Source: Thiomicrorhabdus aquaedulcis
GTDB lineage: Bacteria; Pseudomonadota; Gammaproteobacteria; Thiomicrospirales; Thiomicrospiraceae
Direction of reading: 5' to 3'
Assembly (NCBI RefSeq): GCF_004001325.1
Contig: NZ_AP018722.1
Coordinates: forward strand, 806,001-870,000
Length of the DNA stretch: 64,000 bases
Part shown: one piece after another, positions 1 through 64,000 of the stretch
Position numbering within the stretch: position 1 is the stretch's first letter
Layout: the number at the start of each line of letters is the position of its first letter
Translations under genes and position numbers: made by a program
The notes under the pieces: generated by a model
What the model was told of the DNA's origin: nothing
Seen by the model: the letters and a program-made list of their open reading frames with translations, nothing else
Database searches by the model: none

Positions 1-2
1 CA

Positions 3-629
3 ACCAATGCAAGTGCGTCTTTACCCAGTAAAGTCATGGGTCAGGCCGACTTTTTAAGATTATTGACCACACAATTGCAAAACCAAGACCCGTCAAAACC
101 GATGGATCCCACCAGTTTTGTAACCGACCTTACCCAAATGAGTCAGTTAGAAGCCACCACCAAAATGAACGCCTCTATTATGGCAATGACCTCGGGTTTT
201 CAGGGGTTGCAGACCATGCAAGCGGCGGCCATTATAGGTAAAAACGTGCAAGTGGTGGGGGATGACTTTTCACACACACAAGGCCAGGCCTCACAATTTA
301 GACTGAACAGTGAAAGCCCGCTTACCGACGTAAAAGTGGTGGTAAGTGATGCCAACGGCATAGTCAAAGAGCTGAGTGTTGGCGATGTGCAGTCGGGCGA
401 AAAAGTGGTGGATTGGAACGGTTTAGACAAAAACGATCAGTTACGCGCCGGCGGAGTGTATTCGCTTACCGCTTATGGCACCGATGCCAATGGCGATTTA
501 AAGTCGATTGGTACGGTGGTGCCATCACGCGTTAATTCGGTGGGCGTGGGTTCGGACGGAGCCATGACCTTAACCCTAGCCACGGGCGAGCGCGTTAAAA
601 TGGATGCGGTGCGTGAGATTAGTGGTTAA
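3..629 (+). CDS. flgD: flagellar hook-capping scaffold FlgD, 5' end outside window
   Basis: FlgD caps the growing hook and is needed for hook subunits to polymerise outside the outer membrane. The reading frame is open from the left edge, so the start codon lies upstream. The visible part contains the FlgD signature near its start (QADFLRLLTTQLQNQDPSKP, with the NQDP core), followed by the Ig-like/tudor-type C-terminal region with VDWNG and a GTVVPSRVNSV stretch. The next gene is flgE, the hook protein that FlgD assembles, which supports the call. The methionine at 36 is internal to the conserved domain and is not the true start. Family assignment is secure; only the N-terminus is missing. 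Confidence 0.95.
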   Translation, partial: TNASASLPSKVMGQADFLRLLTTQLQNQDPSKPMDPTSFVTDLTQMSQLEATTKMNASIMAMTSGFQGLQTMQAAAIIGKNVQVVGDDFSHTQGQASQFRLNSESPLTDVKVVVSDANGIVKELSVGDVQSGEKVVDWNGLDKNDQLRAGGVYSLTAYGTDANGDLKSIGTVVPSRVNSVGVGSDGAMTLTLATGERVKMDAVREISG

Positions 630-654
630 GTGGCGGTTAATGGACGGTTATATT

Positions 655-813
655 GAGACCTTTGCACGAGTCAATGCACGAATAAAAATGGTTAAAATTC
701 ACCTGATTTTTGTTGAAAAACTTGTGAATAGCTCGCTATTCACTGCGTTTTCCGCCGCAATCAGGTAAATTTTCCCTCATTTTTCTTTCGCACCTGACTC
801 GTGCAAAGGTCTC
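655..813. mobile_element. MITE copy 1 (159 bp, foldback, TSD ATATT)
   Basis: The ends GAGACCTTTGCACGAG and CTCGTGCAAAGGTCTC form a perfect 16-bp terminal inverted repeat. The interior is also an imperfect long inverted repeat centred on a near-palindrome at 724-743. ATATT is directly repeated at 650-654 and 814-818, as expected for a target duplication. There is no open reading frame, so the element is non-autonomous. It lies between flgD and the flgE promoter. Confidence 0.9.
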
Positions 814-868
814 ATATTGATTTAATAGTTTATTGAGTTTTGCTTAGACAGCGCAAAATTAATTTAAG

Positions 869-885
869 TTGGTTTGTAAATTGCT
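869..885 (+). promoter_or_regulatory. sigma-54 (-24/-12) promoter for flgE
   Basis: TTGGTTTGTAAATTGCT has the invariant GG (871-872) and GC (883-884) separated by exactly 10 bases, with a good -12 half TTGCT. It lies about 108 bp before flgE. FlrA- and FlrC-type activators encoded in this window are the likely drivers. Confidence 0.7.
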
Positions 886-992
886 ACTTATTTTAAACGT
901 TTTACACGGTTTTAGACGCTTTAAACGCTTTAAAAAATCTAAAACAACCAACGGTTTTTTATTACAAAATACAAAAAAGTGGGAGAGTCATC

Positions 993-2411
993 ATGGCTTC
1001 ATTTGATTTAAATGCATTAAGCGGTATTAATGCTGCGTCGAACGGTTTAGCGGTTATTTCTAACAACCTAGCCAACTCACAGTCGGTGGGGTTTAAAGCT
1101 TCACGTGCCGAGTTTGCCGATATGTTTTCCGGCCCGCAAAATTCACCGGGTTCTGGGGTGCGTGTGGCGGCCATTACGCAAAACTTTACCCAAGGTACGG
1201 TAAGTGGCACAGGGCGTGAGTTAGACATGGCCATGAACGGCGAAGGCTTTTTTGTACTAGAAGACCAAACAGGTAAATACGAGAACGTATACACACGAAA
1301 TGGCTCGTTTAAATTAGATAAAGAAGGTTTTTTAACCGACCAATCTGGCAATAAAGTACAGGGGTATTTGTTAAACGAAGCTATGTCCACTGAGCTTAAG
1401 CCGGTGTTTAGCACAGCGTTATCCTCGATTGATTTGGACGCCTTAAACAAAATACCCAAAGCCACTTCTGAGATGACCTATAACATTAACTTGAATGGCC
1501 AAGAAGTAGATAATTTAGATTCTACCGGTGCCCTTGTAAGTGCAGATTTAACCAAGTTAACCACGCCAGGCGATGATAATCTTAACGCGTATGATGGGTT
1601 TCCAGACTATTTTTACCCTATGACCATTCACGATAGTTTGGGTGGCGAGCATACGTTAAACGCTAATTTTTATAAAAATACAGTAGTGGATAATGGTACA
1701 GATCCCAAATACACATCTTGGATAGCGCAGTACACCATTACCGCGTTAGACGATCAAGGTAATACCACCTATACAGGTCACACCGTCGCACCAGCGACTC
1801 CGGCGGCGGCTCAAGGGCAGATTTATGAACTGCGTTTTGATACCAACGGACAGTATTTGGGGGCGTTTGATGAAGCTTCAATTGGAACTCTTGGCGCAAC
1901 GCCCATTACCCCAGTGTTAAATTTCGAAATTGATAATCCCCTGACTGGAGCAACCGATCCATTAGGCGATTTAGCGGGTATTTCACTCGACTTTACCGAC
2001 ATGAGCCAATTTTCTGGCACATATAACCAGCGTGGAACCACACAAAATGGTTATTCAATTGGTGACTTGGTGGGCTTAAGCACGGGGCTAGACGGGGTGA
2101 TTGAGGCACGTTATTCTAACGGACGCTCTATTCCGGTTGCGCAGTTGGCGGTGGCTAACTTTGCCGATAAAAATGCGATGGAAAAATTGGGTGGTCAAAC
2201 TTACGCTCAATCGTTTGCGTCGGGTGCGGTGCAATTGGGTACGCCAGAAAACAACGGTTTTGGTTCGATTGTGGCGGGTTCGTTGGAGTACTCTAACGTG
2301 GATACCGCGGCCGAATTGGTGAATATGATTCAAACGCAACGTACTTACCAGGCCTCGGCTCAGGTGATTTCAACGTCGCAAGAACTGACCCGAACTATCT
2401 TGAACTTGTAA
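993..2411 (+). CDS. flgE: flagellar hook protein FlgE
   Basis: FlgE polymerises into the hook, the universal joint between rod and filament. The N-terminus shows the rod/hook family signature (SGINAASNGLAVISNNLANS), and the C-terminus ends in the matching coiled segment (YSNVDTAAELVNMIQTQRTY then ELTRTILNL). The 472-residue length is normal, with a variable D1/D2 region in the middle. The start at 993 follows GGGAG with suitable spacing. It is a single-gene unit: a sigma-54 site precedes it and a strong terminator follows. Confidence 0.97.
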   Translation: MASFDLNALSGINAASNGLAVISNNLANSQSVGFKASRAEFADMFSGPQNSPGSGVRVAAITQNFTQGTVSGTGRELDMAMNGEGFFVLEDQTGKYENVYTRNGSFKLDKEGFLTDQSGNKVQGYLLNEAMSTELKPVFSTALSSIDLDALNKIPKATSEMTYNINLNGQEVDNLDSTGALVSADLTKLTTPGDDNLNAYDGFPDYFYPMTIHDSLGGEHTLNANFYKNTVVDNGTDPKYTSWIAQYTITALDDQGNTTYTGHTVAPATPAAAQGQIYELRFDTNGQYLGAFDEASIGTLGATPITPVLNFEIDNPLTGATDPLGDLAGISLDFTDMSQFSGTYNQRGTTQNGYSIGDLVGLSTGLDGVIEARYSNGRSIPVAQLAVANFADKNAMEKLGGQTYAQSFASGAVQLGTPENNGFGSIVAGSLEYSNVDTAAELVNMIQTQRTYQASAQVISTSQELTRTILNL

Positions 2412-2467
2412 TGTAGGCGCGTAAGTTAACATGTAACAAAAGTTTAGCACACCGTTTTAACCTATCT

Positions 2468-2493
2468 TGCCGGCGCCTTGCCGGCATTTTTTT
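2468..2493 (+). terminator. rho-independent terminator after flgE
   Basis: The stem TGCCGGC / GCCGGCA has a 5-base loop (GCCTT) followed by seven T residues. It lies 57 bp after the flgE stop. Confidence 0.85.
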
Positions 2494-2576
2494 GCCGTAT
2501 GGCAAGTCTTTCCTTATAAGTGTATCGGCTTATTTCTAAAACCTTTAGCGCGGCTTAAGCATAAAACTTTCTTAAA

Positions 2577-2593
2577 TTGGCACGCTTAGTGCT
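2577..2593 (+). promoter_or_regulatory. sigma-54 promoter for flgFGH
   Basis: TTGGCACGCTTAGTGCT contains a perfect -24 half (TTGGCAC) with GG and GC separated by 10 bases; the -12 half is GTGCT. It lies just downstream of the flgE terminator and about 200 bp before flgF, in an otherwise gene-free stretch (2494-2794). Confidence 0.65.
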
Positions 2594-2794
2594 AAAAAAC
2601 TCGTGTATCAAAAATAAAGTGTCAAAAAAAAGACAATGCTAAACATACAAGGAAAGGTAAGCACGTAAATTAGGGCGTTAGACCCATACAAAGCGTGTTT
2701 AAAGTTTAGGTAAGGTGGTGGGTTGGCAGTGCGTTGTTTAGACGCCTAAACATCTAAAACGCCGCCTTACTTTTTATTGAATTGGAGAAGTTTC

Positions 2795-3538
2795 ATGGAT
2801 CGCATGCTGTACATCGCAATGAGCGGGGCTAAAGAGGTGATGTTGTCGCAAGCTAACAACGCCAACAATTTAGCCAACGCCAACACCGATGGCTTTAAAC
2901 AAGATTTTAATATCTTTAGAGCCCAGCACATGCAAGGTCCAGGTTGGGAGTCGCGCGCCTATTCTATGGACGAGCGTCCCGCCACCGATTACACCGCAGG
3001 GGCTATTAAAGTCACTGGGCGTGATTTAGACGTGGTCACCAAGTCGGACGGTTACATGGCCATTCAAACCCCAGCGGGCGACGAAGGTTTGGTGCGTACC
3101 GCCAGCATGCAAGTGCTTGAAAATGGTAATTTGGTGGACGTATCAGGTAATCCGGTTTTAAACGAGGGCGGTATTCCCATTAATATTCCGCCCACCAAAA
3201 GCATCACCATTGGCGATGACGGTACGATTTCGATTGTGCCGGCCGATTCGCCCAGCAATCAGTTGGTGGTACTAGACCGTTTGCGCTTGGTAAAGCCCGA
3301 TATTAAAGATTTACAAAAAGGCTTAGACGGTTTTAGCCGTTTAAAAGCCGATGCCGCACCTTTGGTGCAAGAGCAAGTCAGTGTGGTGAGTGGTGCGTTA
3401 GAAACCAGTAACGTCAATACCGCCGAGGCGTTGGTACGCATGATTGAGTTGTCGCGTAAATACGAGCTGCAAGTCAAAATGATGTCTACCACCAAAAGTC
3501 ATGCTCAAAAATCCGATCAATTATTGTCGTTAAGATAG
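2795..3538 (+). CDS. flgF: flagellar proximal rod protein FlgF
   Basis: FlgF is one of the rod subunits in the periplasmic drive shaft. The 247-residue product begins MDRMLYIAMSGAKEVMLSQA, has the NNLANANTDGFKQD rod motif and ends with the family C-terminal helix (ALETSNVNTAEALVRMIELS). An upstream in-frame start at 2777 exists, but the methionine at 2795 is preceded by GGAGAAG and matches the usual FlgF N-terminus. Only 30 bp separate it from flgG, so the two are co-transcribed. Confidence 0.95.
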   Translation: MDRMLYIAMSGAKEVMLSQANNANNLANANTDGFKQDFNIFRAQHMQGPGWESRAYSMDERPATDYTAGAIKVTGRDLDVVTKSDGYMAIQTPAGDEGLVRTASMQVLENGNLVDVSGNPVLNEGGIPINIPPTKSITIGDDGTISIVPADSPSNQLVVLDRLRLVKPDIKDLQKGLDGFSRLKADAAPLVQEQVSVVSGALETSNVNTAEALVRMIELSRKYELQVKMMSTTKSHAQKSDQLLSLR

Positions 3539-3568
3539 CGTAGCCGCACTGCGGCCTAGGAGACCATT

Positions 3569-4360
3569 ATGAACAGAGCTTTATACGTTGCCAAGACGGG
3601 CTTAGAAGCCCAACAGTTTAGATTGGCGGCTATTTCTAACAACTTAGCCAACGCCAATACTTACGCCTATAAAGCGGGGCGAGCCGAATTTGACGATTTA
3701 ATGTATCAAAACATTCGCCAACCCGGCGCACAGGCCAACCAAGATGAAACCAGTACCTTGCCTTCGGGTTTGCAGTTGGGTACTGGGGTAAAAGCCATTG
3801 GGGTGCAAAAAATTCACACCCAAGGCAACTTAATGGTCACCGATAACCAGTTGGACGTTGCCATTGAAGGCAAGGGGTTTTTTCAGGTATTAGACCAGGG
3901 TGGAAACTTAACCTATACCCGTGACGGCTCGTTTCAGGTGAATCAAAATGGCGACGTGGTCACCTCGTCGGGGTATTTGTTAGAGCCCAATATTAATATT
4001 CCGCAAGATGCTACCGAAGTTTCAATTACCCGAGACGGCGGGGTGTTTGTAACGCAGCCGGGCAACGTTGAGCAAAACCAGGTGGGGCAAATTCAGTTGG
4101 CCAGTTTTATTAATCCGGCTGGTTTGGAAGCGTTAGGGCACAACTTTTACGCCGAAACAACGGCCAGCGGCGTGGCCAACGTAAACGACCCACAAACGGC
4201 CGAAGCGGGTGCTTTAACGCAAGGCGCGCTAGAAGCGTCTAACGTGAATACCGTAGAAGAATTAATTGGCATGATTGAAGCCCAGCGAACTTACGAAATG
4301 AACTCAAAAGCCATCGCCGCCGCTGACGGCATGATGCAGTATTTAAACAATAACGTTTAA
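3569..4360 (+). CDS. flgG: flagellar distal rod protein FlgG
   Basis: FlgG forms the distal rod that passes through the P and L rings. The 263-residue product is of standard length, starts MNRALYVAKTGLEAQQFRLA and carries NNLANANTYAYKAGRAEFDD. It ends with GALEASNVNTVEELIGMIEA and QRTYEMNSKAI, the conserved rod C-terminus. The start has an AGGAG ribosome site. It follows flgF in the same transcription unit; an exact copy of the 12-bp palindrome lies 50 bp after its stop, before flgH. Confidence 0.97.
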   Translation: MNRALYVAKTGLEAQQFRLAAISNNLANANTYAYKAGRAEFDDLMYQNIRQPGAQANQDETSTLPSGLQLGTGVKAIGVQKIHTQGNLMVTDNQLDVAIEGKGFFQVLDQGGNLTYTRDGSFQVNQNGDVVTSSGYLLEPNINIPQDATEVSITRDGGVFVTQPGNVEQNQVGQIQLASFINPAGLEALGHNFYAETTASGVANVNDPQTAEAGALTQGALEASNVNTVEELIGMIEAQRTYEMNSKAIAAADGMMQYLNNNV

Positions 4361-4410
4361 TAAGCGTGCAAATGTCTTTAAAGATACGCCAAATATAACG
4401 TAATTAAATC

Positions 4411-4422
4411 ACCAGGCCTGGT
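4411..4422. repeat. palindrome ACCAGGCCTGGT, exact, intergenic
   Basis: Exact 12-bp palindrome in the flgG-flgH gap. No T-tract follows, so it does not look like a terminator. Confidence 0.9.
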
Positions 4423-4474
4423 TGCAAGCAGCGCGACAAGCAAGGCTATTGTGAATAGACTAAAGGGATAAAAA

Positions 4475-5212
4475 ATGAAATCTTTAATGCAAAAACACAT
4501 TAAGTTAGTGAATTTAGCCAGCGTGTTAATGTTGACAGGCGCAGTGTTAAGCGGTTGCAGCAGCACGCCAGAGCGTTTAGAGCACATTAGTTATGCGCCA
4601 AATTATCCGCTTAATATTCCCAAACCCGCGCAACCGCAAAATGGTTCGTTGTATCAGACTGGCGCCATGACGTTGTTTGACGATTCGCGCGCGCACCGCA
4701 TTGGCGACATTATTACCATTAGTTTGACCGAAAAAATCTCGGCTAAGAAAAAAGACGAAGCTAAGTACGATAAATCGAACAGTCAAGATTATGGCGTTAA
4801 AAATCCATTTAGTGTCACCACACCCAATAATTTGGTGGGCGATGCCATTAATGCCGTTACGTCACCCTTGCAAGGTTTAAGTTTGGGTTACGGCTCAGAA
4901 GGCTCGTTTGCGGGTAAAAGTGATGTTAAACAAGATTCAAGCTTAACCGGTTCTATTGCGGTGACCGTGGTAGAAGTGATTGGCAATGGCAATTTGGTGA
5001 TTCGCGGCGAAAAGTGGATTACCATTCACGATGGCGATGAAGTGGTGCAATTTGCCGGCATTATTCGTCCAGAAGATATTCAGTTAGACAACACCATTTC
5101 GTCCACCAAAGTGGCCGATGTGCGCTTGGTGTATAAAGACGTGGGTATTTCGGGCAACACCGCGCGCTCTGGCGCGGGCACGCAGTGGTTAAGTAAGTTT
5201 TGGCCTTTGTAA
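4475..5212 (+). CDS. flgH: flagellar L-ring lipoprotein FlgH
   Basis: FlgH is the outer-membrane lipoprotein that makes the L ring around the rod. The first 30 residues form a lipoprotein signal peptide ending in a lipobox (LSGC, cysteine near residue 27). The FlgH core is visible as SLYQTGAMTLFDDSRAHRIG, DIITISLTEKISAKK and the C-terminal VVEVIGNGNLVIRGEKW and FAGIIRPEDI motifs, ending GAGTQWLSKFWPL. The 245-residue length is normal. It is followed by an intergenic region with two palindromes, a dispersed repeat and a terminator. Confidence 0.97.
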   Translation: MKSLMQKHIKLVNLASVLMLTGAVLSGCSSTPERLEHISYAPNYPLNIPKPAQPQNGSLYQTGAMTLFDDSRAHRIGDIITISLTEKISAKKKDEAKYDKSNSQDYGVKNPFSVTTPNNLVGDAINAVTSPLQGLSLGYGSEGSFAGKSDVKQDSSLTGSIAVTVVEVIGNGNLVIRGEKWITIHDGDEVVQFAGIIRPEDIQLDNTISSTKVADVRLVYKDVGISGNTARSGAGTQWLSKFWPL

Positions 5213-5221
5213 TTGGGTTTA

Positions 5222-5233
5222 GCCAGGCCTGGT
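5222..5233. repeat. palindrome core copy GCCAGGCCTGGT, intergenic
   Basis: Retains the 10-bp core CCAGGCCTGG with G instead of A at the first base. It starts 10 bp after the flgH stop. Confidence 0.85.
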
Positions 5234-5248
5234 GATTTACTAAAAAAT

Positions 5249-5327
5249 CGTCATGCCGTGCTACGACACGGCATCTGTCACACCCACGGTCAGGTGCAAT
5301 AGATTTCGGGTCAAGCCCGTAATGACG
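5249..5327. repeat. 79-bp inverted-repeat element (CGTCAT...ATGACG ends)
   Basis: The ends CGTCAT and ATGACG are inverted. The interior has ATGCCGTG/CACGGCAT and the CGGGTCAAGCCCGTAATGACG-like 3' half, resembling a widespread class of short palindromic dispersed repeats in proteobacteria (recalled, not searched). Copies of the 12-bp palindrome lie 15 bp before and 13 bp after it. Confidence 0.5.
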
Positions 5328-5340
5328 AAGTTTATTTATG

Positions 5341-5352
5341 ACCAGGCCTGGT
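5341..5352. repeat. palindrome ACCAGGCCTGGT, exact, intergenic
   Basis: Exact copy between flgH and the terminator at 5392; the second of two copies that bracket the 79-bp repeat. Confidence 0.9.
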
Positions 5353-5391
5353 TGTTTATTAGTATTTAATTTTAAAACGTTTTTCTGGTTT

Positions 5392-5413
5392 GGGGCTGTT
5401 TAGCCCCTTTTTT
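5392..5413 (+). terminator. terminator after flgFGH
   Basis: GGGGCT pairs with AGCCCC across a 4-base loop (GTTT), followed by seven T residues. It separates flgH from the sigma-54 unit that starts with flgI. Confidence 0.8.
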
Positions 5414-5477
5414 GTGTCTAAAATTTAGTCCACGTGTTAAGGGCGGCACTGCGCACGCTTTATAGGTTTTATAGGTT

Positions 5478-5494
5478 TTGGCATGCCACATGCT
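5478..5494 (+). promoter_or_regulatory. sigma-54 promoter for flgIJ
   Basis: TTGGCATGCCACATGCT has GG at 5480-5481 and GC at 5492-5493, ten bases apart, with a TTGGCA -24 half. It is preceded by three near-identical TATAGGTTTT-type repeats and lies about 125 bp before flgI. Confidence 0.65.
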
Positions 5495-5618
5495 TTAGAC
5501 TAGTAAGAGTTGCGTTATGACAATTCGTAAAAATAATAAAAACAAGGTGTTACGTTGTTTTACACCACCAAAAACCCAGAAAAAATGTGACACGTATTGT
5601 GTTGCCAGGAGTTTTACC

Positions 5619-6731
5619 ATGAATCTTACTGTGTTTAGTAAAATGTTAGTCAGTATTTTAGCCGCCAGCCTGTTTTGGAGCAGTTACAGTTACGCCGATC
5701 GTATTAAAGACATCGCTAACGTGGGGGGCGTGCGCTCTAACCAGTTGGTGGGATACGGTTTGGTGGTGGGGCTAAATGGTTCGGGCGACAAAACGCCCTT
5801 TGCCGAGCAGAGTCTATTAAGCATGCTCAATAAATTTGGGATTCACGTGCCGCCAGGGGTAAAAACCAACACCAAAAACATCGCCGCCGTGGCGGTGCAC
5901 GCCGAGCTACCCGCATTTGCTAAGTCGGGTCAAAAAATTGACATAACAGTGTCGTCATTAGGCAACGCCAAAAGTTTGCGCGGCGGCACGTTATTGCTGA
6001 CCCCATTAAAAGGGGTGGACGGTAATGTGTACGCGATTGGGCAAGGAAACTTAGTAGTAGGTGGCTTAGACGCCAGCGGTGCTGATGGTTCTAAAATTAC
6101 CATTAACGTGCCCAGCGTAGGGCGTATTCCGGACGGTGCCAGTGTTGAACGTACCGTAAACACCGGGTTTGAGCTGGGCAATACCATTAGTTTAAATCTT
6201 AAAAACGCCGACTTTACCACCGCCACCAATATGGTTAACTCTATTAACGCCTTATTGGGTGACGGTACCGCTAATGCATTGGACGCCGAAACGGTTGAGG
6301 TGATGGCACCACGTTTGCCTAATCAACGGGTGTCATTTTTGTCGGTGTTAGAAAATATTGAAGTTACGCCGGGTCAAGATACCGCTAAAATTATTGTTAA
6401 CTCTAGAACCGGTACGGTGGTGATTGGTCAAAACGTTCGTGTTCGCCCAGCGGCGGTGACGCACGGCGGCTTAACGGTTAAAATTACCGAACGCCCACAA
6501 GTCAATCAGCCCAACGCATTGGCCGACGGCGAAACCGTGGTGACGCCACAAACCGACATTAACGTGCAAAACACCGGCACCGGACGTATGTTTAAGTTTC
6601 CCGAGGGCGTATCCTTAAACGATATTGTGCAAGCTGTTAATAAAGTGGGCGCAGCACCAGGCGATTTAGTGGCTATTTTAGAAGCACTAAAACAGTCTGG
6701 CGCGTTAACCGCTGACTTAATTATTATTTAA
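5619..6731 (+). CDS. flgI: flagellar P-ring protein FlgI
   Basis: FlgI assembles the P ring in the peptidoglycan layer. From the methionine at 5619 (after CCAGGAG) the 370-residue product starts with a Sec signal peptide ending near [12 protein letters not shown]. It continues with the FlgI hallmark [20 protein letters not shown] and GSGDKTPF, and ends [14 protein letters not shown]. An in-frame start at 5517 would add 34 charged residues in front of the signal peptide and is unlikely. FlgJ follows after 26 bp. Confidence 0.96.
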
Positions 6732-6757
6732 CGCCGCGAGAGAATGAGTAAAACGCC

Positions 6758-7210
6758 ATGACAACCTTAAACAGTTCAAACAGTTTAACCGCACAGCCTC
6801 ATCAGTCCACTGGGCTTAAAGCGCACAATAACTACACCGATGTGGGGGCGTTAAACGATTTAAAGCAGCAAGCGCGTGAAGATCAGCGTGCGGCACTAAG
6901 ACCGGTGGCCGAACAGTTTGAAGCGATTTTTGTGCAGCAAATTTTACAAGAAGCGCGTAAAGTCAGTTTTGACGAAGGTTGGCTAGAGGGCGGTCAAGGC
7001 GATTTTTACAAAGATTGGTCGGATAAACAGCTCGCTCAAAATTTATCTTCTAAAGGAACGCTGGGGTTTGCCGATAACATAGTTGAACAGTTAGCACCCA
7101 GCTTGCCAGGCTTGCCAAGCACGCCGGCTGAGTCAAGTGACGTTACTAAAAGTTTAAAGCCGCCGTCTACCGAGCAAGCACTGTTATCAAGACCGCTTAA
7201 GCCGTTGTGA
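6758..7210 (+). CDS. flgJ: rod-cap protein FlgJ, single-domain form without muramidase
   Basis: FlgJ caps the growing rod. The 150-residue product contains only the N-terminal rod-binding domain (RPVAEQFEAIFVQQILQEAR, then YKDWSDKQLAQNLSSKGTLG). Two-domain FlgJ of enterics has about 310 residues and a C-terminal peptidoglycan hydrolase, which is absent here; the tail after residue 110 is proline/serine rich. A secreted lytic transglycosylase just downstream of flgL could supply the missing wall-cutting activity (inference). It is in an operon with flgI. Confidence 0.93.
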   Translation: MTTLNSSNSLTAQPHQSTGLKAHNNYTDVGALNDLKQQAREDQRAALRPVAEQFEAIFVQQILQEARKVSFDEGWLEGGQGDFYKDWSDKQLAQNLSSKGTLGFADNIVEQLAPSLPGLPSTPAESSDVTKSLKPPSTEQALLSRPLKPL

Positions 7211-7311
7211 CGCTGTAGTGCTGTGATAGCAATAAAAACGCTAATGCGTTTATAATCAGATTTTGTGCATGCGGCTAATGAACCGTTTTAGCTTTTATAA
7301 AGGAGCCTTGT

Positions 7312-9099
7312 ATGGCAGACATGTTAACCATCGGTGCGTTGGCCACCAACACCTTTAAAAAGGCATTGGATGTCACCAGTCATAACGTTGCCAATGTGGC
7401 CACCGAAGGCTACAGTCGCCAGCGTGCCGAGATTTCGAGCAACTCGCCTAATACAGTGGGCACCACATTTATGGGTGGAGGCTCGCAAGTAAGCAGTGTA
7501 GAGCGTATTAATGCGCAATACTTAGAGTCGCAATTGCTTAACAGTCATTCGATGGTGAGTCGATACGAATCGCAGCTAAGTTTGTCAAGGCAAGTAGAAG
7601 GCGTTATTGCTGGTAACGATGCGGGTGTGCAAGAGTTTATGCAACGTTTTTTTGACTCGTTGCAAACGGTCGCTAACAACCCCACTTCTACTACCAGTCG
7701 ACAATTATTGTTAGACGAGGCGGGTAATCTTGAAAGTCATATTGGCAACTTAACCAGCGTATTAAACGACACGCAAAGCCAGATAAACAATCAAATCAGT
7801 GGGTTAACCACAGAAATTAATAATCGCTTAACCACTATTCAGGCTATTAACGTGCAAGTTGAACGCTCGTTAGGCGCTTCGCAACAGCCGCCAAACGATT
7901 TGCTAGACCAGCGCGACCAAGCGGTTATGGAATTAAGTCAATACATTGACGTTAAAACGTTTACGCAAAGTGACGGTCGCATGGATGTTTTTGCCGGTAA
8001 CGGCAAGCTCCCTTTATTGGCCGACAATAACATTGTGCCGCTGCAAGCGCGTTTAAGCCCGTACGAAGATGAAAATCGTATGGAAATTTACATGACAGTG
8101 GGTGGCGCAAGTCAAGTGGTGAGTGACCGTATTATTGGCGGTGAGTTGGGTGGGGTACTTAACGTTAGAACCAATATGCTCGACCAAGCGCAAAATGATT
8201 TGGGCTTAACTCTGAATGGCATGGTGGCGTCGATGAATTGGCAACACTACCAAGGCTATGATGCTAATGGCAACCCCGGTGGCAATCTGTTTGAGCCTTT
8301 GCAAATTAACGGGGTGTTTGCGGCCAGCAAAAACACCATAGATGGCAGTGCTATTTCGGTAAGCTTTAACCCCAGTCAAGGTGTTTCAGAGCCGCCATAC
8401 ACATTGCCCGAGGCAGGTACGTTTGCCAATAAACAAGCTCATTTGCAAACTGCGCTTGACGCTGTGGGTGACTTTGCATCACGTGATTATCAAATTAAAG
8501 CCGATGGTGCCGGTTATAAATTTTACGATTATAAAACGGGCGAAGAGCTTACGCCTACTGCGGGAAGTGTCGCCAATACATTTCAGTTAGACGGGCTGTT
8601 GTTTGATTTAAGCGCCCACAGTAATGTGGCTGGCGACAGCTTTTTGGTCAAGCCGCATCAGCAAATGTTAGCAAGCTTTACCAAAGCCATTACCGACACC
8701 AACGCCATTGCGGCGCGTGGCCAATCGCCCGATCCTTTAGAGCTTGATCCAGCGGCCGCAGCGGAAGGTGACAACGTTAACATGGCCAACATGGCCAGTT
8801 TACAATCGGTCAAGTTACTGTACGCAGACGGCAGTGGGGGCACTGAAACTTTACTGGGTGGCTATTCTCGAATGGCCACCACCGTGGGCATGTATGCCCG
8901 TGGCAGTGAAATTCAGTACACAGCGCAGTCTAATGTAAATACCCAGCTGGTTCAGCAACGTGAGTCTATTTCTGGGGTAAGTTTGGACGAAGAAGCGGCT
9001 AATTTAATTCGTTATCAACAAGCTTATGAAGCGGCGGCACAAATCATTGCCACCTCACAATCGTTATTTCAAACGCTGTTAGGCGTGGTACGAGGATAA
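7312..9099 (+). CDS. flgK: hook-associated protein FlgK (HAP1)
   Basis: FlgK is the first hook-filament junction protein. The 595-residue product starts MADMLTIGALATNTFKKALD with the HAP motif SHNVANVATEGYSRQRAEIS and ends with the conserved GVSLDEEAANLIRYQQAYEA and AAQIIATSQSLFQTLLG. The start has an AAGGAG ribosome site. It forms a pair with flgL, whose start lies 2 bp after the flgK stop. A TATAAT-like hexamer at 7251 lies upstream, but no convincing -35, -24/-12 or sigma-28 partner is visible. Confidence 0.97.
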   Translation: MADMLTIGALATNTFKKALDVTSHNVANVATEGYSRQRAEISSNSPNTVGTTFMGGGSQVSSVERINAQYLESQLLNSHSMVSRYESQLSLSRQVEGVIAGNDAGVQEFMQRFFDSLQTVANNPTSTTSRQLLLDEAGNLESHIGNLTSVLNDTQSQINNQISGLTTEINNRLTTIQAINVQVERSLGASQQPPNDLLDQRDQAVMELSQYIDVKTFTQSDGRMDVFAGNGKLPLLADNNIVPLQARLSPYEDENRMEIYMTVGGASQVVSDRIIGGELGGVLNVRTNMLDQAQNDLGLTLNGMVASMNWQHYQGYDANGNPGGNLFEPLQINGVFAASKNTIDGSAISVSFNPSQGVSEPPYTLPEAGTFANKQAHLQTALDAVGDFASRDYQIKADGAGYKFYDYKTGEELTPTAGSVANTFQLDGLLFDLSAHSNVAGDSFLVKPHQQMLASFTKAITDTNAIAARGQSPDPLELDPAAAAEGDNVNMANMASLQSVKLLYADGSGGTETLLGGYSRMATTVGMYARGSEIQYTAQSNVNTQLVQQRESISGVSLDEEAANLIRYQQAYEAAAQIIATSQSLFQTLLGVVRG

Positions 9100-9101
9100 T
9101 C

Positions 9102-10145
9102 ATGCGAATTTCAACCAATATGTTTCATAATCAAGGTGTGAATTCTATTCAAAAGCATCAAAATGCGGTAGTAGATTTGCAATTGCAACTCAGTACAGGC
9201 AAGCGGGTTAATGCCGCAAGCGATGACCCAGTGGCCACTAGCCAAATTCACTCGCTTAATCGCACCACAAGTACTATTGACCAGTACGCCAAAAACGGCG
9301 AATACGCCAAGTCGCAATTGGTGCTTGAAGAGACCGCCATTGAGGATGTGACCGCCTCATTACAGCGAGCGCGTGAGCTTACTATTCAAATGTTTAACAG
9401 TACTTATAACGCCACTGACCGCCAAGCGGCAGCGCAAGAAATTGGGCAGTTAATAGAACAAACCAAAAACATGATGAACTACCGAAACTCTGAAGGCGAG
9501 CTGATTTTTGCCGGCAGCAGCGTGAATGCCGAACAAGCGTTTGTAGAAGATGTGAATAACCCTGGCTACTACGCTTATATTGGAAGCAATAACGCTGATG
9601 ATGGTACGGTTGACACGGTATATGAGCCATTAGCAAGTTTTGGTTCTCGCTTTGTGCAAATAGGCTTTGATGCGGACAATAAAGTATTGCCAAACGATCA
9701 AGGAGACCCGAGTAGGGTTCGAATTACTGATAATGGTGATAAGGTATTTGGTTGGCCTGACCCAGCCCTTGCAGAAACTACCTTTGCTAATCCAACAGGG
9801 ACTGGAACGCCAGACAGTAATATTTTGAATGTGCTAGTAGAGCTTAAAAATGCTTTAGACGCGGGGCTAAAGCCTCCCGAAGGCATTGCTAACGATTTAG
9901 CATTTGGTATTGATCAAATGTCAAAGGTGCGTGCTGAAATTGGTGGACGCCAAAACCGTATCGAAAGCCAGTTTGATGCAGGGCAGACCTTTAAAATTGC
10001 TTTAGAAGAGCGACGTATGAATTTAGAAGACATGGATTTGGTGCAGGGTATTACCGACTTAACCAAAAACCAAAACGCCTTACAAATAGCGCAGCAAATT
10101 TTTACCCGTGTACAAGACATGTCATTGTTTAATTATTTAAGGTAG
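9102..10145 (+). CDS. flgL: hook-associated protein FlgL (HAP3)
   Basis: FlgL is the second junction protein between FlgK and the filament. The 347-residue product begins MRISTNMFHNQGVNSIQKHQ, has the flagellin-like N-terminal helix with LSTGKRVNAASDDPVATSQI, and ends NALQIAQQIFTRVQDMSLFN. It is translationally close to flgK (2 bp gap). A terminator hairpin about 50 bp after the stop ends the transcript, although that hairpin also overlaps the ribosome site of the next gene. Confidence 0.97.
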   Translation: MRISTNMFHNQGVNSIQKHQNAVVDLQLQLSTGKRVNAASDDPVATSQIHSLNRTTSTIDQYAKNGEYAKSQLVLEETAIEDVTASLQRARELTIQMFNSTYNATDRQAAAQEIGQLIEQTKNMMNYRNSEGELIFAGSSVNAEQAFVEDVNNPGYYAYIGSNNADDGTVDTVYEPLASFGSRFVQIGFDADNKVLPNDQGDPSRVRITDNGDKVFGWPDPALAETTFANPTGTGTPDSNILNVLVELKNALDAGLKPPEGIANDLAFGIDQMSKVRAEIGGRQNRIESQFDAGQTFKIALEERRMNLEDMDLVQGITDLTKNQNALQIAQQIFTRVQDMSLFNYLR

Positions 10146-10196
10146 TTAAATCAATGGCTTGTTGTATATTTTGTACACTTGGCCTGTGACTTGCTA

Positions 10197-10220
10197 AAAC
10201 CTCCCAAACGGAGGTTTTTT
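10197..10220 (+). terminator. flgL terminator whose 3' arm carries the next gene's Shine-Dalgarno
   Basis: AAACCTCC pairs with GGAGGTTT across a 5-base loop, followed by T residues. The GGAGG in the 3' arm (10210-10214) is 7 bases before the GTG start at 10222, so it doubles as the ribosome site of the transglycosylase gene. Confidence 0.8.
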
Positions 10221-10221
10221 T

Positions 10222-11553
10222 GTGAAAAATCAAATACGCATTGCGTCAATTATTTTGGCTTCAGGTGGGTTACTGGCAGTAACCGCACTGGCGTTTGCTC
10301 AAATGCAAGAACCAGTACAAATTCAAGTTAGCACAGCTGTGCAAGCCAGTTTGCAAGCGAATGTGCCTACCGGTGCCATTCGCGCCATACACCATGAGGC
10401 CGCACCACACACCACCCTAGCGTTGGCTAATACGCTGCTGGCACAAACCACTCAACCATTAATTGACAATCCGCAGGTGATGGACGAACCCTCTGTCAAA
10501 AATTCAACACCGTTAATAGCAGACGTTCCTACTAGTATTGACGCTAGCGCTAACATAGAAAACGACTATTCGTCCAAACTTACCAGGCCTGGTGAGCTTA
10601 TAAGCGCTCAATCAACCGACATGGTTAACTTATTTACCACGCCCATTACGCCGATGAGTGCTGATCAAGAACTGTCTTTGCAACCGGTTATTATTTGGTA
10701 CGATCACGAAATTATTATTGAATATCCCCAAGCCTTAGTGACTCCGCAAATTCTTAAACGGTCTATTGCACGTTTGTTGTTAAGCCCAGACAAGCTCGCA
10801 GCCGAAGAGTTGTTAAGTTTAAAACCCATTAAAAGTCAGCAGGTACCCGCGCTGTATTTAAAAGTGCGCGATCAAAATGGCAAAGCCATTCGTTATCCAG
10901 CGGACGCTTATGCGTACGTAGATTATTTAATCAAACATCAAGCCGAAGAAGTCGGCGACGATCAAGAGCGTTTTACCTTGGTGCACATTCCCATTACCAA
11001 GCGTCATTTGCCCAATCCGGTACAAGCTTATCAACACTGGGTGCAAGCGTATTCAGAACGTTTCAAGGTGTCGCAAGACATTGTGTTTGCCATTATGGAA
11101 GTGGAAAGCGCTTTTAATCCAAAAGCCGTGAGTAAGTCTGAGGCGTTGGGGTTAATGCAAGTGCAAGCGCACACCGCTGGTAAAGATGTGTATGAGTTGG
11201 TGGATCGCAAACAGGGCATGCCCGGGCGCGCCGAGTTGTTTGACCCGCAAAACAACATTCGCATGGGCGTGGCTTACTTTGGGTTGCTGAATCACGACTA
11301 TTTAAAAAGTGTGAGCAATCCTAAAAGTAAAGAGATGCTGGCCATTTCGTCATACAATGGAGGGTTTTCAACGGTCTTAAAGTTGTTTGGCAAGAATGCC
11401 GAAGAAGCATTGGCTCACATTAATCGTTTGCATCCGCAACAGGTTTATCGTATTTTACGTTACGACCATCCGTCGGATGAAACGCGTAACTACCTAGACA
11501 AGGTGATGCACGCCAAAAGTCGTTACACCGCTATGTTGGATTTAAATGTGTAA
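10222..11553 (+). CDS. secreted lytic murein transglycosylase (SLT domain, MltC-like)
   Basis: This enzyme cleaves the glycan strands of peptidoglycan in the periplasm. It has 443 residues, with a signal peptide in the first 27 (ending ALAFA-Q) and then a low-complexity linker to about residue 130. An MltC-type N-terminal region comes next, then the SLT domain with catalytic glutamate in FAIMEVESAFNPKAVSKSEA, the LGLMQVQ motif and AISSYNGGFSTVLK. The GTG start is favoured by GGAGG inside the terminator hairpin. Its position after flgL and the lack of a muramidase domain in FlgJ suggest a role in opening the wall for the rod (inference). A palindrome copy lies in the linker and encodes TRPGE. 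Confidence 0.85.
   Translation: MKNQIRIASIILASGGLLAVTALAFAQMQEPVQIQVSTAVQASLQANVPTGAIRAIHHEAAPHTTLALANTLLAQTTQPLIDNPQVMDEPSVKNSTPLIADVPTSIDASANIENDYSSKLTRPGELISAQSTDMVNLFTTPITPMSADQELSLQPVIIWYDHEIIIEYPQALVTPQILKRSIARLLLSPDKLAAEELLSLKPIKSQQVPALYLKVRDQNGKAIRYPADAYAYVDYLIKHQAEEVGDDQERFTLVHIPITKRHLPNPVQAYQHWVQAYSERFKVSQDIVFAIMEVESAFNPKAVSKSEALGLMQVQAHTAGKDVYELVDRKQGMPGRAELFDPQNNIRMGVAYFGLLNHDYLKSVSNPKSKEMLAISSYNGGFSTVLKLFGKNAEEALAHINRLHPQQVYRILRYDHPSDETRNYLDKVMHAKSRYTAMLDLNV
10582..10593. repeat. palindrome ACCAGGCCTGGT, exact, inside transglycosylase gene
   Basis: Exact copy in the low-complexity linker, read in frame as Thr-Arg-Pro-Gly. Confidence 0.9.
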
Positions 11554-11648
11554 AGCGTTTTTAACGTTAACTTACGGGAAGGCCATAAAACTACTTGGGT
11601 TCAAGTTTTTTATGCAAAGGCCTTAGAGAATTCACATGAACAGTGAAA

Positions 11649-13205
11649 ATGAATAATGAAATGAAAAAGTTATTGCCCATTGGAAAATCCACCTTCAAAA
11701 CATTAATTGAAGAAAACTACCTGTACGTTGATAAAACCCAACATGCACTGACATTGATTCAATCAGGCACCTATTATTTTCTATCGCGTCCACGCCGTTT
11801 TGGCAAGTCGTTATTTTTAGACACGCTGGCCACCATTTTCTCGGGCGAAAAGGAATTGTTTAAAGGACTGCATATTTATGATAAGTATGCTTTTCCTAAA
11901 CATCCTGTTATTAACATGAGCTTTAACAGCGGCAGTTATTCTGATTTGGCTGCATTACGCCAACGCATTTATGAAATTTTAAAAGCTTCCCAAGAAATTT
12001 TAGAGGTTAGTTGTGATACCGACCTATCTTTAGCCGGGTGTTTTGAACAGTTGATTCGTAAAACTCATCAAAAATACCAAACTAAAGTCGTCATCCTAAT
12101 TGACGAATACGACAAGCCCATCTTAGACAACATCGAAAAACCCGACATAGCCACCGAACTGCGCGATGAACTCAAAGGGTTTTACAGCGTTATAAAAGGT
12201 GCCGATCAATACATTCAATTTGTATTTATGACTGGCGTGAGTAAATTCTCAAAAGTAAGCCTATTTAGTGGGTTAAACAACCTTGAAGACATTACGCTTA
12301 ATCCACGATTTGCCACCATTTGTGGCTACACGCAAAATGATATCGAAACCACGTTTGCCGCGCATTTAGAAGGGCAAGATTTTAACAAAATTAAAACCTG
12401 GTACAACGGCTACAAATGGTTAGGCGAAGGGGTCTATAACCCCTTTGATATTTTACTGTTTATTTCCAATCAATTTATTTATGAAAATTATTGGTTTTCG
12501 ACAGGAACGCCAACCTTTTTATTAAAAATGCTAGAAAAAAATCAATACTTTTTACCTGACCTTGAAAGCATTACGGCTGACAGAAGCATGTTAGACAGCT
12601 TTGATGTCAATCACATTCAGTTCGAAACCCTAATGTGGCAAACCGGTTATTTAACCATTGAACGAGTGACTGAAAATTTTGATAGCACACCAAAATATTG
12701 GTTATCTTTGCCAAATCAAGAAGTGCGTTTATCCTTATTAAACATCATTGCCGACTATTTAACCGCCATTGATCGTCCTTTAAAGGTTAAAGGTCAAATT
12801 TATGAGGCATTGATTTCTTTGGATTTTGAAGCCCTCAAAAACCAACTTACGTCCCTCTACGCCAGCATTCCTTACGAACACTTTACCCACAGCAAAATGC
12901 ACTTATACGAAGGCTATTACGTAAGCGTGTTTTACGCCTATTTAAAAGCGTTAGGGTTAGAATTAATCGCCGAAGACGCCACCAGCAAAGGCCGTATTGA
13001 CTTAACCCTAAAACTGCCCGATGCCACAATAGTAATAGAATTTAAAGCCGATGGCGCAACCGCCGAAGACGCGTTGGCGCAAATAAAAGCCAAAGGCTAC
13101 GCCAACAAGTATTTAAATAACGGCAAGCCTGTGTACGCGGTAGGAATAGGGTTTGATAAAGAATTACGTAACATTTCTAGTTTAGCGTACCAAATAGTTG
13201 GTTAG
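11649..13205 (+). CDS. AAA-ATPase-like / PD-(D/E)XK nuclease family protein (DUF1703)
   Basis: This belongs to a large family that fuses an AAA-like ATPase domain to a DUF1703-type PD-(D/E)XK nuclease fold; its cellular role is not settled. The N-terminus shows FKTLIEENYLYVDKT and a P-loop-like SRPRRFGKSLFLDT, then a Walker-B-like VVILIDEYDKPI near residue 155. The C-terminal 80 residues contain GRIDLTLKLPDATIVIEFKA, with the D...ExK nuclease triad. The 518-residue length is typical. It has no flagellar role that I know of. A decayed copy of the preceding gene's 3' end follows it, so it looks like a later insertion between the transglycosylase and the glycosylation locus. Confidence 0.85.
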   Translation: MNNEMKKLLPIGKSTFKTLIEENYLYVDKTQHALTLIQSGTYYFLSRPRRFGKSLFLDTLATIFSGEKELFKGLHIYDKYAFPKHPVINMSFNSGSYSDLAALRQRIYEILKASQEILEVSCDTDLSLAGCFEQLIRKTHQKYQTKVVILIDEYDKPILDNIEKPDIATELRDELKGFYSVIKGADQYIQFVFMTGVSKFSKVSLFSGLNNLEDITLNPRFATICGYTQNDIETTFAAHLEGQDFNKIKTWYNGYKWLGEGVYNPFDILLFISNQFIYENYWFSTGTPTFLLKMLEKNQYFLPDLESITADRSMLDSFDVNHIQFETLMWQTGYLTIERVTENFDSTPKYWLSLPNQEVRLSLLNIIADYLTAIDRPLKVKGQIYEALISLDFEALKNQLTSLYASIPYEHFTHSKMHLYEGYYVSVFYAYLKALGLELIAEDATSKGRIDLTLKLPDATIVIEFKADGATAEDALAQIKAKGYANKYLNNGKPVYAVGIGFDKELRNISSLAYQIVG

Positions 13206-13280
13206 TGCCTGTCAATGTATTAGTTTTTTGGTTTTTTAGGCTGTTAGCAATGATAAGCAACTGTCTTAAAGTGGTATGAC

Positions 13281-13430
13281 GCTCATTAATCGTTTGCATC
13301 TCCTGTAGGTTTATCGTATTTTTTAAATCTGATTATTTTTTGGATGAAATGCGTCAATACCTAGCGTAACTAACTGGAGAAGGTGATGCACGCTAAAAAT
13401 ATTAAGCCGCCGAATCGGATTTAAACGTGT
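13281..13430 (+). pseudogene. decayed duplicate of the transglycosylase 3' end
   Basis: GCTCATTAATCGTTTGCATC, GGTTTATCGTATTTT and GAAGGTGATGCACGC closely match the last 140 bp of the transglycosylase gene (11413-11553), in the same order and orientation, with substitutions and small indels that destroy the frame. A further short match lies downstream (13590-13608 against 11587-11605). The nuclease-like gene sits between the two copies, so it appears to have been inserted with, or into, a duplication. The rest of 13206-13768 shows no gene. Confidence 0.75.
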
Positions 13431-13638
13431 TTTCTCTGTTTAGTTTTATTTGGGGTCCGAATAATTTACCGTTGAATTGATGTGGTCTAGTTTTTAGACA
13501 ATGCAGATTATTTGGTAACTATTTTTAATAGCACGAGCATCAACAATGTTAGCGAGACCAATTTTTTAATTGGTTTAAGACTTTTCACGAAAACTATTTG
13601 GACTCAAGTGGCTCTCATACAAGGGTCATAATCTAAGT

Positions 13639-13734
13639 GAGACTTTTGTACGAATGAATGCACTCATAAAAGTGGTCAAAATCAGGTGGATTTTTCCTCT
13701 TTTTTCTTTGGCATATTACACGTATAAAGGCTTT
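13639..13734. mobile_element. MITE copy 4 (96 bp, internally deleted, degenerate)
   Basis: The left end GAGACTTTTGTACGA and right end CGTATAAAGG-CTTT are degraded versions of the MITE termini, with the internal AAGTGGTCAAAATCAGGTGG part preserved. TAAGT flanks it at 13634-13638 and 13735-13739. It lacks the central palindrome. Confidence 0.7.
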
Positions 13735-13768
13735 TAAGTAATTTTTTTAAAAAATAAGATGGTGCTGT

Positions 13769-14773
13769 ATGTATAAATCTAATTATTGGCAAGGCAAGCA
13801 AGTTTTGGTAACAGGTGCTGATGGTTTTATTGGTTCACATTTAACAGAAGCCCTTGTGAGGTCAGGTGCTAAGGTTCGGGCTTTGGTTGTTTATAATTCT
13901 AATAACTCTTGGGGGTGGTTAGACGCAACGGACATATCTAATGAAGTTGAAGTTATTTCTGGTGATGTGAGAGACCCTTTTTTGTGCAAAAAAATTACAA
14001 AAAATTGCCATACTGTTTTTCATCTTGCGGCATTGATTGCCATTCCCTATTCTTATGCTGCGCCTAACTCTTATGTAGAAACCAACGTTAACGGTACTTT
14101 AAATATGGCTCAGTCCTGCTTAGAAAATGGCGTAAGTCGTTTTATGCATACGTCTACTTCTGAAGTATATGGTACCGCGCAATATGTGCCCATTGATGAA
14201 AAGCATCCTTTGCAACCGCAATCGCCCTACAGTGCCAGTAAAATTGGTGCCGATGCGATGGCAATTTCTTACTATAATTCATTTGAATTACCCGTATCTA
14301 TCGCACGTCCGTTTAATACTTATGGGCCAAGACAGTCGGCGCGTGCGGTAATCCCAACAATTATTAGCCAAATTGCCAATGGTATGAAGCAGATTAAATT
14401 AGGCGACACCAGTCCAACCCGCGACTTTAATTATGTTGCCGATACCTGTCAAGGCATGATGGCCTTGATGGCAACGGATGCCACCATTGGCGAAACGGTT
14501 AATATTAGCTCGAATTTTGAGGTGTCGGTGCAAGATACTTTAGAGATAATTAAAGATTTAATGGGTTCTGATGTTGAGTTTGTGCAGGACCCGCAACGTT
14601 TACGCCCAAAAGATTCTGAAGTGTTTCGTTTGTGGGGTGATAACCGTAAATTGATTGAACTGACTGGCTATCAGCCGACCACTTCTTTACAGCAAGGTTT
14701 GCTACGCACCATTGAGTGGTTTAGCCAGCCGAAAAATCTGCAAGGCTATAAAGCCGGTATTTATAATGTTTAA
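13769..14773 (+). CDS. legB: UDP/GDP-sugar 4,6-dehydratase (LegB type, SDR family)
   Basis: LegB-type enzymes oxidise and dehydrate a nucleotide-activated GlcNAc to start bacterial nonulosonate synthesis. The 334-residue product is an extended SDR: Rossmann motif VLVTGADGFIGSHLTEAL, the HLAA motif, TSTSEVYG and the catalytic YSASK (Y...K pair). ARPFNTYGPRQSARAVIPTI is the usual substrate-binding loop. It heads the legB-legC-legH-legI-legG order seen in legionaminic acid loci. Its stop overlaps the legC start by 8 bp. No clear promoter is visible in the disturbed region upstream. Confidence 0.88.
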   Translation: MYKSNYWQGKQVLVTGADGFIGSHLTEALVRSGAKVRALVVYNSNNSWGWLDATDISNEVEVISGDVRDPFLCKKITKNCHTVFHLAALIAIPYSYAAPNSYVETNVNGTLNMAQSCLENGVSRFMHTSTSEVYGTAQYVPIDEKHPLQPQSPYSASKIGADAMAISYYNSFELPVSIARPFNTYGPRQSARAVIPTIISQIANGMKQIKLGDTSPTRDFNYVADTCQGMMALMATDATIGETVNISSNFEVSVQDTLEIIKDLMGSDVEFVQDPQRLRPKDSEVFRLWGDNRKLIELTGYQPTTSLQQGLLRTIEWFSQPKNLQGYKAGIYNV

Positions 14774-15944
14774 TCACCAGGCCTGGTCATTGCTGTTGGC
14801 GCATATTAATCAATATTATGGGCAAGAAAAAGGCGTAATTCCTTTGCACGCTCCCTGTTTTGATGCGCGCGAAAAAGCACTGGTTGTTGACACTATTGAA
14901 TCCACATTTGTGTCTTCGGTGGGAGCCTATGTAACCGAGTTTGAGCAAGCGGTTGCTCTGTTTACTGGGGCCAAACATGCAGTGGCAGTAGTCAACGGCA
15001 CTATGGGGCTGTATTTAGCATTAAAAGTGGTTGGCATTCAACCCAATGATTTGGTTTTAACCCAATCGTTAACGTTTGTTGCGACTCCCAATGCAATCAA
15101 AATGCATCAAGCAGACCCTGTGTTTATCGATGTTGAACACAAAACGCTAGGGCTGTGTCCCGAATCATTAAGCGCTTTTTTAAATGAGCACACTGAGCAA
15201 CAACTTGGTCAATGTGTCCATCGCCAAACAGGTCGGGTAATTCGCGCCTGTATGCCAATGCATACGCTGGGTTTTCCGGCTAGAATTGATGTTATTTTAG
15301 AAATATGTAACCAGCACAACGTTGCCTTAGTGGAGGACGCCGCAGAGAGTTTGGGCAGCCTCTATAAAGGGCTGCATACCGGACGTTTTGGTAAGGTGGG
15401 CGTGTTCAGTTTTAACGGCAATAAAGTGATTACCACCGGCGGGGGTGGGATGCTAATTACCGATGATGATGAGTTGGCAGCAAGTGCTAAGCACTTAAGC
15501 ACCACTGCAAAAATTTCGCATGCCTGGAAGTTTGAGCATGATGAATCTGCTTACAATCTGCGTATGCCCAATATCAATGCCGCCTTAGGTGTTGCGCAGA
15601 TGCAAAAATTGCCGTCATTTTTGGCAGAAAAACGGCATTGGGCGCTCAGTTATCAACAGTTACCAGGCCTGGTGATGCTAAAGGAATCAAACAATTCGCA
15701 AGCCAATTATTGGCTGAACGCGCTGTTATGCGAGTCAGAAGCGGAGCGTGATGCATTTTTAGAGTTCAGCAACGGCCAAAATATTCAAACGCGTCCGCTT
15801 TGGACGCCGATGCATCAATTGCCAATTTATAAAGATTGTCTGCGAACTGATTTACCCAACACCGAATGGCTAGCACAACGGATTGTTAATTTACCAAGCG
15901 GTGTGGTGTGTAGTAAAAAACCAGAAAAGGGTTCGCACGGTTAA
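14766..15944 (+). CDS. legC: PLP-dependent sugar aminotransferase (LegC type)
   Basis: LegC transfers an amino group to C4 of the 4-keto sugar made by LegB. The 392-residue DegT/DnrJ/EryC1/StrS family protein has VAVVNGTMGLYLALK, the VEDAAESLGS aspartate motif that contacts PLP, and FSFNGNKVITTGGGG with the Schiff-base lysine. The start at 14766 (MFNHQAWSLLL) overlaps the legB stop, and palindrome 14776-14787 supplies codons 4-8 of this gene. An upstream in-frame start inside legB is unlikely. A second palindrome copy lies at 15662. The C-terminus (KPEKGSHG) may be slightly altered compared with the family. Confidence 0.88.
   Translation: MFNHQAWSLLLAHINQYYGQEKGVIPLHAPCFDAREKALVVDTIESTFVSSVGAYVTEFEQAVALFTGAKHAVAVVNGTMGLYLALKVVGIQPNDLVLTQSLTFVATPNAIKMHQADPVFIDVEHKTLGLCPESLSAFLNEHTEQQLGQCVHRQTGRVIRACMPMHTLGFPARIDVILEICNQHNVALVEDAAESLGSLYKGLHTGRFGKVGVFSFNGNKVITTGGGGMLITDDDELAASAKHLSTTAKISHAWKFEHDESAYNLRMPNINAALGVAQMQKLPSFLAEKRHWALSYQQLPGLVMLKESNNSQANYWLNALLCESEAERDAFLEFSNGQNIQTRPLWTPMHQLPIYKDCLRTDLPNTEWLAQRIVNLPSGVVCSKKPEKGSHG
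14776..14787. repeat. palindrome ACCAGGCCTGGT, exact, at legC start
   Basis: Exact copy beginning 10 bases after the A of the legC ATG and read as His-Gln-Ala-Trp-Ser; it follows the legB stop by 2 bases. Confidence 0.9.
15662..15673. repeat. palindrome ACCAGGCCTGGT, exact, inside legC
   Basis: Exact copy read as Leu-Pro-Gly-Leu-Val, a surface-type turn, in the C-terminal part of LegC. Confidence 0.9.
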
Positions 15945-16051
15945 TCTGTCTAGACGTTATTAAACCAACTGTCCATGCTTAAGCACCGCTTTGTTACGCC
16001 ATAAATCAACGCCTGATGGCTTGCCAAGCGTTTAGTGAATATACTAAGAAA

Positions 16052-16060
16052 TGTTATAAT
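16052..16060 (+). promoter_or_regulatory. extended -10 promoter candidate before the ParE-like gene and legH
   Basis: TGTTATAAT is an extended -10 (TGnTATAAT). The -35 region (TTAGTG at 16032) is poor. It lies 35 bp before the small ParE-like ORF and could give legH-legI a start separate from legBC. Confidence 0.45.
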
Positions 16061-16095
16061 TTAACCTTAAGTGAAATACTAATTCGGAGAGCCAA

Positions 16096-16311
16096 ATGCA
16101 CATACATGCCGTTGATTTACTTGATAATATTGGCAATTATGTAAGTAGACGCCTCGATGGTCATCTTGAGCAAGAAAGTGTTGAACGACTCTCTGATTTT
16201 CGAATTATTCATACCAGTCATGCAGTTTATGACAAGGTATTGGACGAAGGGGTTTTAATTGTCAGGCTGTTGCATAACAAGCAAGATTCGGCCAGGAATC
16301 TTATGCCATGA
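16096..16311 (+). CDS. small ParE/RelE toxin-like protein, probably truncated and orphan
   Basis: The 71-residue product ends with YDKVLDEGVLIVRLLHNKQD, which resembles the C-terminal strand pair and His-x-x-x-Asp ending of ParE toxins (family knowledge). The N-terminal AVDLLDNIGNYVSRRL resembles the start of ParE helix 1. The middle is too short: ParE proteins usually have about 90-100 residues, so an internal deletion is likely. No antitoxin-like gene precedes it. GGAGAG lies before the ATG, and the stop overlaps the legH start (ATGA). It is probably a non-functional remnant, but it is translated in the operon's frame arrangement. Confidence 0.5.
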   Translation: MHIHAVDLLDNIGNYVSRRLDGHLEQESVERLSDFRIIHTSHAVYDKVLDEGVLIVRLLHNKQDSARNLMP

Positions 16312-16886
16312 AACAGCTTCTTTTAATCGGCGCAGGCGGCCATTGTAAAGCGTGTATTGATGTTATTGAACAAATTGGGGAATGGCAAATTGCGGGGATA
16401 ATCGACCGTAAAGACTCAGGTGTTACGGATGTATTAGGTTATCCGGTAATAGGTTGTGATGATGATTTAGCCCAACTAAAAAAACAATACGACTATGCGT
16501 TTGTCACGGTTGGGCAAATTCGTTCAGCAGATCTCAAAATCAAATTATTTAATCAACTCAATATGCTGGGTTTTAAACAGCCAGGCCTGGTTTCGCCATT
16601 AGCCTATGTTTCCAAACACGCCAAAATAGGCGAGGGCACCATTATTATGCACCATGCAATGGTCAATGCCTCCGCAAAAGTCGGAGACAACTGCATTATT
16701 AATAGTAAAGCTTTAATAGAGCATGATGCCGTTGTTGAAAACCATTGTCATGTTTCAACAGGCGCAACCATTAATGGTGGTGTAATTGTCGGTGAGCAAA
16801 GCTTTATTGGCAGTCACGCCACGACTAAACAATTTATATCCCTTTTACCCAGGTCTTTTATCAAAGCGGGAACCGTAGCAATATGA
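16308..16886 (+). CDS. legH: sugar N/O-acetyltransferase (NeuD/PglD/LegH family)
   Basis: This family acetylates the 4-amino group of the dideoxy-diamino sugar. The 192-residue product has an N-terminal Rossmann-like substrate domain (LLLIGAGGHCKACIDVIEQI) and a C-terminal left-handed beta helix of hexapeptide repeats (AKIGEGTIIMHHAMVNASAK, VGDNCIINSKALIEHD, VVENHCHVSTGATING). The histidine in IEHD is the usual catalytic base. It overlaps the ParE-like gene by ATGA at its start and legI by 4 bp at its end. A palindrome copy at 16580 encodes QPGLV at the domain junction. Confidence 0.85.
   Translation: MKQLLLIGAGGHCKACIDVIEQIGEWQIAGIIDRKDSGVTDVLGYPVIGCDDDLAQLKKQYDYAFVTVGQIRSADLKIKLFNQLNMLGFKQPGLVSPLAYVSKHAKIGEGTIIMHHAMVNASAKVGDNCIINSKALIEHDAVVENHCHVSTGATINGGVIVGEQSFIGSHATTKQFISLLPRSFIKAGTVAI
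16580..16591. repeat. palindrome core copy GCCAGGCCTGGT, inside legH
   Basis: Ten-base core intact, first base G. Read as Gln-Pro-Gly-Leu-Val between the two domains of LegH. Confidence 0.85.
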
Positions 16887-17877
16887 GCATTTTTATCATA
16901 GCAGAAGCTGGAGTCAATCATAACGGCTCATTAGTATTGGCAAAACAACTGGTAGATGTGGCAGCAGATTCGGGTGCTAACGCGGTAAAGTTTCAAACCT
17001 TTAAAGCGGCAACACTTGTCACCAAGTCCGCCAAACAAGCGGATTATCAAACAGCAAACACCGGTAAAGAAGAAAGTCAATTTGATATGCTCAAGCGGTT
17101 AGAGTTGAGTGAAGCGGATCATCAAGAACTGGTTGATTATTGCCAATTCAAAAAATTGAATTTATGTCCACGCCGTTTGATTTACAAAGCATTCGGTTCT
17201 TAAACGGTTTGGGTTTAAAGCGTTTTAAAATCCCGTCCGGTGAAATTACCAACTACCCTTACCTAAAAATGGTCGGCGGTTATAACAAAGAACTTGTACT
17301 CTCAACGGGCATGGCAACCTTAGCTGAAATAGAAGCCGCATTAAGTCTATTGATTGAGTCCGGCACAGAAAAAAATAAAATCACCATTTTACACGCCACC
17401 ACCGATTACCCGACCCAAATGCAAGACGTCAACCTAACCGCTATGCAAACCATTGCACAGGCGTTTAAAGTCAACGTAGGTTATTCCGATCACACACCGG
17501 GCATCGAAGTGCCAATAGCGGCGATCGCACTTGGTGCGTCTATTATCGAAAAACACTTCACTTTAGATAAAAACTTGCCTGGTCCTGATCATAAAGCCAG
17601 TCTAGAACCCCAAGAGTTAAAGCAAATGGTGCAAGCCATTCGCAATATCGAAATCGCTCTGGGTGATGGCATTAAACGCCCAAGCGCTAATGAGCAAAAA
17701 AACATGCAGGTCGCCAGAAAAAGCCTCGTCGCTTTAACCGATATTAAAAAAGGCGACACCTTTAGCGAACACAACCTCACCGTCAAACGACCAGGCCTGG
17801 GTATTTCACCGATGCGTTGGAACGAAATCATCGGCCAAGCCGCCCAAAAAGATTATCAGGCAGATGAATTGATATGA
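16883..17877 (+). CDS. legI: N,N'-diacetyllegionaminate synthase (NeuB family), apparent 1-base frameshift
   Basis: NeuB-type synthases condense a 6-deoxy diamino hexose with phosphoenolpyruvate to give the nine-carbon nonulosonate. The first part (FIIAEAGVNHNGSLVLAKQL, VKFQTFKA) is in one frame and the rest (EFMSTPFDLQSIRFLNGLGL, KIPSGEI, GYSDHTPG, IIEKHFTLDKNLPGPDH, SAF-like C-terminal domain) in the next. The switch is at an A run of six (17150-17155); a seventh A would give an uninterrupted 331-residue protein of normal length. This is more likely a sequence error than a dead gene. The stop overlaps the next start (ATGA). It is an essential step of the pathway. Confidence 0.88.
17790..17801. 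repeat. palindrome core copy ACCAGGCCTGGG, inside legI
   Basis: Core intact, last base G. Read as Arg-Pro-Gly-Leu-Gly, a motif that is natural in NeuB C-termini. Last copy before an 18 kb stretch without any. Confidence 0.75.
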
Positions 17878-18911
17878 ACCTAGAAAACCTACAACCCTTT
17901 GTAGAAGAACTTAAAACAGCGATTCGACAAGCCCAAAACCAAGCGCTACAAAGCGTCAATAAAGTATTGATTCAACTCTACTTGACAATTGGGCAACGCA
18001 TTGTTGAAAAACAAGACCAATATGGTTGGGGCAAATCAATCGTTTCGCAAATTAGCGAAGAACTGCAAAATGAGTTTGTTGGCACAAAGGGTTTTTCAGC
18101 TCAAAACCTTTGGAATATGCGCCAATTTTATCTGGCATATCAAGATCAACCAAAACTCCAGACACTGTCTAGAGAAATTAGCTGGTCGCACAATGTCAAA
18201 ATCCTGCAAAAGCTCAAAGACCCTTTAGCACAACAATTCTATATCCAAGCCAGCATGCAAAATCGCTGGAGTGTGCGCGTACTTGACCACCAAATCGACA
18301 ACCAAACCTATGAAAAAACCCTGCTAAACCAAACCAACTTTGCCCAAACCCTTCCAGCAGAGTTACAAAACCAAACGCAACAACTTATCAAAGACGAATA
18401 CACCTTTGATTTTCTAGGGCTGAGTGAACAACATAGCGAAAAGCAACTCGAAGACGCCCTAATTTTAGAAGTGCGCAACTTTCTTACCCAAATGGGTGCC
18501 GATTTTACCTTTATGGGCAACCAATACAAACTCACGATCGATCATGAAGACTACTATATCGACTTGCTTTTGTATCACCGACGCTTAAAGTCATTGATTG
18601 CCGTAGAGCTTAAAATCGGCAAATTTAAACCTGAATACGCCGGAAAGCTCAGTTTTTACCTCACCGCACTTAATGAAACAGTTAAATTACCGGACGAAAA
18701 TCCCTCAATCGGCATTATCATCTGTAAAGAAAAGCAACGAACCACGGTTGAGTTTGCGCTAAAAGACATCAACCAGCCCATTGGTGTCGCCACCTACAAA
18801 TTAGCGCATGAACTACCCAAAGAGCTTCAAGCCTCATTACCGTCACCACAACAAATCGAACAAAAACTGAGCAAACTCTTCGAGCAAGTTGGGAGTGAAC
18901 AAGGTGAATAA
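17874..18911 (+). CDS. DUF1016 / YhcG-type PD-(D/E)XK nuclease family protein
   Basis: This family has an N-terminal DUF1016 helical domain (AIRQAQNQALQSVNKVLIQL, YGWGKSIVSQISEELQNEF, SAQNLWNMRQFY) and a C-terminal nuclease fold with YYIDLLLYHRRLKSLIAVEL followed by KIGKFKPEYAGKL, giving the D...ExK active-site pattern. The 345-residue length is typical. It has no known role in sugar synthesis. Its ATG overlaps the legI stop (ATGA), and its stop overlaps the GTG of a legG fragment, so it is spliced seamlessly into the operon. A defence or mobile-element role is possible but is not shown by the sequence. Confidence 0.88.
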   Translation: MNLENLQPFVEELKTAIRQAQNQALQSVNKVLIQLYLTIGQRIVEKQDQYGWGKSIVSQISEELQNEFVGTKGFSAQNLWNMRQFYLAYQDQPKLQTLSREISWSHNVKILQKLKDPLAQQFYIQASMQNRWSVRVLDHQIDNQTYEKTLLNQTNFAQTLPAELQNQTQQLIKDEYTFDFLGLSEQHSEKQLEDALILEVRNFLTQMGADFTFMGNQYKLTIDHEDYYIDLLLYHRRLKSLIAVELKIGKFKPEYAGKLSFYLTALNETVKLPDENPSIGIIICKEKQRTTVEFALKDINQPIGVATYKLAHELPKELQASLPSPQQIEQKLSKLFEQVGSEQGE

Positions 18912-19014
18912 CCAAAACACAAAAAAAATCTGTGTAGTCTCCGGAACGCGTGCTGAATACGGTTTGCTGTATTGGTTAATGCAGGTCATTAAACAAGCCG
19001 ACGAATTAATATGA
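18904..19014 (+). pseudogene. legG 5' fragment fused to a legI-like 3' tail (recombination scar)
   Basis: From GTG at 18904 the frame reads KKICVVSGTRAEYGLLYWLM, nearly the N-terminus of legG (20467 onward), for about 27 codons. It then ends IKQADELI-stop; QADELI-stop is also how legI ends at 17877. The short QAD overlap could be the crossover point. The nucleotide match to legG is high but not identical, so this looks like a second allele and not a fresh duplication. The 37-residue product is unlikely to function. Confidence 0.75.
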
Positions 19015-19027
19015 GAGAGCTAGTGCG

Positions 19028-20470
19028 ATGAGTCAGTTTCAGATTTTTTTAAGTAGCCATCAAAAGGAGTTTGCCGAAGAACGCAAAGCCTTAAAAGCCT
19101 ACATTGAAACAGATGCTTTATTGCACCGGTTTTTTAGCGTATTTGTGTTTGAAACTCAGTCCGCAAAAGACCAAGTGGCGCAGGCGATTTATTTGGAGCA
19201 GGTGAAGCAATCTGATATTTATATTGGGCTATTAGGTGATGTATACGGCCAGCCAGACGATAGCGATTTATCACCAACGCATCAAGAATACAATGCGGCC
19301 ACCGAATTACATAAAACGCGTTTAATCTTCATCAAAGGTAATGACGACCAACACAAAGCACCCATTATGCAAGCCTTGATACAACAGGTGCAAACCCAAC
19401 TGGTTCGCAAGCGTTTTAATAGCATTACTGAATTACTCACGCAAGTGTATAGCAGCTTGATTGACTACCTTGAGCGAGTCGGCAAACTCAACAGCTTGCC
19501 ATTTGACCGAACACCCCTTGCCAACGCTACGCTTAAGGACATTGATACTGAAAAACTGCAAACCTTTTTAGCCATCGCGGTACACCAACGCAATTACGCC
19601 GTGAAACCCGGTACACCGATTGAAAAGGCATTAACCCAGCTAAATCTCTATCATCATTCGCAACTTACTCAAGCGAGCTTATTACTTTTTGGTAAACAGC
19701 CTCAGCGATTTTTTATTTCCAGTGAAGTCAAATGCCTGCACTTTCATGGCACCCAAAAAATTAAACCCATTCCCTCGTATCAAATTTATAAAGGCACTGT
19801 GTTTGAACTGGCGGATCAGGCCATCGACTTTGTACTCTCCAAGCTTAACCGACGTGTCGGCACACGCCAACAAAGTAGCCAAGCGCCCGTGCACTACAAT
19901 ATCCCTAAAGAGGTGGTGTCTGAAGCGATAGTTAATGCAATTGTGCATCGCGACTACACCAGCCCAGCCAGTGTAGAAGTGGCGCTTTATAGTGACCGAT
20001 TAGAAGTTTGGAATCCCGGGCAATTGCCACAAGGATTGCATTTGCAAGACCTAACGCAACCGCATACCTCTTACCCGGTGAATCCTCTCCTAGCTGAGCC
20101 CATGTTTTTGGCAAAATACATCGAAAAAGCCGGAACGGGTACGACCGATATTATTGAAAAATGCCAACAAGCAGGCTTGCCTGCACCCAAGTTTGAATTA
20201 AAAGCAGGGTGTTTTGTTCTCACGGTTTACAAGGCTCAAGAAACCGCCCAAGAAACCGCCCAAGAAACCGCCCAAGAAACCACGGTTGCACGATTGATTG
20301 AACTGATAAGGCATAATCCGCGCATCACTAGAAAAGAAATGATGGCACAGCTAAACAAAGCAGACGGCACCATCAAGCAGCATTTGGACAACCTGAAAAA
20401 AGCAGGCGTGCTTACTCGCATCGGAAGCAATAAATCGGGCGTTTGGCAGGTCAATGAGGAAGAAATATGA
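19028..20470 (+). CDS. DUF4062 N-terminal domain + GHKL-type ATPase + winged helix protein
   Basis: The first 100 residues (FQIFLSSHQKEFAEERKALK, SDIYIGLLGDVYG, SPTHQEYNAA) match DUF4062, a TIR-like signalling domain often joined to NTPases. Residues 150-400 resemble the Schlafen/AlbA_2-associated ATP-binding proteins, with the HATPase_c_4 motifs EAIVNAIVHRDY and EKAGTGTTDIIEKC. A (QETA) repeat and a C-terminal winged helix (ITRKEMMAQLNKADGTIKQH) follow. It has 480 residues. Its stop overlaps the legG start (ATGA). It is not a sugar-pathway enzyme; it looks like a regulator or defence-type cargo in the operon. Confidence 0.8.
   Translation: MSQFQIFLSSHQKEFAEERKALKAYIETDALLHRFFSVFVFETQSAKDQVAQAIYLEQVKQSDIYIGLLGDVYGQPDDSDLSPTHQEYNAATELHKTRLIFIKGNDDQHKAPIMQALIQQVQTQLVRKRFNSITELLTQVYSSLIDYLERVGKLNSLPFDRTPLANATLKDIDTEKLQTFLAIAVHQRNYAVKPGTPIEKALTQLNLYHHSQLTQASLLLFGKQPQRFFISSEVKCLHFHGTQKIKPIPSYQIYKGTVFELADQAIDFVLSKLNRRVGTRQQSSQAPVHYNIPKEVVSEAIVNAIVHRDYTSPASVEVALYSDRLEVWNPGQLPQGLHLQDLTQPHTSYPVNPLLAEPMFLAKYIEKAGTGTTDIIEKCQQAGLPAPKFELKAGCFVLTVYKAQETAQETAQETAQETTVARLIELIRHNPRITRKEMMAQLNKADGTIKQHLDNLKKAGVLTRIGSNKSGVWQVNEEEI
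20237..20284 (+). repeat. 12-bp in-frame tandem repeat (4 units) in the DUF4062 gene
   Basis: CAAGAAACCGCC is repeated three times and followed by a near copy (CAAGAAACCACG), giving Gln-Glu-Thr-Ala repeats in the linker before the winged helix. The unit length keeps the frame, so copy number could vary without killing the gene. Confidence 0.9.
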
Positions 20471-21642
20471 AAAAAATCTGCGTAGTCACCGGAACCCGTG
20501 CTGAATATGGTTTGCTGTATTGGTTAATAAAAGCCATAGAGCAAGACTCAGATTTGCAGTTGCAAGTAATTGTAACCGGCATGCACCTGTCACCAGAATT
20601 TGGCTTGACCTATAAAGAAGTTGAAAAAGAATTTAAGATTGATAAAAAAATTGAAATGCTATTGTCCTCTGACACCGCTATTGGCATTTCAAAATCAATG
20701 GGATTGGCGCAAATTTCGTTTGCCGAAGCTTATGATGAGCTAAAGCCGGATTTGGTAGTGCTCTTAGGTGATCGTTATGAGATTTTTGCTGCCGCGTCAA
20801 TCGCGATGATTGCCCGTATTCCAATTGCTCACTTACATGGTGGTGAAACCACAGAAGGCGCGTTTGATGAAGCAATGCGCCACAGCATTACCAAAATGGC
20901 CTATTGGCATTTTACTGCGGCAGAAGTTTATCGCCAAAGAGTGATTCAGTTAGGTGAGTCACCAGAACGGGTTTTTAATGTTGGTGGATTAGGGATAGAA
21001 AACATTAAGCGATTAACTTTGTTGTCAAAAAATGAGTTTGAAAAGTCGATTGACTTTAAATTGGCTGATCGAAATGTTTTAGTAACTTATCATCCCGTTA
21101 CCCTTGAGCGTTCAAGTGCTCAAGAACAGTTTCAAGTTTTATTGAACGCATTAGATCAGCTTAAAAATACACATATTATTTTAACCAAGGCCAACAGCGA
21201 CACGGATGGTAGAGTTATTAACCAAATGATTGATCATTACGTAACTAAGAACGCCCAAAAAGCGATTGCTTTTACTTCATTGGGTCAACTTCGTTATTTA
21301 AGTGCATTGCAGTTTATGGATGCCGTTATTGGCAATAGCTCTAGCGGCTTGCTTGAAGCCCCCAGTTTTAAAATCGCTACAATCAATGTTGGTGATCGTC
21401 AAACAGGGCGTTTAAAGGCTGCAAGTGTCATTGATTGCAAACCAGAGTTATCAGGTTTAGCGCATGCTTTTCAAAAAGCGTTTTCAGATGAGTTTAAAAA
21501 TATTTTAGAATCAGTAGAAAACCCTTATGGTGATGGCAATGCCAGTGCACAAATTTTACCCATCCTAAAGCGTAAAGTTTACGCACAGGATTTAAAGAAA
21601 AAATTTTACGATTTAGACGCCTTAGTACAGCCTAAGCTATGA
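20467..21642 (+). CDS. legG: hydrolysing nucleotide-sugar 2-epimerase (NeuC family)
   Basis: NeuC-type enzymes invert C2 and release the nucleotide, giving the free diamino sugar that LegI uses. The 391-residue product shows KKICVVTGTRAEYGLLYWLI, VTGMHLSPEFGLTYKEVE, LLGDRYEIFAAA, HLHGGETTEGAFDEAMRHSI, and the NSSSGLLEAP nucleotide-binding motif. In legionaminic loci it acts between LegH and LegI. It is coupled to the DUF4062 gene upstream and to a dead ptmE homologue downstream through ATGA overlaps, which suggests the ancestral order legI-legG-ptmE. Confidence 0.92.
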   Translation: MKKICVVTGTRAEYGLLYWLIKAIEQDSDLQLQVIVTGMHLSPEFGLTYKEVEKEFKIDKKIEMLLSSDTAIGISKSMGLAQISFAEAYDELKPDLVVLLGDRYEIFAAASIAMIARIPIAHLHGGETTEGAFDEAMRHSITKMAYWHFTAAEVYRQRVIQLGESPERVFNVGGLGIENIKRLTLLSKNEFEKSIDFKLADRNVLVTYHPVTLERSSAQEQFQVLLNALDQLKNTHIILTKANSDTDGRVINQMIDHYVTKNAQKAIAFTSLGQLRYLSALQFMDAVIGNSSSGLLEAPSFKIATINVGDRQTGRLKAASVIDCKPELSGLAHAFQKAFSDEFKNILESVENPYGDGNASAQILPILKRKVYAQDLKKKFYDLDALVQPKL

Positions 21643-22080
21643 AAAATATTGAAAGCATACTGGTCAATAATCAGATAACGATTAAAAAGCTCTATTGCGA
21701 ATGGGTTAAATATAGTCGCAGATTTTACTGGTGGTTAAAGGCGACAAAACCATCCTCTATGGTTATATTCGCTGTGAATTATTGAAGGGTTTGAAATTTG
21801 ATGATGCTATCGAATCGATTGTATCCACTTCGCCAACGGTTGGATGTAATGGTGAATCCAATTAAGGGATTATTAAAAAAGCGATTGCCAAAAAACGGCA
21901 TCAAATCCCGATTATTGATGAAGCAAATCGTGTTTTGGGTTTAAAACAAATTGATGAATTATTAAAACCAGAGATTAAGCCAAATAAAACGGTGCTAATG
22001 GTGGGCGGTTTGGGGGCTCGTTTGCATTCGTTAACAACTGTGATGCCCAGTTAATGCTAAAAGTGGGCGAAAAATCTTTT
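21639..22080 (+). pseudogene. degraded ptmE homologue (CBS domain + nucleotidyltransferase 5' part)
   Basis: The ATG at 21639 overlaps the legG stop and starts MKNIESILVNNQITIKK. Several frames then carry recognisable pieces of a CBS-domain guanylyltransferase: KGLKFDDAIESIV, AIAKKRHQIPIIDEANRVLG, LKQIDELLKPEIKPNKTVLM and VGGLGARLHSLT, the last being the start of the nucleotidyltransferase motif. Deletions and stops interrupt it and the 3' half is gone. It differs from the intact ptmE at 24197, so it is a displaced older copy and not a recent duplicate. The rest up to 22279 shows no gene. Confidence 0.8.
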
Positions 22081-22279
22081 TGGCACTGGCCTCTAAACAC
22101 ACTTTAAATATCAAGAGTGATTAAATTCCACTAAATAAAAAAACGCTCTAGCCGTTAAAGAATTTAGTCTTTAGATAAACATGTTCAGGAATGCTACTTA
22201 AGAGTAGAGGTAGAGCCTGAATTTCGCAATAATAAATGTTGTTTAGATCGTTGTTGAATCGACTAAATACTAGGAGCAA

Positions 22280-23110
22280 ATGCCAGTGAATGCAGCGAAT
22301 ATTAAAGTGCAATTGAAGTTATTTTTATTAGTTGCCACAAGACCTCTGGTATTGACACCAAGACATGAGTATAAACGTTCACATGATTATTCAGCAGGTT
22401 TTGTAAAAGCTGATAAATCTTACCATGAAGGTTATCACGCATCGTTTGATAAACGACCCGGTCGAAAAATGATTTGGGAATTTGAGCAGGCAATTTTAAG
22501 AAAAATAGTAGAAGACTCTCCCGCGCAAACACATTTAGATTTTGCGGGTGGAACTGGTCGCATTGCTAAAGTATTAGAAGACTTTGTGCCGCAACAATTT
22601 GTATTGGATATTTCTGAAGGGATGCTTGCAGTTGCAGCCCAACATCTTACAAAGGCTAAAATTTTAAATTGTGATTTTTCAAAGGGTGTGCCTGAAATTG
22701 AAGATAACAGTTTGGATTTAGTGACTGCTTTTAGATTTTTTCCGAATGCAGAAGTAGAGCTTAGAGAGAGTGCGATGGCATTTTTGGTTCAAAAAATGCA
22801 ATGTGGTGGAAAATTAGTTTGTAATAATCACCGCAGCTTTTGGTCATTATCGTATTTGTTGAGTCGTCTACTCTTTAAGGGGGGCGATGTTGGAATGGCT
22901 AATAATGAAATGGAAGCGCTTGCAAAACGACATGGTTTAGTTCTGCAGAAATATTACAGCGTGGGAGTCGTTCCGCAAAATGAAAATAAATCTCTCTTTT
23001 CATGGGCTCTGACTCAAAAGATTGAAAATTATTTTTTTAAACATTTTTTGTCAAAACAGCGATTAGGGTACAACACCATATTTGTGTTTGAAAAGCTTAT
23101 AAAAGCCTAA
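22280..23110 (+). CDS. class I SAM-dependent methyltransferase
   Basis: Residues about 85-180 hold a class I methyltransferase core: LDFAGGTGRIAKVLEDF (SAM-binding motif I), VLDISEGMLAVA, and NSLDLVTAFRFFPNAEVE (motif IV region), then GGKLVCNNH. The 276-residue product has no signal peptide. Substrate is unknown; its place between a dead ptmE and the kinase-like gene suggests modification of the nonulosonate or of a lipid-linked or protein-linked glycan (inference). An AGGAGC ribosome site precedes the ATG. The next gene starts 2 bp after its stop. Confidence 0.8.
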   Translation: MPVNAANIKVQLKLFLLVATRPLVLTPRHEYKRSHDYSAGFVKADKSYHEGYHASFDKRPGRKMIWEFEQAILRKIVEDSPAQTHLDFAGGTGRIAKVLEDFVPQQFVLDISEGMLAVAAQHLTKAKILNCDFSKGVPEIEDNSLDLVTAFRFFPNAEVELRESAMAFLVQKMQCGGKLVCNNHRSFWSLSYLLSRLLFKGGDVGMANNEMEALAKRHGLVLQKYYSVGVVPQNENKSLFSWALTQKIENYFFKHFLSKQRLGYNTIFVFEKLIKA

Positions 23111-23112
23111 GT

Positions 23113-24072
23113 ATGGCTGACTTTTGGTTGCCTCGAACGCCAGCATTTTTAGAAATGCATCCTTCAAATGTGATTTGGGAAGGTGTTTCTGAGTTTGAGG
23201 CACAAAACATTCAACACTGGTCCGGGTTTGATGGTCCTGTTAAAGCATTAAAGTCTGGACATTTATTAAGGCCAGGGTATTACCTTGTTGGTTCAAAATC
23301 ATTAAAGTTCGTTAAGGTGATGAGTGAGGAACATTTAAAGCTTCAACTTGCAGCTAATCAGGTTGCCGAATATGTATTCAGTCAAGGTGTATTGGTTAGT
23401 TTGTTGTTAAATGGGTTTCCTAAATTGTTGCCTAATAATCAGGTTTTATTGGCCTATGAGTATGTTGAGGGTGACTTTATTTCGCCAACAGTTGACAACC
23501 TGGAGCATCTAGGACGTTCTATTGGGAAATTGCATCAAGCTTTAAAAAAAGCGCCCTTTATTAAATCGGTGAGACAGGCTGGCATTGAGCGTTTCTCTTA
23601 TATTCAAGAAAGTTTTAAAACCTTTAAAAGCAATAACTCATTTTCTAAACGCCCCGAAATTGCACAATTACTTCAAAATTATTCCCCAGATGATTTATCA
23701 ATACTTGTGGAAAATGCTCAATCAACACACGGTGACTTAAATGTAGGGAATTTGTTGGCGACGTCTAAGGGTATTTTATTTTTAGATTTTGAAAGTAGTT
23801 TTAGCGCTTGGTGCAACCCCTTAAAAGAGTTAGCATTCGTGATTGAGCGTTTTGTTTTGACAAGAGACATACCATTAATTGAACCTTTGTTAAATGCTTT
23901 GCTTAAAGGGTATGAAGATGAGATGGGCGTAACATTTAAAAATGCCAATGATTTGGTCAGTCTTTTAAAGGCGCTCTCTGTGAGAAGTTTTGTTATTTTG
24001 ATGGAAATGGAACTAAAAGGAAAAAATCCTTTAGAGTCAGAGTGGCAAAAGTTTTTAATTTATTTTTGTTAG
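23113..24072 (+). CDS. aminoglycoside phosphotransferase (APH)-fold kinase-like protein
   Basis: The 319-residue product contains the APH/choline-kinase active-site pair: STHGDLNVGNLL (Brenner motif with catalytic Asp and Asn) and LFLDFESS (metal-binding DFE) about 20 residues later, with LLAYEYVEGDFISPT upstream as in the hinge of this fold. The target could be a sugar, a small alcohol or a glycan end; nothing in the sequence decides this. It is paired with the methyltransferase (2 bp gap) and precedes ptmE by about 120 bp. Antibiotic resistance is unlikely in this context. Confidence 0.75.
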   Translation: MADFWLPRTPAFLEMHPSNVIWEGVSEFEAQNIQHWSGFDGPVKALKSGHLLRPGYYLVGSKSLKFVKVMSEEHLKLQLAANQVAEYVFSQGVLVSLLLNGFPKLLPNNQVLLAYEYVEGDFISPTVDNLEHLGRSIGKLHQALKKAPFIKSVRQAGIERFSYIQESFKTFKSNNSFSKRPEIAQLLQNYSPDDLSILVENAQSTHGDLNVGNLLATSKGILFLDFESSFSAWCNPLKELAFVIERFVLTRDIPLIEPLLNALLKGYEDEMGVTFKNANDLVSLLKALSVRSFVILMEMELKGKNPLESEWQKFLIYFC

Positions 24073-24196
24073 CAGAAAATAGTCAGCACACTTTAGAAAG
24101 GCTACTAGACAAGCAATAACGTTAAAATTATACATTAAATGCCTTTTGCTTTTACAATGGCCGTGTCATTTTTAACCCGCTTATAAGGTGAAATTT

Positions 24197-25246
24197 ATGC
24201 CAGTTTATGATCCAAAAAGTATTTCGATAACCTCAGAGTCCACAATTAAAGATGCCTTGCGTATTTTAGATAAAAGTCCGATGCAAATTGTTTTAATTGT
24301 GGATGAAGCACTCAGGCTCCAAGGAACGCTTACCGACGGTGATGTTAGACGGGCACTGTTAGAAGGGGGCGGGCTTAACTCTTCTGTTAGCTCAGCCATG
24401 AATACTTCACCAACTTATGGGCTTGATAGTGAGAATGAAGTAGGTTGGCGAATGAAAATGCAGCCCAGAGGACTAAGGCATTTACCCATCTTAGACATTC
24501 AAAAAACCGTTGTTAAACTTTTTTATATAAAAAGAGGCATAACAAAATCCTATAAAAACCCAATCGTACTTATGCTGGGTGGGCTGGGTATGCGATTAAG
24601 ACCGCTCACTGAAACTGTTCCCAAACCTATGTTAAAAGTAGGCAATAAACCTATTTTAGAAACAATCGTGAATCACTTAGCAGAACAAGGCTTTTCTGAG
24701 TTCTATTTTTGCATCAATTATCTGGGTGAACAAATCCGTCAATATTTCGGCAATGGCGAAAATTGGGGTATTAATATCCAATATATTGAAGAAGATACTC
24801 CTCTTGGTACAGCAGGTGCCTTATCTTTATTGCCGAGTCAACCCGGACAAGATTTTATAGTAATGAATGGTGATCTATTAACAAAAGTTGATGTGACAGC
24901 ATTGCTGAGCTTTCACAAAGCCAATCAAAATATAATTACAGCTTGTGTTAGAGAGCACTCTCAGCAAGTTCCGTATGGAGTGATTGAGTTTTGCGATGGT
25001 CGTATCACTCAAATTACTGAAAAACCGCTTTATCGTTATTTTGTAAACGCAGGCATTTATGCATTATCGCCTGATGTATTCAAGTTATTATCCTTTAGTG
25101 GATATTACGACATGCCAAATTTAATGGATGATTTATTGGCGATTAAACAACCCGTTGGAGGATTTCCTTTAACCGAGTATTGGATGGATATTGGACAGAT
25201 GCCAGACTTTGAAAGAGCCCAAGTAGATTATGCAGTTCATTTTTAA
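24197..25246 (+). CDS. ptmE: sugar-1-phosphate nucleotidyltransferase with CBS domains (PtmE type)
   Basis: PtmE activates glucosamine-1-phosphate with GTP to provide the GDP sugar that feeds LegB in the Campylobacter pathway. Residues 1-115 form a CBS pair (GTLTDGDVRRALLEGG); residues 120-349 form the transferase with VLMLGGLGMRLRPLTETVPK, PMLKVGNKPILETIV, VMNGDLLTKVD and the LTEYWMDIGQMPDFERAQ C-terminal motif. The ATG at 24197 has AAGG upstream; a GTG at 24188 is also in frame. GTP specificity is taken from the family. It replaces the dead copy after legG. Confidence 0.85.
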   Translation: MPVYDPKSISITSESTIKDALRILDKSPMQIVLIVDEALRLQGTLTDGDVRRALLEGGGLNSSVSSAMNTSPTYGLDSENEVGWRMKMQPRGLRHLPILDIQKTVVKLFYIKRGITKSYKNPIVLMLGGLGMRLRPLTETVPKPMLKVGNKPILETIVNHLAEQGFSEFYFCINYLGEQIRQYFGNGENWGINIQYIEEDTPLGTAGALSLLPSQPGQDFIVMNGDLLTKVDVTALLSFHKANQNIITACVREHSQQVPYGVIEFCDGRITQITEKPLYRYFVNAGIYALSPDVFKLLSFSGYYDMPNLMDDLLAIKQPVGGFPLTEYWMDIGQMPDFERAQVDYAVHF

Positions 25247-25267
25247 CGGTAAATCTTAGAGCATTAT

Positions 25268-25987
25268 ATGGAAAAAAATATTTTAGCGATTATTCCAGCC
25301 AGAGGCGGCTCTAAAGGCATCCCAAGAAAAAATATCTATCCGATTAGCGGAAAACCCTTAATTCAATACACGGTTGAAGCGGCGCTGGCGAGTAAAAAGT
25401 TAACGCGTATTATGCTGAACTCTGATGACAACGAAATTATAAAAAAAGTTGAAACAATGGGGGTGGACGTTAGCTATCAACGACCCGCAAATTTGGCCAC
25501 AGATACGGCAAGGCTGGTTCATGCTGTTTTGGATATGTTAGATTGGCTTGAAAAAAGAAACCAATTGCCAGACGTAGTCGTTTTACTGCAGCCGACATCA
25601 CCTTTAAGAGGCTTAACATTAATTGATGATGCTATAGACGCTTACCTTGAAAGTGGTTTGGAATCTTTGGTTGGGGTTAATCTTATGAAAGATCATCCTG
25701 CAAAAAGTATTCATGAGTTAAAAAGCGGTTGGCATTATTTGGCTTCAACACGTAAGTTAAAGTACGTCCCAAGAAGACAGGAATTAGAAGGTGACTACTA
25801 TGTTATAAATGGTTCCATTTATATCGCAACACCTCAGTGGATTAGACAAAATGAGAATTTTGTTGTTGAAGGCAAAACAGCACTTTTTAAGACCAGCGAA
25901 ATTGAAGGGATTGATGTTGATACGGTTATGGATGCCTTTTTGGTTGAAGCCTATCAGAACGCCTTAAAAATGATTAAACAGAAGTAA
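25268..25987 (+). CDS. legF: CMP-nonulosonate (legionaminate) synthetase
   Basis: This enzyme activates the nonulosonic acid as its CMP ester, the donor for glycosylation. The 239-residue product carries the cytidylyltransferase signature IIPARGGSKGIPRKNIYPIS at the N-terminus, VVLLQPTSPLR with the conserved Q-P-TSPLR loop, and EIEGIDVDTVMDAF near the end with the metal-binding aspartates. It follows ptmE by 21 bp. Legionaminate as the substrate comes from the whole locus; the protein alone would also fit a sialic acid synthetase. Confidence 0.9.
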   Translation: MEKNILAIIPARGGSKGIPRKNIYPISGKPLIQYTVEAALASKKLTRIMLNSDDNEIIKKVETMGVDVSYQRPANLATDTARLVHAVLDMLDWLEKRNQLPDVVVLLQPTSPLRGLTLIDDAIDAYLESGLESLVGVNLMKDHPAKSIHELKSGWHYLASTRKLKYVPRRQELEGDYYVINGSIYIATPQWIRQNENFVVEGKTALFKTSEIEGIDVDTVMDAFLVEAYQNALKMIKQK

Positions 25988-26004
25988 TGTAATGGCAGAC
26001 TCTA

Positions 26005-27539
26005 ATGATTGAATTGAAAACACCACAAACGAACATCTTCGGTGAAACCTACTTTACTGAGATCAACCAGTTACTTTTTGCTAAACAGTCTTCTGAATCG
26101 GTTTACAAAAATAATTATGCTTCTTTATTTGAACCCAAAGAGATGCTCTATTTAGTCGTAGGCACAGATGGAGGTTTATTTTATAAATACATCAAGAATA
26201 CTAAACTTCCAGAACATGTTTATTTTGTTTTTTTGGAGGATTTAGACGTTCTTCGTCAGATTGGCCTTGATTCAGAGATTTCTGATGGCTTGGATGAGCC
26301 AGTTTCATTAGTCTCTCATCATTTTAAACTTAATATAATTTCATCGAAGTTTTCACATTTTTTTGCGCGAAAAAAAGTTCGAATTTTAAAGTCAATGGCG
26401 GTTGTAGATAGCCAAAAAGATAGTTTTTATGGCGTTTTATGGCAACAGGTTAAGTCTTCGTTTGACACGCTAAGTTCTGCCATAATGTTAGCGCAAAACT
26501 CTTGGCAGTTTGAAAATGCAAGACTTTTAAACGCCGCAGACAACTTCATTCCAATTAAGCAACTGGGTCGTTCACTCGAAGGACTTTCAGCAGTATTAAT
26601 TGGAGGGGGGCCTACGCTTGATGATTCGATTGAGTGGATTAAAAAGAATCAGGAGCATCTTGTTATCTTTTCTGTGGGTCGAGTTGCCGCTAGGTTATTA
26701 GAAGAATCAATCGTTCCTGATTTTTTGTTTCGGTTGATCCGCATGATGTGAGTTTTGATAATTCGAAGGGAATGTTTCATTATTCGGAGGAAGCAATCCT
26801 TCTTCATAGTTATCATGTGAACCCTAAACTCTTAGGCCAATGGCTGGGGCTAAAAGCTTATGGTGGATTGAAGTATGGTTGGAAAGACCAAGAGGTGTCT
26901 GAGAATATTGGATCTCCTGGACCAACAGTCGTGAATTCTGCGTTTCACTATGCAGCAGAGCTCGGTTGTCGTCAAATATTTCTATCAGGTGTTGATTTTT
27001 GCTTTGCTAAAGGCAAAACACATGAAAGTTCGAGTAATGAAGCCCAGCTATCGGCTCATCTTCAATTCAAAAATTTGATAACGCTTGAAACCAATTCTGG
27101 TGAAGTCGCTGAAACTAAATTGACATTAAAAAACACCAAAGATACTTTTGAAGCGCAAGTTTACTTTCACAAGTCGAAAAAAGCCGATTTTCAAGTGTTT
27201 TCGTTGGGATTGGATTCAGCAAAAATGAATCTTGTTGATTATGTGCATCCAGATGATTGCACGCTCATGACACAGAAAAAACAAGCTATTTTGAATGTCA
27301 GAGAGGCTTTAACGCTCACTAAATCGCAACGATTGGATGCTGTAACCGAAACTAAGAAAGAACTTTCCAAAGAAATTAAGCGGTTTGTATCTGTAAAAAG
27401 TTTTGCCAATTTAGCCTTGGCGGCTACGCCTAAGCTAATGAATGATAAAACTCAACAACCAAATCAAAAGGTTAGGAATAAGATTGAAAAGTTAAGAAAG
27501 AAAATCAATAACGCCTTAGGCGAAGATGCTGATTTTTAA
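26005..27539 (+). CDS. Maf/DUF115 motility-associated glycosyltransferase, apparent 1-base frameshift
   Basis: Maf proteins attach nonulosonic acids to serine or threonine of flagellin. The first frame contains the DUF115 core start (SLEGLSAVLIGGGPTLDDSI, HLVIFSVGRVAARLLEES), and the next frame resumes at VDPHDVSFDNSKGMFHYSEE and NPKLLGQW, then AFHYAAELGCRQIFLSGVDF. The switch is at a run of six T (26721-26726); a seventh T gives PDFFVSVDPHD and a continuous 511-residue protein. Loss of the gene is possible, but a sequence error fits better. It sits next to the CMP-sugar synthetase and upstream of flagellin. Confidence 0.85.
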
Positions 27540-28468
27540 TGACATATAACTTTACTCATTTTTCTGAGAACTTTAATCCCGAACTTGAATCAAGTGAGCT
27601 TCAAAGCGCAATAGAGCAACTTACCATTTTCTTTGAATCTGTGAATAGTGCATCCGTTCAATATGGGCATTTACTCGAGCTGGCTGAAGAGAGAGCTGGA
27701 GTGAGGTTGCAAGAATTAAAAGGCATTTCGCCTAAAGAGTTATGCCCTTATTGGGAGAAGTATGGCGAACTCGGTAGGGCGTTATTTTGGTTGCGCTTTA
27801 ACAATCCAAAAAATAATGAAGAGGTAGCAATTCTTGAAGATGGTACTAATCGTTTTCAAATAGAGATGACAAAGTCCGATACTCTTCTTTATTCAAAATT
27901 GAAAAAAACAGTTCAATCACTTAGTGTTCTTGCAGATAAAGCAAAAGAGGCTCTTATTGGCAATAAACCGCAAGAATTAAAGTATTTAAAAGAAACGGCT
28001 TTAACATTAGATTCAGACAATGAACGTTATGCTCTTATCCAGCTTATTGAGGCTATGGAAGCAGACTTAGAGAATCAAAATTCACTGGCTTTTGATCGAT
28101 ATTTATTGGTTAAAGAACCTTTGGCTCAGCATATTGCCCTACAACAAGCACTAAACCTTGCAATAAAGTCTGAGCGTTATCAGGATGCTTTAATGGTGCT
28201 TGAAGGTTTATGTCGTTTTTCATTAGATTATATGGTGCCTTATGCTGAAATGATCGATTTGTTAGGTAATACTTTAAATGCAGTTGATGTGTTGAAAATA
28301 TATTTAATGCAGAAACCTCAGCAATATTTGATTAATCTAAAACTTGCAACGCTTTATCTAAAACTCCAAGACCTAGAAAGTTCTAGGCAGGTTCTTAACT
28401 TAGTCTTGAGTCAAGAGCCCGATAATAAAACAGCACAATATATGCTGCTCCAGCTAAACCCTACCTAA
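27539..28468 (+). CDS. uncharacterised 309-residue protein with TPR-like C-terminus
   Basis: I do not recognise the family. The frame starts within the maf stop (TAATG overlap), so the two are translationally coupled. The protein has no signal peptide or membrane segment and is rich in Leu, Glu and Gln. The last 120 residues (ALNLAIKSERYQDALMVLEG, YLINLKLATLYLKLQDLESS, QVLNLVLSQEPDNKTAQYML) look like tandem helical TPR units. A Maf partner or an adaptor that presents flagellin to the glycosyltransferase would fit the position, but this is inference only. Confidence 0.6.
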   Translation: MTYNFTHFSENFNPELESSELQSAIEQLTIFFESVNSASVQYGHLLELAEERAGVRLQELKGISPKELCPYWEKYGELGRALFWLRFNNPKNNEEVAILEDGTNRFQIEMTKSDTLLYSKLKKTVQSLSVLADKAKEALIGNKPQELKYLKETALTLDSDNERYALIQLIEAMEADLENQNSLAFDRYLLVKEPLAQHIALQQALNLAIKSERYQDALMVLEGLCRFSLDYMVPYAEMIDLLGNTLNAVDVLKIYLMQKPQQYLINLKLATLYLKLQDLESSRQVLNLVLSQEPDNKTAQYMLLQLNPT

Positions 28469-28495
28469 TGAAAGCATTCGGCAAAAACACGTCTC

Positions 28496-28750
28496 TTACT
28501 CTAAATAGTCTAAATTGTTGGTGTCTGCTCTTAATAAAGAGATACCAACTGTTTCAAAAAGCTGCCGCGTCAGCAACCCCCTGTCATCCCCCAATCTAAT
28601 TTTAAAGCCGTCAGCGTATTTATTTAGTTGGCGAACGTCTCTTATTTTCCTCACGTACTTATCAACAATGTCACAACAGATCTTCCCATCATTCGAAAGC
28701 CAAAATGTCGCTACTGCGCTGAATCTAAGCCATAAGCGTCCGGCGAACAC
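28496..28750 (-). other. unassigned minus-strand ORF in the gap before flagellin
   Basis: The 516-bp gap 28469-28984 holds one 84-residue minus-strand frame (KICCDIVDKYVRKIRDVRQL, DRGLLTRQLFETVGISLL). It is more protein-like than its plus-strand shadow but has no family I recognise and no clear ribosome site. The flagellin promoter lies to its right. It may be a remnant. Confidence 0.25.
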
Positions 28751-28860
28751 ATCTTTAACTTCACGCCTTTAGTAGCGTTCATTTTAATTCATACGTTTCA
28801 ATCCAAAATAATTCAACCATTGGCGTTTGATGATTTGAATATAAAAATTGATTATTTTTC

Positions 28861-28886
28861 TAAAGATATTTCTAACGTGCCGTTAT
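28861..28886 (+). promoter_or_regulatory. sigma-28 promoter candidate for the first flagellin
   Basis: TAAAGATA at 28861 and GCCGTTAT at 28879 match the FliA consensus (TAAAGTTT, GCCGATAA) with a 10-base spacer, one shorter than ideal. About 99 bp of leader follows to the ATG. FliA is encoded in this window. Confidence 0.55.
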
Positions 28887-28984
28887 ATAAACTGAAGGCA
28901 CCAAAGAGAGCCTCAAAATCAAAATATAAAAAACACAAAACACACACAAAGAGTGATTGTTAAATTACTCAAGGAGAAAGAATC

Positions 28985-29920
28985 ATGGCAATGGTAATTA
29001 ACACAAATATGGCTTCAATGAATGCGGTGCGTATGTTGGATCGTACGTCGGGAGAGCAGTCAACTTCAATGGAGCGTTTAACTTCAGGCTTAAGAATAAA
29101 CAGTGCGGCTGATGACGCTGCGGGGCTTGCAGTTGCTACAGGTATGACGACCCAAATCAGAGGCACAGAACAAGCGATTCGTAATGCAAATGATTCTATC
29201 GGTATGTTGCAAACATTGGATGGCGCGACAGATGAAGTGGTCAATATGTTGCAACGTATGCGTGAGTTAACTGTTCAGTCTATGACCGGTACTTACAATA
29301 ATGATAACCGAGCACAAATGCAGTCTGAAGTGAATCAGTTGCAAAGAGAAGTAGTACGTATTTCAGACACAACCAAGTTTAATGGTATGAACATTATGAA
29401 TGCATCAAGCTTTAGTGGTGGTGTGTTGTCGGCTGGACAAATTAGCGCTGGCACGATTGCTAGTGTTATTAATGCAAGTACTAGTAATGCATTCCGTGCT
29501 CACGTAGGTTGGGAAGAGGGGCATGACAACCGTATTGGTATTCCCTTGCTTGACTTTGGTACTTTACACACACTTGACAGCGCAACGGTTCGTTTAATGA
29601 GTGGAAATCCCACTAGTGTCACTTTTGCTTCTGCTGTAGGTTTTGCGTCCGCCGCATTAAGCGCAATTGACGCCGATTTAGCCTCGCTGTCTACCATGCG
29701 TGCAAACTGGGGCGCAATTCAAAACCGCTTGGATTACACGGTTTCTAACTTACAAAACGTAAATGAAAATATCAATGCGTCAAAATCACGAATTATGGAT
29801 GCAGATTTCGCCAAAGAGAGTGCGAATTTAGCAAGAACACAAGTATTGCAACAAGCAGGCATGAGTATGCTTAGTCAGGCAAATCAGCAATCTCAGCAAG
29901 TTTTATCACTGCTGCAGTAG
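28985..29920 (+). CDS. flagellin 1 (short D0/D1 type)
   Basis: The filament subunit. Its 311 residues begin MAMVINTNMASMNAVRMLDR with the flagellin motif RLTSGLRINSAADDAAGLAV, and end RIMDADFAKESANLARTQVL followed by QQAGMSMLSQANQQSQQVLS. Only about 80 residues separate the conserved N and C parts, so the outer D2/D3 domains are essentially missing. AAGGAG precedes the ATG. Serine and threonine residues in the centre are likely glycosylation targets for the upstream locus (inference). A near-identical paralogue follows after 116 bp. Confidence 0.97.
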   Translation: MAMVINTNMASMNAVRMLDRTSGEQSTSMERLTSGLRINSAADDAAGLAVATGMTTQIRGTEQAIRNANDSIGMLQTLDGATDEVVNMLQRMRELTVQSMTGTYNNDNRAQMQSEVNQLQREVVRISDTTKFNGMNIMNASSFSGGVLSAGQISAGTIASVINASTSNAFRAHVGWEEGHDNRIGIPLLDFGTLHTLDSATVRLMSGNPTSVTFASAVGFASAALSAIDADLASLSTMRANWGAIQNRLDYTVSNLQNVNENINASKSRIMDADFAKESANLARTQVLQQAGMSMLSQANQQSQQVLSLLQ

Positions 29921-30036
29921 AGCGTTTAAAAAGATTTCATGAGCGGTAACGCCGTAACTGAAAAAATAGAAACCTTAAAAAACTACATGTTATCTGTAGC
30001 TTAAAAGTTTCATTCTAGTACAAAAGGAGATTTATT

Positions 30037-30972
30037 ATGGCAATGGTAATCAATACAAATATGGGGGCAATGAATGCCCAACGCACACTTAATACTAGTG
30101 CATTAGAACAATCAACTTCTATGGCGCGTTTGACATCCGGTCTAAGAATTAATGGTGCAGCAGATGATGCGGCTGGCTTAGCGGTAGTAACAGGCATGAA
30201 TACTCAGTCAATTGGTACTCAGCAGTCTATTAGAAATGCCAATGATGCGGTTGGAATGATTCAAACAATGGATGGAGCGGCTGAAGAAGTTGTTAATATG
30301 CTTCAGCGTATGCGTGAGTTAAGCCTTCAATCAATGAACGGTACTTACAATAATGATAACCGTGATCAGATGCAATCTGAGTTTAAACAACTGCAAAGTG
30401 AAGTAGTTCGCGTTGCAGACACTACTAAATTCAATGGTATGAATGTCATGAATGCATCATCGTTTAGTGCAGGAGCTCTATCGGTTGGTCAAATTAGTGC
30501 TGGTACTATTGCTAGCGTTGGCAATGCAAGTGCTGGCAATAACTTTAAAGCGCATGTGGGTTGGGAGGGTGGTCACACTAACCGAATTGGTGTGGCCATG
30601 TTAGATTTTGGCACGCTAACCTCTTTAACAAGTGCAGATGTTAGATTAATGAGTGGAAATCCTGCAAGTGTGACATTCGCTTCTGCGGTTGGGTTTGCTT
30701 CTGCTGCTGTGAGTGCGATTGATTCTGATTTGGCGGCTATTTCGACAATGCGAGCTAACTGGGGTGCGATTCAAAACCGTTTAGATTACACCGTTTCTAA
30801 CCTGGCAAACGTGGATGAAAATATTAATGCTTCACGCTCACGTATCGAAGATGCCGATTTTGCAAAAGAATCAGCAAACCTAGCGCGTACACAGGTTCTT
30901 CAGCAGGCTGGAATGAGTATGCTATCGCAGGCTAATCAAAACTCTCAAAGTGTTTTATCACTACTAAGATAG
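30037..30972 (+). CDS. flagellin 2 (paralogue of flagellin 1)
   Basis: Same length (311 residues) and architecture as the preceding gene, starting MAMVINTNMGAMNAQRTLNT and ending SQANQNSQSVLSLLR. The two proteins share most positions, including AHVGWE-GH and LMSGNP-SVTFASAVGFASA, so they arose by tandem duplication; synonymous sites differ widely, so the duplication is old. A good ribosome site (AAAGGAG) is present. I see no convincing promoter in the 116-bp gap, so read-through from flagellin 1 is possible. Confidence 0.97.
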   Translation: MAMVINTNMGAMNAQRTLNTSALEQSTSMARLTSGLRINGAADDAAGLAVVTGMNTQSIGTQQSIRNANDAVGMIQTMDGAAEEVVNMLQRMRELSLQSMNGTYNNDNRDQMQSEFKQLQSEVVRVADTTKFNGMNVMNASSFSAGALSVGQISAGTIASVGNASAGNNFKAHVGWEGGHTNRIGVAMLDFGTLTSLTSADVRLMSGNPASVTFASAVGFASAAVSAIDSDLAAISTMRANWGAIQNRLDYTVSNLANVDENINASRSRIEDADFAKESANLARTQVLQQAGMSMLSQANQNSQSVLSLLR

Positions 30973-31009
30973 TAAATGCATGACGAGATTTTATTAAGGG
31001 GAGACAGTT

Positions 31010-31414
31010 ATGGATATTAATTCAGTTAATCCATTTGCTTTGAATCAAAGTGTTCAATCTACTGAAAAGTTGCATAGTGCCAATGATACAAAGTTAATGG
31101 CTGAATCATCAGTCGTCTCTCCAAAATCAAGTGCACAAAAAGAAGCAACGGAAGAATTAAAGGTTCAAGCAGGTTCGGTTAACAATCTGTTGAATCAACT
31201 TGGGCAAGCGATTACTTTTGCTGTGGACGAAACCACGCAACACTCGGTGGTAAAAGTAGTTGATAAAACGACTGGTGAAGTGATAAAACAATACCCAAAC
31301 GAAGGATCATTGCAGATGATGAAAAACATCCAAAATTATCTAGAGTCAGTACAGAAAACAGGTTTATCAAGTAAAGAAGGTTTGACAGGTGCTTTGTTTA
31401 ATGAAATCATATAA
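31010..31414 (+). CDS. flaG: FlaG family protein (first copy)
   Basis: FlaG is a small cytoplasmic or secreted flagellar protein whose loss changes filament length in polarly flagellated bacteria. The 134-residue product has the FlaG core in its C-terminal half: NLLNQLGQAITFAVDETTQH, VVKVVDKTTGEVIKQYPNEG and MMKNIQNYLE. The N-terminal 60 residues are Ser/Gln-rich and variable. GGGGAGA precedes the ATG. It lies in the usual flagellin-flaG-fliD order. Confidence 0.88.
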   Translation: MDINSVNPFALNQSVQSTEKLHSANDTKLMAESSVVSPKSSAQKEATEELKVQAGSVNNLLNQLGQAITFAVDETTQHSVVKVVDKTTGEVIKQYPNEGSLQMMKNIQNYLESVQKTGLSSKEGLTGALFNEII

Positions 31415-31441
31415 ATGATTCGTTGAATATTGGAGGGGCGT

Positions 31442-31888
31442 ATGAACGATTTTACGAGCATACAACCTAATAACTTGGCTAGTATGTTATATGGTAAATC
31501 TGAAAAGCCCATCGCCTCTAGCGACTATAATGAAGTAATTAAACAAGATGTTTTGCCAGAGGTTCTTAGCAGACAAATTGAGCTTAATAATTTAGAGTAT
31601 CGAGAGGTTGGTGGCCAAATTAATGTAGCTGAGATAGACAGCCAAGTAGCGAGTCTAAATTCTCAGATGCAAAAGCTTCAAAATTATTTAAAATTTGAAC
31701 GAAATGAAGATTCCGATAGATTGGTTATTTTCATAAAAGACAGTGAAACAGATGAAGTAATTCGTCAGATTCCAACAGAAGACTTTTTAAATATTTCTAA
31801 AAGTATTACTCAATATTTAGAAATGAATAATAAGGTCTCTGAAAAAGTTTCATCGCCAGTTGGTTTGATTACTAACGAAACTGTGTAG
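31442..31888 (+). CDS. second FlaG-like protein
   Basis: The C-terminal half matches FlaG (QMQKLQNYLKFERNEDSDRL, VIFIKDSETDEVIRQIPTED, ISKSITQYLEMN), with the rest divergent from the first copy. The ATG at 31442 follows GGAGGGG with ideal spacing; an in-frame TTG at 31430 would lie inside that ribosome site. It has 148 residues. Two consecutive FlaG genes are uncommon, and the divergence points to distinct roles or to decay of one. A terminator follows at once. Confidence 0.75.
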   Translation: MNDFTSIQPNNLASMLYGKSEKPIASSDYNEVIKQDVLPEVLSRQIELNNLEYREVGGQINVAEIDSQVASLNSQMQKLQNYLKFERNEDSDRLVIFIKDSETDEVIRQIPTEDFLNISKSITQYLEMNNKVSEKVSSPVGLITNETV

Positions 31889-31918
31889 ATAGGGCGGTAA
31901 TATTTTCCTTGTGTGTTT

Positions 31919-31942
31919 AGCGACTTTTTAGTCGCTTTTTTT
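31919..31942 (+). terminator. terminator after the flagellin-FlaG unit
   Basis: AGCGACT pairs with AGTCGCT across a TTTT loop and is followed by six T residues, just before the fliD promoter. Confidence 0.85.
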
Positions 31943-31946
31943 GTTT

Positions 31947-31973
31947 TAAAGTTTTAGTTTTACTTGCCGATAA
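31947..31973 (+). promoter_or_regulatory. consensus sigma-28 promoter for fliD
   Basis: TAAAGTTT (31947-31954), an 11-base spacer and GCCGATAA (31966-31973) match the FliA consensus at every position. It lies 72 bp before the fliD start and directs fliD-fliS-fliT. Confidence 0.9.
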
Positions 31974-32044
31974 AGTTTTTATAAGGTTGGTATTTAAAAT
32001 GCTTACCATTGTAAATAATTAAACATAAATTAGAGAGCATTGAA

Positions 32045-34399
32045 ATGGCAAATGAAATTGGTTCCACGCTACTCAATAGCATCACAAACAGCACATTTGA
32101 CGTAGGTAGTATGGCAAAAGTATTGGCAGAAGCTGATGTTGCTGGCCAACGATCTATTGTTGAAAGGGGCACAACCAGAGCTACTACAGAACTGGATGCT
32201 CTAAAGTACCTTGAGTTAAATTTGCAAGCGTTTAACAGTTATGTCCAAGATCTTTCTGATCCTGCGCTGTTTAACGAAAAGAAAGCGTTATCCTCAAATG
32301 AATCGGTTATTAAAGTAACTGCTGATGAAACCGCAAGCTTGGGCTCATTTTCGATAGAGTCTAAACAGTTAGCTCAAGCGCATAATATTATAACTAATTC
32401 TAGTTATTCATCGCCGTACGACACCATCGCATCAGGTTCTTTAACCATTTCGGTTGGTGGGCAAGTGTTTGAGCCTATTGTGATTGATGCAGCCAATAAT
32501 AATTTAGATGCTCTTAAACGCACTATTAACAGTGGTGATTATGGTGTAACTGCGTCTGTTATTAATAATGCAGGCAGTTATCAAATGATGTTTACCTCAA
32601 AGCAAACGGGAGCGGCAAGCGAAATTAGTTTGTCAGGTATTGCGGAATTAGAAAGCTTTACCACAACAGCACAAGCCCAAGATGCGGTAATGGTATTAAA
32701 TGGTTTAACCATTTCTAACAGTTCTAACACGTTTAATGAGGTGGTTGAGGGCGTTTCTTTTAGTTTAAACTCGGTCGCTGTTGGTCAAACACAATCGGTG
32801 AATATTTCACAAGATCCCAGCAAAGTGACCGATGCAGTTAAAAGTTTTGTTGATGTTTACAACCAAATGGACACCATATTAGACGAGTTGGCTAAATACG
32901 ATACGTTCGATTTAACCCCAGAACAGTTAGAGTCAGATCAGTATAAGTTTTATGGTGATCTTGCTGGCAACAGTACTTTACGAGAGGTTAGAAGCAATAT
33001 AAAGTCAGCTTTGTCGGGTGCGATTGAGGAGGTATCAGGTAATTTTAATGCGTTAAGCTCAATAGGCATGAAATTTACTTTGGATGGCCAATTAGAATTA
33101 GATGAAAGTATTTTGAATAGCGTTGCGTCTAATAACATGGAAGCGTTGGGTCAATTGTTTGCAAAAGGTGGCACATCATCGGATGGCTTGGTGAATGTAT
33201 TGTCTAGTTCTAGTAAAACTCAAGCTGGCTCTTATGCCCTTAACATTACGCAACTTGCAACCCGTGCTACCACCGATGCAATGGGCGTAACATTAGGCAC
33301 GGATGAGCAGGTTTCGCTAACCCGAGTCACAGATAATTTGGCAGCTTTAAGCGTTGGTTCGGGGGCCACTTTTAGTTTAACCCTTGGTGATGGTTCAGAC
33401 CCTGTCAATACAAAAACACTTAACATCACACAAGGCTCTTACGCCAGCTTGCAAGACCTGGCCACAGAAATGCAAACGCAGATAGACACTGGTTTTGGTG
33501 TAGGGATGATGGCGGTGAGCTTTGATACAGCGCAATCGCGCTTTGAGATTAAGGCAGCCAATTTACAGGGCGCTGTGAGTCTTAACAGCGCAACTGGTTT
33601 AGACGCGCAGGGTTTTAAAACAGGTAATGTCTACACTGGTCAAAAAATGCTTGATTTAACGGCTGCAGAATCATTTGATATTAAGATAGATGACTCGACG
33701 ACCGCAAATATTTCTTTAGCAAGTGGGCGCTATACGCTGGAAGATTTAGCGTATCAACTGACCAATAACATTAACAATAATGCAGACATTAAAGCCTCTG
33801 GTAACTCTGTAAATATTGCGGCTAATGCAACCGGCAGCAACTTGGTCATGACATCAAATCGTTATGGTGGTTACTCCAGTTTAAATATTACGGGAGCGAC
33901 TAATGCCTCCGGTATAAACTTTGGTGTTGTGGATACGGGTACGGTTAAAACTGGTTTGAGTGTTGACGGTACGCTTACAACAGCCTCTGGCACCATTAAT
34001 ATTGGGGCTTATGCCGACCAAAAAGATGGCCGAAAAATAAACATTAGTGATTATGCGTTTATTGGCGCCGAGCCTGCAGAAGTAAGAGGTTTGTCTTTTG
34101 AAGTATTGGGCGGCAATCTAGGTGCTCGCGGTGAGATAACCTTTGCTCAGGGTTTTGCCAGTCGTTTAGAAGCCATGATAAATGGTTTTTTTGAAAAAGA
34201 TACGGGCTTGATTTCTAGAAAAACAGACTCATTGAGTACTAAAATTGACAGCTATGATGAGCGTAATAAAACACTTGATTTACGTTATGAAAAAATGGAA
34301 ATGAAATATCGACTTCAGTTTTCTATGTTGCAGTCGATACTGTCACAGTCACAGTCAACAAGAGATTCTTTGACTGCTCAATTTAGTAATAACAACTAA
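32045..34399 (+). CDS. fliD: filament cap protein FliD (HAP2), long form
   Basis: FliD caps the filament tip and inserts flagellin subunits. The N-terminus (GSTLLNSITNSTFDVGSMAK and the LNLQAFNSYVQDLSD region) and the C-terminal coiled coil (GLISRKTDSLSTKIDSYDER, YRLQFSMLQSILSQSQSTRD) are typical. At 784 residues it is longer than the usual 450-700; the extra part, about residues 390-680, holds repeated beta-rich segments that may form additional head domains. Start ATG follows GAGAGCAT. It is driven by a consensus sigma-28 promoter. Confidence 0.93.
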   Translation: MANEIGSTLLNSITNSTFDVGSMAKVLAEADVAGQRSIVERGTTRATTELDALKYLELNLQAFNSYVQDLSDPALFNEKKALSSNESVIKVTADETASLGSFSIESKQLAQAHNIITNSSYSSPYDTIASGSLTISVGGQVFEPIVIDAANNNLDALKRTINSGDYGVTASVINNAGSYQMMFTSKQTGAASEISLSGIAELESFTTTAQAQDAVMVLNGLTISNSSNTFNEVVEGVSFSLNSVAVGQTQSVNISQDPSKVTDAVKSFVDVYNQMDTILDELAKYDTFDLTPEQLESDQYKFYGDLAGNSTLREVRSNIKSALSGAIEEVSGNFNALSSIGMKFTLDGQLELDESILNSVASNNMEALGQLFAKGGTSSDGLVNVLSSSSKTQAGSYALNITQLATRATTDAMGVTLGTDEQVSLTRVTDNLAALSVGSGATFSLTLGDGSDPVNTKTLNITQGSYASLQDLATEMQTQIDTGFGVGMMAVSFDTAQSRFEIKAANLQGAVSLNSATGLDAQGFKTGNVYTGQKMLDLTAAESFDIKIDDSTTANISLASGRYTLEDLAYQLTNNINNNADIKASGNSVNIAANATGSNLVMTSNRYGGYSSLNITGATNASGINFGVVDTGTVKTGLSVDGTLTTASGTINIGAYADQKDGRKINISDYAFIGAEPAEVRGLSFEVLGGNLGARGEITFAQGFASRLEAMINGFFEKDTGLISRKTDSLSTKIDSYDERNKTLDLRYEKMEMKYRLQFSMLQSILSQSQSTRDSLTAQFSNNN

Positions 34400-34418
34400 A
34401 ATTGATTTAATAATGAAT

Positions 34419-34463
34419 GTTAGCCTTATAAAAGTTAGCCTTATAAAAGTTAGCCTTATAAAA
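34419..34463 (+). repeat. three 15-bp tandem repeats in the fliS leader
   Basis: GTTAGCCTTATAAAA is repeated three times without interruption between fliD and fliS, 21 bp before the fliS ATG. Copy number may vary. Confidence 0.95.
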
Positions 34464-34484
34464 GCAACAAAAGAGGGATAGCAC

Positions 34485-34918
34485 ATGAGCCTTTTAGCCA
34501 AACGAAACTTTGCACAACAATATGCAAATACTTATTTAGAAACGTCTATTTCAGAAGCTTCGCCACACAAGTTAATTGAACTTTTATATGATGGCGTCAT
34601 CAAGAACATAAAGTTGGGAAAAATTTTGTAGAACAAAAAAATTATGAAAAAAAGTCTGATCATCTAAATAAAGCCCTATCAATTATTATGTCTTTAAGAG
34701 AAGGGGTTGATTTGGTAAAGGGTGGCGATGTTGGGCAAAACTTATATTCACTTTATGACTATGCATATAGAAGATTAGTTTCTGCTAGTGTTAAAAATTC
34801 GGTTGAAATACTCGATGAAGTCTTAGGTTATTTTGTTGATTTGGCGGATGCATGGCGTGAAATGCCCGATAATTACAAAAAACTGAGTAAAGACAGTCTT
34901 AATCAATTAGCCAGTTAA
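34485..34918 (+). CDS. fliS: flagellin chaperone FliS, apparent 1-base frameshift
   Basis: FliS binds flagellin in the cytoplasm and stops early polymerisation. From ATG 34485 (after GAGGGATAG) the frame gives NFAQQYANTYLETSISEASP and HKLIELLYDGVIKNIKLGK, then stops; the next frame continues NFVEQKNYEKKSDHLNKALS and GGDVGQNLYSLYDYAYRRLV. The switch is at a run of five A (34619-34623); one more A restores a normal 144-residue FliS. FliS is important for filament export, so a sequence error is more likely than a mutation. Confidence 0.9.
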
Positions 34919-35232
34919 TGAGTAAAGTTTTGGAGTTACAACAAGTGGCTAAAAATAAATTAAGCCTGTTGGCATTGTCAAAACAATTAGTAACTACAAC
35001 AGAAGCTGAAAAGTGGGAAGAGTTTAGTTTGCTAAACAGGCAGTTTGTTGAGTTATATAAAAACTTGGTTGAACAAAATCCTAGTTCTTTAAACGATATT
35101 ATGACTTCGCTTTTAGAGGACAGTCGGCAATATCATTTAAACATACAAAATGCTCTGTTTAGCTTGTCTTCAGAGCATCTTAAGGATGTGGCTAATTTTA
35201 AAAAGCTAAAAACTTATATTAAAGAGTCTTAA
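34918..35232 (+). CDS. fliT: FliT-like flagellar chaperone
   Basis: The 104-residue, wholly helical product follows fliS with a 1-base overlap, the usual place of FliT, the chaperone of FliD. Conservation in this family is weak; WEEFSLLNRQFVELYKNLVE resembles the FliT helix 2-3 region. The call rests mainly on size, helicity and position. Confidence 0.65.
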   Translation: MSKVLELQQVAKNKLSLLALSKQLVTTTEAEKWEEFSLLNRQFVELYKNLVEQNPSSLNDIMTSLLEDSRQYHLNIQNALFSLSSEHLKDVANFKKLKTYIKES

Positions 35233-35324
35233 AATGGTCAAGTTAGCAGTGTGCTAATCATTAATGTCTGGGGTTAATGTTAGTTTGATCTATTTGAAAT
35301 AGTGCATTTAATATCGCCAAATTT

Positions 35325-35353
35325 TTGACATTCGTTAAAAATCTCTATATAAA
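35325..35353 (+). promoter_or_regulatory. sigma-70 promoter for the FlrA-like activator
   Basis: TTGACA (35325-35330), a 17-base spacer and TATAAA (35348-35353) form a near-consensus housekeeping promoter 35 bp before the gene. This fits a class I master regulator. Confidence 0.8.
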
Positions 35354-35387
35354 GCTAGCCTAGTTGTTATTAATAGTTGGCGGCAAA

Positions 35388-36569
35388 ATGTCTCAAGAAT
35401 ACTTAAATTCTTTGGTGGGCGATGGTCCTGCCATGCAAGCAGTCAAAAAGCTTATTCTTCAAGTGGCGCAAACCGACGCAACCGTGCTTATTTTGGGTGA
35501 GTCGGGCACGGGTAAAGAGGTGGTGGCGCAAGCGTTGCACGCGGTGTCTAACCGCCATGAGCGTTCGTTTATTCCCATTAACTGTGGGGCTATACCGGCC
35601 GAGCTGTTAGAGAGCGAATTGTTTGGGCACGAAAAAGGTGCGTTTACCGGAGCCATTACCGCGCGCAAAGGCCGTTTTGAAATGGCCGAGCGCGGCACTA
35701 TTTTTTTAGACGAAATTGGTGACATGCCCTTGCCCATGCAAGTTAAGTTGTTGCGGGTGTTGCAAGAACGCTCGTACGAACGCGTCGGCGGTAATAAAAG
35801 TTTTCAGTGCGATGTGCGAGTGATTGCCGCCACTCATCGAGATTTAGAAAAAACCATTGAAGAAGGCTCGTTTCGCGAAGATTTGTTTTATCGTTTAAAC
35901 GTGTTTCCCATCGAAATGCCGGCTCTGCGCGAGCGTCCAGAAGACATTCCTGCTTTATTTAAGTTTATGTTTACTAAAATTCAAGAAAACAACCGCAAAA
36001 CTCCGCAATTAACCGCTAAAGCCTTAACCGCGTTACAACATTATCCGTGGCCGGGCAACGTGCGAGAATTGGGGAACTTGTCCGAACGCTTGTCCATTTT
36101 GTTTCCAGGCCTGGTGGTCGATTACCACGATTTACCCCCTAAATATCAAGTAGAACTCACCGATGACATGGTGTTTATTGGCGTTGACAGCGTATCTGAA
36201 CCGCGCACTGTGCCAACACAAGTCGCTCAAACCGAAGTCGTCCAAACAGAAGGTTTGACGATTTTAACACCGGACAACGACAATCCGCAAATGCCCTCAC
36301 AACCAACAACAGAACCAACATCTGAGTCGCCTGCCGTGCTGGAGTTTGTGGCCAATAAAGGCACAGGGATGTCGGGGTTTCCCAGTTTTTCGCCTAATTT
36401 AGACGATGGATTGGATTTAAAGTCGTATTTGGTTGAGATGGAGGTGCAGCTTATTCAGCGTGCCTTGCAACAAACCGATGGCAATGTGTCGCAGGCGGCT
36501 AAGTTGTTGCAGACCAATCGCACCACGTTGGTCGAAAAAATTCGTAAGTACGATTTAACCGCACTTTAA
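35388..36569 (+). CDS. flrA: sigma-54-dependent activator, FlrA/FleQ type without N-terminal receiver domain
   Basis: Enhancer-binding ATPases of this type open sigma-54 promoters; FlrA/FleQ is the flagellar master regulator. The AAA+ domain starts almost at residue 5: [16 protein letters not shown] (Walker A), [12 protein letters not shown] (GAFTGA loop for sigma-54), [12 protein letters not shown] (Walker B), [18 protein letters not shown] long acidic linker and a Fis-type helix-turn-helix ([20 protein letters not shown]) follow. FleQ has about 120 extra N-terminal residues, absent here; upstream DNA is non-coding. The ATG at 35388 is chosen over a TTG at 35364. It precedes the FlrB-FlrC pair. 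Confidence 0.88.
36104..36115. repeat. palindrome core copy TCCAGGCCTGGT, inside flrA
   Basis: Core intact, first base T. Read as Phe-Pro-Gly-Leu-Val at the end of the AAA+ lid region; the first copy after the 18 kb gap. Confidence 0.85.
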
Positions 36570-36601
36570 GTGCTAAAAAGTGTTAAAAGGTGAACTTGGC
36601 C

Positions 36602-37750
36602 ATGCTCGATACCGTTGAAAAAGATCGTTTAAAAACCCTAGAGCAAGCCTTTGAGTTGTTTAACGAAACTTCGGTACAGCTTACCCACGCTTACGACGCA
36701 TTGCAGCGCCAAGTGGCCGAGTTGCAAAAGCAGTTGGCGGCCAGTGATTCCGAAAAAAAACGCGTGGCCGAACGCTTAAGTTTATTGCTTACCCTTTTGC
36801 CCGCGGGGGTGATTGTGTTAAACGCTCAACACCAAATTGCCGAGATGAACCCCAGCGCACAAGCCATTTTGGGCGCCGACGCCTTAGGGCGCAACTGGGA
36901 TGTGGTGGTGATGAACGTGTTTTTAGTCAGCAACGATGCGGGTGAATTAATCACCCACGACGAGGTGGTGTATCAATTGTCCCAGACCGATTTGCAACAG
37001 GGTTTGGGTAAGATTTTGCTCATTCAAGACGTCACTTCCGCGCGCCAATTGCAAGAGCATATGAGCCGTCATCAGCGTTTAAGTTCTATGGGTGAGATGG
37101 CCGCGTCTTTGGCGCATCAAATTCGCACGCCGTTGGCTTCGGCGCTGTTGTATGTGTCGCAAATGAACTCGGCGCATTTGGACGATGCAAAACGTGAAAA
37201 GTTTGTGCATAAAGCGCTGGCGAGTTTGCATCATTTAGAAGCTCTGGTAAAAGACATGCTGCAATACGCTAAGGGCGGTAAAGGCAGCGAGAAAAAAATT
37301 GCGTTACCTGAGCTTTTTTTGCATTTGGCGCAGTCGGTCGAAACCCAAGTAAGCCGCTCTAATAGCGTGATTGAATTTAAACCCGTGTTACCAGGCCTGG
37401 TGGTATTGGGCGATTTGGACGCGTTAATAACCGCATTGCAAAACTTAATTGGCAATGCCATTGATATTGTTGGCCAGCAGGCACGCATTGAAGTGATGGT
37501 GAATGTCTTGCCCGGTTATAAAGTGGACATTGTGGTAAGCGATCAAGGGCCGGGTATTAGCGCCGATCGTTTAGAGAAGGTGTTTGAACCTTTTTACACC
37601 AGTCGTGCCAAAGGCACGGGGCTTGGATTGGCCGTAGTGCGTGCCATTGCCGAGGCGCATAATGGTGAGGCCTGGGTAAAATCTATTCCGGGTTATGGTT
37701 CTCGATTTGGTATTAGACTGCCATTAATTGACGCAAAGGGGGTTGCATGA
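36602..37750 (+). CDS. flrB: flagellar sensor histidine kinase FlrB/FleS
   Basis: FlrB phosphorylates FlrC, which turns on hook and basal-body genes. The 382-residue product is soluble: a coiled coil (residues 10-60), a PAS-like segment (LLPAGVIVLNAQHQIAEMNP), the HisKA H-box (GEMAASLAHQIRTPLASALL), and the HATPase boxes (LQNLIGNAIDIV, VVSDQGPGISADRLEKVFEP, GTGLGLAVVRAIAE). The ATG at 36602 follows AAAGGTGA; a GTG at 36590 lies in that site. Its end overlaps flrC. A palindrome copy is at 37390. Confidence 0.92.
   Translation: MLDTVEKDRLKTLEQAFELFNETSVQLTHAYDALQRQVAELQKQLAASDSEKKRVAERLSLLLTLLPAGVIVLNAQHQIAEMNPSAQAILGADALGRNWDVVVMNVFLVSNDAGELITHDEVVYQLSQTDLQQGLGKILLIQDVTSARQLQEHMSRHQRLSSMGEMAASLAHQIRTPLASALLYVSQMNSAHLDDAKREKFVHKALASLHHLEALVKDMLQYAKGGKGSEKKIALPELFLHLAQSVETQVSRSNSVIEFKPVLPGLVVLGDLDALITALQNLIGNAIDIVGQQARIEVMVNVLPGYKVDIVVSDQGPGISADRLEKVFEPFYTSRAKGTGLGLAVVRAIAEAHNGEAWVKSIPGYGSRFGIRLPLIDAKGVA
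37390..37401. repeat. palindrome ACCAGGCCTGGT, exact, inside flrB
   Basis: Exact copy read as Leu-Pro-Gly-Leu-Val-Val just before the kinase N-box. Confidence 0.9.
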
Positions 37751-39162
37751 GTTTTGCCAAAATATTGGTTGTAGAAGACGATGCTGAGCTGCAAGAGGCG
37801 CTGGTGGATACCCTAATGCTCAACGGTTTTGAAGTGTTGAGCGTGAGTTGCGCCGAAGAAGCCTTGGTGGCGCTAGACGACGACATTGGCATGGTGTTTA
37901 GCGACATTAGAATGGACGGCATGGACGGCTACACGTTAATGCAGCGGATTCGCGCCATGAAACCCTATTTACCCATTGTTTTAATGACCGCTTACGGCAC
38001 CATCGAACAGGCGGTAAACGCCATGAAAGCCGGTGCAGTAGATTACATTGTTAAGCCGTTTGAGGCCAATGTATTGGTTGAAAAAGCCCATATTTACTTT
38101 AACCGCGACGCGTCCAGCGAAGACGATTTTGTTGCGGCCGACAGCGTGACCCAGCAGCTAAAAGCCATGGCTAAAAAAGTGGCGCAAAGTGACGCGAGTA
38201 TTTTAATCAGCGGCGACAGTGGCACGGGTAAAGAGGTGTTGGCGCGCTACATCCACAATCAATCACCCCGCGTAAAGCAGCCGTTTGTGGCTATAAATTG
38301 TGCGGCCATTCCTGAAAATATGCTGGAAGCCATGTTGTTTGGTTATGAAAAAGGCGCGTTTACCGGTGCGTTAAAAGCCATGCCAGGCAAATTTGAACAG
38401 GCGCAAAATGGCACCATCTTTTTAGATGAAATTGGCGAAATGAAACCCGATTTGCAAGCCAAGTTATTGCGCGTGTTGCAAGAAAAAGAGGTTGAACGCA
38501 TTGGTGGCCTAAAATTAATTCAATTGGATGTTCGGGTGTTAAGCGCCTCAAACATCGACATGAAAAAAGCCATTCTCGACGGAAAATTTAGAGAAGATTT
38601 ATTTTATCGTCTTAATGTTTTTCCCATGCGTTTGCCACCGCTTAAAGAGCGACCCAAAGACATCGCGGCCATTTTAGAGCGTTTAATTCAGCGCCATTGC
38701 GGCACCCGCCGAGTAGAGCCGATGGTGTCGGCACCGGCTATGAAGCGTTTAATACAATATCCGTGGCCGGGCAATATTCGCGAGCTTGATAACGTGGTGC
38801 AACGCGCTCTGGTGATGATGTCGGGCAACACCATTGAAGAACAAGATATTTTATTAGACGATTATGACGAGCAGGCTCTTGTGCAATCGTTGGTTGCAAT
38901 ACCTCAAGTTAAAAACTTAACGGCACAGGTCAACGATGAATTAAACGTCGTTTATGCAGAAGATTCGCAAAATGCGTTTAATGATTTTGCCAATACTGAA
39001 CGTACATTGGATTTAAAAGGGCGCGAAACCGAGCTAATTTTAAACATGTTAAAGCAGCACGAAGGGCACCGTCAAAAAACCGCTGAAGCCTTAAGTATTA
39101 GCCCAAGAACGTTGCGCTATAAATTGGCGAAATTAAAAGAATTGGGTGTAGATGTTCCTTAA
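37747..39162 (+). CDS. flrC: flagellar sigma-54 response regulator FlrC/FleR
   Basis: FlrC is the phosphorylated activator of class III flagellar genes. Residues 1-120 form a receiver domain with the acidic pair (VVEDDAELQEAL), phosphoacceptor in GMVFSDIRMDGMDG and switch lysine in YIVKPF. The AAA+ domain has [30 protein letters not shown] with GAFTGA, and LDEIGEMKPDLQAKLLRVLQ. The C-terminal Fis-type helix-turn-helix (HRQKTAEALSISPRTLRYKL) binds enhancers. The 471-residue length is normal. It overlaps flrB by 4 bp. Confidence 0.95.
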   Translation: MSFAKILVVEDDAELQEALVDTLMLNGFEVLSVSCAEEALVALDDDIGMVFSDIRMDGMDGYTLMQRIRAMKPYLPIVLMTAYGTIEQAVNAMKAGAVDYIVKPFEANVLVEKAHIYFNRDASSEDDFVAADSVTQQLKAMAKKVAQSDASILISGDSGTGKEVLARYIHNQSPRVKQPFVAINCAAIPENMLEAMLFGYEKGAFTGALKAMPGKFEQAQNGTIFLDEIGEMKPDLQAKLLRVLQEKEVERIGGLKLIQLDVRVLSASNIDMKKAILDGKFREDLFYRLNVFPMRLPPLKERPKDIAAILERLIQRHCGTRRVEPMVSAPAMKRLIQYPWPGNIRELDNVVQRALVMMSGNTIEEQDILLDDYDEQALVQSLVAIPQVKNLTAQVNDELNVVYAEDSQNAFNDFANTERTLDLKGRETELILNMLKQHEGHRQKTAEALSISPRTLRYKLAKLKELGVDVP

Positions 39163-39179
39163 ATGCGCCTAAGGTTAAA

Positions 39180-39264
39180 GAGACCTCTACACGAGTGAAT
39201 GCTCGGTCAAAAATGGTTAAAATTTTCCTCATTTTTTCTCGTACCCCACTCGTGTAAAGGTTTC
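39180..39264. mobile_element. MITE copy 3 (85 bp, internally deleted)
   Basis: The left end GAGACCTCTACACGAG and right end CTCGTGTAAAGGTTTC are near-perfect inverted repeats, and the interior keeps AAAAATGGTTAAAATTTTCC. TTAAA is duplicated at 39175-39179 and 39265-39269. It sits between flrC and the fliE promoter. Confidence 0.88.
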
Positions 39265-39298
39265 TTAAAAGTTGATTTAAGATTTTTTTAAAAGACTG

Positions 39299-39310
39299 AC
39301 CAGGCCTGGT
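39299..39310. repeat. palindrome ACCAGGCCTGGT, exact, before the fliE promoter
   Basis: Exact intergenic copy that ends 30 bp before the -24 element of the fliE promoter. Confidence 0.9.
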
Positions 39311-39340
39311 GGTTTGGTTTTAGCTATTTATTAAAAGGTT

Positions 39341-39357
39341 TTGGCATATCAATTGCT
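39341..39357 (+). promoter_or_regulatory. sigma-54 promoter for the fliE operon
   Basis: TTGGCATATCAATTGCT matches the -24/-12 consensus closely (GG 39343-39344, GC 39355-39356). It lies 90 bp before fliE. Confidence 0.85.
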
Positions 39358-39447
39358 GATTCGCTTTAAAAACTATGTGATAATGATTTTCTTAAAAATC
39401 CCGTTAAATTTAGCCTCAAATGTTCAATTTTGGAGTCAAAAGTTGTA

Positions 39448-39795
39448 ATGAACACGATTGATACACAAAGCTTAATGCTACAAATGCGCTCATTGGCCAG
39501 TCAGGCGCAAGCACAACCGCTAAATGCACCCACCGCGCTTGAGGGTATGGACGCCAATGGGCAACAAAAAGCGGCGAGTTTTGCCGAGTTATTGTCGCAA
39601 TCGGTCGAAGCGGTTAGCGGTGAGCAAAATAAAGCCGGTGACATGCGTGAAGCATTTGAACGCGGAGACCCCAAAACCGAGTTGTCTGAGGTTATGTTGC
39701 AAGTTCAAAAAGCCAGTTTGTCGTTTCAAGCCATGACTCAAGTACGTAATAAGTTGGTAGAGGCTTATAAAGATGTAATTAATATGCCTTTATGA
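39448..39795 (+). CDS. fliE: MS-ring/rod junction protein FliE
   Basis: FliE connects the MS ring to the rod. The 115-residue product ends with the family signature [20 protein letters not shown] and [14 protein letters not shown]. The ATG at 39448 gives a standard N-terminus; an in-frame TTG at 39430 overlaps the GGAG sequence. It heads the long fli operon, with fliF 64 bp downstream. Confidence 0.95.
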
Positions 39796-39859
39796 GACGT
39801 TTACTCTGCGTTTGTAACGACTTTCTTATGCAATTTTTTCCCATTAAAGAAGATTTATT

Positions 39860-41560
39860 ATGGCCAATCAACAAGCGTCTTTAGACCCGACCCTAAACAC
39901 GCAACCACCGGCGAGTTCATCGGCGTTGATTAATAATTTAACTTCTTTAAGCGTCGCCAAGCAAGTGAGTTTGGTTATTGCCTTGGCGGCGTCTATTGCA
40001 TTGATTGTGGGCATTATTTTATGGTCGCAAAATACGCCGTATTCGTTATTGTTTGGCAGTATGGACGCCAAAGATTTAAGTGAAGTGGTGCAAACGCTTG
40101 ACACCGAAGGCGTTAAATACAAAATTGATGAAAAGAGTGGTGGGATTTTAGTTCCTGCCGACAAAGTCCCCGCTTTACGTCTTAAGTTAGCCGCCGCAGG
40201 CTACCCCAAACAAGCCGCTACTGGCTATCAACTTTTGGACGTTGAGCAAGGTTTTGGTATTTCACAATTTAAAGAAACTACCCAATATCATCGTGCTTTA
40301 GAAGGCGAGCTGGCCAAGTCTGTGTCGTCTATTAATGCGGTTAAGTCAGCGCGTGTTATGTTGGGGTTGCCTAAGCGTTCGGTGTTTGTTCGCAAAGAGC
40401 AAAAGCCTTCGGCCTCGGTGTTGGTGCAGCTGTATCCTGGGCGCACATTAAACGAAGAGCAGGTAAGCTCTATTGTCTACTTGGTGTCGGCCAGCATTCC
40501 TAACATGGAAGCTCAGTCGGTTACCGTGGTTGATCAAAACGGAAATTTGCTGACCAGCCAGTCGGCTAATACATCGATGAACATGAGCATGAAGCAGCTC
40601 GATTACACTCGTACCGTAGAAGAAACCCTATCCAATCGCATTGTAAATTTGTTGGCACCCATTGTTGGCGGTCAGCACAAAGTGCGTGCGCAAGTGACAG
40701 CCGAACTCGATTTTACCCAGCAAGAACAAACCCGTGAAAATTACCAGCCTGATCCCGCCGCCATTCGCTCAGAACAAGAGGTTCGTGAGTTTAATCGCTC
40801 GGCCGGGCCTGAAGGTGTTCCGGGCGCTTTAACCAATCAACCACCTGCAGCAGGTTTGGCGCCCGAAGAAGGCTTTAATGCTGGGGGTGATGGCGCTAAT
40901 GGTACCAACAGTTCGAGCGAAAAAACCACTAAAAATTACGAAATTGACCGCACCATTAGCCACATAAAAAACTCGGTGGGCAATATTCACCGTTTGTCGG
41001 TTGCGGTTGTGCTGGACGATAAAATTACAGTAAACGAGACGGGCGAACAGGTGCGTACCGCGCTAACCGATGACGAGTTGTTGCGCTATCGCCGCTTGGT
41101 AAGCGATACCGTGGGCATGGATGAAACACGTGGTGATACCCTTAGTGTGGTAAATGCTTCTTTTGTGGTAGCCCCAACCGAAGAGTTGGCTAGTTTGCCT
41201 ATTTGGCAAGAAGCATGGTTTTTAGATTTGCTTAAACAAGTGTTGGCTGGTTTGGCGGTGTTGATTATTGTGTTTGGGGTGATTCGTCCTATGCTAAGAG
41301 ATCTGTCTAAAAAAGAAGTGAGTGCATTAGACTATCCTGAAGACGTGGCCGAAGAGTTGGAAAAAGTTGAGAACGTCGATGAGATTTCTAAAGCACTTGA
41401 ACAGATGAATGTTGAGGTGGAAAAAACGGCCACTGCATCCGAAGCCGATTCAAGTGCGCAACACGAATTGCTCGAAAAAGTACGCGCGATTGTGGCCGCC
41501 GATCCAAAAGTGGCTGCTCACGTGATTAAACAGTGGATGTCAGGGGGCAAAGATGGCTGA
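39860..41560 (+). CDS. fliF: MS-ring protein FliF
   Basis: FliF forms the MS ring in the inner membrane, the base for motor assembly. The 566-residue product has a transmembrane helix at about 35-55 (VSLVIALAASIALIVGIILW), the ring-building domain (LFGSMDAKDLSEVVQTLDTE, GFGISQFKETTQYHRALEGE, VVDQNGNLLT) and a second helix at about 455-475. The C-terminal cytosolic tail that binds FliG is acidic. Start ATG follows AAGAAG. It overlaps fliG by 8 bp. Confidence 0.97.
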   Translation: MANQQASLDPTLNTQPPASSSALINNLTSLSVAKQVSLVIALAASIALIVGIILWSQNTPYSLLFGSMDAKDLSEVVQTLDTEGVKYKIDEKSGGILVPADKVPALRLKLAAAGYPKQAATGYQLLDVEQGFGISQFKETTQYHRALEGELAKSVSSINAVKSARVMLGLPKRSVFVRKEQKPSASVLVQLYPGRTLNEEQVSSIVYLVSASIPNMEAQSVTVVDQNGNLLTSQSANTSMNMSMKQLDYTRTVEETLSNRIVNLLAPIVGGQHKVRAQVTAELDFTQQEQTRENYQPDPAAIRSEQEVREFNRSAGPEGVPGALTNQPPAAGLAPEEGFNAGGDGANGTNSSSEKTTKNYEIDRTISHIKNSVGNIHRLSVAVVLDDKITVNETGEQVRTALTDDELLRYRRLVSDTVGMDETRGDTLSVVNASFVVAPTEELASLPIWQEAWFLDLLKQVLAGLAVLIIVFGVIRPMLRDLSKKEVSALDYPEDVAEELEKVENVDEISKALEQMNVEVEKTATASEADSSAQHELLEKVRAIVAADPKVAAHVIKQWMSGGKDG

Positions 41561-42575
41561 GTCGGTGATTGAAGAAGTTGCAAATGAAAAAGAAATAACC
41601 AGCTTAAATAAAGCGGCCATTTTATTGCTCTCGTTGGGTAAAGACTCTGCGGCCAAGGTGCTAAAGCACTTAAACCCCCGCGAGGTTCAGCAGATTGGTT
41701 CAGCGATGACGTCGGTTGAAAATGTATCGCATAATGACATTCAGCGAGTGATGAAATCATTTTTAAACGAACTGGGCGAAGACGCTTTGGGCGTTGACCC
41801 TAGTGAGTACGCGCAATCATTAATGGCCGATGCGCTGGGCGCGGGTGGCGGACATTTAATGGACGCGGCGTTATTGGGCGATCAGGTCAAAGGGCTTGAA
41901 GCGCTTAAGTGGATGCACCCATCTACTATTTCAAACATGTTACGTAATGAGCATCCGCAGGTTGTGGCGATTGTGTTGTCGTATTTTGATTCGGATCAGG
42001 CCGCCGAAGTGTTGCGTGGGATTCCGCAGCGTTTTCAGGCCGAGGTTATTTATCGTATTGCCACTTTAACCACGATTCAGCCACGCGCTCTATTTGATTT
42101 AAACGACGTGTTGGAGAACGCCTCAAGTGATGGTGAGGGCGGGAAGCTGGCAACCATTGGCGGTGAAAAGCGTGCCGCTGAAATCTTAAACTTGGTGGGC
42201 GGCGGTGTCGATACGCGTATTTTGGACGACATTGCCATTGAACACGAAGACGTGAGCAAGGCGATTCAAGACAAAATGTTTGTGTTTGACGATATTGCGG
42301 GTATTGATGACCGTGGTATTCAAACCATTGTGGGTGAAGTGCCCAATGAAATTCTTATTGTGGCTCTTAAAGGTGCTGATACGGCACTTAGAGAGAAGTT
42401 TCTATCCAACGTGTCTAAACGTCAAGCCGATATTATGCGTGATGATCTTGAAACTGGTGGTCCTGTTAAACTCAGCGCGGTTGAAGAAGCCCAGCGAACT
42501 ATTATTCAGACCGTACGCCGCTTGGCCGATGAAGAGCGCGTTATGATGCCGGGTGGTGGTGAGGAGTTTGTATAA
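41553..42575 (+). CDS. fliG: motor switch protein FliG
   Basis: FliG is the rotor protein that interacts with MotA and with FliF. The 340-residue product shows AAILLLSLGKDSAAKVLKHL, the EHPQVVAIVLSYFDSDQAAE motif of the middle domain, and the C-terminal torque helix region (MFVFDDIAGIDDRGIQTIV, LKGADTALREKFLSNVSKRQ) with the conserved charged residues. It starts inside the fliF stop and is followed closely by fliH. Confidence 0.97.
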   Translation: MAESVIEEVANEKEITSLNKAAILLLSLGKDSAAKVLKHLNPREVQQIGSAMTSVENVSHNDIQRVMKSFLNELGEDALGVDPSEYAQSLMADALGAGGGHLMDAALLGDQVKGLEALKWMHPSTISNMLRNEHPQVVAIVLSYFDSDQAAEVLRGIPQRFQAEVIYRIATLTTIQPRALFDLNDVLENASSDGEGGKLATIGGEKRAAEILNLVGGGVDTRILDDIAIEHEDVSKAIQDKMFVFDDIAGIDDRGIQTIVGEVPNEILIVALKGADTALREKFLSNVSKRQADIMRDDLETGGPVKLSAVEEAQRTIIQTVRRLADEERVMMPGGGEEFV

Positions 42576-42576
42576 A

Positions 42577-43433
42577 GTGCGCAAAACCAGCGATGATGTT
42601 AAAACCACTCATGGCAAAAGTGATGACAAAAATGCCTTTACAGAAGCGTTTATTCAGCGATTGCCTGACACGCCAAAACCGGCGCCACTGACTAAGTTAG
42701 TAAATCCTTCCGATTTGGGAAATAGTCATATATCCACATGGCAATTAAGTGGCTTTACGGATGATGATTTAAGTGTGCCAAGCGCTTTAACTCCGCCTGC
42801 GGAGGACACTATTGATGTGTTGCAACTGCAAAAGGCCAATGAAACTCTACAACAGGCTGAACTGCTAAAAAAGAAGCTTATGACATAGCCTTTAAAGAGG
42901 GCTACGATGCTGGTTTTGAGCAAGGCTCACAAGAGGGACTGTTAGCAGCAAAAACGGAAGGTTTAATTGCTGAAGCAGAAGCCTTGGTTCCAAAAGTGGC
43001 GCAGTTTGATGAGGTGTTGTCATTGTTAACCACACCCTATCAAATGTTAGAAAAACAGACATTAGATGAAATAGTGGCCATGGCTTTGCACATTGCAGTT
43101 GCCGTGATAGAGCGTGAAATTGCTCAAGACCCACAGTGGATTGCCCAGGCCTTGCAACAGGCTATTAATACGTTGCCCGAATGCGAGCCCAATGAAGTAG
43201 GCGTGATTCAAGTTCAATTGCACCCGTCTGATTTTGAGGTGTGGCAAACGCATAACGCACAACACAGTGCGCTAAACAATGCTACCAGTGGTGGCGTAAA
43301 TCCTTGGCATGTGAGTGCCAACGCTCAGTTGGTTCCTGGTAGTTGTTTGGTTAAGCAAAATCAATCTGCGGTATTAAACAGTTGGCAAACCCGATTTGAT
43401 GCGCTTACCGAAAATGTGTCACTGGGCAGTTAA
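42577..43433 (+). CDS. fliH: export ATPase regulator FliH, apparent 1-base frameshift
   Basis: FliH holds the FliI ATPase at the export gate. From GTG 42577 (GAGGAG upstream) the frame runs to QQAELLKKKLMT and stops; the next frame gives EAYDIAFKEGYDAGFEQGSQ, the typical FliH GxxxG repeat segment, then DEIVAMALHIAVAVIEREIA and the C-terminal E(V/I)GVIQVQLHPSDFE part. The switch is at six A (42867-42872); a seventh gives a continuous 285-residue FliH. This is probably a sequence error. A MITE separates it from fliI. Confidence 0.88.
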
Positions 43434-43479
43434 GCGGTCGCGATAAGTTTGTTAGACAGCGCTTCTTGTTTGTCTCTTA

Positions 43480-43639
43480 GAGACCTTTGCACGAGAGGGG
43501 CACGAGAAAAAAAATGAGGAAAAATTTACCTGATTGAGGCGGGAAACGCAGTGAATAGCTAGCTATTCACAAGTTTTCCAACGAAAAGCAGGAAAATTTT
43601 AACCATTTTTGGCCGTGCATCCACTCGTGCAAAGGTCTC
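43480..43639. mobile_element. MITE copy 2 (160 bp, inverted relative to copy 1, TSD TCTTA)
   Basis: GAGACCTTTGCACGAG and CTCGTGCAAAGGTCTC end the element exactly as in copy 1. The interior runs in the opposite orientation, with the perfect 20-bp palindrome GTGAATAGCTAGCTATTCAC at 43561-43580. TCTTA is duplicated at 43475-43479 and 43640-43644. It lies inside the fli operon between fliH and fliI. Confidence 0.92.
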
Positions 43640-43762
43640 TCTTAGTAATTTGATTAATAATTTAATTTTTTCGTGCTAAAAAATAAAAGCGTATGTTCGC
43701 TTGTCATGTGTTTGCTTTTTTTGTGTTTCTTTTTTTCCTTTTTATTATGTGTAGGTTCCTGC

Positions 43763-45106
43763 ATGAATTTTTCTGCTCGTTTTAATCTTGGTCTTGCTAA
43801 TCAGCTGCAGGCTTTAACGCAGTCAATGCCGGCTGCGCCAAGTTTAAAAGTGGCCGGTCGGCTGGTACGCATGGTGGGCATGACGTTAGAGGTGGTGGGA
43901 ACCTATGCACCCTTGGGTGCGCGATGCAAAATTTTAAACGGATTGGCACCCGCGGTTGAAGCCGAAGTGGTGGGGTTTAATGGCAATAGATTGTTTTTAA
44001 TGCCGATTGGCGATACTCAAGGTCTTGCACCCAATGCGATGGTTCTGCCAATGGAAGGCGGGGTTAAAGTACCCGTAGGCATGGCCTTATTAGGACGAGT
44101 TGTTAATGGCAGTGGCCAGCCACTCGATGATAAAGGGCCTATCGAAGTTGAGGCTTATGTGCCTTTAACCGGTCAGCGTATAAATCCGTTGCATCGCCAT
44201 CCTATTAGCCAACCATTAGATGTGGGTATTAAAGCCATTAACGCATTACTTACCTTGGGACAAGGGCAGCGCGTGGGCTTAATGGCTGGAACAGGTGTGG
44301 GTAAAAGTGTTTTATTGGGCATGATGACCAAATACACTACAGCCGATGTGGTGGTGGTGGGATTAATTGGTGAGCGTGGTCGCGAGGTGAATGATTTTAT
44401 ACGTCAAAACTTGGGCGAAGAAGGATTAAAGCGCGCGGTAGTAGTGGCCACACCAGCCGACGATGCACCTTTAATGCGCCTGCACGGTGCTATGTTGGCA
44501 ACGGCGATTGCCGAATTCTTTAGAGATAAAGGCCTTAACGTTTTATTGTTAATGGATTCTTTAACACGATTTGCTCAAGCGCAGCGTGAAATTGCTTTGG
44601 CCGTCGGTGAACCTCCTGCCAGTAAAGGGTATCCTCCTTCGGTGTTTGCTAAGTTGCCGCAATTGGTTGAGCGTGCTGGTAACGGTCAAGCGGGTTGTGG
44701 TTCGATTACCGCTATTTACACCGTGCTGGCCGAAGGTGATGACCAGGGCGATCCAGTGGTAGATTCAGCTCGTGGGGTGTTAGATGGACACATTGTGTTG
44801 TCGCGCAGTGTCGCCGACTCGGGGCGTTATCCCGCCATAGACGTTGAGTCTTCGGTAAGCCGAGTGATGGTAGAAATTGCCTCTAAGGAACAGTTGCAGT
44901 TTGCACGGCGCTTTAAACAGTTGTATTCGGCGTATCAACAAAATCACGATTTAATTGCCGTTGGGGCGTATCGCCGTGGCAGTGACCCAGAAATAGACGT
45001 GGCTATGGCTAAATATCCAGCATTAAACGCATTTTTGTCGCAGCAAATTTCGGAGCAATTTACTCTTGAGCAGTCGGTGGCGGCTTTGGCTAAGGCGCTT
45101 GCTTAA
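43763..45106 (+). CDS. fliI: flagellar export ATPase FliI
   Basis: FliI powers the early steps of type III export. The 447-residue product (start MNFSARFNLGLANQLQALTQ) has the F1-beta-like Walker A GLMAGTGVGKSVLLGMM, VVGLIGERGREVNDFI, LLLMDSLTRFAQAQREIALA and the PASKGYPPSVFAKLPQLVER motif. An in-frame upstream start at 43673 would add a hydrophobic leader foreign to the family. No promoter is evident after the MITE, so it probably depends on read-through. fliJ overlaps its stop. Confidence 0.95.
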   Translation: MNFSARFNLGLANQLQALTQSMPAAPSLKVAGRLVRMVGMTLEVVGTYAPLGARCKILNGLAPAVEAEVVGFNGNRLFLMPIGDTQGLAPNAMVLPMEGGVKVPVGMALLGRVVNGSGQPLDDKGPIEVEAYVPLTGQRINPLHRHPISQPLDVGIKAINALLTLGQGQRVGLMAGTGVGKSVLLGMMTKYTTADVVVVGLIGERGREVNDFIRQNLGEEGLKRAVVVATPADDAPLMRLHGAMLATAIAEFFRDKGLNVLLLMDSLTRFAQAQREIALAVGEPPASKGYPPSVFAKLPQLVERAGNGQAGCGSITAIYTVLAEGDDQGDPVVDSARGVLDGHIVLSRSVADSGRYPAIDVESSVSRVMVEIASKEQLQFARRFKQLYSAYQQNHDLIAVGAYRRGSDPEIDVAMAKYPALNAFLSQQISEQFTLEQSVAALAKALA

Positions 45107-45555
45107 TGGCAGCCAATGGGCAACAGCGCGCCAAGACAATGCAAACCTTGGTGGACTTAGCGCAAATAGAGTTAGACAATGCGGCAAAATCGTTGGCAAT
45201 GTTTCAGGCGCAGTTAGAGCAGGCAAAACAGCAATTAGCGTCGTTAATGCAATACTCTGCTGAATATTCAACCGATTTAATTGCCACTCATCGCCCTTTA
45301 AGTCCTATTCAGTTGCAAAGTCGTGCGGCCTTTGGCGGGCGTGTACAGCAAGCCGTTGCGGCTCAAACCACTCGGGTAACCGAGGTGGAAAAAATGGTTG
45401 AAATGGCCAATCAGCAGTGGTTAGAGCGGCGCACGCGGGTGAAGGCTTTGCAAGCTTTATTGACAAAGTTAAAGCAGGGTATTCAAGTGCAAATGAATAA
45501 ACGTGAACAGCAGTTTATGGATGAACTGGCTACACAGGCCTCATTGAGAAAATAA
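45106..45555 (+). CDS. fliJ: flagellar export chaperone FliJ
   Basis: FliJ is the coiled-coil stalk of the export ATPase. The 149-residue product is almost wholly helical and charged (QTLVDLAQIELDNAAKSLAM, QAQLEQAKQQLASLMQYSAE, TTRVTEVEKMVEMANQQWLE) and overlaps the fliI stop by one base. Sequence conservation of FliJ is low; size, heptad pattern and position make the call secure. Confidence 0.92.
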   Translation: MAANGQQRAKTMQTLVDLAQIELDNAAKSLAMFQAQLEQAKQQLASLMQYSAEYSTDLIATHRPLSPIQLQSRAAFGGRVQQAVAAQTTRVTEVEKMVEMANQQWLERRTRVKALQALLTKLKQGIQVQMNKREQQFMDELATQASLRK

Positions 45556-45567
45556 GAGTTCAATGCT

Positions 45568-45579
45568 ACCAGGCCTGGT
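45568..45579. repeat. palindrome ACCAGGCCTGGT, exact, fliJ-fliK gap
   Basis: Exact intergenic copy 12 bp after the fliJ stop, immediately followed by a half copy (AACCAGGCTAC). Confidence 0.9.
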
Positions 45580-45630
45580 AACCAGGCTACAGTTTTGTGT
45601 TTTGGTTCTAATTTTTGACATTTGTATAAA

Positions 45631-45647
45631 TAGGCATGCTAATTGCT
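45631..45647 (+). promoter_or_regulatory. sigma-54 promoter for fliK and downstream genes
   Basis: TAGGCATGCTAATTGCT has GG at 45633-45634 and GC at 45645-45646 with the required 10-base gap, about 40 bp before the fliK ATG. Confidence 0.75.
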
Positions 45648-45686
45648 TTTTGTGAGTTACTCATACGATAAACTCGAGAAACCATT

Positions 45687-47282
45687 ATGTTGCATGCCAC
45701 ACACGCTATTAAACCCCCATCAGTCGCAAACGCCGCGGTACAGGACGTTGTGGCTCAATCAAAAGACAAGCTTTCTGCAAAGGGGGCGAGTTTTGCCGAT
45801 GTGTTTTCAACGCTCACCGAGACGACAACGGAAACAGAGGCGTCGGTTTTAAGCTCAGCGTTAACATTAGCACCGGGTCAATCGATATCTTTGGCGGGGT
45901 TACCAGCGTTGCCTGATGTAAGTGCTCAAATAGCGCAACCTGGCCTAGTTAATAATTTAACTGAAACAGATTTAAATACGACATTAACTGAACCTGATGC
46001 CACCGTGATGGCGCAGTTAGGTTTGCTGAACACTGGATTGTCTGATGATGCGTTAGCCCAAGTTGCAAGACCTGCTAATGGATTGACCAGGCCTGGTGAA
46101 TTGGCTGTGGCAACCATTGACAAGAGTTTAATTGATTCAGATGGCATGGCTTTAAGCACGGACGCTAGTGGGTTGCTCGTGAGCATCGAAAGCAGTAATG
46201 CAATTACAGCACCTATTGCCAACGCATCAGAGGTTTCTAGCACGTTGGCAGATGCGGTTGTTAATGATAAAACTATGGTTGATTTGTCTACAATTAATGC
46301 GTCTTTAGAGGCACAAGCAGTCCCAGTGGTTGGTGCACTTGGGGTTAGCACAAGTTCGCTGGTAACGCCTACAGGCACTGTAAATACTGCCGCAAGTTCG
46401 GCAAGTATTAATACCGGTGCAGGCATGCCACAATCTGGGGCTCAAACCGGTACGCAAGATGGTTCAACACAGTCTGGATTTTCTGGACAAGGGCAGTCTA
46501 ATGCTGGTGGACAGCCGAATGCTGGGCAATCGAATGCTGGTGGACAGCCGAATGCTGGGCAATCGAATGCAGGACAGCCAAATGCTGGGCAACCGAACGC
46601 GGGGCAGTCCAATCCTGGACAAACTAATCCGGGCCAGCCTAATGTTGGTCAAGCAACGCCAGGCCAGGCCATTGCACAGCAAATGATGGCTATGGGTCAA
46701 AATGTACAGGGTGATAAACAGGAGGCCTTAGAGCAACAGGCCAATGCATTTAAATTGACGGACGGAAATCTGGCAAAAAGTGGCGGTACAGACTTGTTAG
46801 TGGGGGCAGAGGTTGCCACTGAGCGGCGCAGTAGTTTGCCGCTTGGACTGCAAACCATTGCACATCCAGTTAAGCATCCTCAATGGGGGCAGGCTTTGGG
46901 ACAGCGGGTAGTCTTTATGGCTAACAGCGGTATTTCACAAGCGCAAATCACGCTTAACCCCGAAAAGCTCGGACCCATGCAGGTTAAGTTGCATATGGAC
47001 AAAGAACAGCAACTGCACATCACGTTAAACGCGCAGCATGGCGCAACGCGTGAAAGTATAGAAAACGCCTTGCCACGTTTAAAAGAGATGTTAGAGCAAG
47101 CAGGGATTGATTTAGGTTCGGTAAACGTTGGTCAAGATCGCCAGTTTTCCGAGCAGTTTTCAGGGGATTCATCGTCTCAACAACATTCACCAGGCCTGGT
47201 TAACGGGTCTGACACGCACACCGATGAACCAATGGTAATACCAGCGGTTTTGTCTGATAATCTTGTCGACTATTACGCCTAG
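45687..47282 (+). CDS. fliK: hook-length control protein FliK with glycine/asparagine-rich repeats
   Basis: FliK measures hook length and switches export specificity. The 531-residue product has a long Ser/Thr/Ala-rich N-terminal ruler, a repeat block (about residues 268-330) and a C-terminal switch domain with AQITLNPEKLGPMQVKLHMD, LNAQHGATRESIENALPRLK and MLEQAGIDLGSVNVGQDRQF. It is the first gene after a sigma-54 promoter. Two exact palindromes lie in it, at 46086 and 47189. The ruler is where the protein is expected to tolerate length change. Confidence 0.92.
   Translation: MLHATHAIKPPSVANAAVQDVVAQSKDKLSAKGASFADVFSTLTETTTETEASVLSSALTLAPGQSISLAGLPALPDVSAQIAQPGLVNNLTETDLNTTLTEPDATVMAQLGLLNTGLSDDALAQVARPANGLTRPGELAVATIDKSLIDSDGMALSTDASGLLVSIESSNAITAPIANASEVSSTLADAVVNDKTMVDLSTINASLEAQAVPVVGALGVSTSSLVTPTGTVNTAASSASINTGAGMPQSGAQTGTQDGSTQSGFSGQGQSNAGGQPNAGQSNAGGQPNAGQSNAGQPNAGQPNAGQSNPGQTNPGQPNVGQATPGQAIAQQMMAMGQNVQGDKQEALEQQANAFKLTDGNLAKSGGTDLLVGAEVATERRSSLPLGLQTIAHPVKHPQWGQALGQRVVFMANSGISQAQITLNPEKLGPMQVKLHMDKEQQLHITLNAQHGATRESIENALPRLKEMLEQAGIDLGSVNVGQDRQFSEQFSGDSSSQQHSPGLVNGSDTHTDEPMVIPAVLSDNLVDYYA
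46086..46097. repeat. palindrome ACCAGGCCTGGT, exact, inside fliK ruler
   Basis: Read as Thr-Arg-Pro-Gly-Glu, the same frame as the transglycosylase copy at 10582. Confidence 0.9.
46489..46668 (+). repeat. imperfect tandem repeats in fliK (PNAGQ-type)
   Basis: Units such as CAGCCGAATGCTGGGCAATC recur, including a 33-bp segment present twice in succession, coding for repeats of Gln-(Pro/Ser)-Asn-(Ala/Pro)-Gly. All visible units preserve frame. Later units are more diverged. Confidence 0.9.
47189..47200. repeat. palindrome ACCAGGCCTGGT, exact, near fliK 3' end
   Basis: Read as Ser-Pro-Gly-Leu-Val in the Ser/Gln-rich tail after the switch domain. Confidence 0.9.
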
Positions 47283-47291
47283 GAGCATAGC

Positions 47292-48281
47292 ATGACGTTT
47301 TTAAAGTATTTTGTAAGTGTATTAGGGCTGTGTGCTACCACGGCAATGGCCGACTCAGATGTGACGCAAATTCCCACACTGGGATTTGTGGTAATGGCGT
47401 TTGTAGGCGGTGCGTTAGTAACCGGTACGTTAGTGTATTTGCTTTGGTGCAATAAGGGCGGCGCATGCGATCAAACCCAATTAATAAGCCAGCTTAATTC
47501 AGTGGTTCAAACTGAAGACTTTGACACGCATCTTAACAACGAACACACCGACCCTAAGCTGATAGTCGTGCTTAATAAGCTGTTAGAAAGTGCGTCCAAT
47601 CAAGTGGTAAAAGGCATGATTGAAAAATCTAAAGTCGAATCTAAAGTGGCAGATTTAGAAGCGCAAATGGAAGAGTTAAACGAATCTCTAGCCGCCGCTT
47701 ACACCAAGCAATTTAATACGGTAGCGCATGAACCTTTTGATAACTCTGAACTGCTTGGATTATCCGGTAACTTGGCCAGTGTGGTGACTTTGCTTAATAA
47801 AGGTTCGGCCGAAGGCATTGCATCTGCGGCCAGCGTTATTACCGAAGTAAGTGGCTTAACACACGAAATGACGCACGCGTCGTCGGTCATTAAACGCTTA
47901 GAAGAAGACAGTAATAACATTGGAACGGTGCTGGTATTGATTCGCGATATAGCAGAACAAACCAATTTATTGGCCTTAAACGCGGCCATAGAAGCGGCAC
48001 GTGCCGGAGAGCACGGTCGTGGGTTTGCCGTTGTGGCCGATGAAGTTCGAATTTTAGCCGGTAAAACCCAACAAGCCACTAAAGAAATTCAAAAAATTAT
48101 TGAAGAATTACAACAACGCGCGCGTAATGCGGTGCAAGTAATGGAAAACGGACAGCAACGCGTTAGTACTACGCAGAGCCAAGCAGGTCGGGTAAATAGT
48201 CTTTTAAATGATATCGTTAGCAATCTTTCTACGTTAAAATCAGCGCAGGAAGCCTTGGCCAGCGTGATTAAAAAAAGTTAA
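47292..48281 (+). CDS. small membrane-bound methyl-accepting chemotaxis-type protein
   Basis: The 329-residue product has an N-terminal signal-like helix (residues 1-20), a single membrane helix (about 30-52, [20 protein letters not shown]) and no periplasmic ligand domain of useful size. The cytoplasmic part ends in the MCP signalling tip: [40 protein letters not shown]. This tip contacts CheA and CheW. It lies 9 bp after fliK and 97 bp before motA, so it may sense something tied to the motor or cell state instead of an outside chemical (inference). AGGAG precedes the ATG. Confidence 0.85.
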
Positions 48282-48378
48282 GTTAGCGTAGTTTCAATTA
48301 GAATAAGTTCATTTTTTGCCAACTAACTTGGTAAATCGTGGACAAAGAAGTGACAAAAAGTAATAGGGTGAAGCGAGC

Positions 48379-49230
48379 ATGAAAGCAATTGTAGGGACAT
48401 TAGTCGTAATCGGAACGTTGCTGGGTGGGTATCTTCCTCACGGTAGTTTTGGCATCATGATTCAACCGCTCGAGTTGGTGATTATTTGTGGTGGTGCTCT
48501 GGGTGCCTACATTATTGCCAACCCCGGCTGGGTTATTAAAGCCGGTTTTGCTCAAGGGATTGGCTTAATGAAGCCCTCGCCTTACAACAAAGAGTTGTTT
48601 ATGGAGTTGCTTGGCCTGATGTTTAAAATTTTTAATAAAGCGCGTCGCGAGGGCTTAATGTCGATAGAGGCCGATGTTGAAGATCCTCATTCGAGCGACT
48701 TGTTTAACAGTGCACCAAAAGTGGCTGCCAATCACCATGCGATCGACTTTATTTGTGACTATTTACGTTTAATGATTAGTGGTGCAAGTAACCCCTATCA
48801 ATTAGAAGATTTAATGATTGTTGAATTAGACTCTCACCACCACGAAGCCTTAATGCCCAGTGCGGCCATTGGTAAAGTGGCCGAAGCCTTGCCTGCGTTT
48901 GGTATTGTGGCCGCGGTATTGGGGATTATTATTACCATGAGTTATTTGGATGCCGGACCAATGGAAATCGCCCATCACATGTCAGTTGCTTTGGTAGGAA
49001 CGTTCTTAGGGATTTTAATTGCTTATGGGTTTATCGCCCCAATAGCATCCGATTTAGCCAATCGTGCTGAAGCCGAAGGAGCGTTTTTTTCGACCATTAA
49101 AACCTGCTTAATGGCTAATTTAAATGGTTACGCACCTCAAGTAGCGGTCGAGTTTGGTCGTAAAGCCATTCCAAGTCACGAGCGTCCTACGTTTCAAGCG
49201 GTTGATGAATATTTACAAACTCAAAAATAA
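48379..49230 (+). CDS. motA: flagellar stator protein MotA
   Basis: MotA surrounds MotB in the ion-driven stator. The 283-residue product has the four helices of the family, starting VGTLVVIGTLLGGYLPHGSF, the cytoplasmic loop LMFKIFNKARREGLMSIEAD that contacts FliG, and PAFGIVAAVLGIIITMSYLD with the conserved proline near the channel. Presence of the ion-path residues does not settle H+ or Na+ use. motB follows after 64 bp. Confidence 0.95.
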   Translation: MKAIVGTLVVIGTLLGGYLPHGSFGIMIQPLELVIICGGALGAYIIANPGWVIKAGFAQGIGLMKPSPYNKELFMELLGLMFKIFNKARREGLMSIEADVEDPHSSDLFNSAPKVAANHHAIDFICDYLRLMISGASNPYQLEDLMIVELDSHHHEALMPSAAIGKVAEALPAFGIVAAVLGIIITMSYLDAGPMEIAHHMSVALVGTFLGILIAYGFIAPIASDLANRAEAEGAFFSTIKTCLMANLNGYAPQVAVEFGRKAIPSHERPTFQAVDEYLQTQK

Positions 49231-49294
49231 CCTATTCTTTTTTTACTAAAAAGCTCAAGCTTGTGTTTGGGCTTTACTAAACGGTTGAACTGTC

Positions 49295-50176
49295 ATGGCA
49301 GATGAACAATCCATCATTATTAAACGCTTAAATAAGTGTCCGCACGTGGCACATGGAGGGGCGTGGAAAATTGCTTTTGCCGATTTTATGACCGCCACCG
49401 CCGCGTTTTTTTTAATGTTATGGGTACTCGGCGGTACGAACGATGAAGAGATGAAGGCTATGGCTGAGTTTTTTCGCGACCCCACCGTAATTGAAGCATC
49501 CCCCTCTACGTTGGTTGAATCAAAAGAGGCCGGACAGACGGCCGATGCGATGATTGATATGGGGGGGTTTAAAGACGCACCTAAAGGCACTGAGGGCGAT
49601 GACGACGGCTCAGGAAAAGCCCAAGAAACCGCGCAAATGGAAGCCATGAAGCAAGAGCTAGAGCAAAAAATTGAACAAAGTCCTACGCTCAATGAACTTA
49701 AAGAACAGCTAAAGATAGACATCACCCCAAACGGTTTACAAATACAAATTTTGGACGACCGTAAACGTCCTATGTTTGGTTCAGGGGTGGACTTGCCCAA
49801 AGATTACGCCCAACAGTTATTGCGTGAAGTGGGAACTGTGTTGGCTACTACTAATAATAAAATTAGTATTGCAGGTCATACAGATTCGTCGGGGTATCAT
49901 GACAGTTCCGATTACACTAACTGGGAATTGTCTTCAGACCGAGCTAATGCAGCACGGCGTTTGTTGTTAGAAGGCGGTGTGGAGTCGTTAAAAATCGCTC
50001 AAGCCGTTGGTATGGCTGATACAGTGCCATTTGATAAAGAAAATCCGTATAATCCGCGCAATCGCCGAATTAGTATCATTGTCTTGAGCAAAGAAGCCGA
50101 AGATCGTTTAAAAAGTTTAAGCGATGCGCCTCTAATTGAAAACTTAAGTGAACAAACTATTCTAAATGGCGGTTAG
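49295..50176 (+). CDS. motB: flagellar stator protein MotB
   Basis: MotB anchors the stator to peptidoglycan and supplies the ion-binding aspartate. The 293-residue product has WKIAFADFMTATAAFFLMLW, with the aspartate in FADFMTA, followed by the single membrane helix. An acidic plug/linker region (residues 70-130) leads to the OmpA-like domain with SIAGHTDSSGYHDSSDYTNW, LSSDRANAARRLL and NRRISIIVL. It is paired with motA. Confidence 0.95.
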   Translation: MADEQSIIIKRLNKCPHVAHGGAWKIAFADFMTATAAFFLMLWVLGGTNDEEMKAMAEFFRDPTVIEASPSTLVESKEAGQTADAMIDMGGFKDAPKGTEGDDDGSGKAQETAQMEAMKQELEQKIEQSPTLNELKEQLKIDITPNGLQIQILDDRKRPMFGSGVDLPKDYAQQLLREVGTVLATTNNKISIAGHTDSSGYHDSSDYTNWELSSDRANAARRLLLEGGVESLKIAQAVGMADTVPFDKENPYNPRNRRISIIVLSKEAEDRLKSLSDAPLIENLSEQTILNGG

Positions 50177-50239
50177 CCAGGTGTTTATTTTCGTTAAGGT
50201 CTAGTGTAAAAAGTTTTAATCATCACAAGGAAAATCAGC

Positions 50240-50833
50240 ATGTCAGAAGCGGTGGTAGAAGAGAAGAAAAAAGGCGGTAAAGGCCTGGTCATTGGTTTGA
50301 TTGTTTTGGTGGTGTTGTTGCTAATAGGTATGGGTGCAATGGCATTTTTATTATTAAGTGGCGATAAATCAAAAGCAGAAGACGGTGAAACCCCTGAAGC
50401 GCACGCCGATGCAGAACATGGTGAAGGTGAATCTGCCGAGGATAAAGGCCACGCTAAAACCTATTCGCCAAAATACAAGCAGTTTCCACCACCAGATCCA
50501 GCAGCACCTCCAGGTTATTTTGTGATGGAAAAATTTGTCGTCAATTTTAATGGGGATGGCCAAGCTAAGTTTTTAGCGGTGGATTTGCAGTTTATGTCTT
50601 ATTATCAAGAAATAGTGAGTGCTACGGGTGAGATGGAGCATCTTCGTCCTATGTTAAAAAATGATATTGAGCGTTTGCTTAGAAATCAACATTTTAATGC
50701 CTTATCAAACGCGGATGGTCCGGATAAACTGCGTACCGAAATTTTAGATGTGACGCGCAAGGTTTTAGAAAAACACAATATTTACCCCGACTTGCTCGAA
50801 GATGTCTACATGACACGCTTTGTAATGCAATAA
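50240..50833 (+). CDS. fliL: basal-body-associated protein FliL
   Basis: FliL forms a ring around the stator and supports torque. The 197-residue product has one membrane helix (about 15-38), an acidic periplasmic linker, a Pro-rich YKQFPPPDPAAPPGYFVMEK stretch and the conserved FliL domain (FVVNFNGDGQAKFLAVDLQF, LRPMLKNDIERLLRNQ). AAGGAAA precedes the ATG. It starts the fliLMNOPQR block. Confidence 0.92.
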   Translation: MSEAVVEEKKKGGKGLVIGLIVLVVLLLIGMGAMAFLLLSGDKSKAEDGETPEAHADAEHGEGESAEDKGHAKTYSPKYKQFPPPDPAAPPGYFVMEKFVVNFNGDGQAKFLAVDLQFMSYYQEIVSATGEMEHLRPMLKNDIERLLRNQHFNALSNADGPDKLRTEILDVTRKVLEKHNIYPDLLEDVYMTRFVMQ

Positions 50834-50843
50834 GGCCGGAAAA

Positions 50844-51863
50844 ATGGATGATATCTTAAGCCAAGATGAAGTCGATGCCCTTTTAAAAGGCATGGGCGGG
50901 GGCGACGTGGATACCGAGGGTGATGACCCGTCTGCTCGCAAGGGTGCCAAGGTTTACGACTTCACCAATCAAGAGCGTATTGTTCGTGGACGTTTGCCGG
51001 CTTTAGATATTATTAACGAGCGTTTTGCGCGCGGTTTTCAACGCCATTTTAATGAGATGATTATGTCGAGCGTGGAGGTCACGGCTGGCGAAGTTAAAAT
51101 TATTAAAATGATTGATTACTTACGCAATTTATTTGTACCAACCAGTTTAAATATTTATCGAATTAATCCGTTAAACGGAGTGTCATTATTTACCCTAGAT
51201 TCAAAGTTGATTTTTACGGCGGTTGATATCTATTTTGGTGGTACAGGCTTGCTGCCTTTTAAAATTGAAGGGCGTGAATATACGCCAGTTGAAATGAGCA
51301 TGGTGCGCAGTATTTTAGATATATCTGCCCAAAACCTTCGCAAAGCGTGGGGGCCGGTGATGGACATCGAAATTGAATACATGCATTCTGAAATGAATCC
51401 AAAATTTGCCGGTATTGTTGATCCAACCGATATGATTGTTGTTAGCCCAATCAATGTGCGTTTTGAAGGGGTTGAAGGTCGAGTGGACATTGTGATGCCT
51501 TATGCAATGCTTGAGCCTATTCGCGACAAGCTTGAAGAAGGGATGCAAAACTTACAGGGTGAGAGCGATAATCGCTGGTCAAGAACGTTAAAAGAAGAAG
51601 CTAAAAACATTGAAATTAACTTAAGCGTCTCATTGGCTGAACTGCAAATGTCGATGCAAGATTTAATGAATATGGAAAAAGGCGATATTATTCCTTTAGA
51701 AATGCCCAAGCAAGTGAGTATTAAAGCCGAAGATATTGCTATTATGCGCGGTAAATTGGGTGAAAGTAATGGTAAAAAAGCCGTAAAAATTGAGCAGATA
51801 TTACATCACCCCGCTTATCAAGAGCGAACGATCGAAAATGTGAAGGAATGGTACGATGAGTGA
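50844..51863 (+). CDS. fliM: motor switch protein FliM
   Basis: FliM binds phospho-CheY and passes the switch signal to FliG. The N-terminus (MDDILSQDEVDALLKGM) is the CheY-binding peptide; the middle domain has IVRGRLPALDIINERFARGF and GGTG near the CheC-like centre; the C-terminal SpoA domain ends near IEQILHHPAYQERTIENVKE. The 339-residue length is standard. fliN overlaps by 8 bp. Confidence 0.97.
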   Translation: MDDILSQDEVDALLKGMGGGDVDTEGDDPSARKGAKVYDFTNQERIVRGRLPALDIINERFARGFQRHFNEMIMSSVEVTAGEVKIIKMIDYLRNLFVPTSLNIYRINPLNGVSLFTLDSKLIFTAVDIYFGGTGLLPFKIEGREYTPVEMSMVRSILDISAQNLRKAWGPVMDIEIEYMHSEMNPKFAGIVDPTDMIVVSPINVRFEGVEGRVDIVMPYAMLEPIRDKLEEGMQNLQGESDNRWSRTLKEEAKNIEINLSVSLAELQMSMQDLMNMEKGDIIPLEMPKQVSIKAEDIAIMRGKLGESNGKKAVKIEQILHHPAYQERTIENVKEWYDE

Positions 51864-52308
51864 AAATGACGATTTAAGTGCGTGGGGCGATGCCTTAGCC
51901 GAGCAAGCGCAAGCCGCTGAGGAAGATCCATGGGGTTCGGCATTAAACGAACAGGCGGCGGCCAAAGATAAAGCAAGTATTAACGCCGACTCTATTAGTA
52001 CAGCCGAGTTGGATGCTTTGGCGTCTGAACGCGGTGATAAAAAGAATAAAGTGGATTTAGATGTCCTGTTGGATATTCCAGTCACTTTGCAGCTTGAAAT
52101 TGGCCGTGCTAAGGTGTCAATTCGCAACTTGTTGTCGTATACCCAAGGTTCTGTGGTTGAGATGGATAGATTAGCCGGCGAGCCATTAGACTTATTGGTA
52201 AACGGTACGTTAATTGCGCACGGTGAAGTAGTGGTCATTAATGACAAGTTTGGTGTGCGCTTAACCGATGTGGTGAGTCCGCAAGAACGAATTAAAAAAC
52301 TTAAGTAA
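51856..52308 (+). CDS. fliN: motor switch protein FliN
   Basis: FliN forms the lower C ring. The 150-residue product has an acidic, disordered N-terminal half and the SpoA domain at the end: LDVLLDIPVTLQLEIGRAKV, IRNLLSYTQGSVVEMDRLAG, EPLDLLVNGTLIAHGEVVVI, KFGVRLTDVVS. It overlaps fliM. Confidence 0.97.
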   Translation: MSENDDLSAWGDALAEQAQAAEEDPWGSALNEQAAAKDKASINADSISTAELDALASERGDKKNKVDLDVLLDIPVTLQLEIGRAKVSIRNLLSYTQGSVVEMDRLAGEPLDLLVNGTLIAHGEVVVINDKFGVRLTDVVSPQERIKKLK

Positions 52309-52441
52309 CGCCACGATTAAACAGTGTCATGATTAAATTATGGTTCACCACCACTTTGTAATGCACTGATTATGGCTTTACAAAGTGGTTTATGCGTCAT
52401 TGTCTAAGCACATAACAGTGCAAACTAAAGAAGTAAATCAG

Positions 52442-53071
52442 ATGCAACGATTCAACCAGGCCTGGTTAATGTTATTAAGCCGCTCAATCTTTTCGGTTAT
52501 GTTGCTGGGGTTTTTTACGTCCGTTCATGCGACCGAAGCGCCGGAGTCTCAAGAGCCTAACAAAACGTCTATTGATCAAACTGTTACCACGCCAGCTACG
52601 CAGCCGCATTTTGCAATAACGTCTGCCGATCCTAAATCTTCATCTGTTACAGCACCCGCATCAACGGCTGCACCAACGCCGGTTATTGGTGAGTCGGCTT
52701 CAAAGCCCAGTGATTATTTTGGCCAAATTATGCTGTCTTTGGTGTTGGTGCTCATGATTATCTTTTTGGCGGCGTGGTTGTTGCGCCGCTATGGTCGTTT
52801 TCCTGGCGTAGCCGACGGGCATTTAAAAGTGCTTGGGGCTTTATCGGTCGGACAACGTGAGCGAATTTTACTGTTGCAAGTAGGAAGTGAGCAAATACTG
52901 GTGGGCGTGACTACCAGTAAAATAACCACGTTGCACCATCTTGAAGAGCCTGTGCAAGTAAAGGATAATGTGGCCATAAGCAGCCAGTTGATGAACAGTT
53001 CGTTTTCGCAGCGTTTGCAAGAAGCCCTAAAACCCAAGGATGCAACAAACACCCCTCGTGCAGACACTTAA
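52442..53071 (+). CDS. fliO: flagellar export protein FliO
   Basis: FliO assists assembly of the FliP ring. From ATG 52442 the 209-residue product has a signal peptide (to about residue 32, SVHA), a Thr/Ser/Pro-rich periplasmic part, one membrane helix (IMLSLVLVLMIIFLAAWLLR) and the FliO cytoplasmic domain (LKVLGALSVGQRERILLLQV, QILVGVTTSKITTLHHLEEP). An upstream in-frame start at 52385 has no ribosome site advantage. It overlaps fliP by 32 bp. Confidence 0.88.
   Translation: MQRFNQAWLMLLSRSIFSVMLLGFFTSVHATEAPESQEPNKTSIDQTVTTPATQPHFAITSADPKSSSVTAPASTAAPTPVIGESASKPSDYFGQIMLSLVLVLMIIFLAAWLLRRYGRFPGVADGHLKVLGALSVGQRERILLLQVGSEQILVGVTTSKITTLHHLEEPVQVKDNVAISSQLMNSSFSQRLQEALKPKDATNTPRADT
52455..52466. 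repeat. palindrome ACCAGGCCTGGT, exact, in fliO signal peptide
   Basis: Read as Asn-Gln-Ala-Trp-Leu near the start of the signal peptide, the same frame as the copies in legC and flhF. Confidence 0.9.
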
Positions 53072-53837
53072 TTTTTTTACCTTATGTAAGTTTCTTAAAC
53101 CACTCTTGTTGATTGGCTTAGGCTTGTTGCCTTCTTTGGCGTGGGCTGAGCCAGGTGTGCCCGCCTTTACGGTTGAAACCGACGCTGAAGGCAATCAAGA
53201 CTATACCCTGACCATGCAAATTTTGATGTTGATGACGGGGCTTACCTTTTTACCTGCCGCGCTTATTGCGACCACTTCATTTTTACGGATTGTGATTGTT
53301 TTAGCGTTATTGCGTCAAGCCTTAGGTACCATGCAAACACCGTCTAACCAAGTTTTGATTGGTTTAGCACTGTTTTTAACCTTGTTTATCATGTCTCCGG
53401 TTTTAGATAAGGTCTATGAAACGGCGGTTGAGCCTTATATGGAAGAGCAAATTCAGTTTAAAGAGGCGTTGGACTTAGGTTCAAAGCCAATGCATCAATT
53501 TATGATTCAACAAACCCGTGAAGACGATTTAGCTTTGTTTGCCGAAATGGCCGACGTGAGTTTAACGGATCCTTTAACGGTGCCTTTTAAAGTGTTGATT
53601 CCAGCTTTTATGACCAGCGAGTTAAAGACGGCTTTCCAAATTGGCTTTATGTTGTTTATTCCCTTTTTAATTATTGACTTGGTGGTGGCCAGTTTATTAA
53701 TGTCCATGGGGATGATGATGTTGTCACCCATGATTATTTCATTGCCTTTTAAACTCATGCTGTTTGTGTTAATTGATGGTTGGGTATTGGTTATGGGAAC
53801 GTTGGCCAACAGTTTTGTGGTTCCGGGAGGAATATAG
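53040..53837 (+). CDS. fliP: flagellar export gate protein FliP
   Basis: FliP is the main component of the export gate. The 265-residue product has a cleavable signal sequence (LLLIGLGLLPSLAWA), then the FliP core TFLPAALIATTSFLRIVIVL, LLRQALGTMQTPSNQVLIGL, PAFMTSELKTAFQIGFMLFI and the C-terminal MGMMMLSPMIISLPFKLMLF. The ATG lies inside fliO, so translation is coupled. fliQ starts at its stop codon. Confidence 0.96.
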   Translation: MQQTPLVQTLNFFTLCKFLKPLLLIGLGLLPSLAWAEPGVPAFTVETDAEGNQDYTLTMQILMLMTGLTFLPAALIATTSFLRIVIVLALLRQALGTMQTPSNQVLIGLALFLTLFIMSPVLDKVYETAVEPYMEEQIQFKEALDLGSKPMHQFMIQQTREDDLALFAEMADVSLTDPLTVPFKVLIPAFMTSELKTAFQIGFMLFIPFLIIDLVVASLLMSMGMMMLSPMIISLPFKLMLFVLIDGWVLVMGTLANSFVVPGGI

Positions 53838-54106
53838 TGCAACAAGAGTTTGTTTTAAATTTAGGCCAAAGAATGCTCGAGGTGACCACGATGTTGGCCG
53901 CTCCATTGTTGATTCCTGCTTTGTTGGTAGGCTTGTTGATTGGTATGTTTCAGGCGGCCACGCAAATTAACGAAATGACGTTAAGTTTTATTCCTAAGTT
54001 GATGGTGGTGGTGGTGGCATTGGTCATTGCAGGCCCTTGGATGTTGACCACATTAATTTCTTTTACCCGTGAGTTGTATGAAAACATTCCCGCTATGATT
54101 GGCTAG
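53837..54106 (+). CDS. fliQ: flagellar export gate protein FliQ
   Basis: FliQ is an 89-residue two-helix gate protein. The GTG at 53837 follows GGGAGG and gives exactly the family length and N-terminus (QQEFVLNLGQRMLEVTTMLA), with helices LLIPALLVGLLIGMFQAATQ and LMVVVVALVIAGPWMLTTLI. A longer frame from 53780 lies inside fliP. The fliP stop overlaps the GTG. Confidence 0.95.
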   Translation: MQQEFVLNLGQRMLEVTTMLAAPLLIPALLVGLLIGMFQAATQINEMTLSFIPKLMVVVVALVIAGPWMLTTLISFTRELYENIPAMIG

Positions 54107-54119
54107 TGAGGATGACATC

Positions 54120-54898
54120 ATGAGCTTTAGTTATACTGAGTTTCTGCAATTACTAGGATTGTATTTTTATCCCTTTGTGCGCATTGGCACTATGCTGTCT
54201 GTTATTCCTATCTTTGGTACGCAAACCGTTCCGGTGCGTGTTCGCTTATTTTTAACCCTGTTTATCACCCTTGCAGTGGCTCCTTCGTTAGCTTTACCAC
54301 CCGCTGTAGACCCTTTTACATGGTTGGGATTGTTGACTATTTTGCAACAAGTTCTTATTGGTTTAGCCATGGGCGTTATTTTTATGGTGGTGTTTCAGGC
54401 GTTTGTATTGGCGGGGAGTTTAATCGCCATGGGTATGGGACTGGCGTTTGCTTCAATGGTTGACCCTGGTACAGGGGTGCAGGCACCCATAGTGTCGCAA
54501 TATTTTAGTATTATTGTAACTTTATTATTTTTGGCGTTAAACGGTCATTTGTTGGTGATTCAAACGGTGGCGGACAGTTTTGAGTACCTGCCAATAGGCA
54601 CAAGTTTTTTAACTACGGACAGTTTGAAACTAGTATTTGAGTTTGGGCTCTATATTTTCTCAGCGGGTGTGTTAATTGCCTTACCGGCTATTACGGCCTT
54701 ATTATTAATAAACATCGCGTTTGGTGTAGTAACCCGCGCGGCACCGGCGTTAAATATTTTGCGGTGGGTTTTCCGGTGACGTTGTTAACAGGCCTGGTGT
54801 TATTGTCCTTAACCACGCCGCTTATGTTGCCGCATTTGCAAGAATTGGTACAACGTGCGGTCGAGTTGATTACCAGTTTGCGTTTAAACGAGGGCTAG
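54120..54898 (+). CDS. fliR: flagellar export gate protein FliR, apparent 1-base frameshift near 3' end
   Basis: FliR caps the export gate complex. From ATG 54120 the frame gives the normal FliR body (FLQLLGLYFYPFVRIGTMLS, PIFGTQTVPVRVRLFLTLFI, MGMGLAFASMVDPGTGVQAP) and ends early at LNILRWVFR. Adding one T to the run of four (54757-54760) gives NIFAVGFPVTLLTGLVLLSL and a 259-residue protein ending LRLNEG, the usual FliR C-terminus and length. It is probably a sequence error. Its GAGGG near the end serves as the flhB ribosome site. A near copy of the palindrome (AACAGGCCTGGT) lies at 54787. Confidence 0.9.
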
Positions 54899-54901
54899 CG
54901 C

Positions 54902-56029
54902 ATGGCAGAAAACGCAGATGGCTCCGAAAAAAGTGAAGACCCTAGTGAGAAAAAGCTCAGAGAATCACGCGATAAAGGTCAAATACCACGATCACGCGAA
55001 TTAACCACTTTATTGATGACATTATCGGCCGCTGTATTTATGTTGTTTTACGGTGGCACGATGATATTAGAGTTTGCGGTGGTGGCAAAACAAGGTCTTA
55101 GTTTTGATAGGGCGCACGCTTTTGATGTGCAAAAAATGTTTAATTTAATTACCGGCATGATAGTGGCAACCTTTTACGTTATTTTGCCTTTTTTGCTGTT
55201 AATGGTGTTTATTGCGATGGTTTCGCCCATGCTGTTGGGCGGTTGGTCGTTTAGCACTAAGGCGATGTCGCCTAAATTAAGCAAGCTAGACCCTATTGCG
55301 GGTATTAAACGCATGTTTTCTCTTAAAGCGTTGCTAGAACTTTTAAAAGCATTTGCTAAGTTTGTTTTGGTAATGGCCGTAGCAACGTATTTTTTGTATC
55401 TGGTGTTTGCCGAAGTTTTAGGCTTAGGTTTAGAGCCTATTTTGTTTGCATTGGGACACTCGGGTACCTTAATAGCCCAGGCGTTTATTTTTGCCAGTTT
55501 GTCTTTAATTGTTGTGGCTTTAATCGATGTGCCATTTCAGTTATGGGATCACACTCAACAGCTTAAAATGACTAAGCAAGAAGTTAAAGAAGAATATAAG
55601 CAACAAGAGGGTAATCCGGAAGTAAAAGGACGCATTCGTCAGATGCAACGTGAAATGTCGCAACGCCGCATGATGCAAAAAGTACCCGAAGCCGATGTGG
55701 TTATTACCAACCCAACGCACTTTGCAGTAGCATTAAAGTACAATCCAGAAACCATGAATGAGCCAGAAGTGCTGGCAATGGGCGCTGATTTTATGGCCGC
55801 ACAAATGCGAACTATTGCAAAAGCCAACAACATTACTATTATAGAAGCGCCGCCGCTTGCGAGAGCTTTGTACTATAATGCAGAGGTTAATCGTCCTATT
55901 CCGTATGATTTATTTAAAGCAGTTGCAGCGGTTTTAGCGTATGTTTATCAATTAAAAGAAAAAGGCTATGCCGATACCGTCGATTTTACGGGGTTAGCGA
56001 TTCCTAAAGAGATGAAAACCGAGGCATAA
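54902..56029 (+). CDS. flhB: flagellar export switch protein FlhB
   Basis: FlhB switches export from hook to filament substrates. The 375-residue product begins EKSEDPSEKKLRESRDKGQI, has four membrane helices, MTKQEVKEEYKQQEGNPEVK, and the autocleavage motif NPTH in VVITNPTHFAVALKY, then APPLARALYYNAEVNRPIP. The ATG lies 3 bp after the fliR stop. Confidence 0.97.
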   Translation: MAENADGSEKSEDPSEKKLRESRDKGQIPRSRELTTLLMTLSAAVFMLFYGGTMILEFAVVAKQGLSFDRAHAFDVQKMFNLITGMIVATFYVILPFLLLMVFIAMVSPMLLGGWSFSTKAMSPKLSKLDPIAGIKRMFSLKALLELLKAFAKFVLVMAVATYFLYLVFAEVLGLGLEPILFALGHSGTLIAQAFIFASLSLIVVALIDVPFQLWDHTQQLKMTKQEVKEEYKQQEGNPEVKGRIRQMQREMSQRRMMQKVPEADVVITNPTHFAVALKYNPETMNEPEVLAMGADFMAAQMRTIAKANNITIIEAPPLARALYYNAEVNRPIPYDLFKAVAAVLAYVYQLKEKGYADTVDFTGLAIPKEMKTEA

Positions 56030-56060
56030 CATCAATGCCTATTGATGCAAAGATCTCCTA

Positions 56061-56111
56061 AAGTAAAACAGACTTAATATAAAACAGACCTAAGGTAAAA
56101 AAGACCCTAAA
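56061..56111 (+). repeat. three imperfect repeats in the flhB-flhA gap
   Basis: AGTAAAACAGACTTA, ATAAAACAGACCTAA and GTAAAAAAGACCCTA follow one another, covering the flhA ribosome-site region, which has no strong Shine-Dalgarno. Confidence 0.6.
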
Positions 56112-56115
56112 CAGC

Positions 56116-58209
56116 ATGGATTTTAATCAACTTTTCCGCAGATTTAAACAAAGCTCGCTAAAAGGCCTGGGTGTGCCAATTGCTGTGCTGGCTTTGTTGG
56201 GAATGATCACAATTCCCTTGCCGCCATTGTTGTTGGATGTCTTTTTTACGTTTAACATTGCGCTGTCTTTAGTGGTGTTAATGATTACGCTCTATGCCAA
56301 ACGTCCTTTGGACTTTGCTATTTTTCCGACCGTTATTCTATTGGTTACCTTGTTTAGACTGTCGCTAAACATTGCCTCAACCCGCGTTATTTTGTTAGAA
56401 GGCCATCAAGGTGGTGCGGCGGCCGGTCATGTTATTGAATCATTTGGTGAGTTTGTTATTGGTGGAAACTACGCTGTAGGTTTGGTGGTGTTCGCCATTT
56501 TGGTGGTAATTAACTTTGTGGTTATCACTAAAGGTGCGGGTCGTGTTGCTGAGGTGAGCGCACGTTTTACACTGGACTCTATGCCCGGTAAACAGATGGC
56601 GATTGATGCCGACTTAAACGCAGGGTTAATCAACCAAGAGCAAGCTCAAGCACGACGTGCCGAAGTGGCCAGTGAAGCGGAATTTTACGGCGCGATGGAC
56701 GGAGCCAGTAAGTTTGTGCGTGGTGATGCCGTTGCCGGCCTTATTATTATGTTTATCAACTTAATTGGCGGCTTTATCATTGGCATGACTCAGCACAGCA
56801 TGAATGCTGCAGATGCCGCCGAAGTTTATACGCTGTTGACACTGGGTGATGGTTTGGTTGCGCAAATACCAGCACTATTATTGTCAGCCGCTACAGCCAT
56901 TATTGTCACGCGCGTCAGTGACAGTGACAGCAAAGACATGGGACAACAAATGCAAACGCAGATGTTGGCCAATCCAAAAGCATTGGGAACAGCGGCGGGG
57001 ATTGTTGGTTTTATGGGGTTGATTCCTGGCATGCCAAATGTCGCGTTTTTAACCTTTGCCGCAGTCGCTGGTGGCGGTGCGTACATGATTCACCGTAAAG
57101 ATAAAATTGAAAAATCCACAGATAAACCCTTAAATATAGAACCAGAGCAAGCCATTAAACCTGCTGACTTAAGTTGGGAGGACGTGCAGTCGGTTGATAT
57201 ATTAGGGCTTGAAGTGGGTTATCGATTGATTCCGATGGTGGATCAGTCGCAAAATGGTCAATTATTAGACCGTGTTAAAGGAGTGCGCCGCAAGGTGTCG
57301 CAAGAGTTGGGGTTCTTGGTGCCACCGGTGCATATTCGAGATAATCTTGACCTAAAACCCAATCAATATCGCGTTATGCTTATGGGTGTTCCCATTGGTA
57401 TGGGTGAGGTGTTTCCCGACCGAGAATTGGCCATTAACCCTGGACAAGTATTTGGTAATATTGCCGGCACGCCAACTAAAGACCCAACATTTGGCTTAGA
57501 TGCCGTGTGGATTGCAGCCAATGATCGCGATCAAGCGCAAGCATTAGGATACACAGTGGTCGACTCCAGTACAGTAGTGGCCACACACGTCAGTCAAATT
57601 GTACAAGATTATGCTTACGATTTATTGGGCTACGATGAAACACAAAAGCTATTGGATAAGCTCAAGCAAACCTCCCCTAAACTAGTGGATGAGTTAGTGC
57701 CGAATCGTTTGTCGTTGGCGATTGTGGTGCGCGTTTTGCAAAACTTATTGCAAGAAAAAGTCTCAATTCGCGACATGCGTACCATTTTAGAAACGCTAAC
57801 CGAAAAATCAAGTTTAACTCAAGCGCCAAGTGAGCTCACCTCTTATGTGCGCACCGCATTAGGGCGTTCAATTATTCAAGATATTGTTGCCAATGATGCC
57901 GAATTAAAAGTAATTACATTAGAGCCAAGTTTGGAACAGATTTTGCTTCAAGCCACGCAGGGCGCTCCAGAGGGTCAATTAGCCATTGAACCAGGCCTGG
58001 CCGAACGGTTGCACACGACCCTTAAAGACGAGGCGCAAAAGCTTGAAATGTCAGGTCAATCGGCGGTTTTGTTGGTGGCACCACAAATTCGTTCTCAGTT
58101 GGCAAGGCTTTTTAGGTACAGTTTACCCACCTTGACCATTTTGGCGTATTCAGAAGTGCCAGAAAATCGTCAAATTAGTGTTGTCGCCAATGTAGGGCAA
58201 GGAGGCTAA
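56116..58209 (+). CDS. flhA: flagellar export gate protein FlhA
   Basis: FlhA forms the nonameric export platform. The 697-residue product has eight membrane helices in the N-terminal half, with DVFFTFNIALSLVVLMITLY, PTVILLVTLFRLSLNIASTR, GAGRVAEVSARFTLDSMPGK and QMAIDADLNAGLI (the FHIPEP region), and the cytosolic domain with PVHIRDNLDLKPNQYRVMLM and LGRSIIQDIV. The ATG follows a weak ribosome site. flhF begins 2 bp after its stop. A palindrome core is at 57990. Confidence 0.97.
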   Translation: MDFNQLFRRFKQSSLKGLGVPIAVLALLGMITIPLPPLLLDVFFTFNIALSLVVLMITLYAKRPLDFAIFPTVILLVTLFRLSLNIASTRVILLEGHQGGAAAGHVIESFGEFVIGGNYAVGLVVFAILVVINFVVITKGAGRVAEVSARFTLDSMPGKQMAIDADLNAGLINQEQAQARRAEVASEAEFYGAMDGASKFVRGDAVAGLIIMFINLIGGFIIGMTQHSMNAADAAEVYTLLTLGDGLVAQIPALLLSAATAIIVTRVSDSDSKDMGQQMQTQMLANPKALGTAAGIVGFMGLIPGMPNVAFLTFAAVAGGGAYMIHRKDKIEKSTDKPLNIEPEQAIKPADLSWEDVQSVDILGLEVGYRLIPMVDQSQNGQLLDRVKGVRRKVSQELGFLVPPVHIRDNLDLKPNQYRVMLMGVPIGMGEVFPDRELAINPGQVFGNIAGTPTKDPTFGLDAVWIAANDRDQAQALGYTVVDSSTVVATHVSQIVQDYAYDLLGYDETQKLLDKLKQTSPKLVDELVPNRLSLAIVVRVLQNLLQEKVSIRDMRTILETLTEKSSLTQAPSELTSYVRTALGRSIIQDIVANDAELKVITLEPSLEQILLQATQGAPEGQLAIEPGLAERLHTTLKDEAQKLEMSGQSAVLLVAPQIRSQLARLFRYSLPTLTILAYSEVPENRQISVVANVGQGG
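57990..58001. repeat. palindrome core copy ACCAGGCCTGGC, inside flhA
   Basis: Core intact, last base C. Read as Glu-Pro-Gly-Leu-Ala, the conserved EPGLAERL turn of FlhA, so selection on the protein may hold this copy. Confidence 0.7.
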
Positions 58210-58210
58210 G

Positions 58211-59404
58211 GTGCAAATAAAACGCTACTTCGCGCCAACCATGCGTCAAGCGCTTATTTTAGTTAAAGAAGAGCATGGCGACGATGCCGTTATTTTGTCG
58301 TCCAGAGAGACTATGGATGGTGTAGAGGTGGTTGCGGCATTAGACCCTGAAGCCCTGCAGTTCCAAAAAACGACCGAATTAAGTGCTTCAGTTGCTAGAA
58401 GCGGTTACGATTCACCCGAAAGTACGTTAAGAGATTTTCGCGCTCAGACTTTGCCGTCATCGACTGCGGAATCCCCGCAGTTATCAAGCATGGCTGAGGA
58501 ATTAAAAGCCGTGCGCGCTATGTTAGAAAATCAGTTGTCTGGTTTGGCTTGGGGACAAAACGAACAAAATGAACCGCATAAAGTCGAATTACTTAAACGT
58601 CTGCTGCAGCTGGGAATAGGTTGGGGCTTAAGCCAAAAACTGGTCGCCAATATTCAAACTAAAAATCACCAGGCCTGGTCAGATATTTTAAGTGAGCTGG
58701 AACATCAAATTCCCATTGATGAGCGAGATATTATTGACCGTGGTGGAATTATTGCATTAGTTGGTCCTACTGGAGTGGGTAAAACCACTACTATTGCTAA
58801 AATGGCGAGTCGATTTGTGATGCGTAACAGTCCAAATCAGTTGGCTTTAATCACGACAGATTGTTATAAAATTGGCGCGCAAGCGCAGTTAAAAACCTTT
58901 GCCGATTTAATCAGTGTTCCCGTTCATGTAGTGAGCTCTCAAGGTGAGTTGTACGCATTGCTAACTTCGCTAAGCCATAAGAAAATGGTGCTTATTGACA
59001 CCGCCGGCATGAGCCAGCGTGATTTGCAACTTACCTTGCAATTAACATCAGGACACGAAGGCTTAACCAGTGTACGTAATTACTTGGTTATGTCTGCGGC
59101 CACACAATTAAGCGTAATGAAAGACATTGTGCGCTCATTTGGCAAGGTGGTATTAAAAGGTTGTATATTGACTAAGGTCGATGAGGCGCTGCAGTTGGGC
59201 AGTATTTTAACGGTGTTAATTGAAGAGCAGCTGCCCATTGCCTATTTATCGAATGGGCAGCGTGTGCCAGAAGATTTAGAAACCGTGCGTATTAGAGAAC
59301 TGATTGACCGAGCCATTGTGTTAGGTCAACAACACAAACAACCCATAGAAAACGAGCAAGCATTCCGAATGGGAATGGGAAAGGAGATAACCAATGCTCA
59401 ATGA
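58211..59404 (+). CDS. flhF: polar flagellar placement GTPase FlhF
   Basis: FlhF is an SRP-type GTPase that marks the pole for flagellum assembly. The 397-residue product has an N-terminal B domain (RYFAPTMRQALILVKEEHGD), an N-helical part and the G domain: GIIALVGPTGVGKTTTIAKM (P-loop), LITTDCYKIGAQAQLKTFA, VLIDTAGMSQRD and ILTKVDEALQLGSI. The GTG start lies 2 bp after the flhA stop; flhG overlaps its end by 11 bp. Palindrome at 58668 encodes HQAWS. Confidence 0.96.
   Translation: MQIKRYFAPTMRQALILVKEEHGDDAVILSSRETMDGVEVVAALDPEALQFQKTTELSASVARSGYDSPESTLRDFRAQTLPSSTAESPQLSSMAEELKAVRAMLENQLSGLAWGQNEQNEPHKVELLKRLLQLGIGWGLSQKLVANIQTKNHQAWSDILSELEHQIPIDERDIIDRGGIIALVGPTGVGKTTTIAKMASRFVMRNSPNQLALITTDCYKIGAQAQLKTFADLISVPVHVVSSQGELYALLTSLSHKKMVLIDTAGMSQRDLQLTLQLTSGHEGLTSVRNYLVMSAATQLSVMKDIVRSFGKVVLKGCILTKVDEALQLGSILTVLIEEQLPIAYLSNGQRVPEDLETVRIRELIDRAIVLGQQHKQPIENEQAFRMGMGKEITNAQ
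58668..58679. repeat. palindrome ACCAGGCCTGGT, exact, inside flhF
   Basis: Read as His-Gln-Ala-Trp-Ser at the N-domain/G-domain border. Confidence 0.9.
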
Positions 59405-60272
59405 TCAAGCCGCAGGCCTGCGAGCCATGCAATCCACCAATAGCGCCCTAAAGCAGCCAGCCAGTCAGCCGGTAAGAGTTATTGCTGTGGCCAGTGGAAA
59501 AGGGGGCGTTGGTAAAACAAATGTCTCGGTTAATCTAGGTATTTCGCTCAGTAAATTGGGCAATCGCGTGTTGCTTATGGATGCCGATATGGGCTTGGCA
59601 AATGTGGATATTATGCTGGGTCTTCACACCTCTTATAATTTATCGCATGTGTTAGATGGGTTAAAAACTCTGCAAGAAGTTATTGTCGAAGGTCCGGGTG
59701 GGCTTAAAATTATTCCGGCTGCGTCAGGCGTTAGACGCATGGCGCAATTGACTGCTATGGAAAATGCTGGAATAATCAACGCCTTTTCCGAACTCAATGG
59801 TGAGTTGGATGTGTTGATTGTAGACACGGCGGCAGGGATTGCCGACAGTGTCGTGAGTTTTTGCCGAGCCGCGCAAGAGGTTGTGGTGGTAGTGACTGAC
59901 GAGCCTGCCTCTATTACAGACGCATATGCTCTTATTAAAGTGCTGAGTCGTGACTATCAACTCACTCGCTTTAGATTGTTGGCCAATATGAGCAAGTCTG
60001 AAGCGCACGGTCGCGCACTCTACGAAAAACTAGCACGCGTGTGCGAGCAGTTTTTAGACGTGAGTCTTGATTACTTGGGTTCTGTGCCATTTGATCACGA
60101 TTTGCGTGATGCGGTACAAAAACAGATTCCTGTCACCTTGTTTAAGCCGGGCAGCGAGTCTGCTAAAGCCTTTAGAGCGATGGCGCAAAAAATAGAAACT
60201 TGGCCAAGACCCAAAGGGGTTACGGGGTATTTGCAGTTTTTTGTTGAAAACTTATTTCAATCAAGCCACTAG
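59394..60272 (+). CDS. flhG: flagellar number regulator FlhG/FleN (MinD-like ATPase)
   Basis: FlhG limits the number of polar flagella by acting on FlhF and FlrA/FleQ. The 292-residue product starts with the DQAAGLRAM segment known to stimulate FlhF, then the deviant Walker A VASGKGGVGKTNVSVNLG, LMDADMGLANVDIMLGL, DVLIVDTAAGIADSVVSF and the C-terminal membrane-targeting helix region. It overlaps flhF and precedes fliA by 8 bp. Confidence 0.96.
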   Translation: MLNDQAAGLRAMQSTNSALKQPASQPVRVIAVASGKGGVGKTNVSVNLGISLSKLGNRVLLMDADMGLANVDIMLGLHTSYNLSHVLDGLKTLQEVIVEGPGGLKIIPAASGVRRMAQLTAMENAGIINAFSELNGELDVLIVDTAAGIADSVVSFCRAAQEVVVVVTDEPASITDAYALIKVLSRDYQLTRFRLLANMSKSEAHGRALYEKLARVCEQFLDVSLDYLGSVPFDHDLRDAVQKQIPVTLFKPGSESAKAFRAMAQKIETWPRPKGVTGYLQFFVENLFQSSH

Positions 60273-60280
60273 GAAGCCCA

Positions 60281-61006
60281 ATGAGTGCAACCCATGTCTA
60301 TGAACAAGTGCAGCGTCAAGCCACTAATGAAGTGCAAGATTTAGAGCAGTATTTACCGTTGGTAAAGCGTATTGCCTATCATTTAAAAGGGCGTTTACCC
60401 AGCAGTGTGTTTGTTGAAGACTTGATTCAATCGGGCGTAATTGGTCTTATTGAAGCGATGCAAAAATTTAACGCCAATCAGGGTGCCAGTTTTGAAACTT
60501 ACGCGGGTATTCGTATACGGGGCGCTATGCTCGATGAAATTCGTAAGGGTGATTGGACGCCACGCTCGGTGTATCGAAAGTCGCGTGAGGTAAGTGAAGC
60601 AATTAATAAAGTTGAATCTAGGTTAGGTCGTGAAGCGCGCAGTGAAGAGATTGCAGAAGAGTTAGGTGTGTCGTTAGACGAGTACTATCATATCTTGCAA
60701 GATACGAATGGTTCGCAACTGTTGTCCATTGACGTGCCAGATCACGAAGAATTGGCCGAAGAACGTATGATTGGGCACTTTAAAACACCTTTGGCCGAGC
60801 TGACCGAAACTGGTTTTAAAGCCGCATTGGCCAAAGAAATTGCCGAACTTCCCGAAAAAGAAAAATTGGTAATGGCTTTGTATTACGACGAAGAGTTAAA
60901 TTTAAAAGAAATTGGCGAGGTGTTGAGCGTCAGTGAATCACGCGTAAGTCAAATTCATAGCCAAGCCATTAAAAGAATTAGAGCACGTTTATCCGCTTGG
61001 ATGTAA
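60281..61006 (+). CDS. fliA: flagellar sigma factor FliA (sigma-28)
   Basis: FliA reads late flagellar promoters such as those before flagellin and fliD here. The 241-residue product shows region 2 (LVKRIAYHLKGRLPSSVFVE, DLIQSGVIGLIEAMQKF, SFETYAGIRIRGAMLDEIRK), region 3 (VESRLGREARSEEIAEELGV) and region 4 (YDEELNLKEIGEVLSVSESR). AGGAAG precedes the ATG. No anti-sigma gene flgM is visible in the window. Confidence 0.97.
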   Translation: MSATHVYEQVQRQATNEVQDLEQYLPLVKRIAYHLKGRLPSSVFVEDLIQSGVIGLIEAMQKFNANQGASFETYAGIRIRGAMLDEIRKGDWTPRSVYRKSREVSEAINKVESRLGREARSEEIAEELGVSLDEYYHILQDTNGSQLLSIDVPDHEELAEERMIGHFKTPLAELTETGFKAALAKEIAELPEKEKLVMALYYDEELNLKEIGEVLSVSESRVSQIHSQAIKRIRARLSAWM

Positions 61007-61082
61007 CGGCAAATCCATTATAGAGCCAAATTGAACTACGTTGAGTTCAGTTCAATTAACCGCAGAGTTGAAGGAAGTAGAG

Positions 61083-61487
61083 ATGCAAATTAATAGAGAT
61101 ATGAATATTTTAGTGGTAGATGATTTTTCAACCATGCGCCGAATCGTTAAAAACCTATTAAAAGAGTTGGGGTTTAGTAAGTTTGATGAGGCTGATGATG
61201 GGTCAACCGCCTGGCCAATGATTCAATCGGGAAAATACGACTTTATAGTCAGTGATTGGAACATGCCGCAAATGACAGGTATTGATTTGCTTAGAAATGT
61301 AAGAGCTAATGAGGCTTTAAAAAGTACCCCATTTTTATTGATTACGGCCGAAGCTAAACGAAGCCAAATTTTAGAAGCCGCACAAGCAGGAGTAGACGGT
61401 TACATTGTAAAACCGTTTACGGCCGCTACGTTAAACGAAAAAATTCATAAAATATTTGAACGCGTTGCCGAAAGACAGAACCAATAA
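61083..61487 (+). CDS. cheY: chemotaxis response regulator CheY
   Basis: CheY carries the phosphoryl signal from CheA to FliM. The 134-residue product has the acidic pair in NILVVDDFSTMRRIVKNLLK, phosphoacceptor in DFIVSDWNMPQMTGIDLL, and lysine in VDGYIVKPFTAATLNEKI. ATG 61083 follows AAGGAAG; an upstream TTG at 61041 would add residues foreign to the family. A strong terminator separates it from cheZ. Confidence 0.97.
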   Translation: MQINRDMNILVVDDFSTMRRIVKNLLKELGFSKFDEADDGSTAWPMIQSGKYDFIVSDWNMPQMTGIDLLRNVRANEALKSTPFLLITAEAKRSQILEAAQAGVDGYIVKPFTAATLNEKIHKIFERVAERQNQ

Positions 61488-61517
61488 GCCTGTCTTTATT
61501 CAATGGTCTTCGCCCTA

Positions 61518-61556
61518 AAGCCCTATACAAATGCTATTTTGTATAGGGCTTTTTTT
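61518..61556 (+). terminator. terminator between cheY and cheZ
   Basis: A 13-bp stem (AAGCCCTATACAA against TTGTATAGGGCTT, with an added A-T pair) closes a 6- to 8-base loop and runs into a T-tract. It lies only about 18 bp before the cheZ start, so cheZ translation depends on read-through or a promoter I cannot see. Confidence 0.9.
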
Positions 61557-61573
61557 ATTTAAGGAAACAAAAA

Positions 61574-62256
61574 ATGAGTGGTGCCACACAAATTAATCCA
61601 GCCTTAGTACAAGCCCTGTTAAATGCTTTAAACGCCCAAGATACTGAGCGCAGCAGCGAATTATTAGATGAGATTACTCAGCTGAGAACTTCAGAGCTCT
61701 ACCAGCAGTTAAGTCATTTAACTCAGAACTTGCATAAAACATTAGATGATTTAAACCATGATGACTCGTTGTTAATTCAAACAAAACACGACATTCCTGA
61801 TGCCACCGAGCGCTTGCAATATGTTATTTCGGCCACCGAAGACGCCAGTAACACTACGTTAAACAGCGCCGAGCAGGCGCTTTCAAGTTTGGAAAATTTA
61901 GAAGAGTCGCTTAAAACTTTTTATCAAATGACCAGGCCTGGTCAGTTCAAGCATTACTCAATCAAGTGCAAAATGAATTAACGACCATTATGCTCGCACA
62001 GTCATTTCAAGATTTAACTGGGCAAGTACTGAATCGTGTCATTTTAATCATATCGTCGTTAGAGCAAAGTTTGGTCGACTTAATCAGTCGCTCGGGTCAC
62101 GATTACAACGCCATTCCGGCAAGAGTAGAAACTCTGGAACAGCAGCAAAAAAATCAAGCGCAAGGCATTGGGCCTAATGTGACTCAGGCCTCTAAGACCG
62201 ATTCGGCTGGTTCGCAGGATGATGTTGATGATTTACTGAGTCAGCTAGGCATTTAG
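61574..62256 (+). CDS. cheZ: CheY-P phosphatase CheZ, apparent 1-base frameshift
   Basis: CheZ removes the phosphoryl group from CheY. The first frame covers the helical hairpin start (LSHLTQNLHKTLDDLNHDDS, YVISATEDASNTTLNSAEQA) to about residue 115. The second holds the active-site helix IMLAQSFQDLTGQVLNRVI, with the catalytic Asp-x-x-x-Gln, and the C-terminal CheY-binding tail DDVDDLLSQLGI. Adding one T to the run of five (61918-61922) joins them as KTFLSNDQAWSVQALLNQVQ, a 227-residue CheZ of normal size. The palindrome copy (61931) then reads Gln-Ala-Trp, its usual frame. Probably a sequence error. Confidence 0.9.
61931..61942. repeat. palindrome ACCAGGCCTGGT, exact, inside cheZ
   Basis: Exact copy 8 bp downstream of the apparent frameshift; in the restored frame it encodes Asp-Gln-Ala-Trp-Ser. 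Confidence 0.9.
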
Positions 62257-62285
62257 TCGTTTGTAAGGTGTTGTGATTATGCGAG

Positions 62286-62301
62286 TGGCACATTGCTTGC
62301 T
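62286..62301 (+). promoter_or_regulatory. sigma-54 promoter for cheA
   Basis: TGGCACATTGCTTGCT matches TGGCAC-N5-TTGCT exactly (GG 62287-62288, GC 62299-62300). It lies 72 bp before the cheA start and places chemotaxis genes under the flagellar sigma-54 cascade. Confidence 0.85.
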
Positions 62302-62372
62302 TAATATTGTGAAATAAGAACAGTCTGCTTTTGGGTTAAGTCCCATCTGTTATTTCCAAAGGGGTGAGCATT

Positions 62373-64000
62373 GTGGATGAAGAAATTTTACAAGACTTTT
62401 TAGTTGAAGCTTCTGAACTGGTTGAGCAACTTAATGAGCAGTTAGTGGAGTTAGAGAATTCACCATCAGATGAAAATTTGCTCAACGCCGTATTTAGAGG
62501 GTTTCATACCATTAAAGGCGGAGCAGGGTTTTTAGGGGTCAAGCCGCTGATTGAGGTATGCCATCGTGCGGAAAACGTTTTTGACAAAATTCGTAACGGT
62601 GAAGTTGATTATGACGCCGTAGCGGCAGATGTCATTTTGAGAGCGTTTGATGTCATTAACGATTCTATTGAGTTGTTAAAAGATGGAGAACGCGAGTTGC
62701 CCGAAAACCAACCTAGTTTGCTTAAAGAGTTAGACGAATTAACCCGCCCACAGGTTGCTCATTTGCCCGATTTGGGTGTCGCTTCAAATACGGTTCAACC
62801 CACCTTGCAGTTGGCACCCGGTTTAGACCCTGACGGCGATATGACTGATGAAGAGTTTGAATCCTTATTGCAACAGCGTCAAGGCGGAAGTTTGCTTGCT
62901 GCTCAGTCGAGTACGCCAGTGGCTTTGAGTTTGCCAGAAGGCGTTGACCCTGATGGCGATATGACCGATGAAGAGTTTGAGGCTTTGCTTAATCAACGCG
63001 CAACCTTAGAGCCTAGTCAGGCGAGGCCGTCGAGCAGTCAACCGGCCTCGGGGTTGCAATTAAGTCCCAATTTAGATCCGGATGGTGATATTTCGGATGA
63101 TGAATTTGAGGCTTTGCTTAACCAGCGGGACATGTTTGAATTAAGCAGTCAATTAGAAGCAGAGGTTGAGCCTATTGTTGCTAAAGCCCCTATTAAACCG
63201 GTTGAAGTTGCGCGTAAAAAGCCCGTATCTAACTCAGTAGAGGACGATGGTGATGTAAAAAGTGTCGCCAATGCCGCGGGTAAAAATGCCACCGAATCAA
63301 CGGTTCGAGTGGACACTCGTCGTTTAGATGAAATTATGAATTTAGTGGGTGAACTGGTTTTGGTGCGTAATCGTCTGCTTACCTTGCGAGGTACAGAGGC
63401 CAAGAACGAGGACTTATCAAATGCAGTGGCTAATTTAGATCATGTCACTACGGATTTGCAAGCATCGGTGATGAAGACGCGGATGCAACCTGTTAAAAAG
63501 GTTTTTGGACGCTTTCCCCGTGTGGTTCGTGATTTAGCACGTAAGCTGGGCAAAGAGATTGAATTAGAGCTTAAAGGTGAAGAGACCGATTTAGATAAGA
63601 ATTTGGTTGAGGCATTGGCCGATCCTTTAGTGCATTTAGTAAGAAATTCAGTGGATCATGGCATTGAAATGCCTGATGAGCGAGCGGCCAAAGGTAAGCC
63701 ACGTTGTGGAACGGTCGTCTTATCGGCTCAGCAAGAAGGTGATCATATTTTATTGTCGATTACCGATGATGGCAAAGGAATGGATCCTGTTATATTGAGA
63801 CGAAAAGCCGTTGAAAAAGGCATGATGGATGAAATGGCGGCCAATCAATTGGATGATAAAGCGGCTTTTCAACTTATTATGGCCGCTGGTTTTTCGACCG
63901 CAGAAGTTGTAAGTGACATATCGGGTCGAGGCGTGGGCATGGATGTGGTAAAAACCATGATTGCTAAACTTAATGGCAGCATTGATATTAATTCTGTATT
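62373..64000 (+). CDS. cheA: chemotaxis histidine kinase CheA, 3' end outside window
   Basis: CheA phosphorylates CheY in response to receptor state. From GTG 62373 (AAAGGGG upstream) the frame stays open to the right edge. It begins with an HPt domain (MDEEILQDFLVEASELVEQL; phospho-histidine in FHTIKGGAGFLG). A linker then has three copies of an acidic motif, DPDGD(M/I)(T/S)D(E/D)EFE, at residues about 159, 196 and 235. The dimerisation domain (RRLDEIMNLVGELVLVRNRL) and the ATPase N-box (LVHLVRNSVDHGIE) and G-box (DDGKGMDP) follow. The P5 CheW-binding domain should lie beyond the window. Confidence 0.95.
   Translation, partial: MDEEILQDFLVEASELVEQLNEQLVELENSPSDENLLNAVFRGFHTIKGGAGFLGVKPLIEVCHRAENVFDKIRNGEVDYDAVAADVILRAFDVINDSIELLKDGERELPENQPSLLKELDELTRPQVAHLPDLGVASNTVQPTLQLAPGLDPDGDMTDEEFESLLQQRQGGSLLAAQSSTPVALSLPEGVDPDGDMTDEEFEALLNQRATLEPSQARPSSSQPASGLQLSPNLDPDGDISDDEFEALLNQRDMFELSSQLEAEVEPIVAKAPIKPVEVARKKPVSNSVEDDGDVKSVANAAGKNATESTVRVDTRRLDEIMNLVGELVLVRNRLLTLRGTEAKNEDLSNAVANLDHVTTDLQASVMKTRMQPVKKVFGRFPRVVRDLARKLGKEIELELKGEETDLDKNLVEALADPLVHLVRNSVDHGIEMPDERAAKGKPRCGTVVLSAQQEGDHILLSITDDGKGMDPVILRRKAVEKGMMDEMAANQLDDKAAFQLIMAAGFSTAEVVSDISGRGVGMDVVKTMIAKLNGSIDINSV

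Follow-up and report, generated by a model that had tools for sequence, protein, structure and literature searches.

The window, the whole 64-kb stretch of DNA analysed, comes from a sulfur-oxidising bacterium, a Thiomicrorhabdus (Gammaproteobacteria), and contains 53 ORFs of at least 150 codons, ten of which were scanned and all ten found to be flagellar. A first-pass annotation had reported in it a 12-bp palindrome, ACCAGGCCTGGT, lying between genes as well as in genes of unrelated functions; the mixed location was confirmed, but the functions of the scanned genes were not unrelated. Its 13 positions for the exact palindrome and five for a ten-base core were all correct, and two additional sites (54787 and 59411) carry the 8-base core only. 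The sites are listed below, with no strand assigned.

4411..4422, exact palindrome ACCAGGCCTGGT, between ORFs 3569-4360 and 4475-5212
5222..5233, core site GCCAGGCCTGGT, 9 bases past the end of ORF 4475-5212
5341..5352, exact palindrome, flanked by ORFs 4475-5212 and 5517-6731
10582..10593, exact palindrome within ORF 10222-11553
14776..14787, exact palindrome just past the end of ORF 13769-14773, within the overlapping listed ORF 14712-15944
15662..15673, exact palindrome within ORF 14712-15944
16580..16591, core site GCCAGGCCTGGT within ORF 16308-16886
17790..17801, core site ACCAGGCCTGGG within ORF 17140-17877
36104..36115, core site TCCAGGCCTGGT within ORF 35364-36569
37390..37401, exact palindrome within ORF 36590-37750
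39299..39310, exact palindrome upstream of fliF, in the gap between ORFs 37747-39162 and 39430-39795
45568..45579, exact palindrome upstream of fliK, 12 bases past ORF 45106-45555
46086..46097, exact palindrome within fliK
47189..47200, exact palindrome within fliK
52455..52466, exact palindrome within ORF 52385-53071, close to its start
54787..54798, 8-bp core site AACAGGCCTGGT, flanked by ORFs 54099-54779 and 54902-56029; among 20 aligned relatives, five retain the core (G015, G021, G009, G030, G005)
57990..58001, core site ACCAGGCCTGGC within flhA; among 20 aligned relatives, four retain the core (G021, G009, G016, G030)
58668..58679, exact palindrome within flhF; of 16 aligned relatives, nine have the core at the matching position
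59411..59422, 8-bp core site CGCAGGCCTGCG; core retained in none of 18 aligned relatives
61931..61942, exact palindrome with the complete extension, TGACCAGGCCTGGTCA, within ORF 61574-61981

Under an order-2 Markov model, about 0.004 copies of ACCAGGCCTGGT were expected in the window and 13 were observed, which bears out the earlier statement that such a 12-mer should occur far less than once in 64 kb by chance. For the ten-mer, about 0.04 copies were expected and 18 observed. None of 100 dinucleotide shuffles of the window reached 18 ten-mers, and none reached the 21 matches to the 12-mer found when up to two mismatches were allowed. The 764 kb of the main contig that were sampled held 208 copies of this GC-rich palindrome, versus 0.075 expected, and exact counts over the 2.54 Mb genome gave 718 copies, versus none for the reversed control of ACCAGGCCTGGT. 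Restriction of the copies to the window, a possibility raised at the outset, is therefore excluded, the core being abundant in relatives as well.

The strict unit of the motif is the 8-bp core CAGGCCTG (1,106 copies in the genome, 20 in the window), set in a graded wider palindrome, TNAC-CAGGCCTG-GTNA. Among 414 half-sites from the 764 kb sample, T occupied position -2 in 318 and a purine (G or A) position -1 in 294, so that the palindrome extends outward past the 12-mer and the copies, which had been described as having no shared flanks, do share them. Each alternative base occurred 0–1 times at positions 3–6 of the half-site and 3–22 times at positions 1–2, deviations being limited to the outer bases. 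Cores with one mismatch were at background in the window's own genome (160 observed versus 164–194 expected), samples of the core-rich relatives G036, G035 and G030 also had no excess of them, and isolated half-sites were not in excess in the own genome. Such strictness counts in favour of the site of a dedicated intracellular protein that binds DNA as a dimer and serves in nucleoid structure, in recombination or repair, or with the motif as a palindromic analogue of Chi, weak selection in a very large population maintaining each site; we regard this explanation as somewhat doubtful. A mild excess of isolated ACCAGGC in the G030 sample (21 versus 12–13 expected) speaks against it. The Chi sites of RecBCD are, like the motif, short GC-rich octamers spread over the chromosome, but they are asymmetric and strand-biased, whereas the motif is symmetric and has dialects within a single genus, which weighs against a Chi analogue.

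The core was abundant in 18 of 37 genomes of the family (236–1,173 copies) and near background in the other 19 (3–74 copies). One core-poor genome carried 567 copies of a sister palindrome, WACCGGCCGGTW, which was present at most seven times in each of the other 36 and from whose middle the A of the core is missing. Genomes differed in the base adjoining the core, with a predominance of C, a predominance of G, A as the commonest base, or a mixture, as tallied from samples that were small for several of them. Spelling therefore differs between species, as in the species dialects of the uptake sequences DUS and USS. ACCGGCCGGT is one of the motif's spellings. On a tree of 21 genomes, the rich or poor state changed at least four times, with all poor genomes within one genus, which suggests that the motif is a dispensable trait; its absence from core-poor genomes is inferred to be loss. 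Repeated absence and a change of spelling in one genus are awkward for an intracellular protein with an essential chromosomal role. That rich, motif-free and switched-spelling members occur together in a single genus also makes it a good setting for finding the reader of the motif by a simple comparison of gene content.

HIP1, the highly iterated palindrome of cyanobacteria, has been linked to methyltransferases. By analogy, a solitary DNA methyltransferase could read the core, and methylation-dependent mismatch repair could create and keep the sites. The comparison with HIP1 (GCGATCGC; Elhai 2015, PMC4390886), drawn already in the first-pass annotation, is apt as regards form: in the sections of that paper cited here, HIP1 and the alternate HIPs are highly repeated, GC-rich perfect palindromes with strict inner and loose outer bases, and another palindrome dominates some genomes. 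These likenesses, including the substitution of another palindrome in one of our genomes, count for a HIP1-type origin. However, HIP1 occurs about once per 1 kb (PMC4390886), versus one core per 2.3 kb here, and the clade differs. Four methyltransferase families (PF00145, PF01555, PF02086 and PF02384) were searched in the 37 genomes at E ≤ 0.001. Seven of the 18 rich and eight of the 19 poor genomes had a cytosine-5 family match over the cut-off (Fisher p = 1.0); the corresponding figures were five and five for PF01555, three and two for PF02086, and, with any match counted and marginal ones included, 15 and 14 for PF02384. The core-rich G018 and G027 had no match in any of the four families, and G010 and G033, also rich, had one marginal PF02384 match each and nothing else; across these families and genomes, a cognate methyltransferase thus did not accompany the palindrome. 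For this reason the HIP1 explanation is unsupported, as is methylation of the motif, proposed earlier, as the cause of its iteration. A Dcm-like cytosine-5 enzyme, considered because the 12-mer holds two CCWGG sites, was rejected, as it showed no association with the rich or poor state and the C flanking the core is not constant across genomes. With the core's A also not found in the middle of the sister palindrome, a HIP1-type origin is improbable. Since the motif persists in genomes with no match to the four families, some other force may create and keep such palindromes; and, no explanatory DNA-methylating enzyme having been found in some relatives, the motif may be a self-recognition tag.

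Of 268 aligned comparisons between species, 163 showed the site retained, versus 5.7% for control 8-mers, which counts in favour of an intracellular protein. Rich relatives had gaps at the aligned sites in only 15 of the 268, the differences being mostly substitutions, in aligned genes too, which does not fit the insertion of a longer shared repeat; as had been stated, the copies are not parts of a longer mobile repeat. Judging from these alignments, sites arise via point mutation and individual sites are long retained. We know of few bacterial motifs with hundreds of copies retained site by site between species. In motif-poor genomes, none of 218 aligned sites was retained, versus 5.8% for controls, which suggests active avoidance of the core, but 100 kb each of G019, G024 and G003 contained 0, 1 and 1 cores, versus 0.4–2.3 expected, counts too small to tell.

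Of the 208 perfect copies in the 764 kb sample, 108 lay within called ORFs and 100 (8 of them at ORF edges) fell in the 15% of DNA outside. Divergent intergenic regions were poor in copies, with 7 of the 83 that had both neighbours called, versus 23% of that intergenic DNA, a point for the intracellular protein. Numerous intergenic copies closely followed a stop codon, 12 spacings were below 50 bp versus 6.7 expected, and some copies 9–45 bp apart could pair as stem-loops. All this would fit a terminator hairpin, a REP-like repeat or a phage-borne repeat, but an origin of this kind appears very improbable. Termination as the main function is disfavoured because of the 108 copies within ORFs, the rarity of gaps at aligned sites argues against repeats, and the 14-mer GACCAGGCCTGGTC was found in 39 viral stretches with a single site in each, which disfavours carriage by phages (records very close to the window's genome were possibly left out of this search).

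Macrodomain and occlusion sites (matS, NBS, parS) show regional bias along the origin–terminus axis. No such bias was seen in the 764 kb sampled, where the quarters from origin to terminus had 0.427, 0.456, 0.438 and 0.469 cores per kb. This disfavours a macrodomain element and weighs against an intracellular protein with a macrodomain, occlusion or parS-like pattern; of the chromosome-organising role first suggested, the version with regional bias is likewise disfavoured.

Our leading reading, put forward tentatively from sequence comparisons, is that in Thiomicrorhabdus and its relatives the motif marks the whole genome for recognition: it would be a palindromic tag for DNA uptake (self-recognition), varying in dialect and acting in natural transformation. 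The uptake signal listed among the first suggestions is thus kept, with several features of uptake sequences present and others not. Motif-bearing DNA would be preferentially taken up or recombined, biased uptake with homologous replacement would spread the copies (molecular drive), and motif-free genomes and dialects would follow where the receptor was lost or altered. From the symmetry of the motif, its putative reader would be a dimer or would bind either orientation equally well. More guardedly still, we propose that the system may have an origin separate from those of Neisseriaceae and Pasteurellaceae, with a dimeric putative receptor unrelated to ComP. If so, it would be, to our knowledge, the first uptake or self-recognition system of such kind in free-living sulfur oxidisers.

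As described in the cited sections, Neisseriaceae DUS (Frye 2013, PMC3630211) resemble the motif in high copy number, species dialects and a core that is constant while its neighbours change, and one genome has 1,294 uptake sequences in overlapping dyad symmetry. Pasteurellaceae USS (Bakkali 2007, PMC1939737; PMC5217627) are comparably numerous (H. influenzae has about 1,300; PMC5217627) and lie in both coding and non-coding DNA. Known uptake sequences are over-frequent in non-coding DNA and, USS included, have no orientation bias (PMC1939737); here also, copies were copious in coding and non-coding DNA, with a non-coding excess and no regional bias. In contrast, one-mismatch copies of DUS outnumber perfect ones (PMC3630211) and USS overrepresentation declines gradually with mismatch load (PMC1939737; Helsem 2025, PMC12616744), whereas no near-miss excess of the core was found in the own genome and three core-rich samples. 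Uptake sequences are stated to be non-palindromic, USS and single DUS among them (PMC1939737), whereas the motif is a palindrome. Both differences were counted against the uptake reading.

DUS are read by ComP, whereas ComP_DUS (PF16732) was above the cut-off in none of the 37 genomes, with one sub-cut-off match in G019. Counts of prepilin-type proteins did not separate rich from poor among 21 genomes. One prepilin cluster was rejected as type IV minor pilins, its gene sizes and order resembling a type II secretion operon, and a second as the source of a receptor, being common to rich and poor genomes. ComEC, found in 33 of 37 genomes, poor ones included, was discarded as a competence marker; it was missing in G004, G029, G031 and the core-rich G006, whose genome is 82% complete. 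No receptor candidate came from the ComP_DUS, ComEC and prepilin comparisons, and literature searches for competence or uptake sequences in the group gave nothing; the ComP_DUS, prepilin and literature results, and ComEC in poor genomes, were likewise counted against uptake. Counted for it were the high copy number, dialects, dispensability, intergenic excess, uniform density, the few copies in divergent regions, ComEC in 33 genomes, and the scarcity of the motif in two pieces of DNA: a plasmid-like contig of 97 kb had a five-fold lower density, and only 4 cores lay in a relative's low-GC stretch of 80 kb.

Thirteen exact copies of the 12-bp palindrome and five further copies of its 10-bp core form had been listed in the window by the first-pass annotation, and all of these positions were confirmed; an order-2 Markov model predicts about 0.004 and 0.04 occurrences, respectively. 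The whole genome (2,537,035 bases, two contigs) holds 718 copies of the 12-mer and none of its reversed control. Sampling 764 kb of main-contig sequence gave 208 12-mers, 264 10-mers and 340 copies of the central 8 bp, CAGGCCTG (the core), against 0.075, 0.69 and 8.6 expected. The excess over the Markov model is genome-wide, and confinement to the window, one of the observations named in advance as refuting the motif, is excluded by the genomic count and by its being common in part of the family.

Bases deviating from the 12-mer were limited to the outer two of each half (3–22 per alternative base), whereas the inner four half-site bases had 0–1 deviants per alternative base. Outside the 12-mer, 318 of 414 half-sites had a T at position −2. 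The repeated unit can be written TNAC-CAGGCCTG-GTNA, its central 8 bp being strict, and both T.A flanks were present at 137 of 340 cores. Once the sites were masked, one-mismatch cores showed no excess in the own genome (160 versus 164–194 expected), nor in samples of three other genomes, G036, G035 and G030 (71, 24 and 21 versus 77–78, 26–34 and 21–23). Isolated ACCAGG was below expectation in the own genome, sites masked (204 versus 266–328), and isolated ACCAGGC mildly above it in the G030 sample (21 versus 12–13).

Counted in 58 genomes, own included, the 12-mer was frequent in part of the family (Piscirickettsiaceae at NCBI) and occurred once or not at all in each of 21 genomes from other families. 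Core counts divided the 37 family genomes sharply, into 18 rich ones with 236–1,173 and 19 poor ones with 3–74. Genomes intermediate for the 12-mer proved core-rich, for example T. chilensis, with 16 12-mers and 900 cores. The base adjacent to the core was mainly C in the own genome, G030, G033 and G036, mainly G in stretch L128 and genome G008, most commonly A in stretches L126 and L130, and mixed in G035 and T. chilensis, the smaller samples holding only 4–15 cores. Genome G023 had 12 cores but 567 copies of a sister palindrome, WACCGGCCGGTW, often bordered by an extra T or A, against at most seven in any of the other 36 family genomes. Some of these copies were paired, 17–40 bp apart (whole genome; stretches L084–L088). 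No iterated palindrome was seen in 100-kb samples of G019, G024 and G003.

Around dnaA, at least two 10-mers were present in 11 of 32 loci (at most 21 kb each) from named or draft members of the group; DnaA of the window's genome shares at most 88% identity with its counterparts in named Thiomicrorhabdus and relatives. This genome is a Thiomicrorhabdus (Gammaproteobacteria), and G016 and G025 are its congeners. On an FlhA tree of 21 genomes, in which several forks are weakly supported, the rich and poor states require at least four changes, or five if the sister palindrome is scored as a state of its own. We read these changes as losses, because rich genomes exist in other genera. An 80-kb stretch of G036 (C1, 209001–289000; L282–L285) had only four cores and a G+C content of 0.45–0.49, versus 0.53 for 100 kb sampled from the same genome; the stretch, presumed type II secretion genes included, is probably acquired DNA.

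Retention of individual sites was followed in two aligned regions, the flhA neighbourhood and a presumed secretion operon. Among seven rich congeners, own included, 163 of 268 comparisons found the core retained where a site aligned (110 unalignable cases dropped); the comparisons derive from 53 distinct sites and so are not independent. Of control 8-mers of equal G+C, 2,623 of 46,152 were identical. Retention was 35/130 against four congeners that are core-rich but 12-mer-poor (90 unaligned), 8/64 against other genera (94 unaligned) and 0/218 against eight poor genomes (254 unaligned). The last value lies below the 5.8% of the control 8-mers, possibly reflecting quicker erasure of sites once the force keeping them was lost. 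The flhF site (58668) had a core in 9 of 16 aligned relatives, most others differing by substitutions. Such retention, with substitutions elsewhere, indicates that sites arise mostly by point mutation and persist long. The ten window proteins scanned were all flagellar (FlgE, FlgI, FlgK, FliD, FliF, FliI, FliK, FliM, FlhA, FlhF).

With a simple ORF caller (at least 80 codons) that called 85% of the DNA coding, 100 of 208 perfect copies (8 of them at ORF edges) and 115 of 340 cores lay outside ORFs or at their edges. The 83 perfect copies with both neighbours called fell into tandem-plus (27), convergent (26), tandem-minus (23) and divergent (7) intervals, which comprise 29.9, 21.1, 18.9 and 20.4 kb of intergenic DNA. 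Core density was level from origin to terminus (0.43, 0.46, 0.44 and 0.47 per kb). Both 12-mer and 10-mer were absent from L064, a 20-kb stretch holding rpoB and an EF-Tu gene. Copies within ORFs used all three reading frames (16, 47 and 45), and spacing was near random, with 12 cases less than 50 bp apart versus 6.7 expected. The second contig (97 kb, L039–L043) had 5 12-mers per 96.8 kb, 0.052 versus 0.272 per kb; judged by its genes for Rep3, TraN of F-type conjugation and a ParA-like protein, it is likely a conjugative plasmid. It also encodes two large DUF285 proteins (L040, 1917–5451).

A methylation target had been among the proposed roles, and HIP1 of cyanobacteria, to which the motif was likened, is linked to methyltransferases (PMC4390886). 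Matches above cut-off to the cytosine-5 family PF00145 were found in 7/18 rich and 8/19 poor genomes; for two further methyltransferase families the figures were 5/18 and 5/19 (PF01555) and 3/18 and 2/19 (PF02086). For a fourth, PF02384, 15/18 and 14/19 had a match of any kind, marginal ones counted. By clear matches, 14/18 rich and 18/19 poor genomes had any methyltransferase of the four families (Fisher p = 0.18). Rich genomes G010 and G033 had a single marginal PF02384 match each and nothing else in these families, and G018 (653 cores) and G027 (522 cores) had no match in any of them, which speaks against the proposed role and makes a methyltransferase an improbable cause of the iteration.

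That the motif is missing repeatedly inside a single genus, and that its spelling drifts, both point to a dispensable, self-propagating tag. Uptake bias, a known driver of such tags, would spread the motif, and we tentatively favour this reading. Neisserial uptake sequences have dialects, and their one-mismatch copies outnumber the perfect ones (PMC3630211); uptake sequences are described as non-palindromic, favouring non-coding DNA over expectation and falling off gradually with mismatch load (Bakkali 2007, PMC1939737). The motif fits the uptake-signal role suggested at first pass in its dialects, non-coding excess and flat distribution, whereas the symmetry, the lack of excess near-misses and the absence of the neisserial receptor domain ComP_DUS (above cut-off in 0/37 family genomes) tell against it. 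The missing near-misses would count less if these free-living bacteria form far larger populations than host-bound species do. It is somewhat less likely that a dimeric DNA-binding protein inside the cell reads the motif, and an origin as structural or mobile elements is very improbable.

ComEC was present in 33/37 family genomes, and all 21 genomes examined had 7–15 prepilin-type proteins, which did not separate rich from poor. A conserved cluster of several of these (L266, relatives L267–L281) was common to both and includes a gene that by eye resembles a response regulator.

In the literature searched, which leaves out most subscription papers, we found no published description of the motif, nor anything on Thiomicrospira uptake sequences, Thiomicrospira overrepresented palindromes or Hydrogenovibrio natural competence. 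Among the listed matches to the exact motif or 10-base core, none concerned a bacterial genome motif, judged by title; PMC5217627 mentions neither motif nor genus, and in one paper naming Thiomicrorhabdus the palindromes mentioned belong to CRISPR. Three other words were overrepresented in the main-contig sample, CAAAGGTCTC, CAATCCACGC and TGGATTGAAA, with about 40 copies each; they may come from arrays, perhaps as CRISPR repeats.
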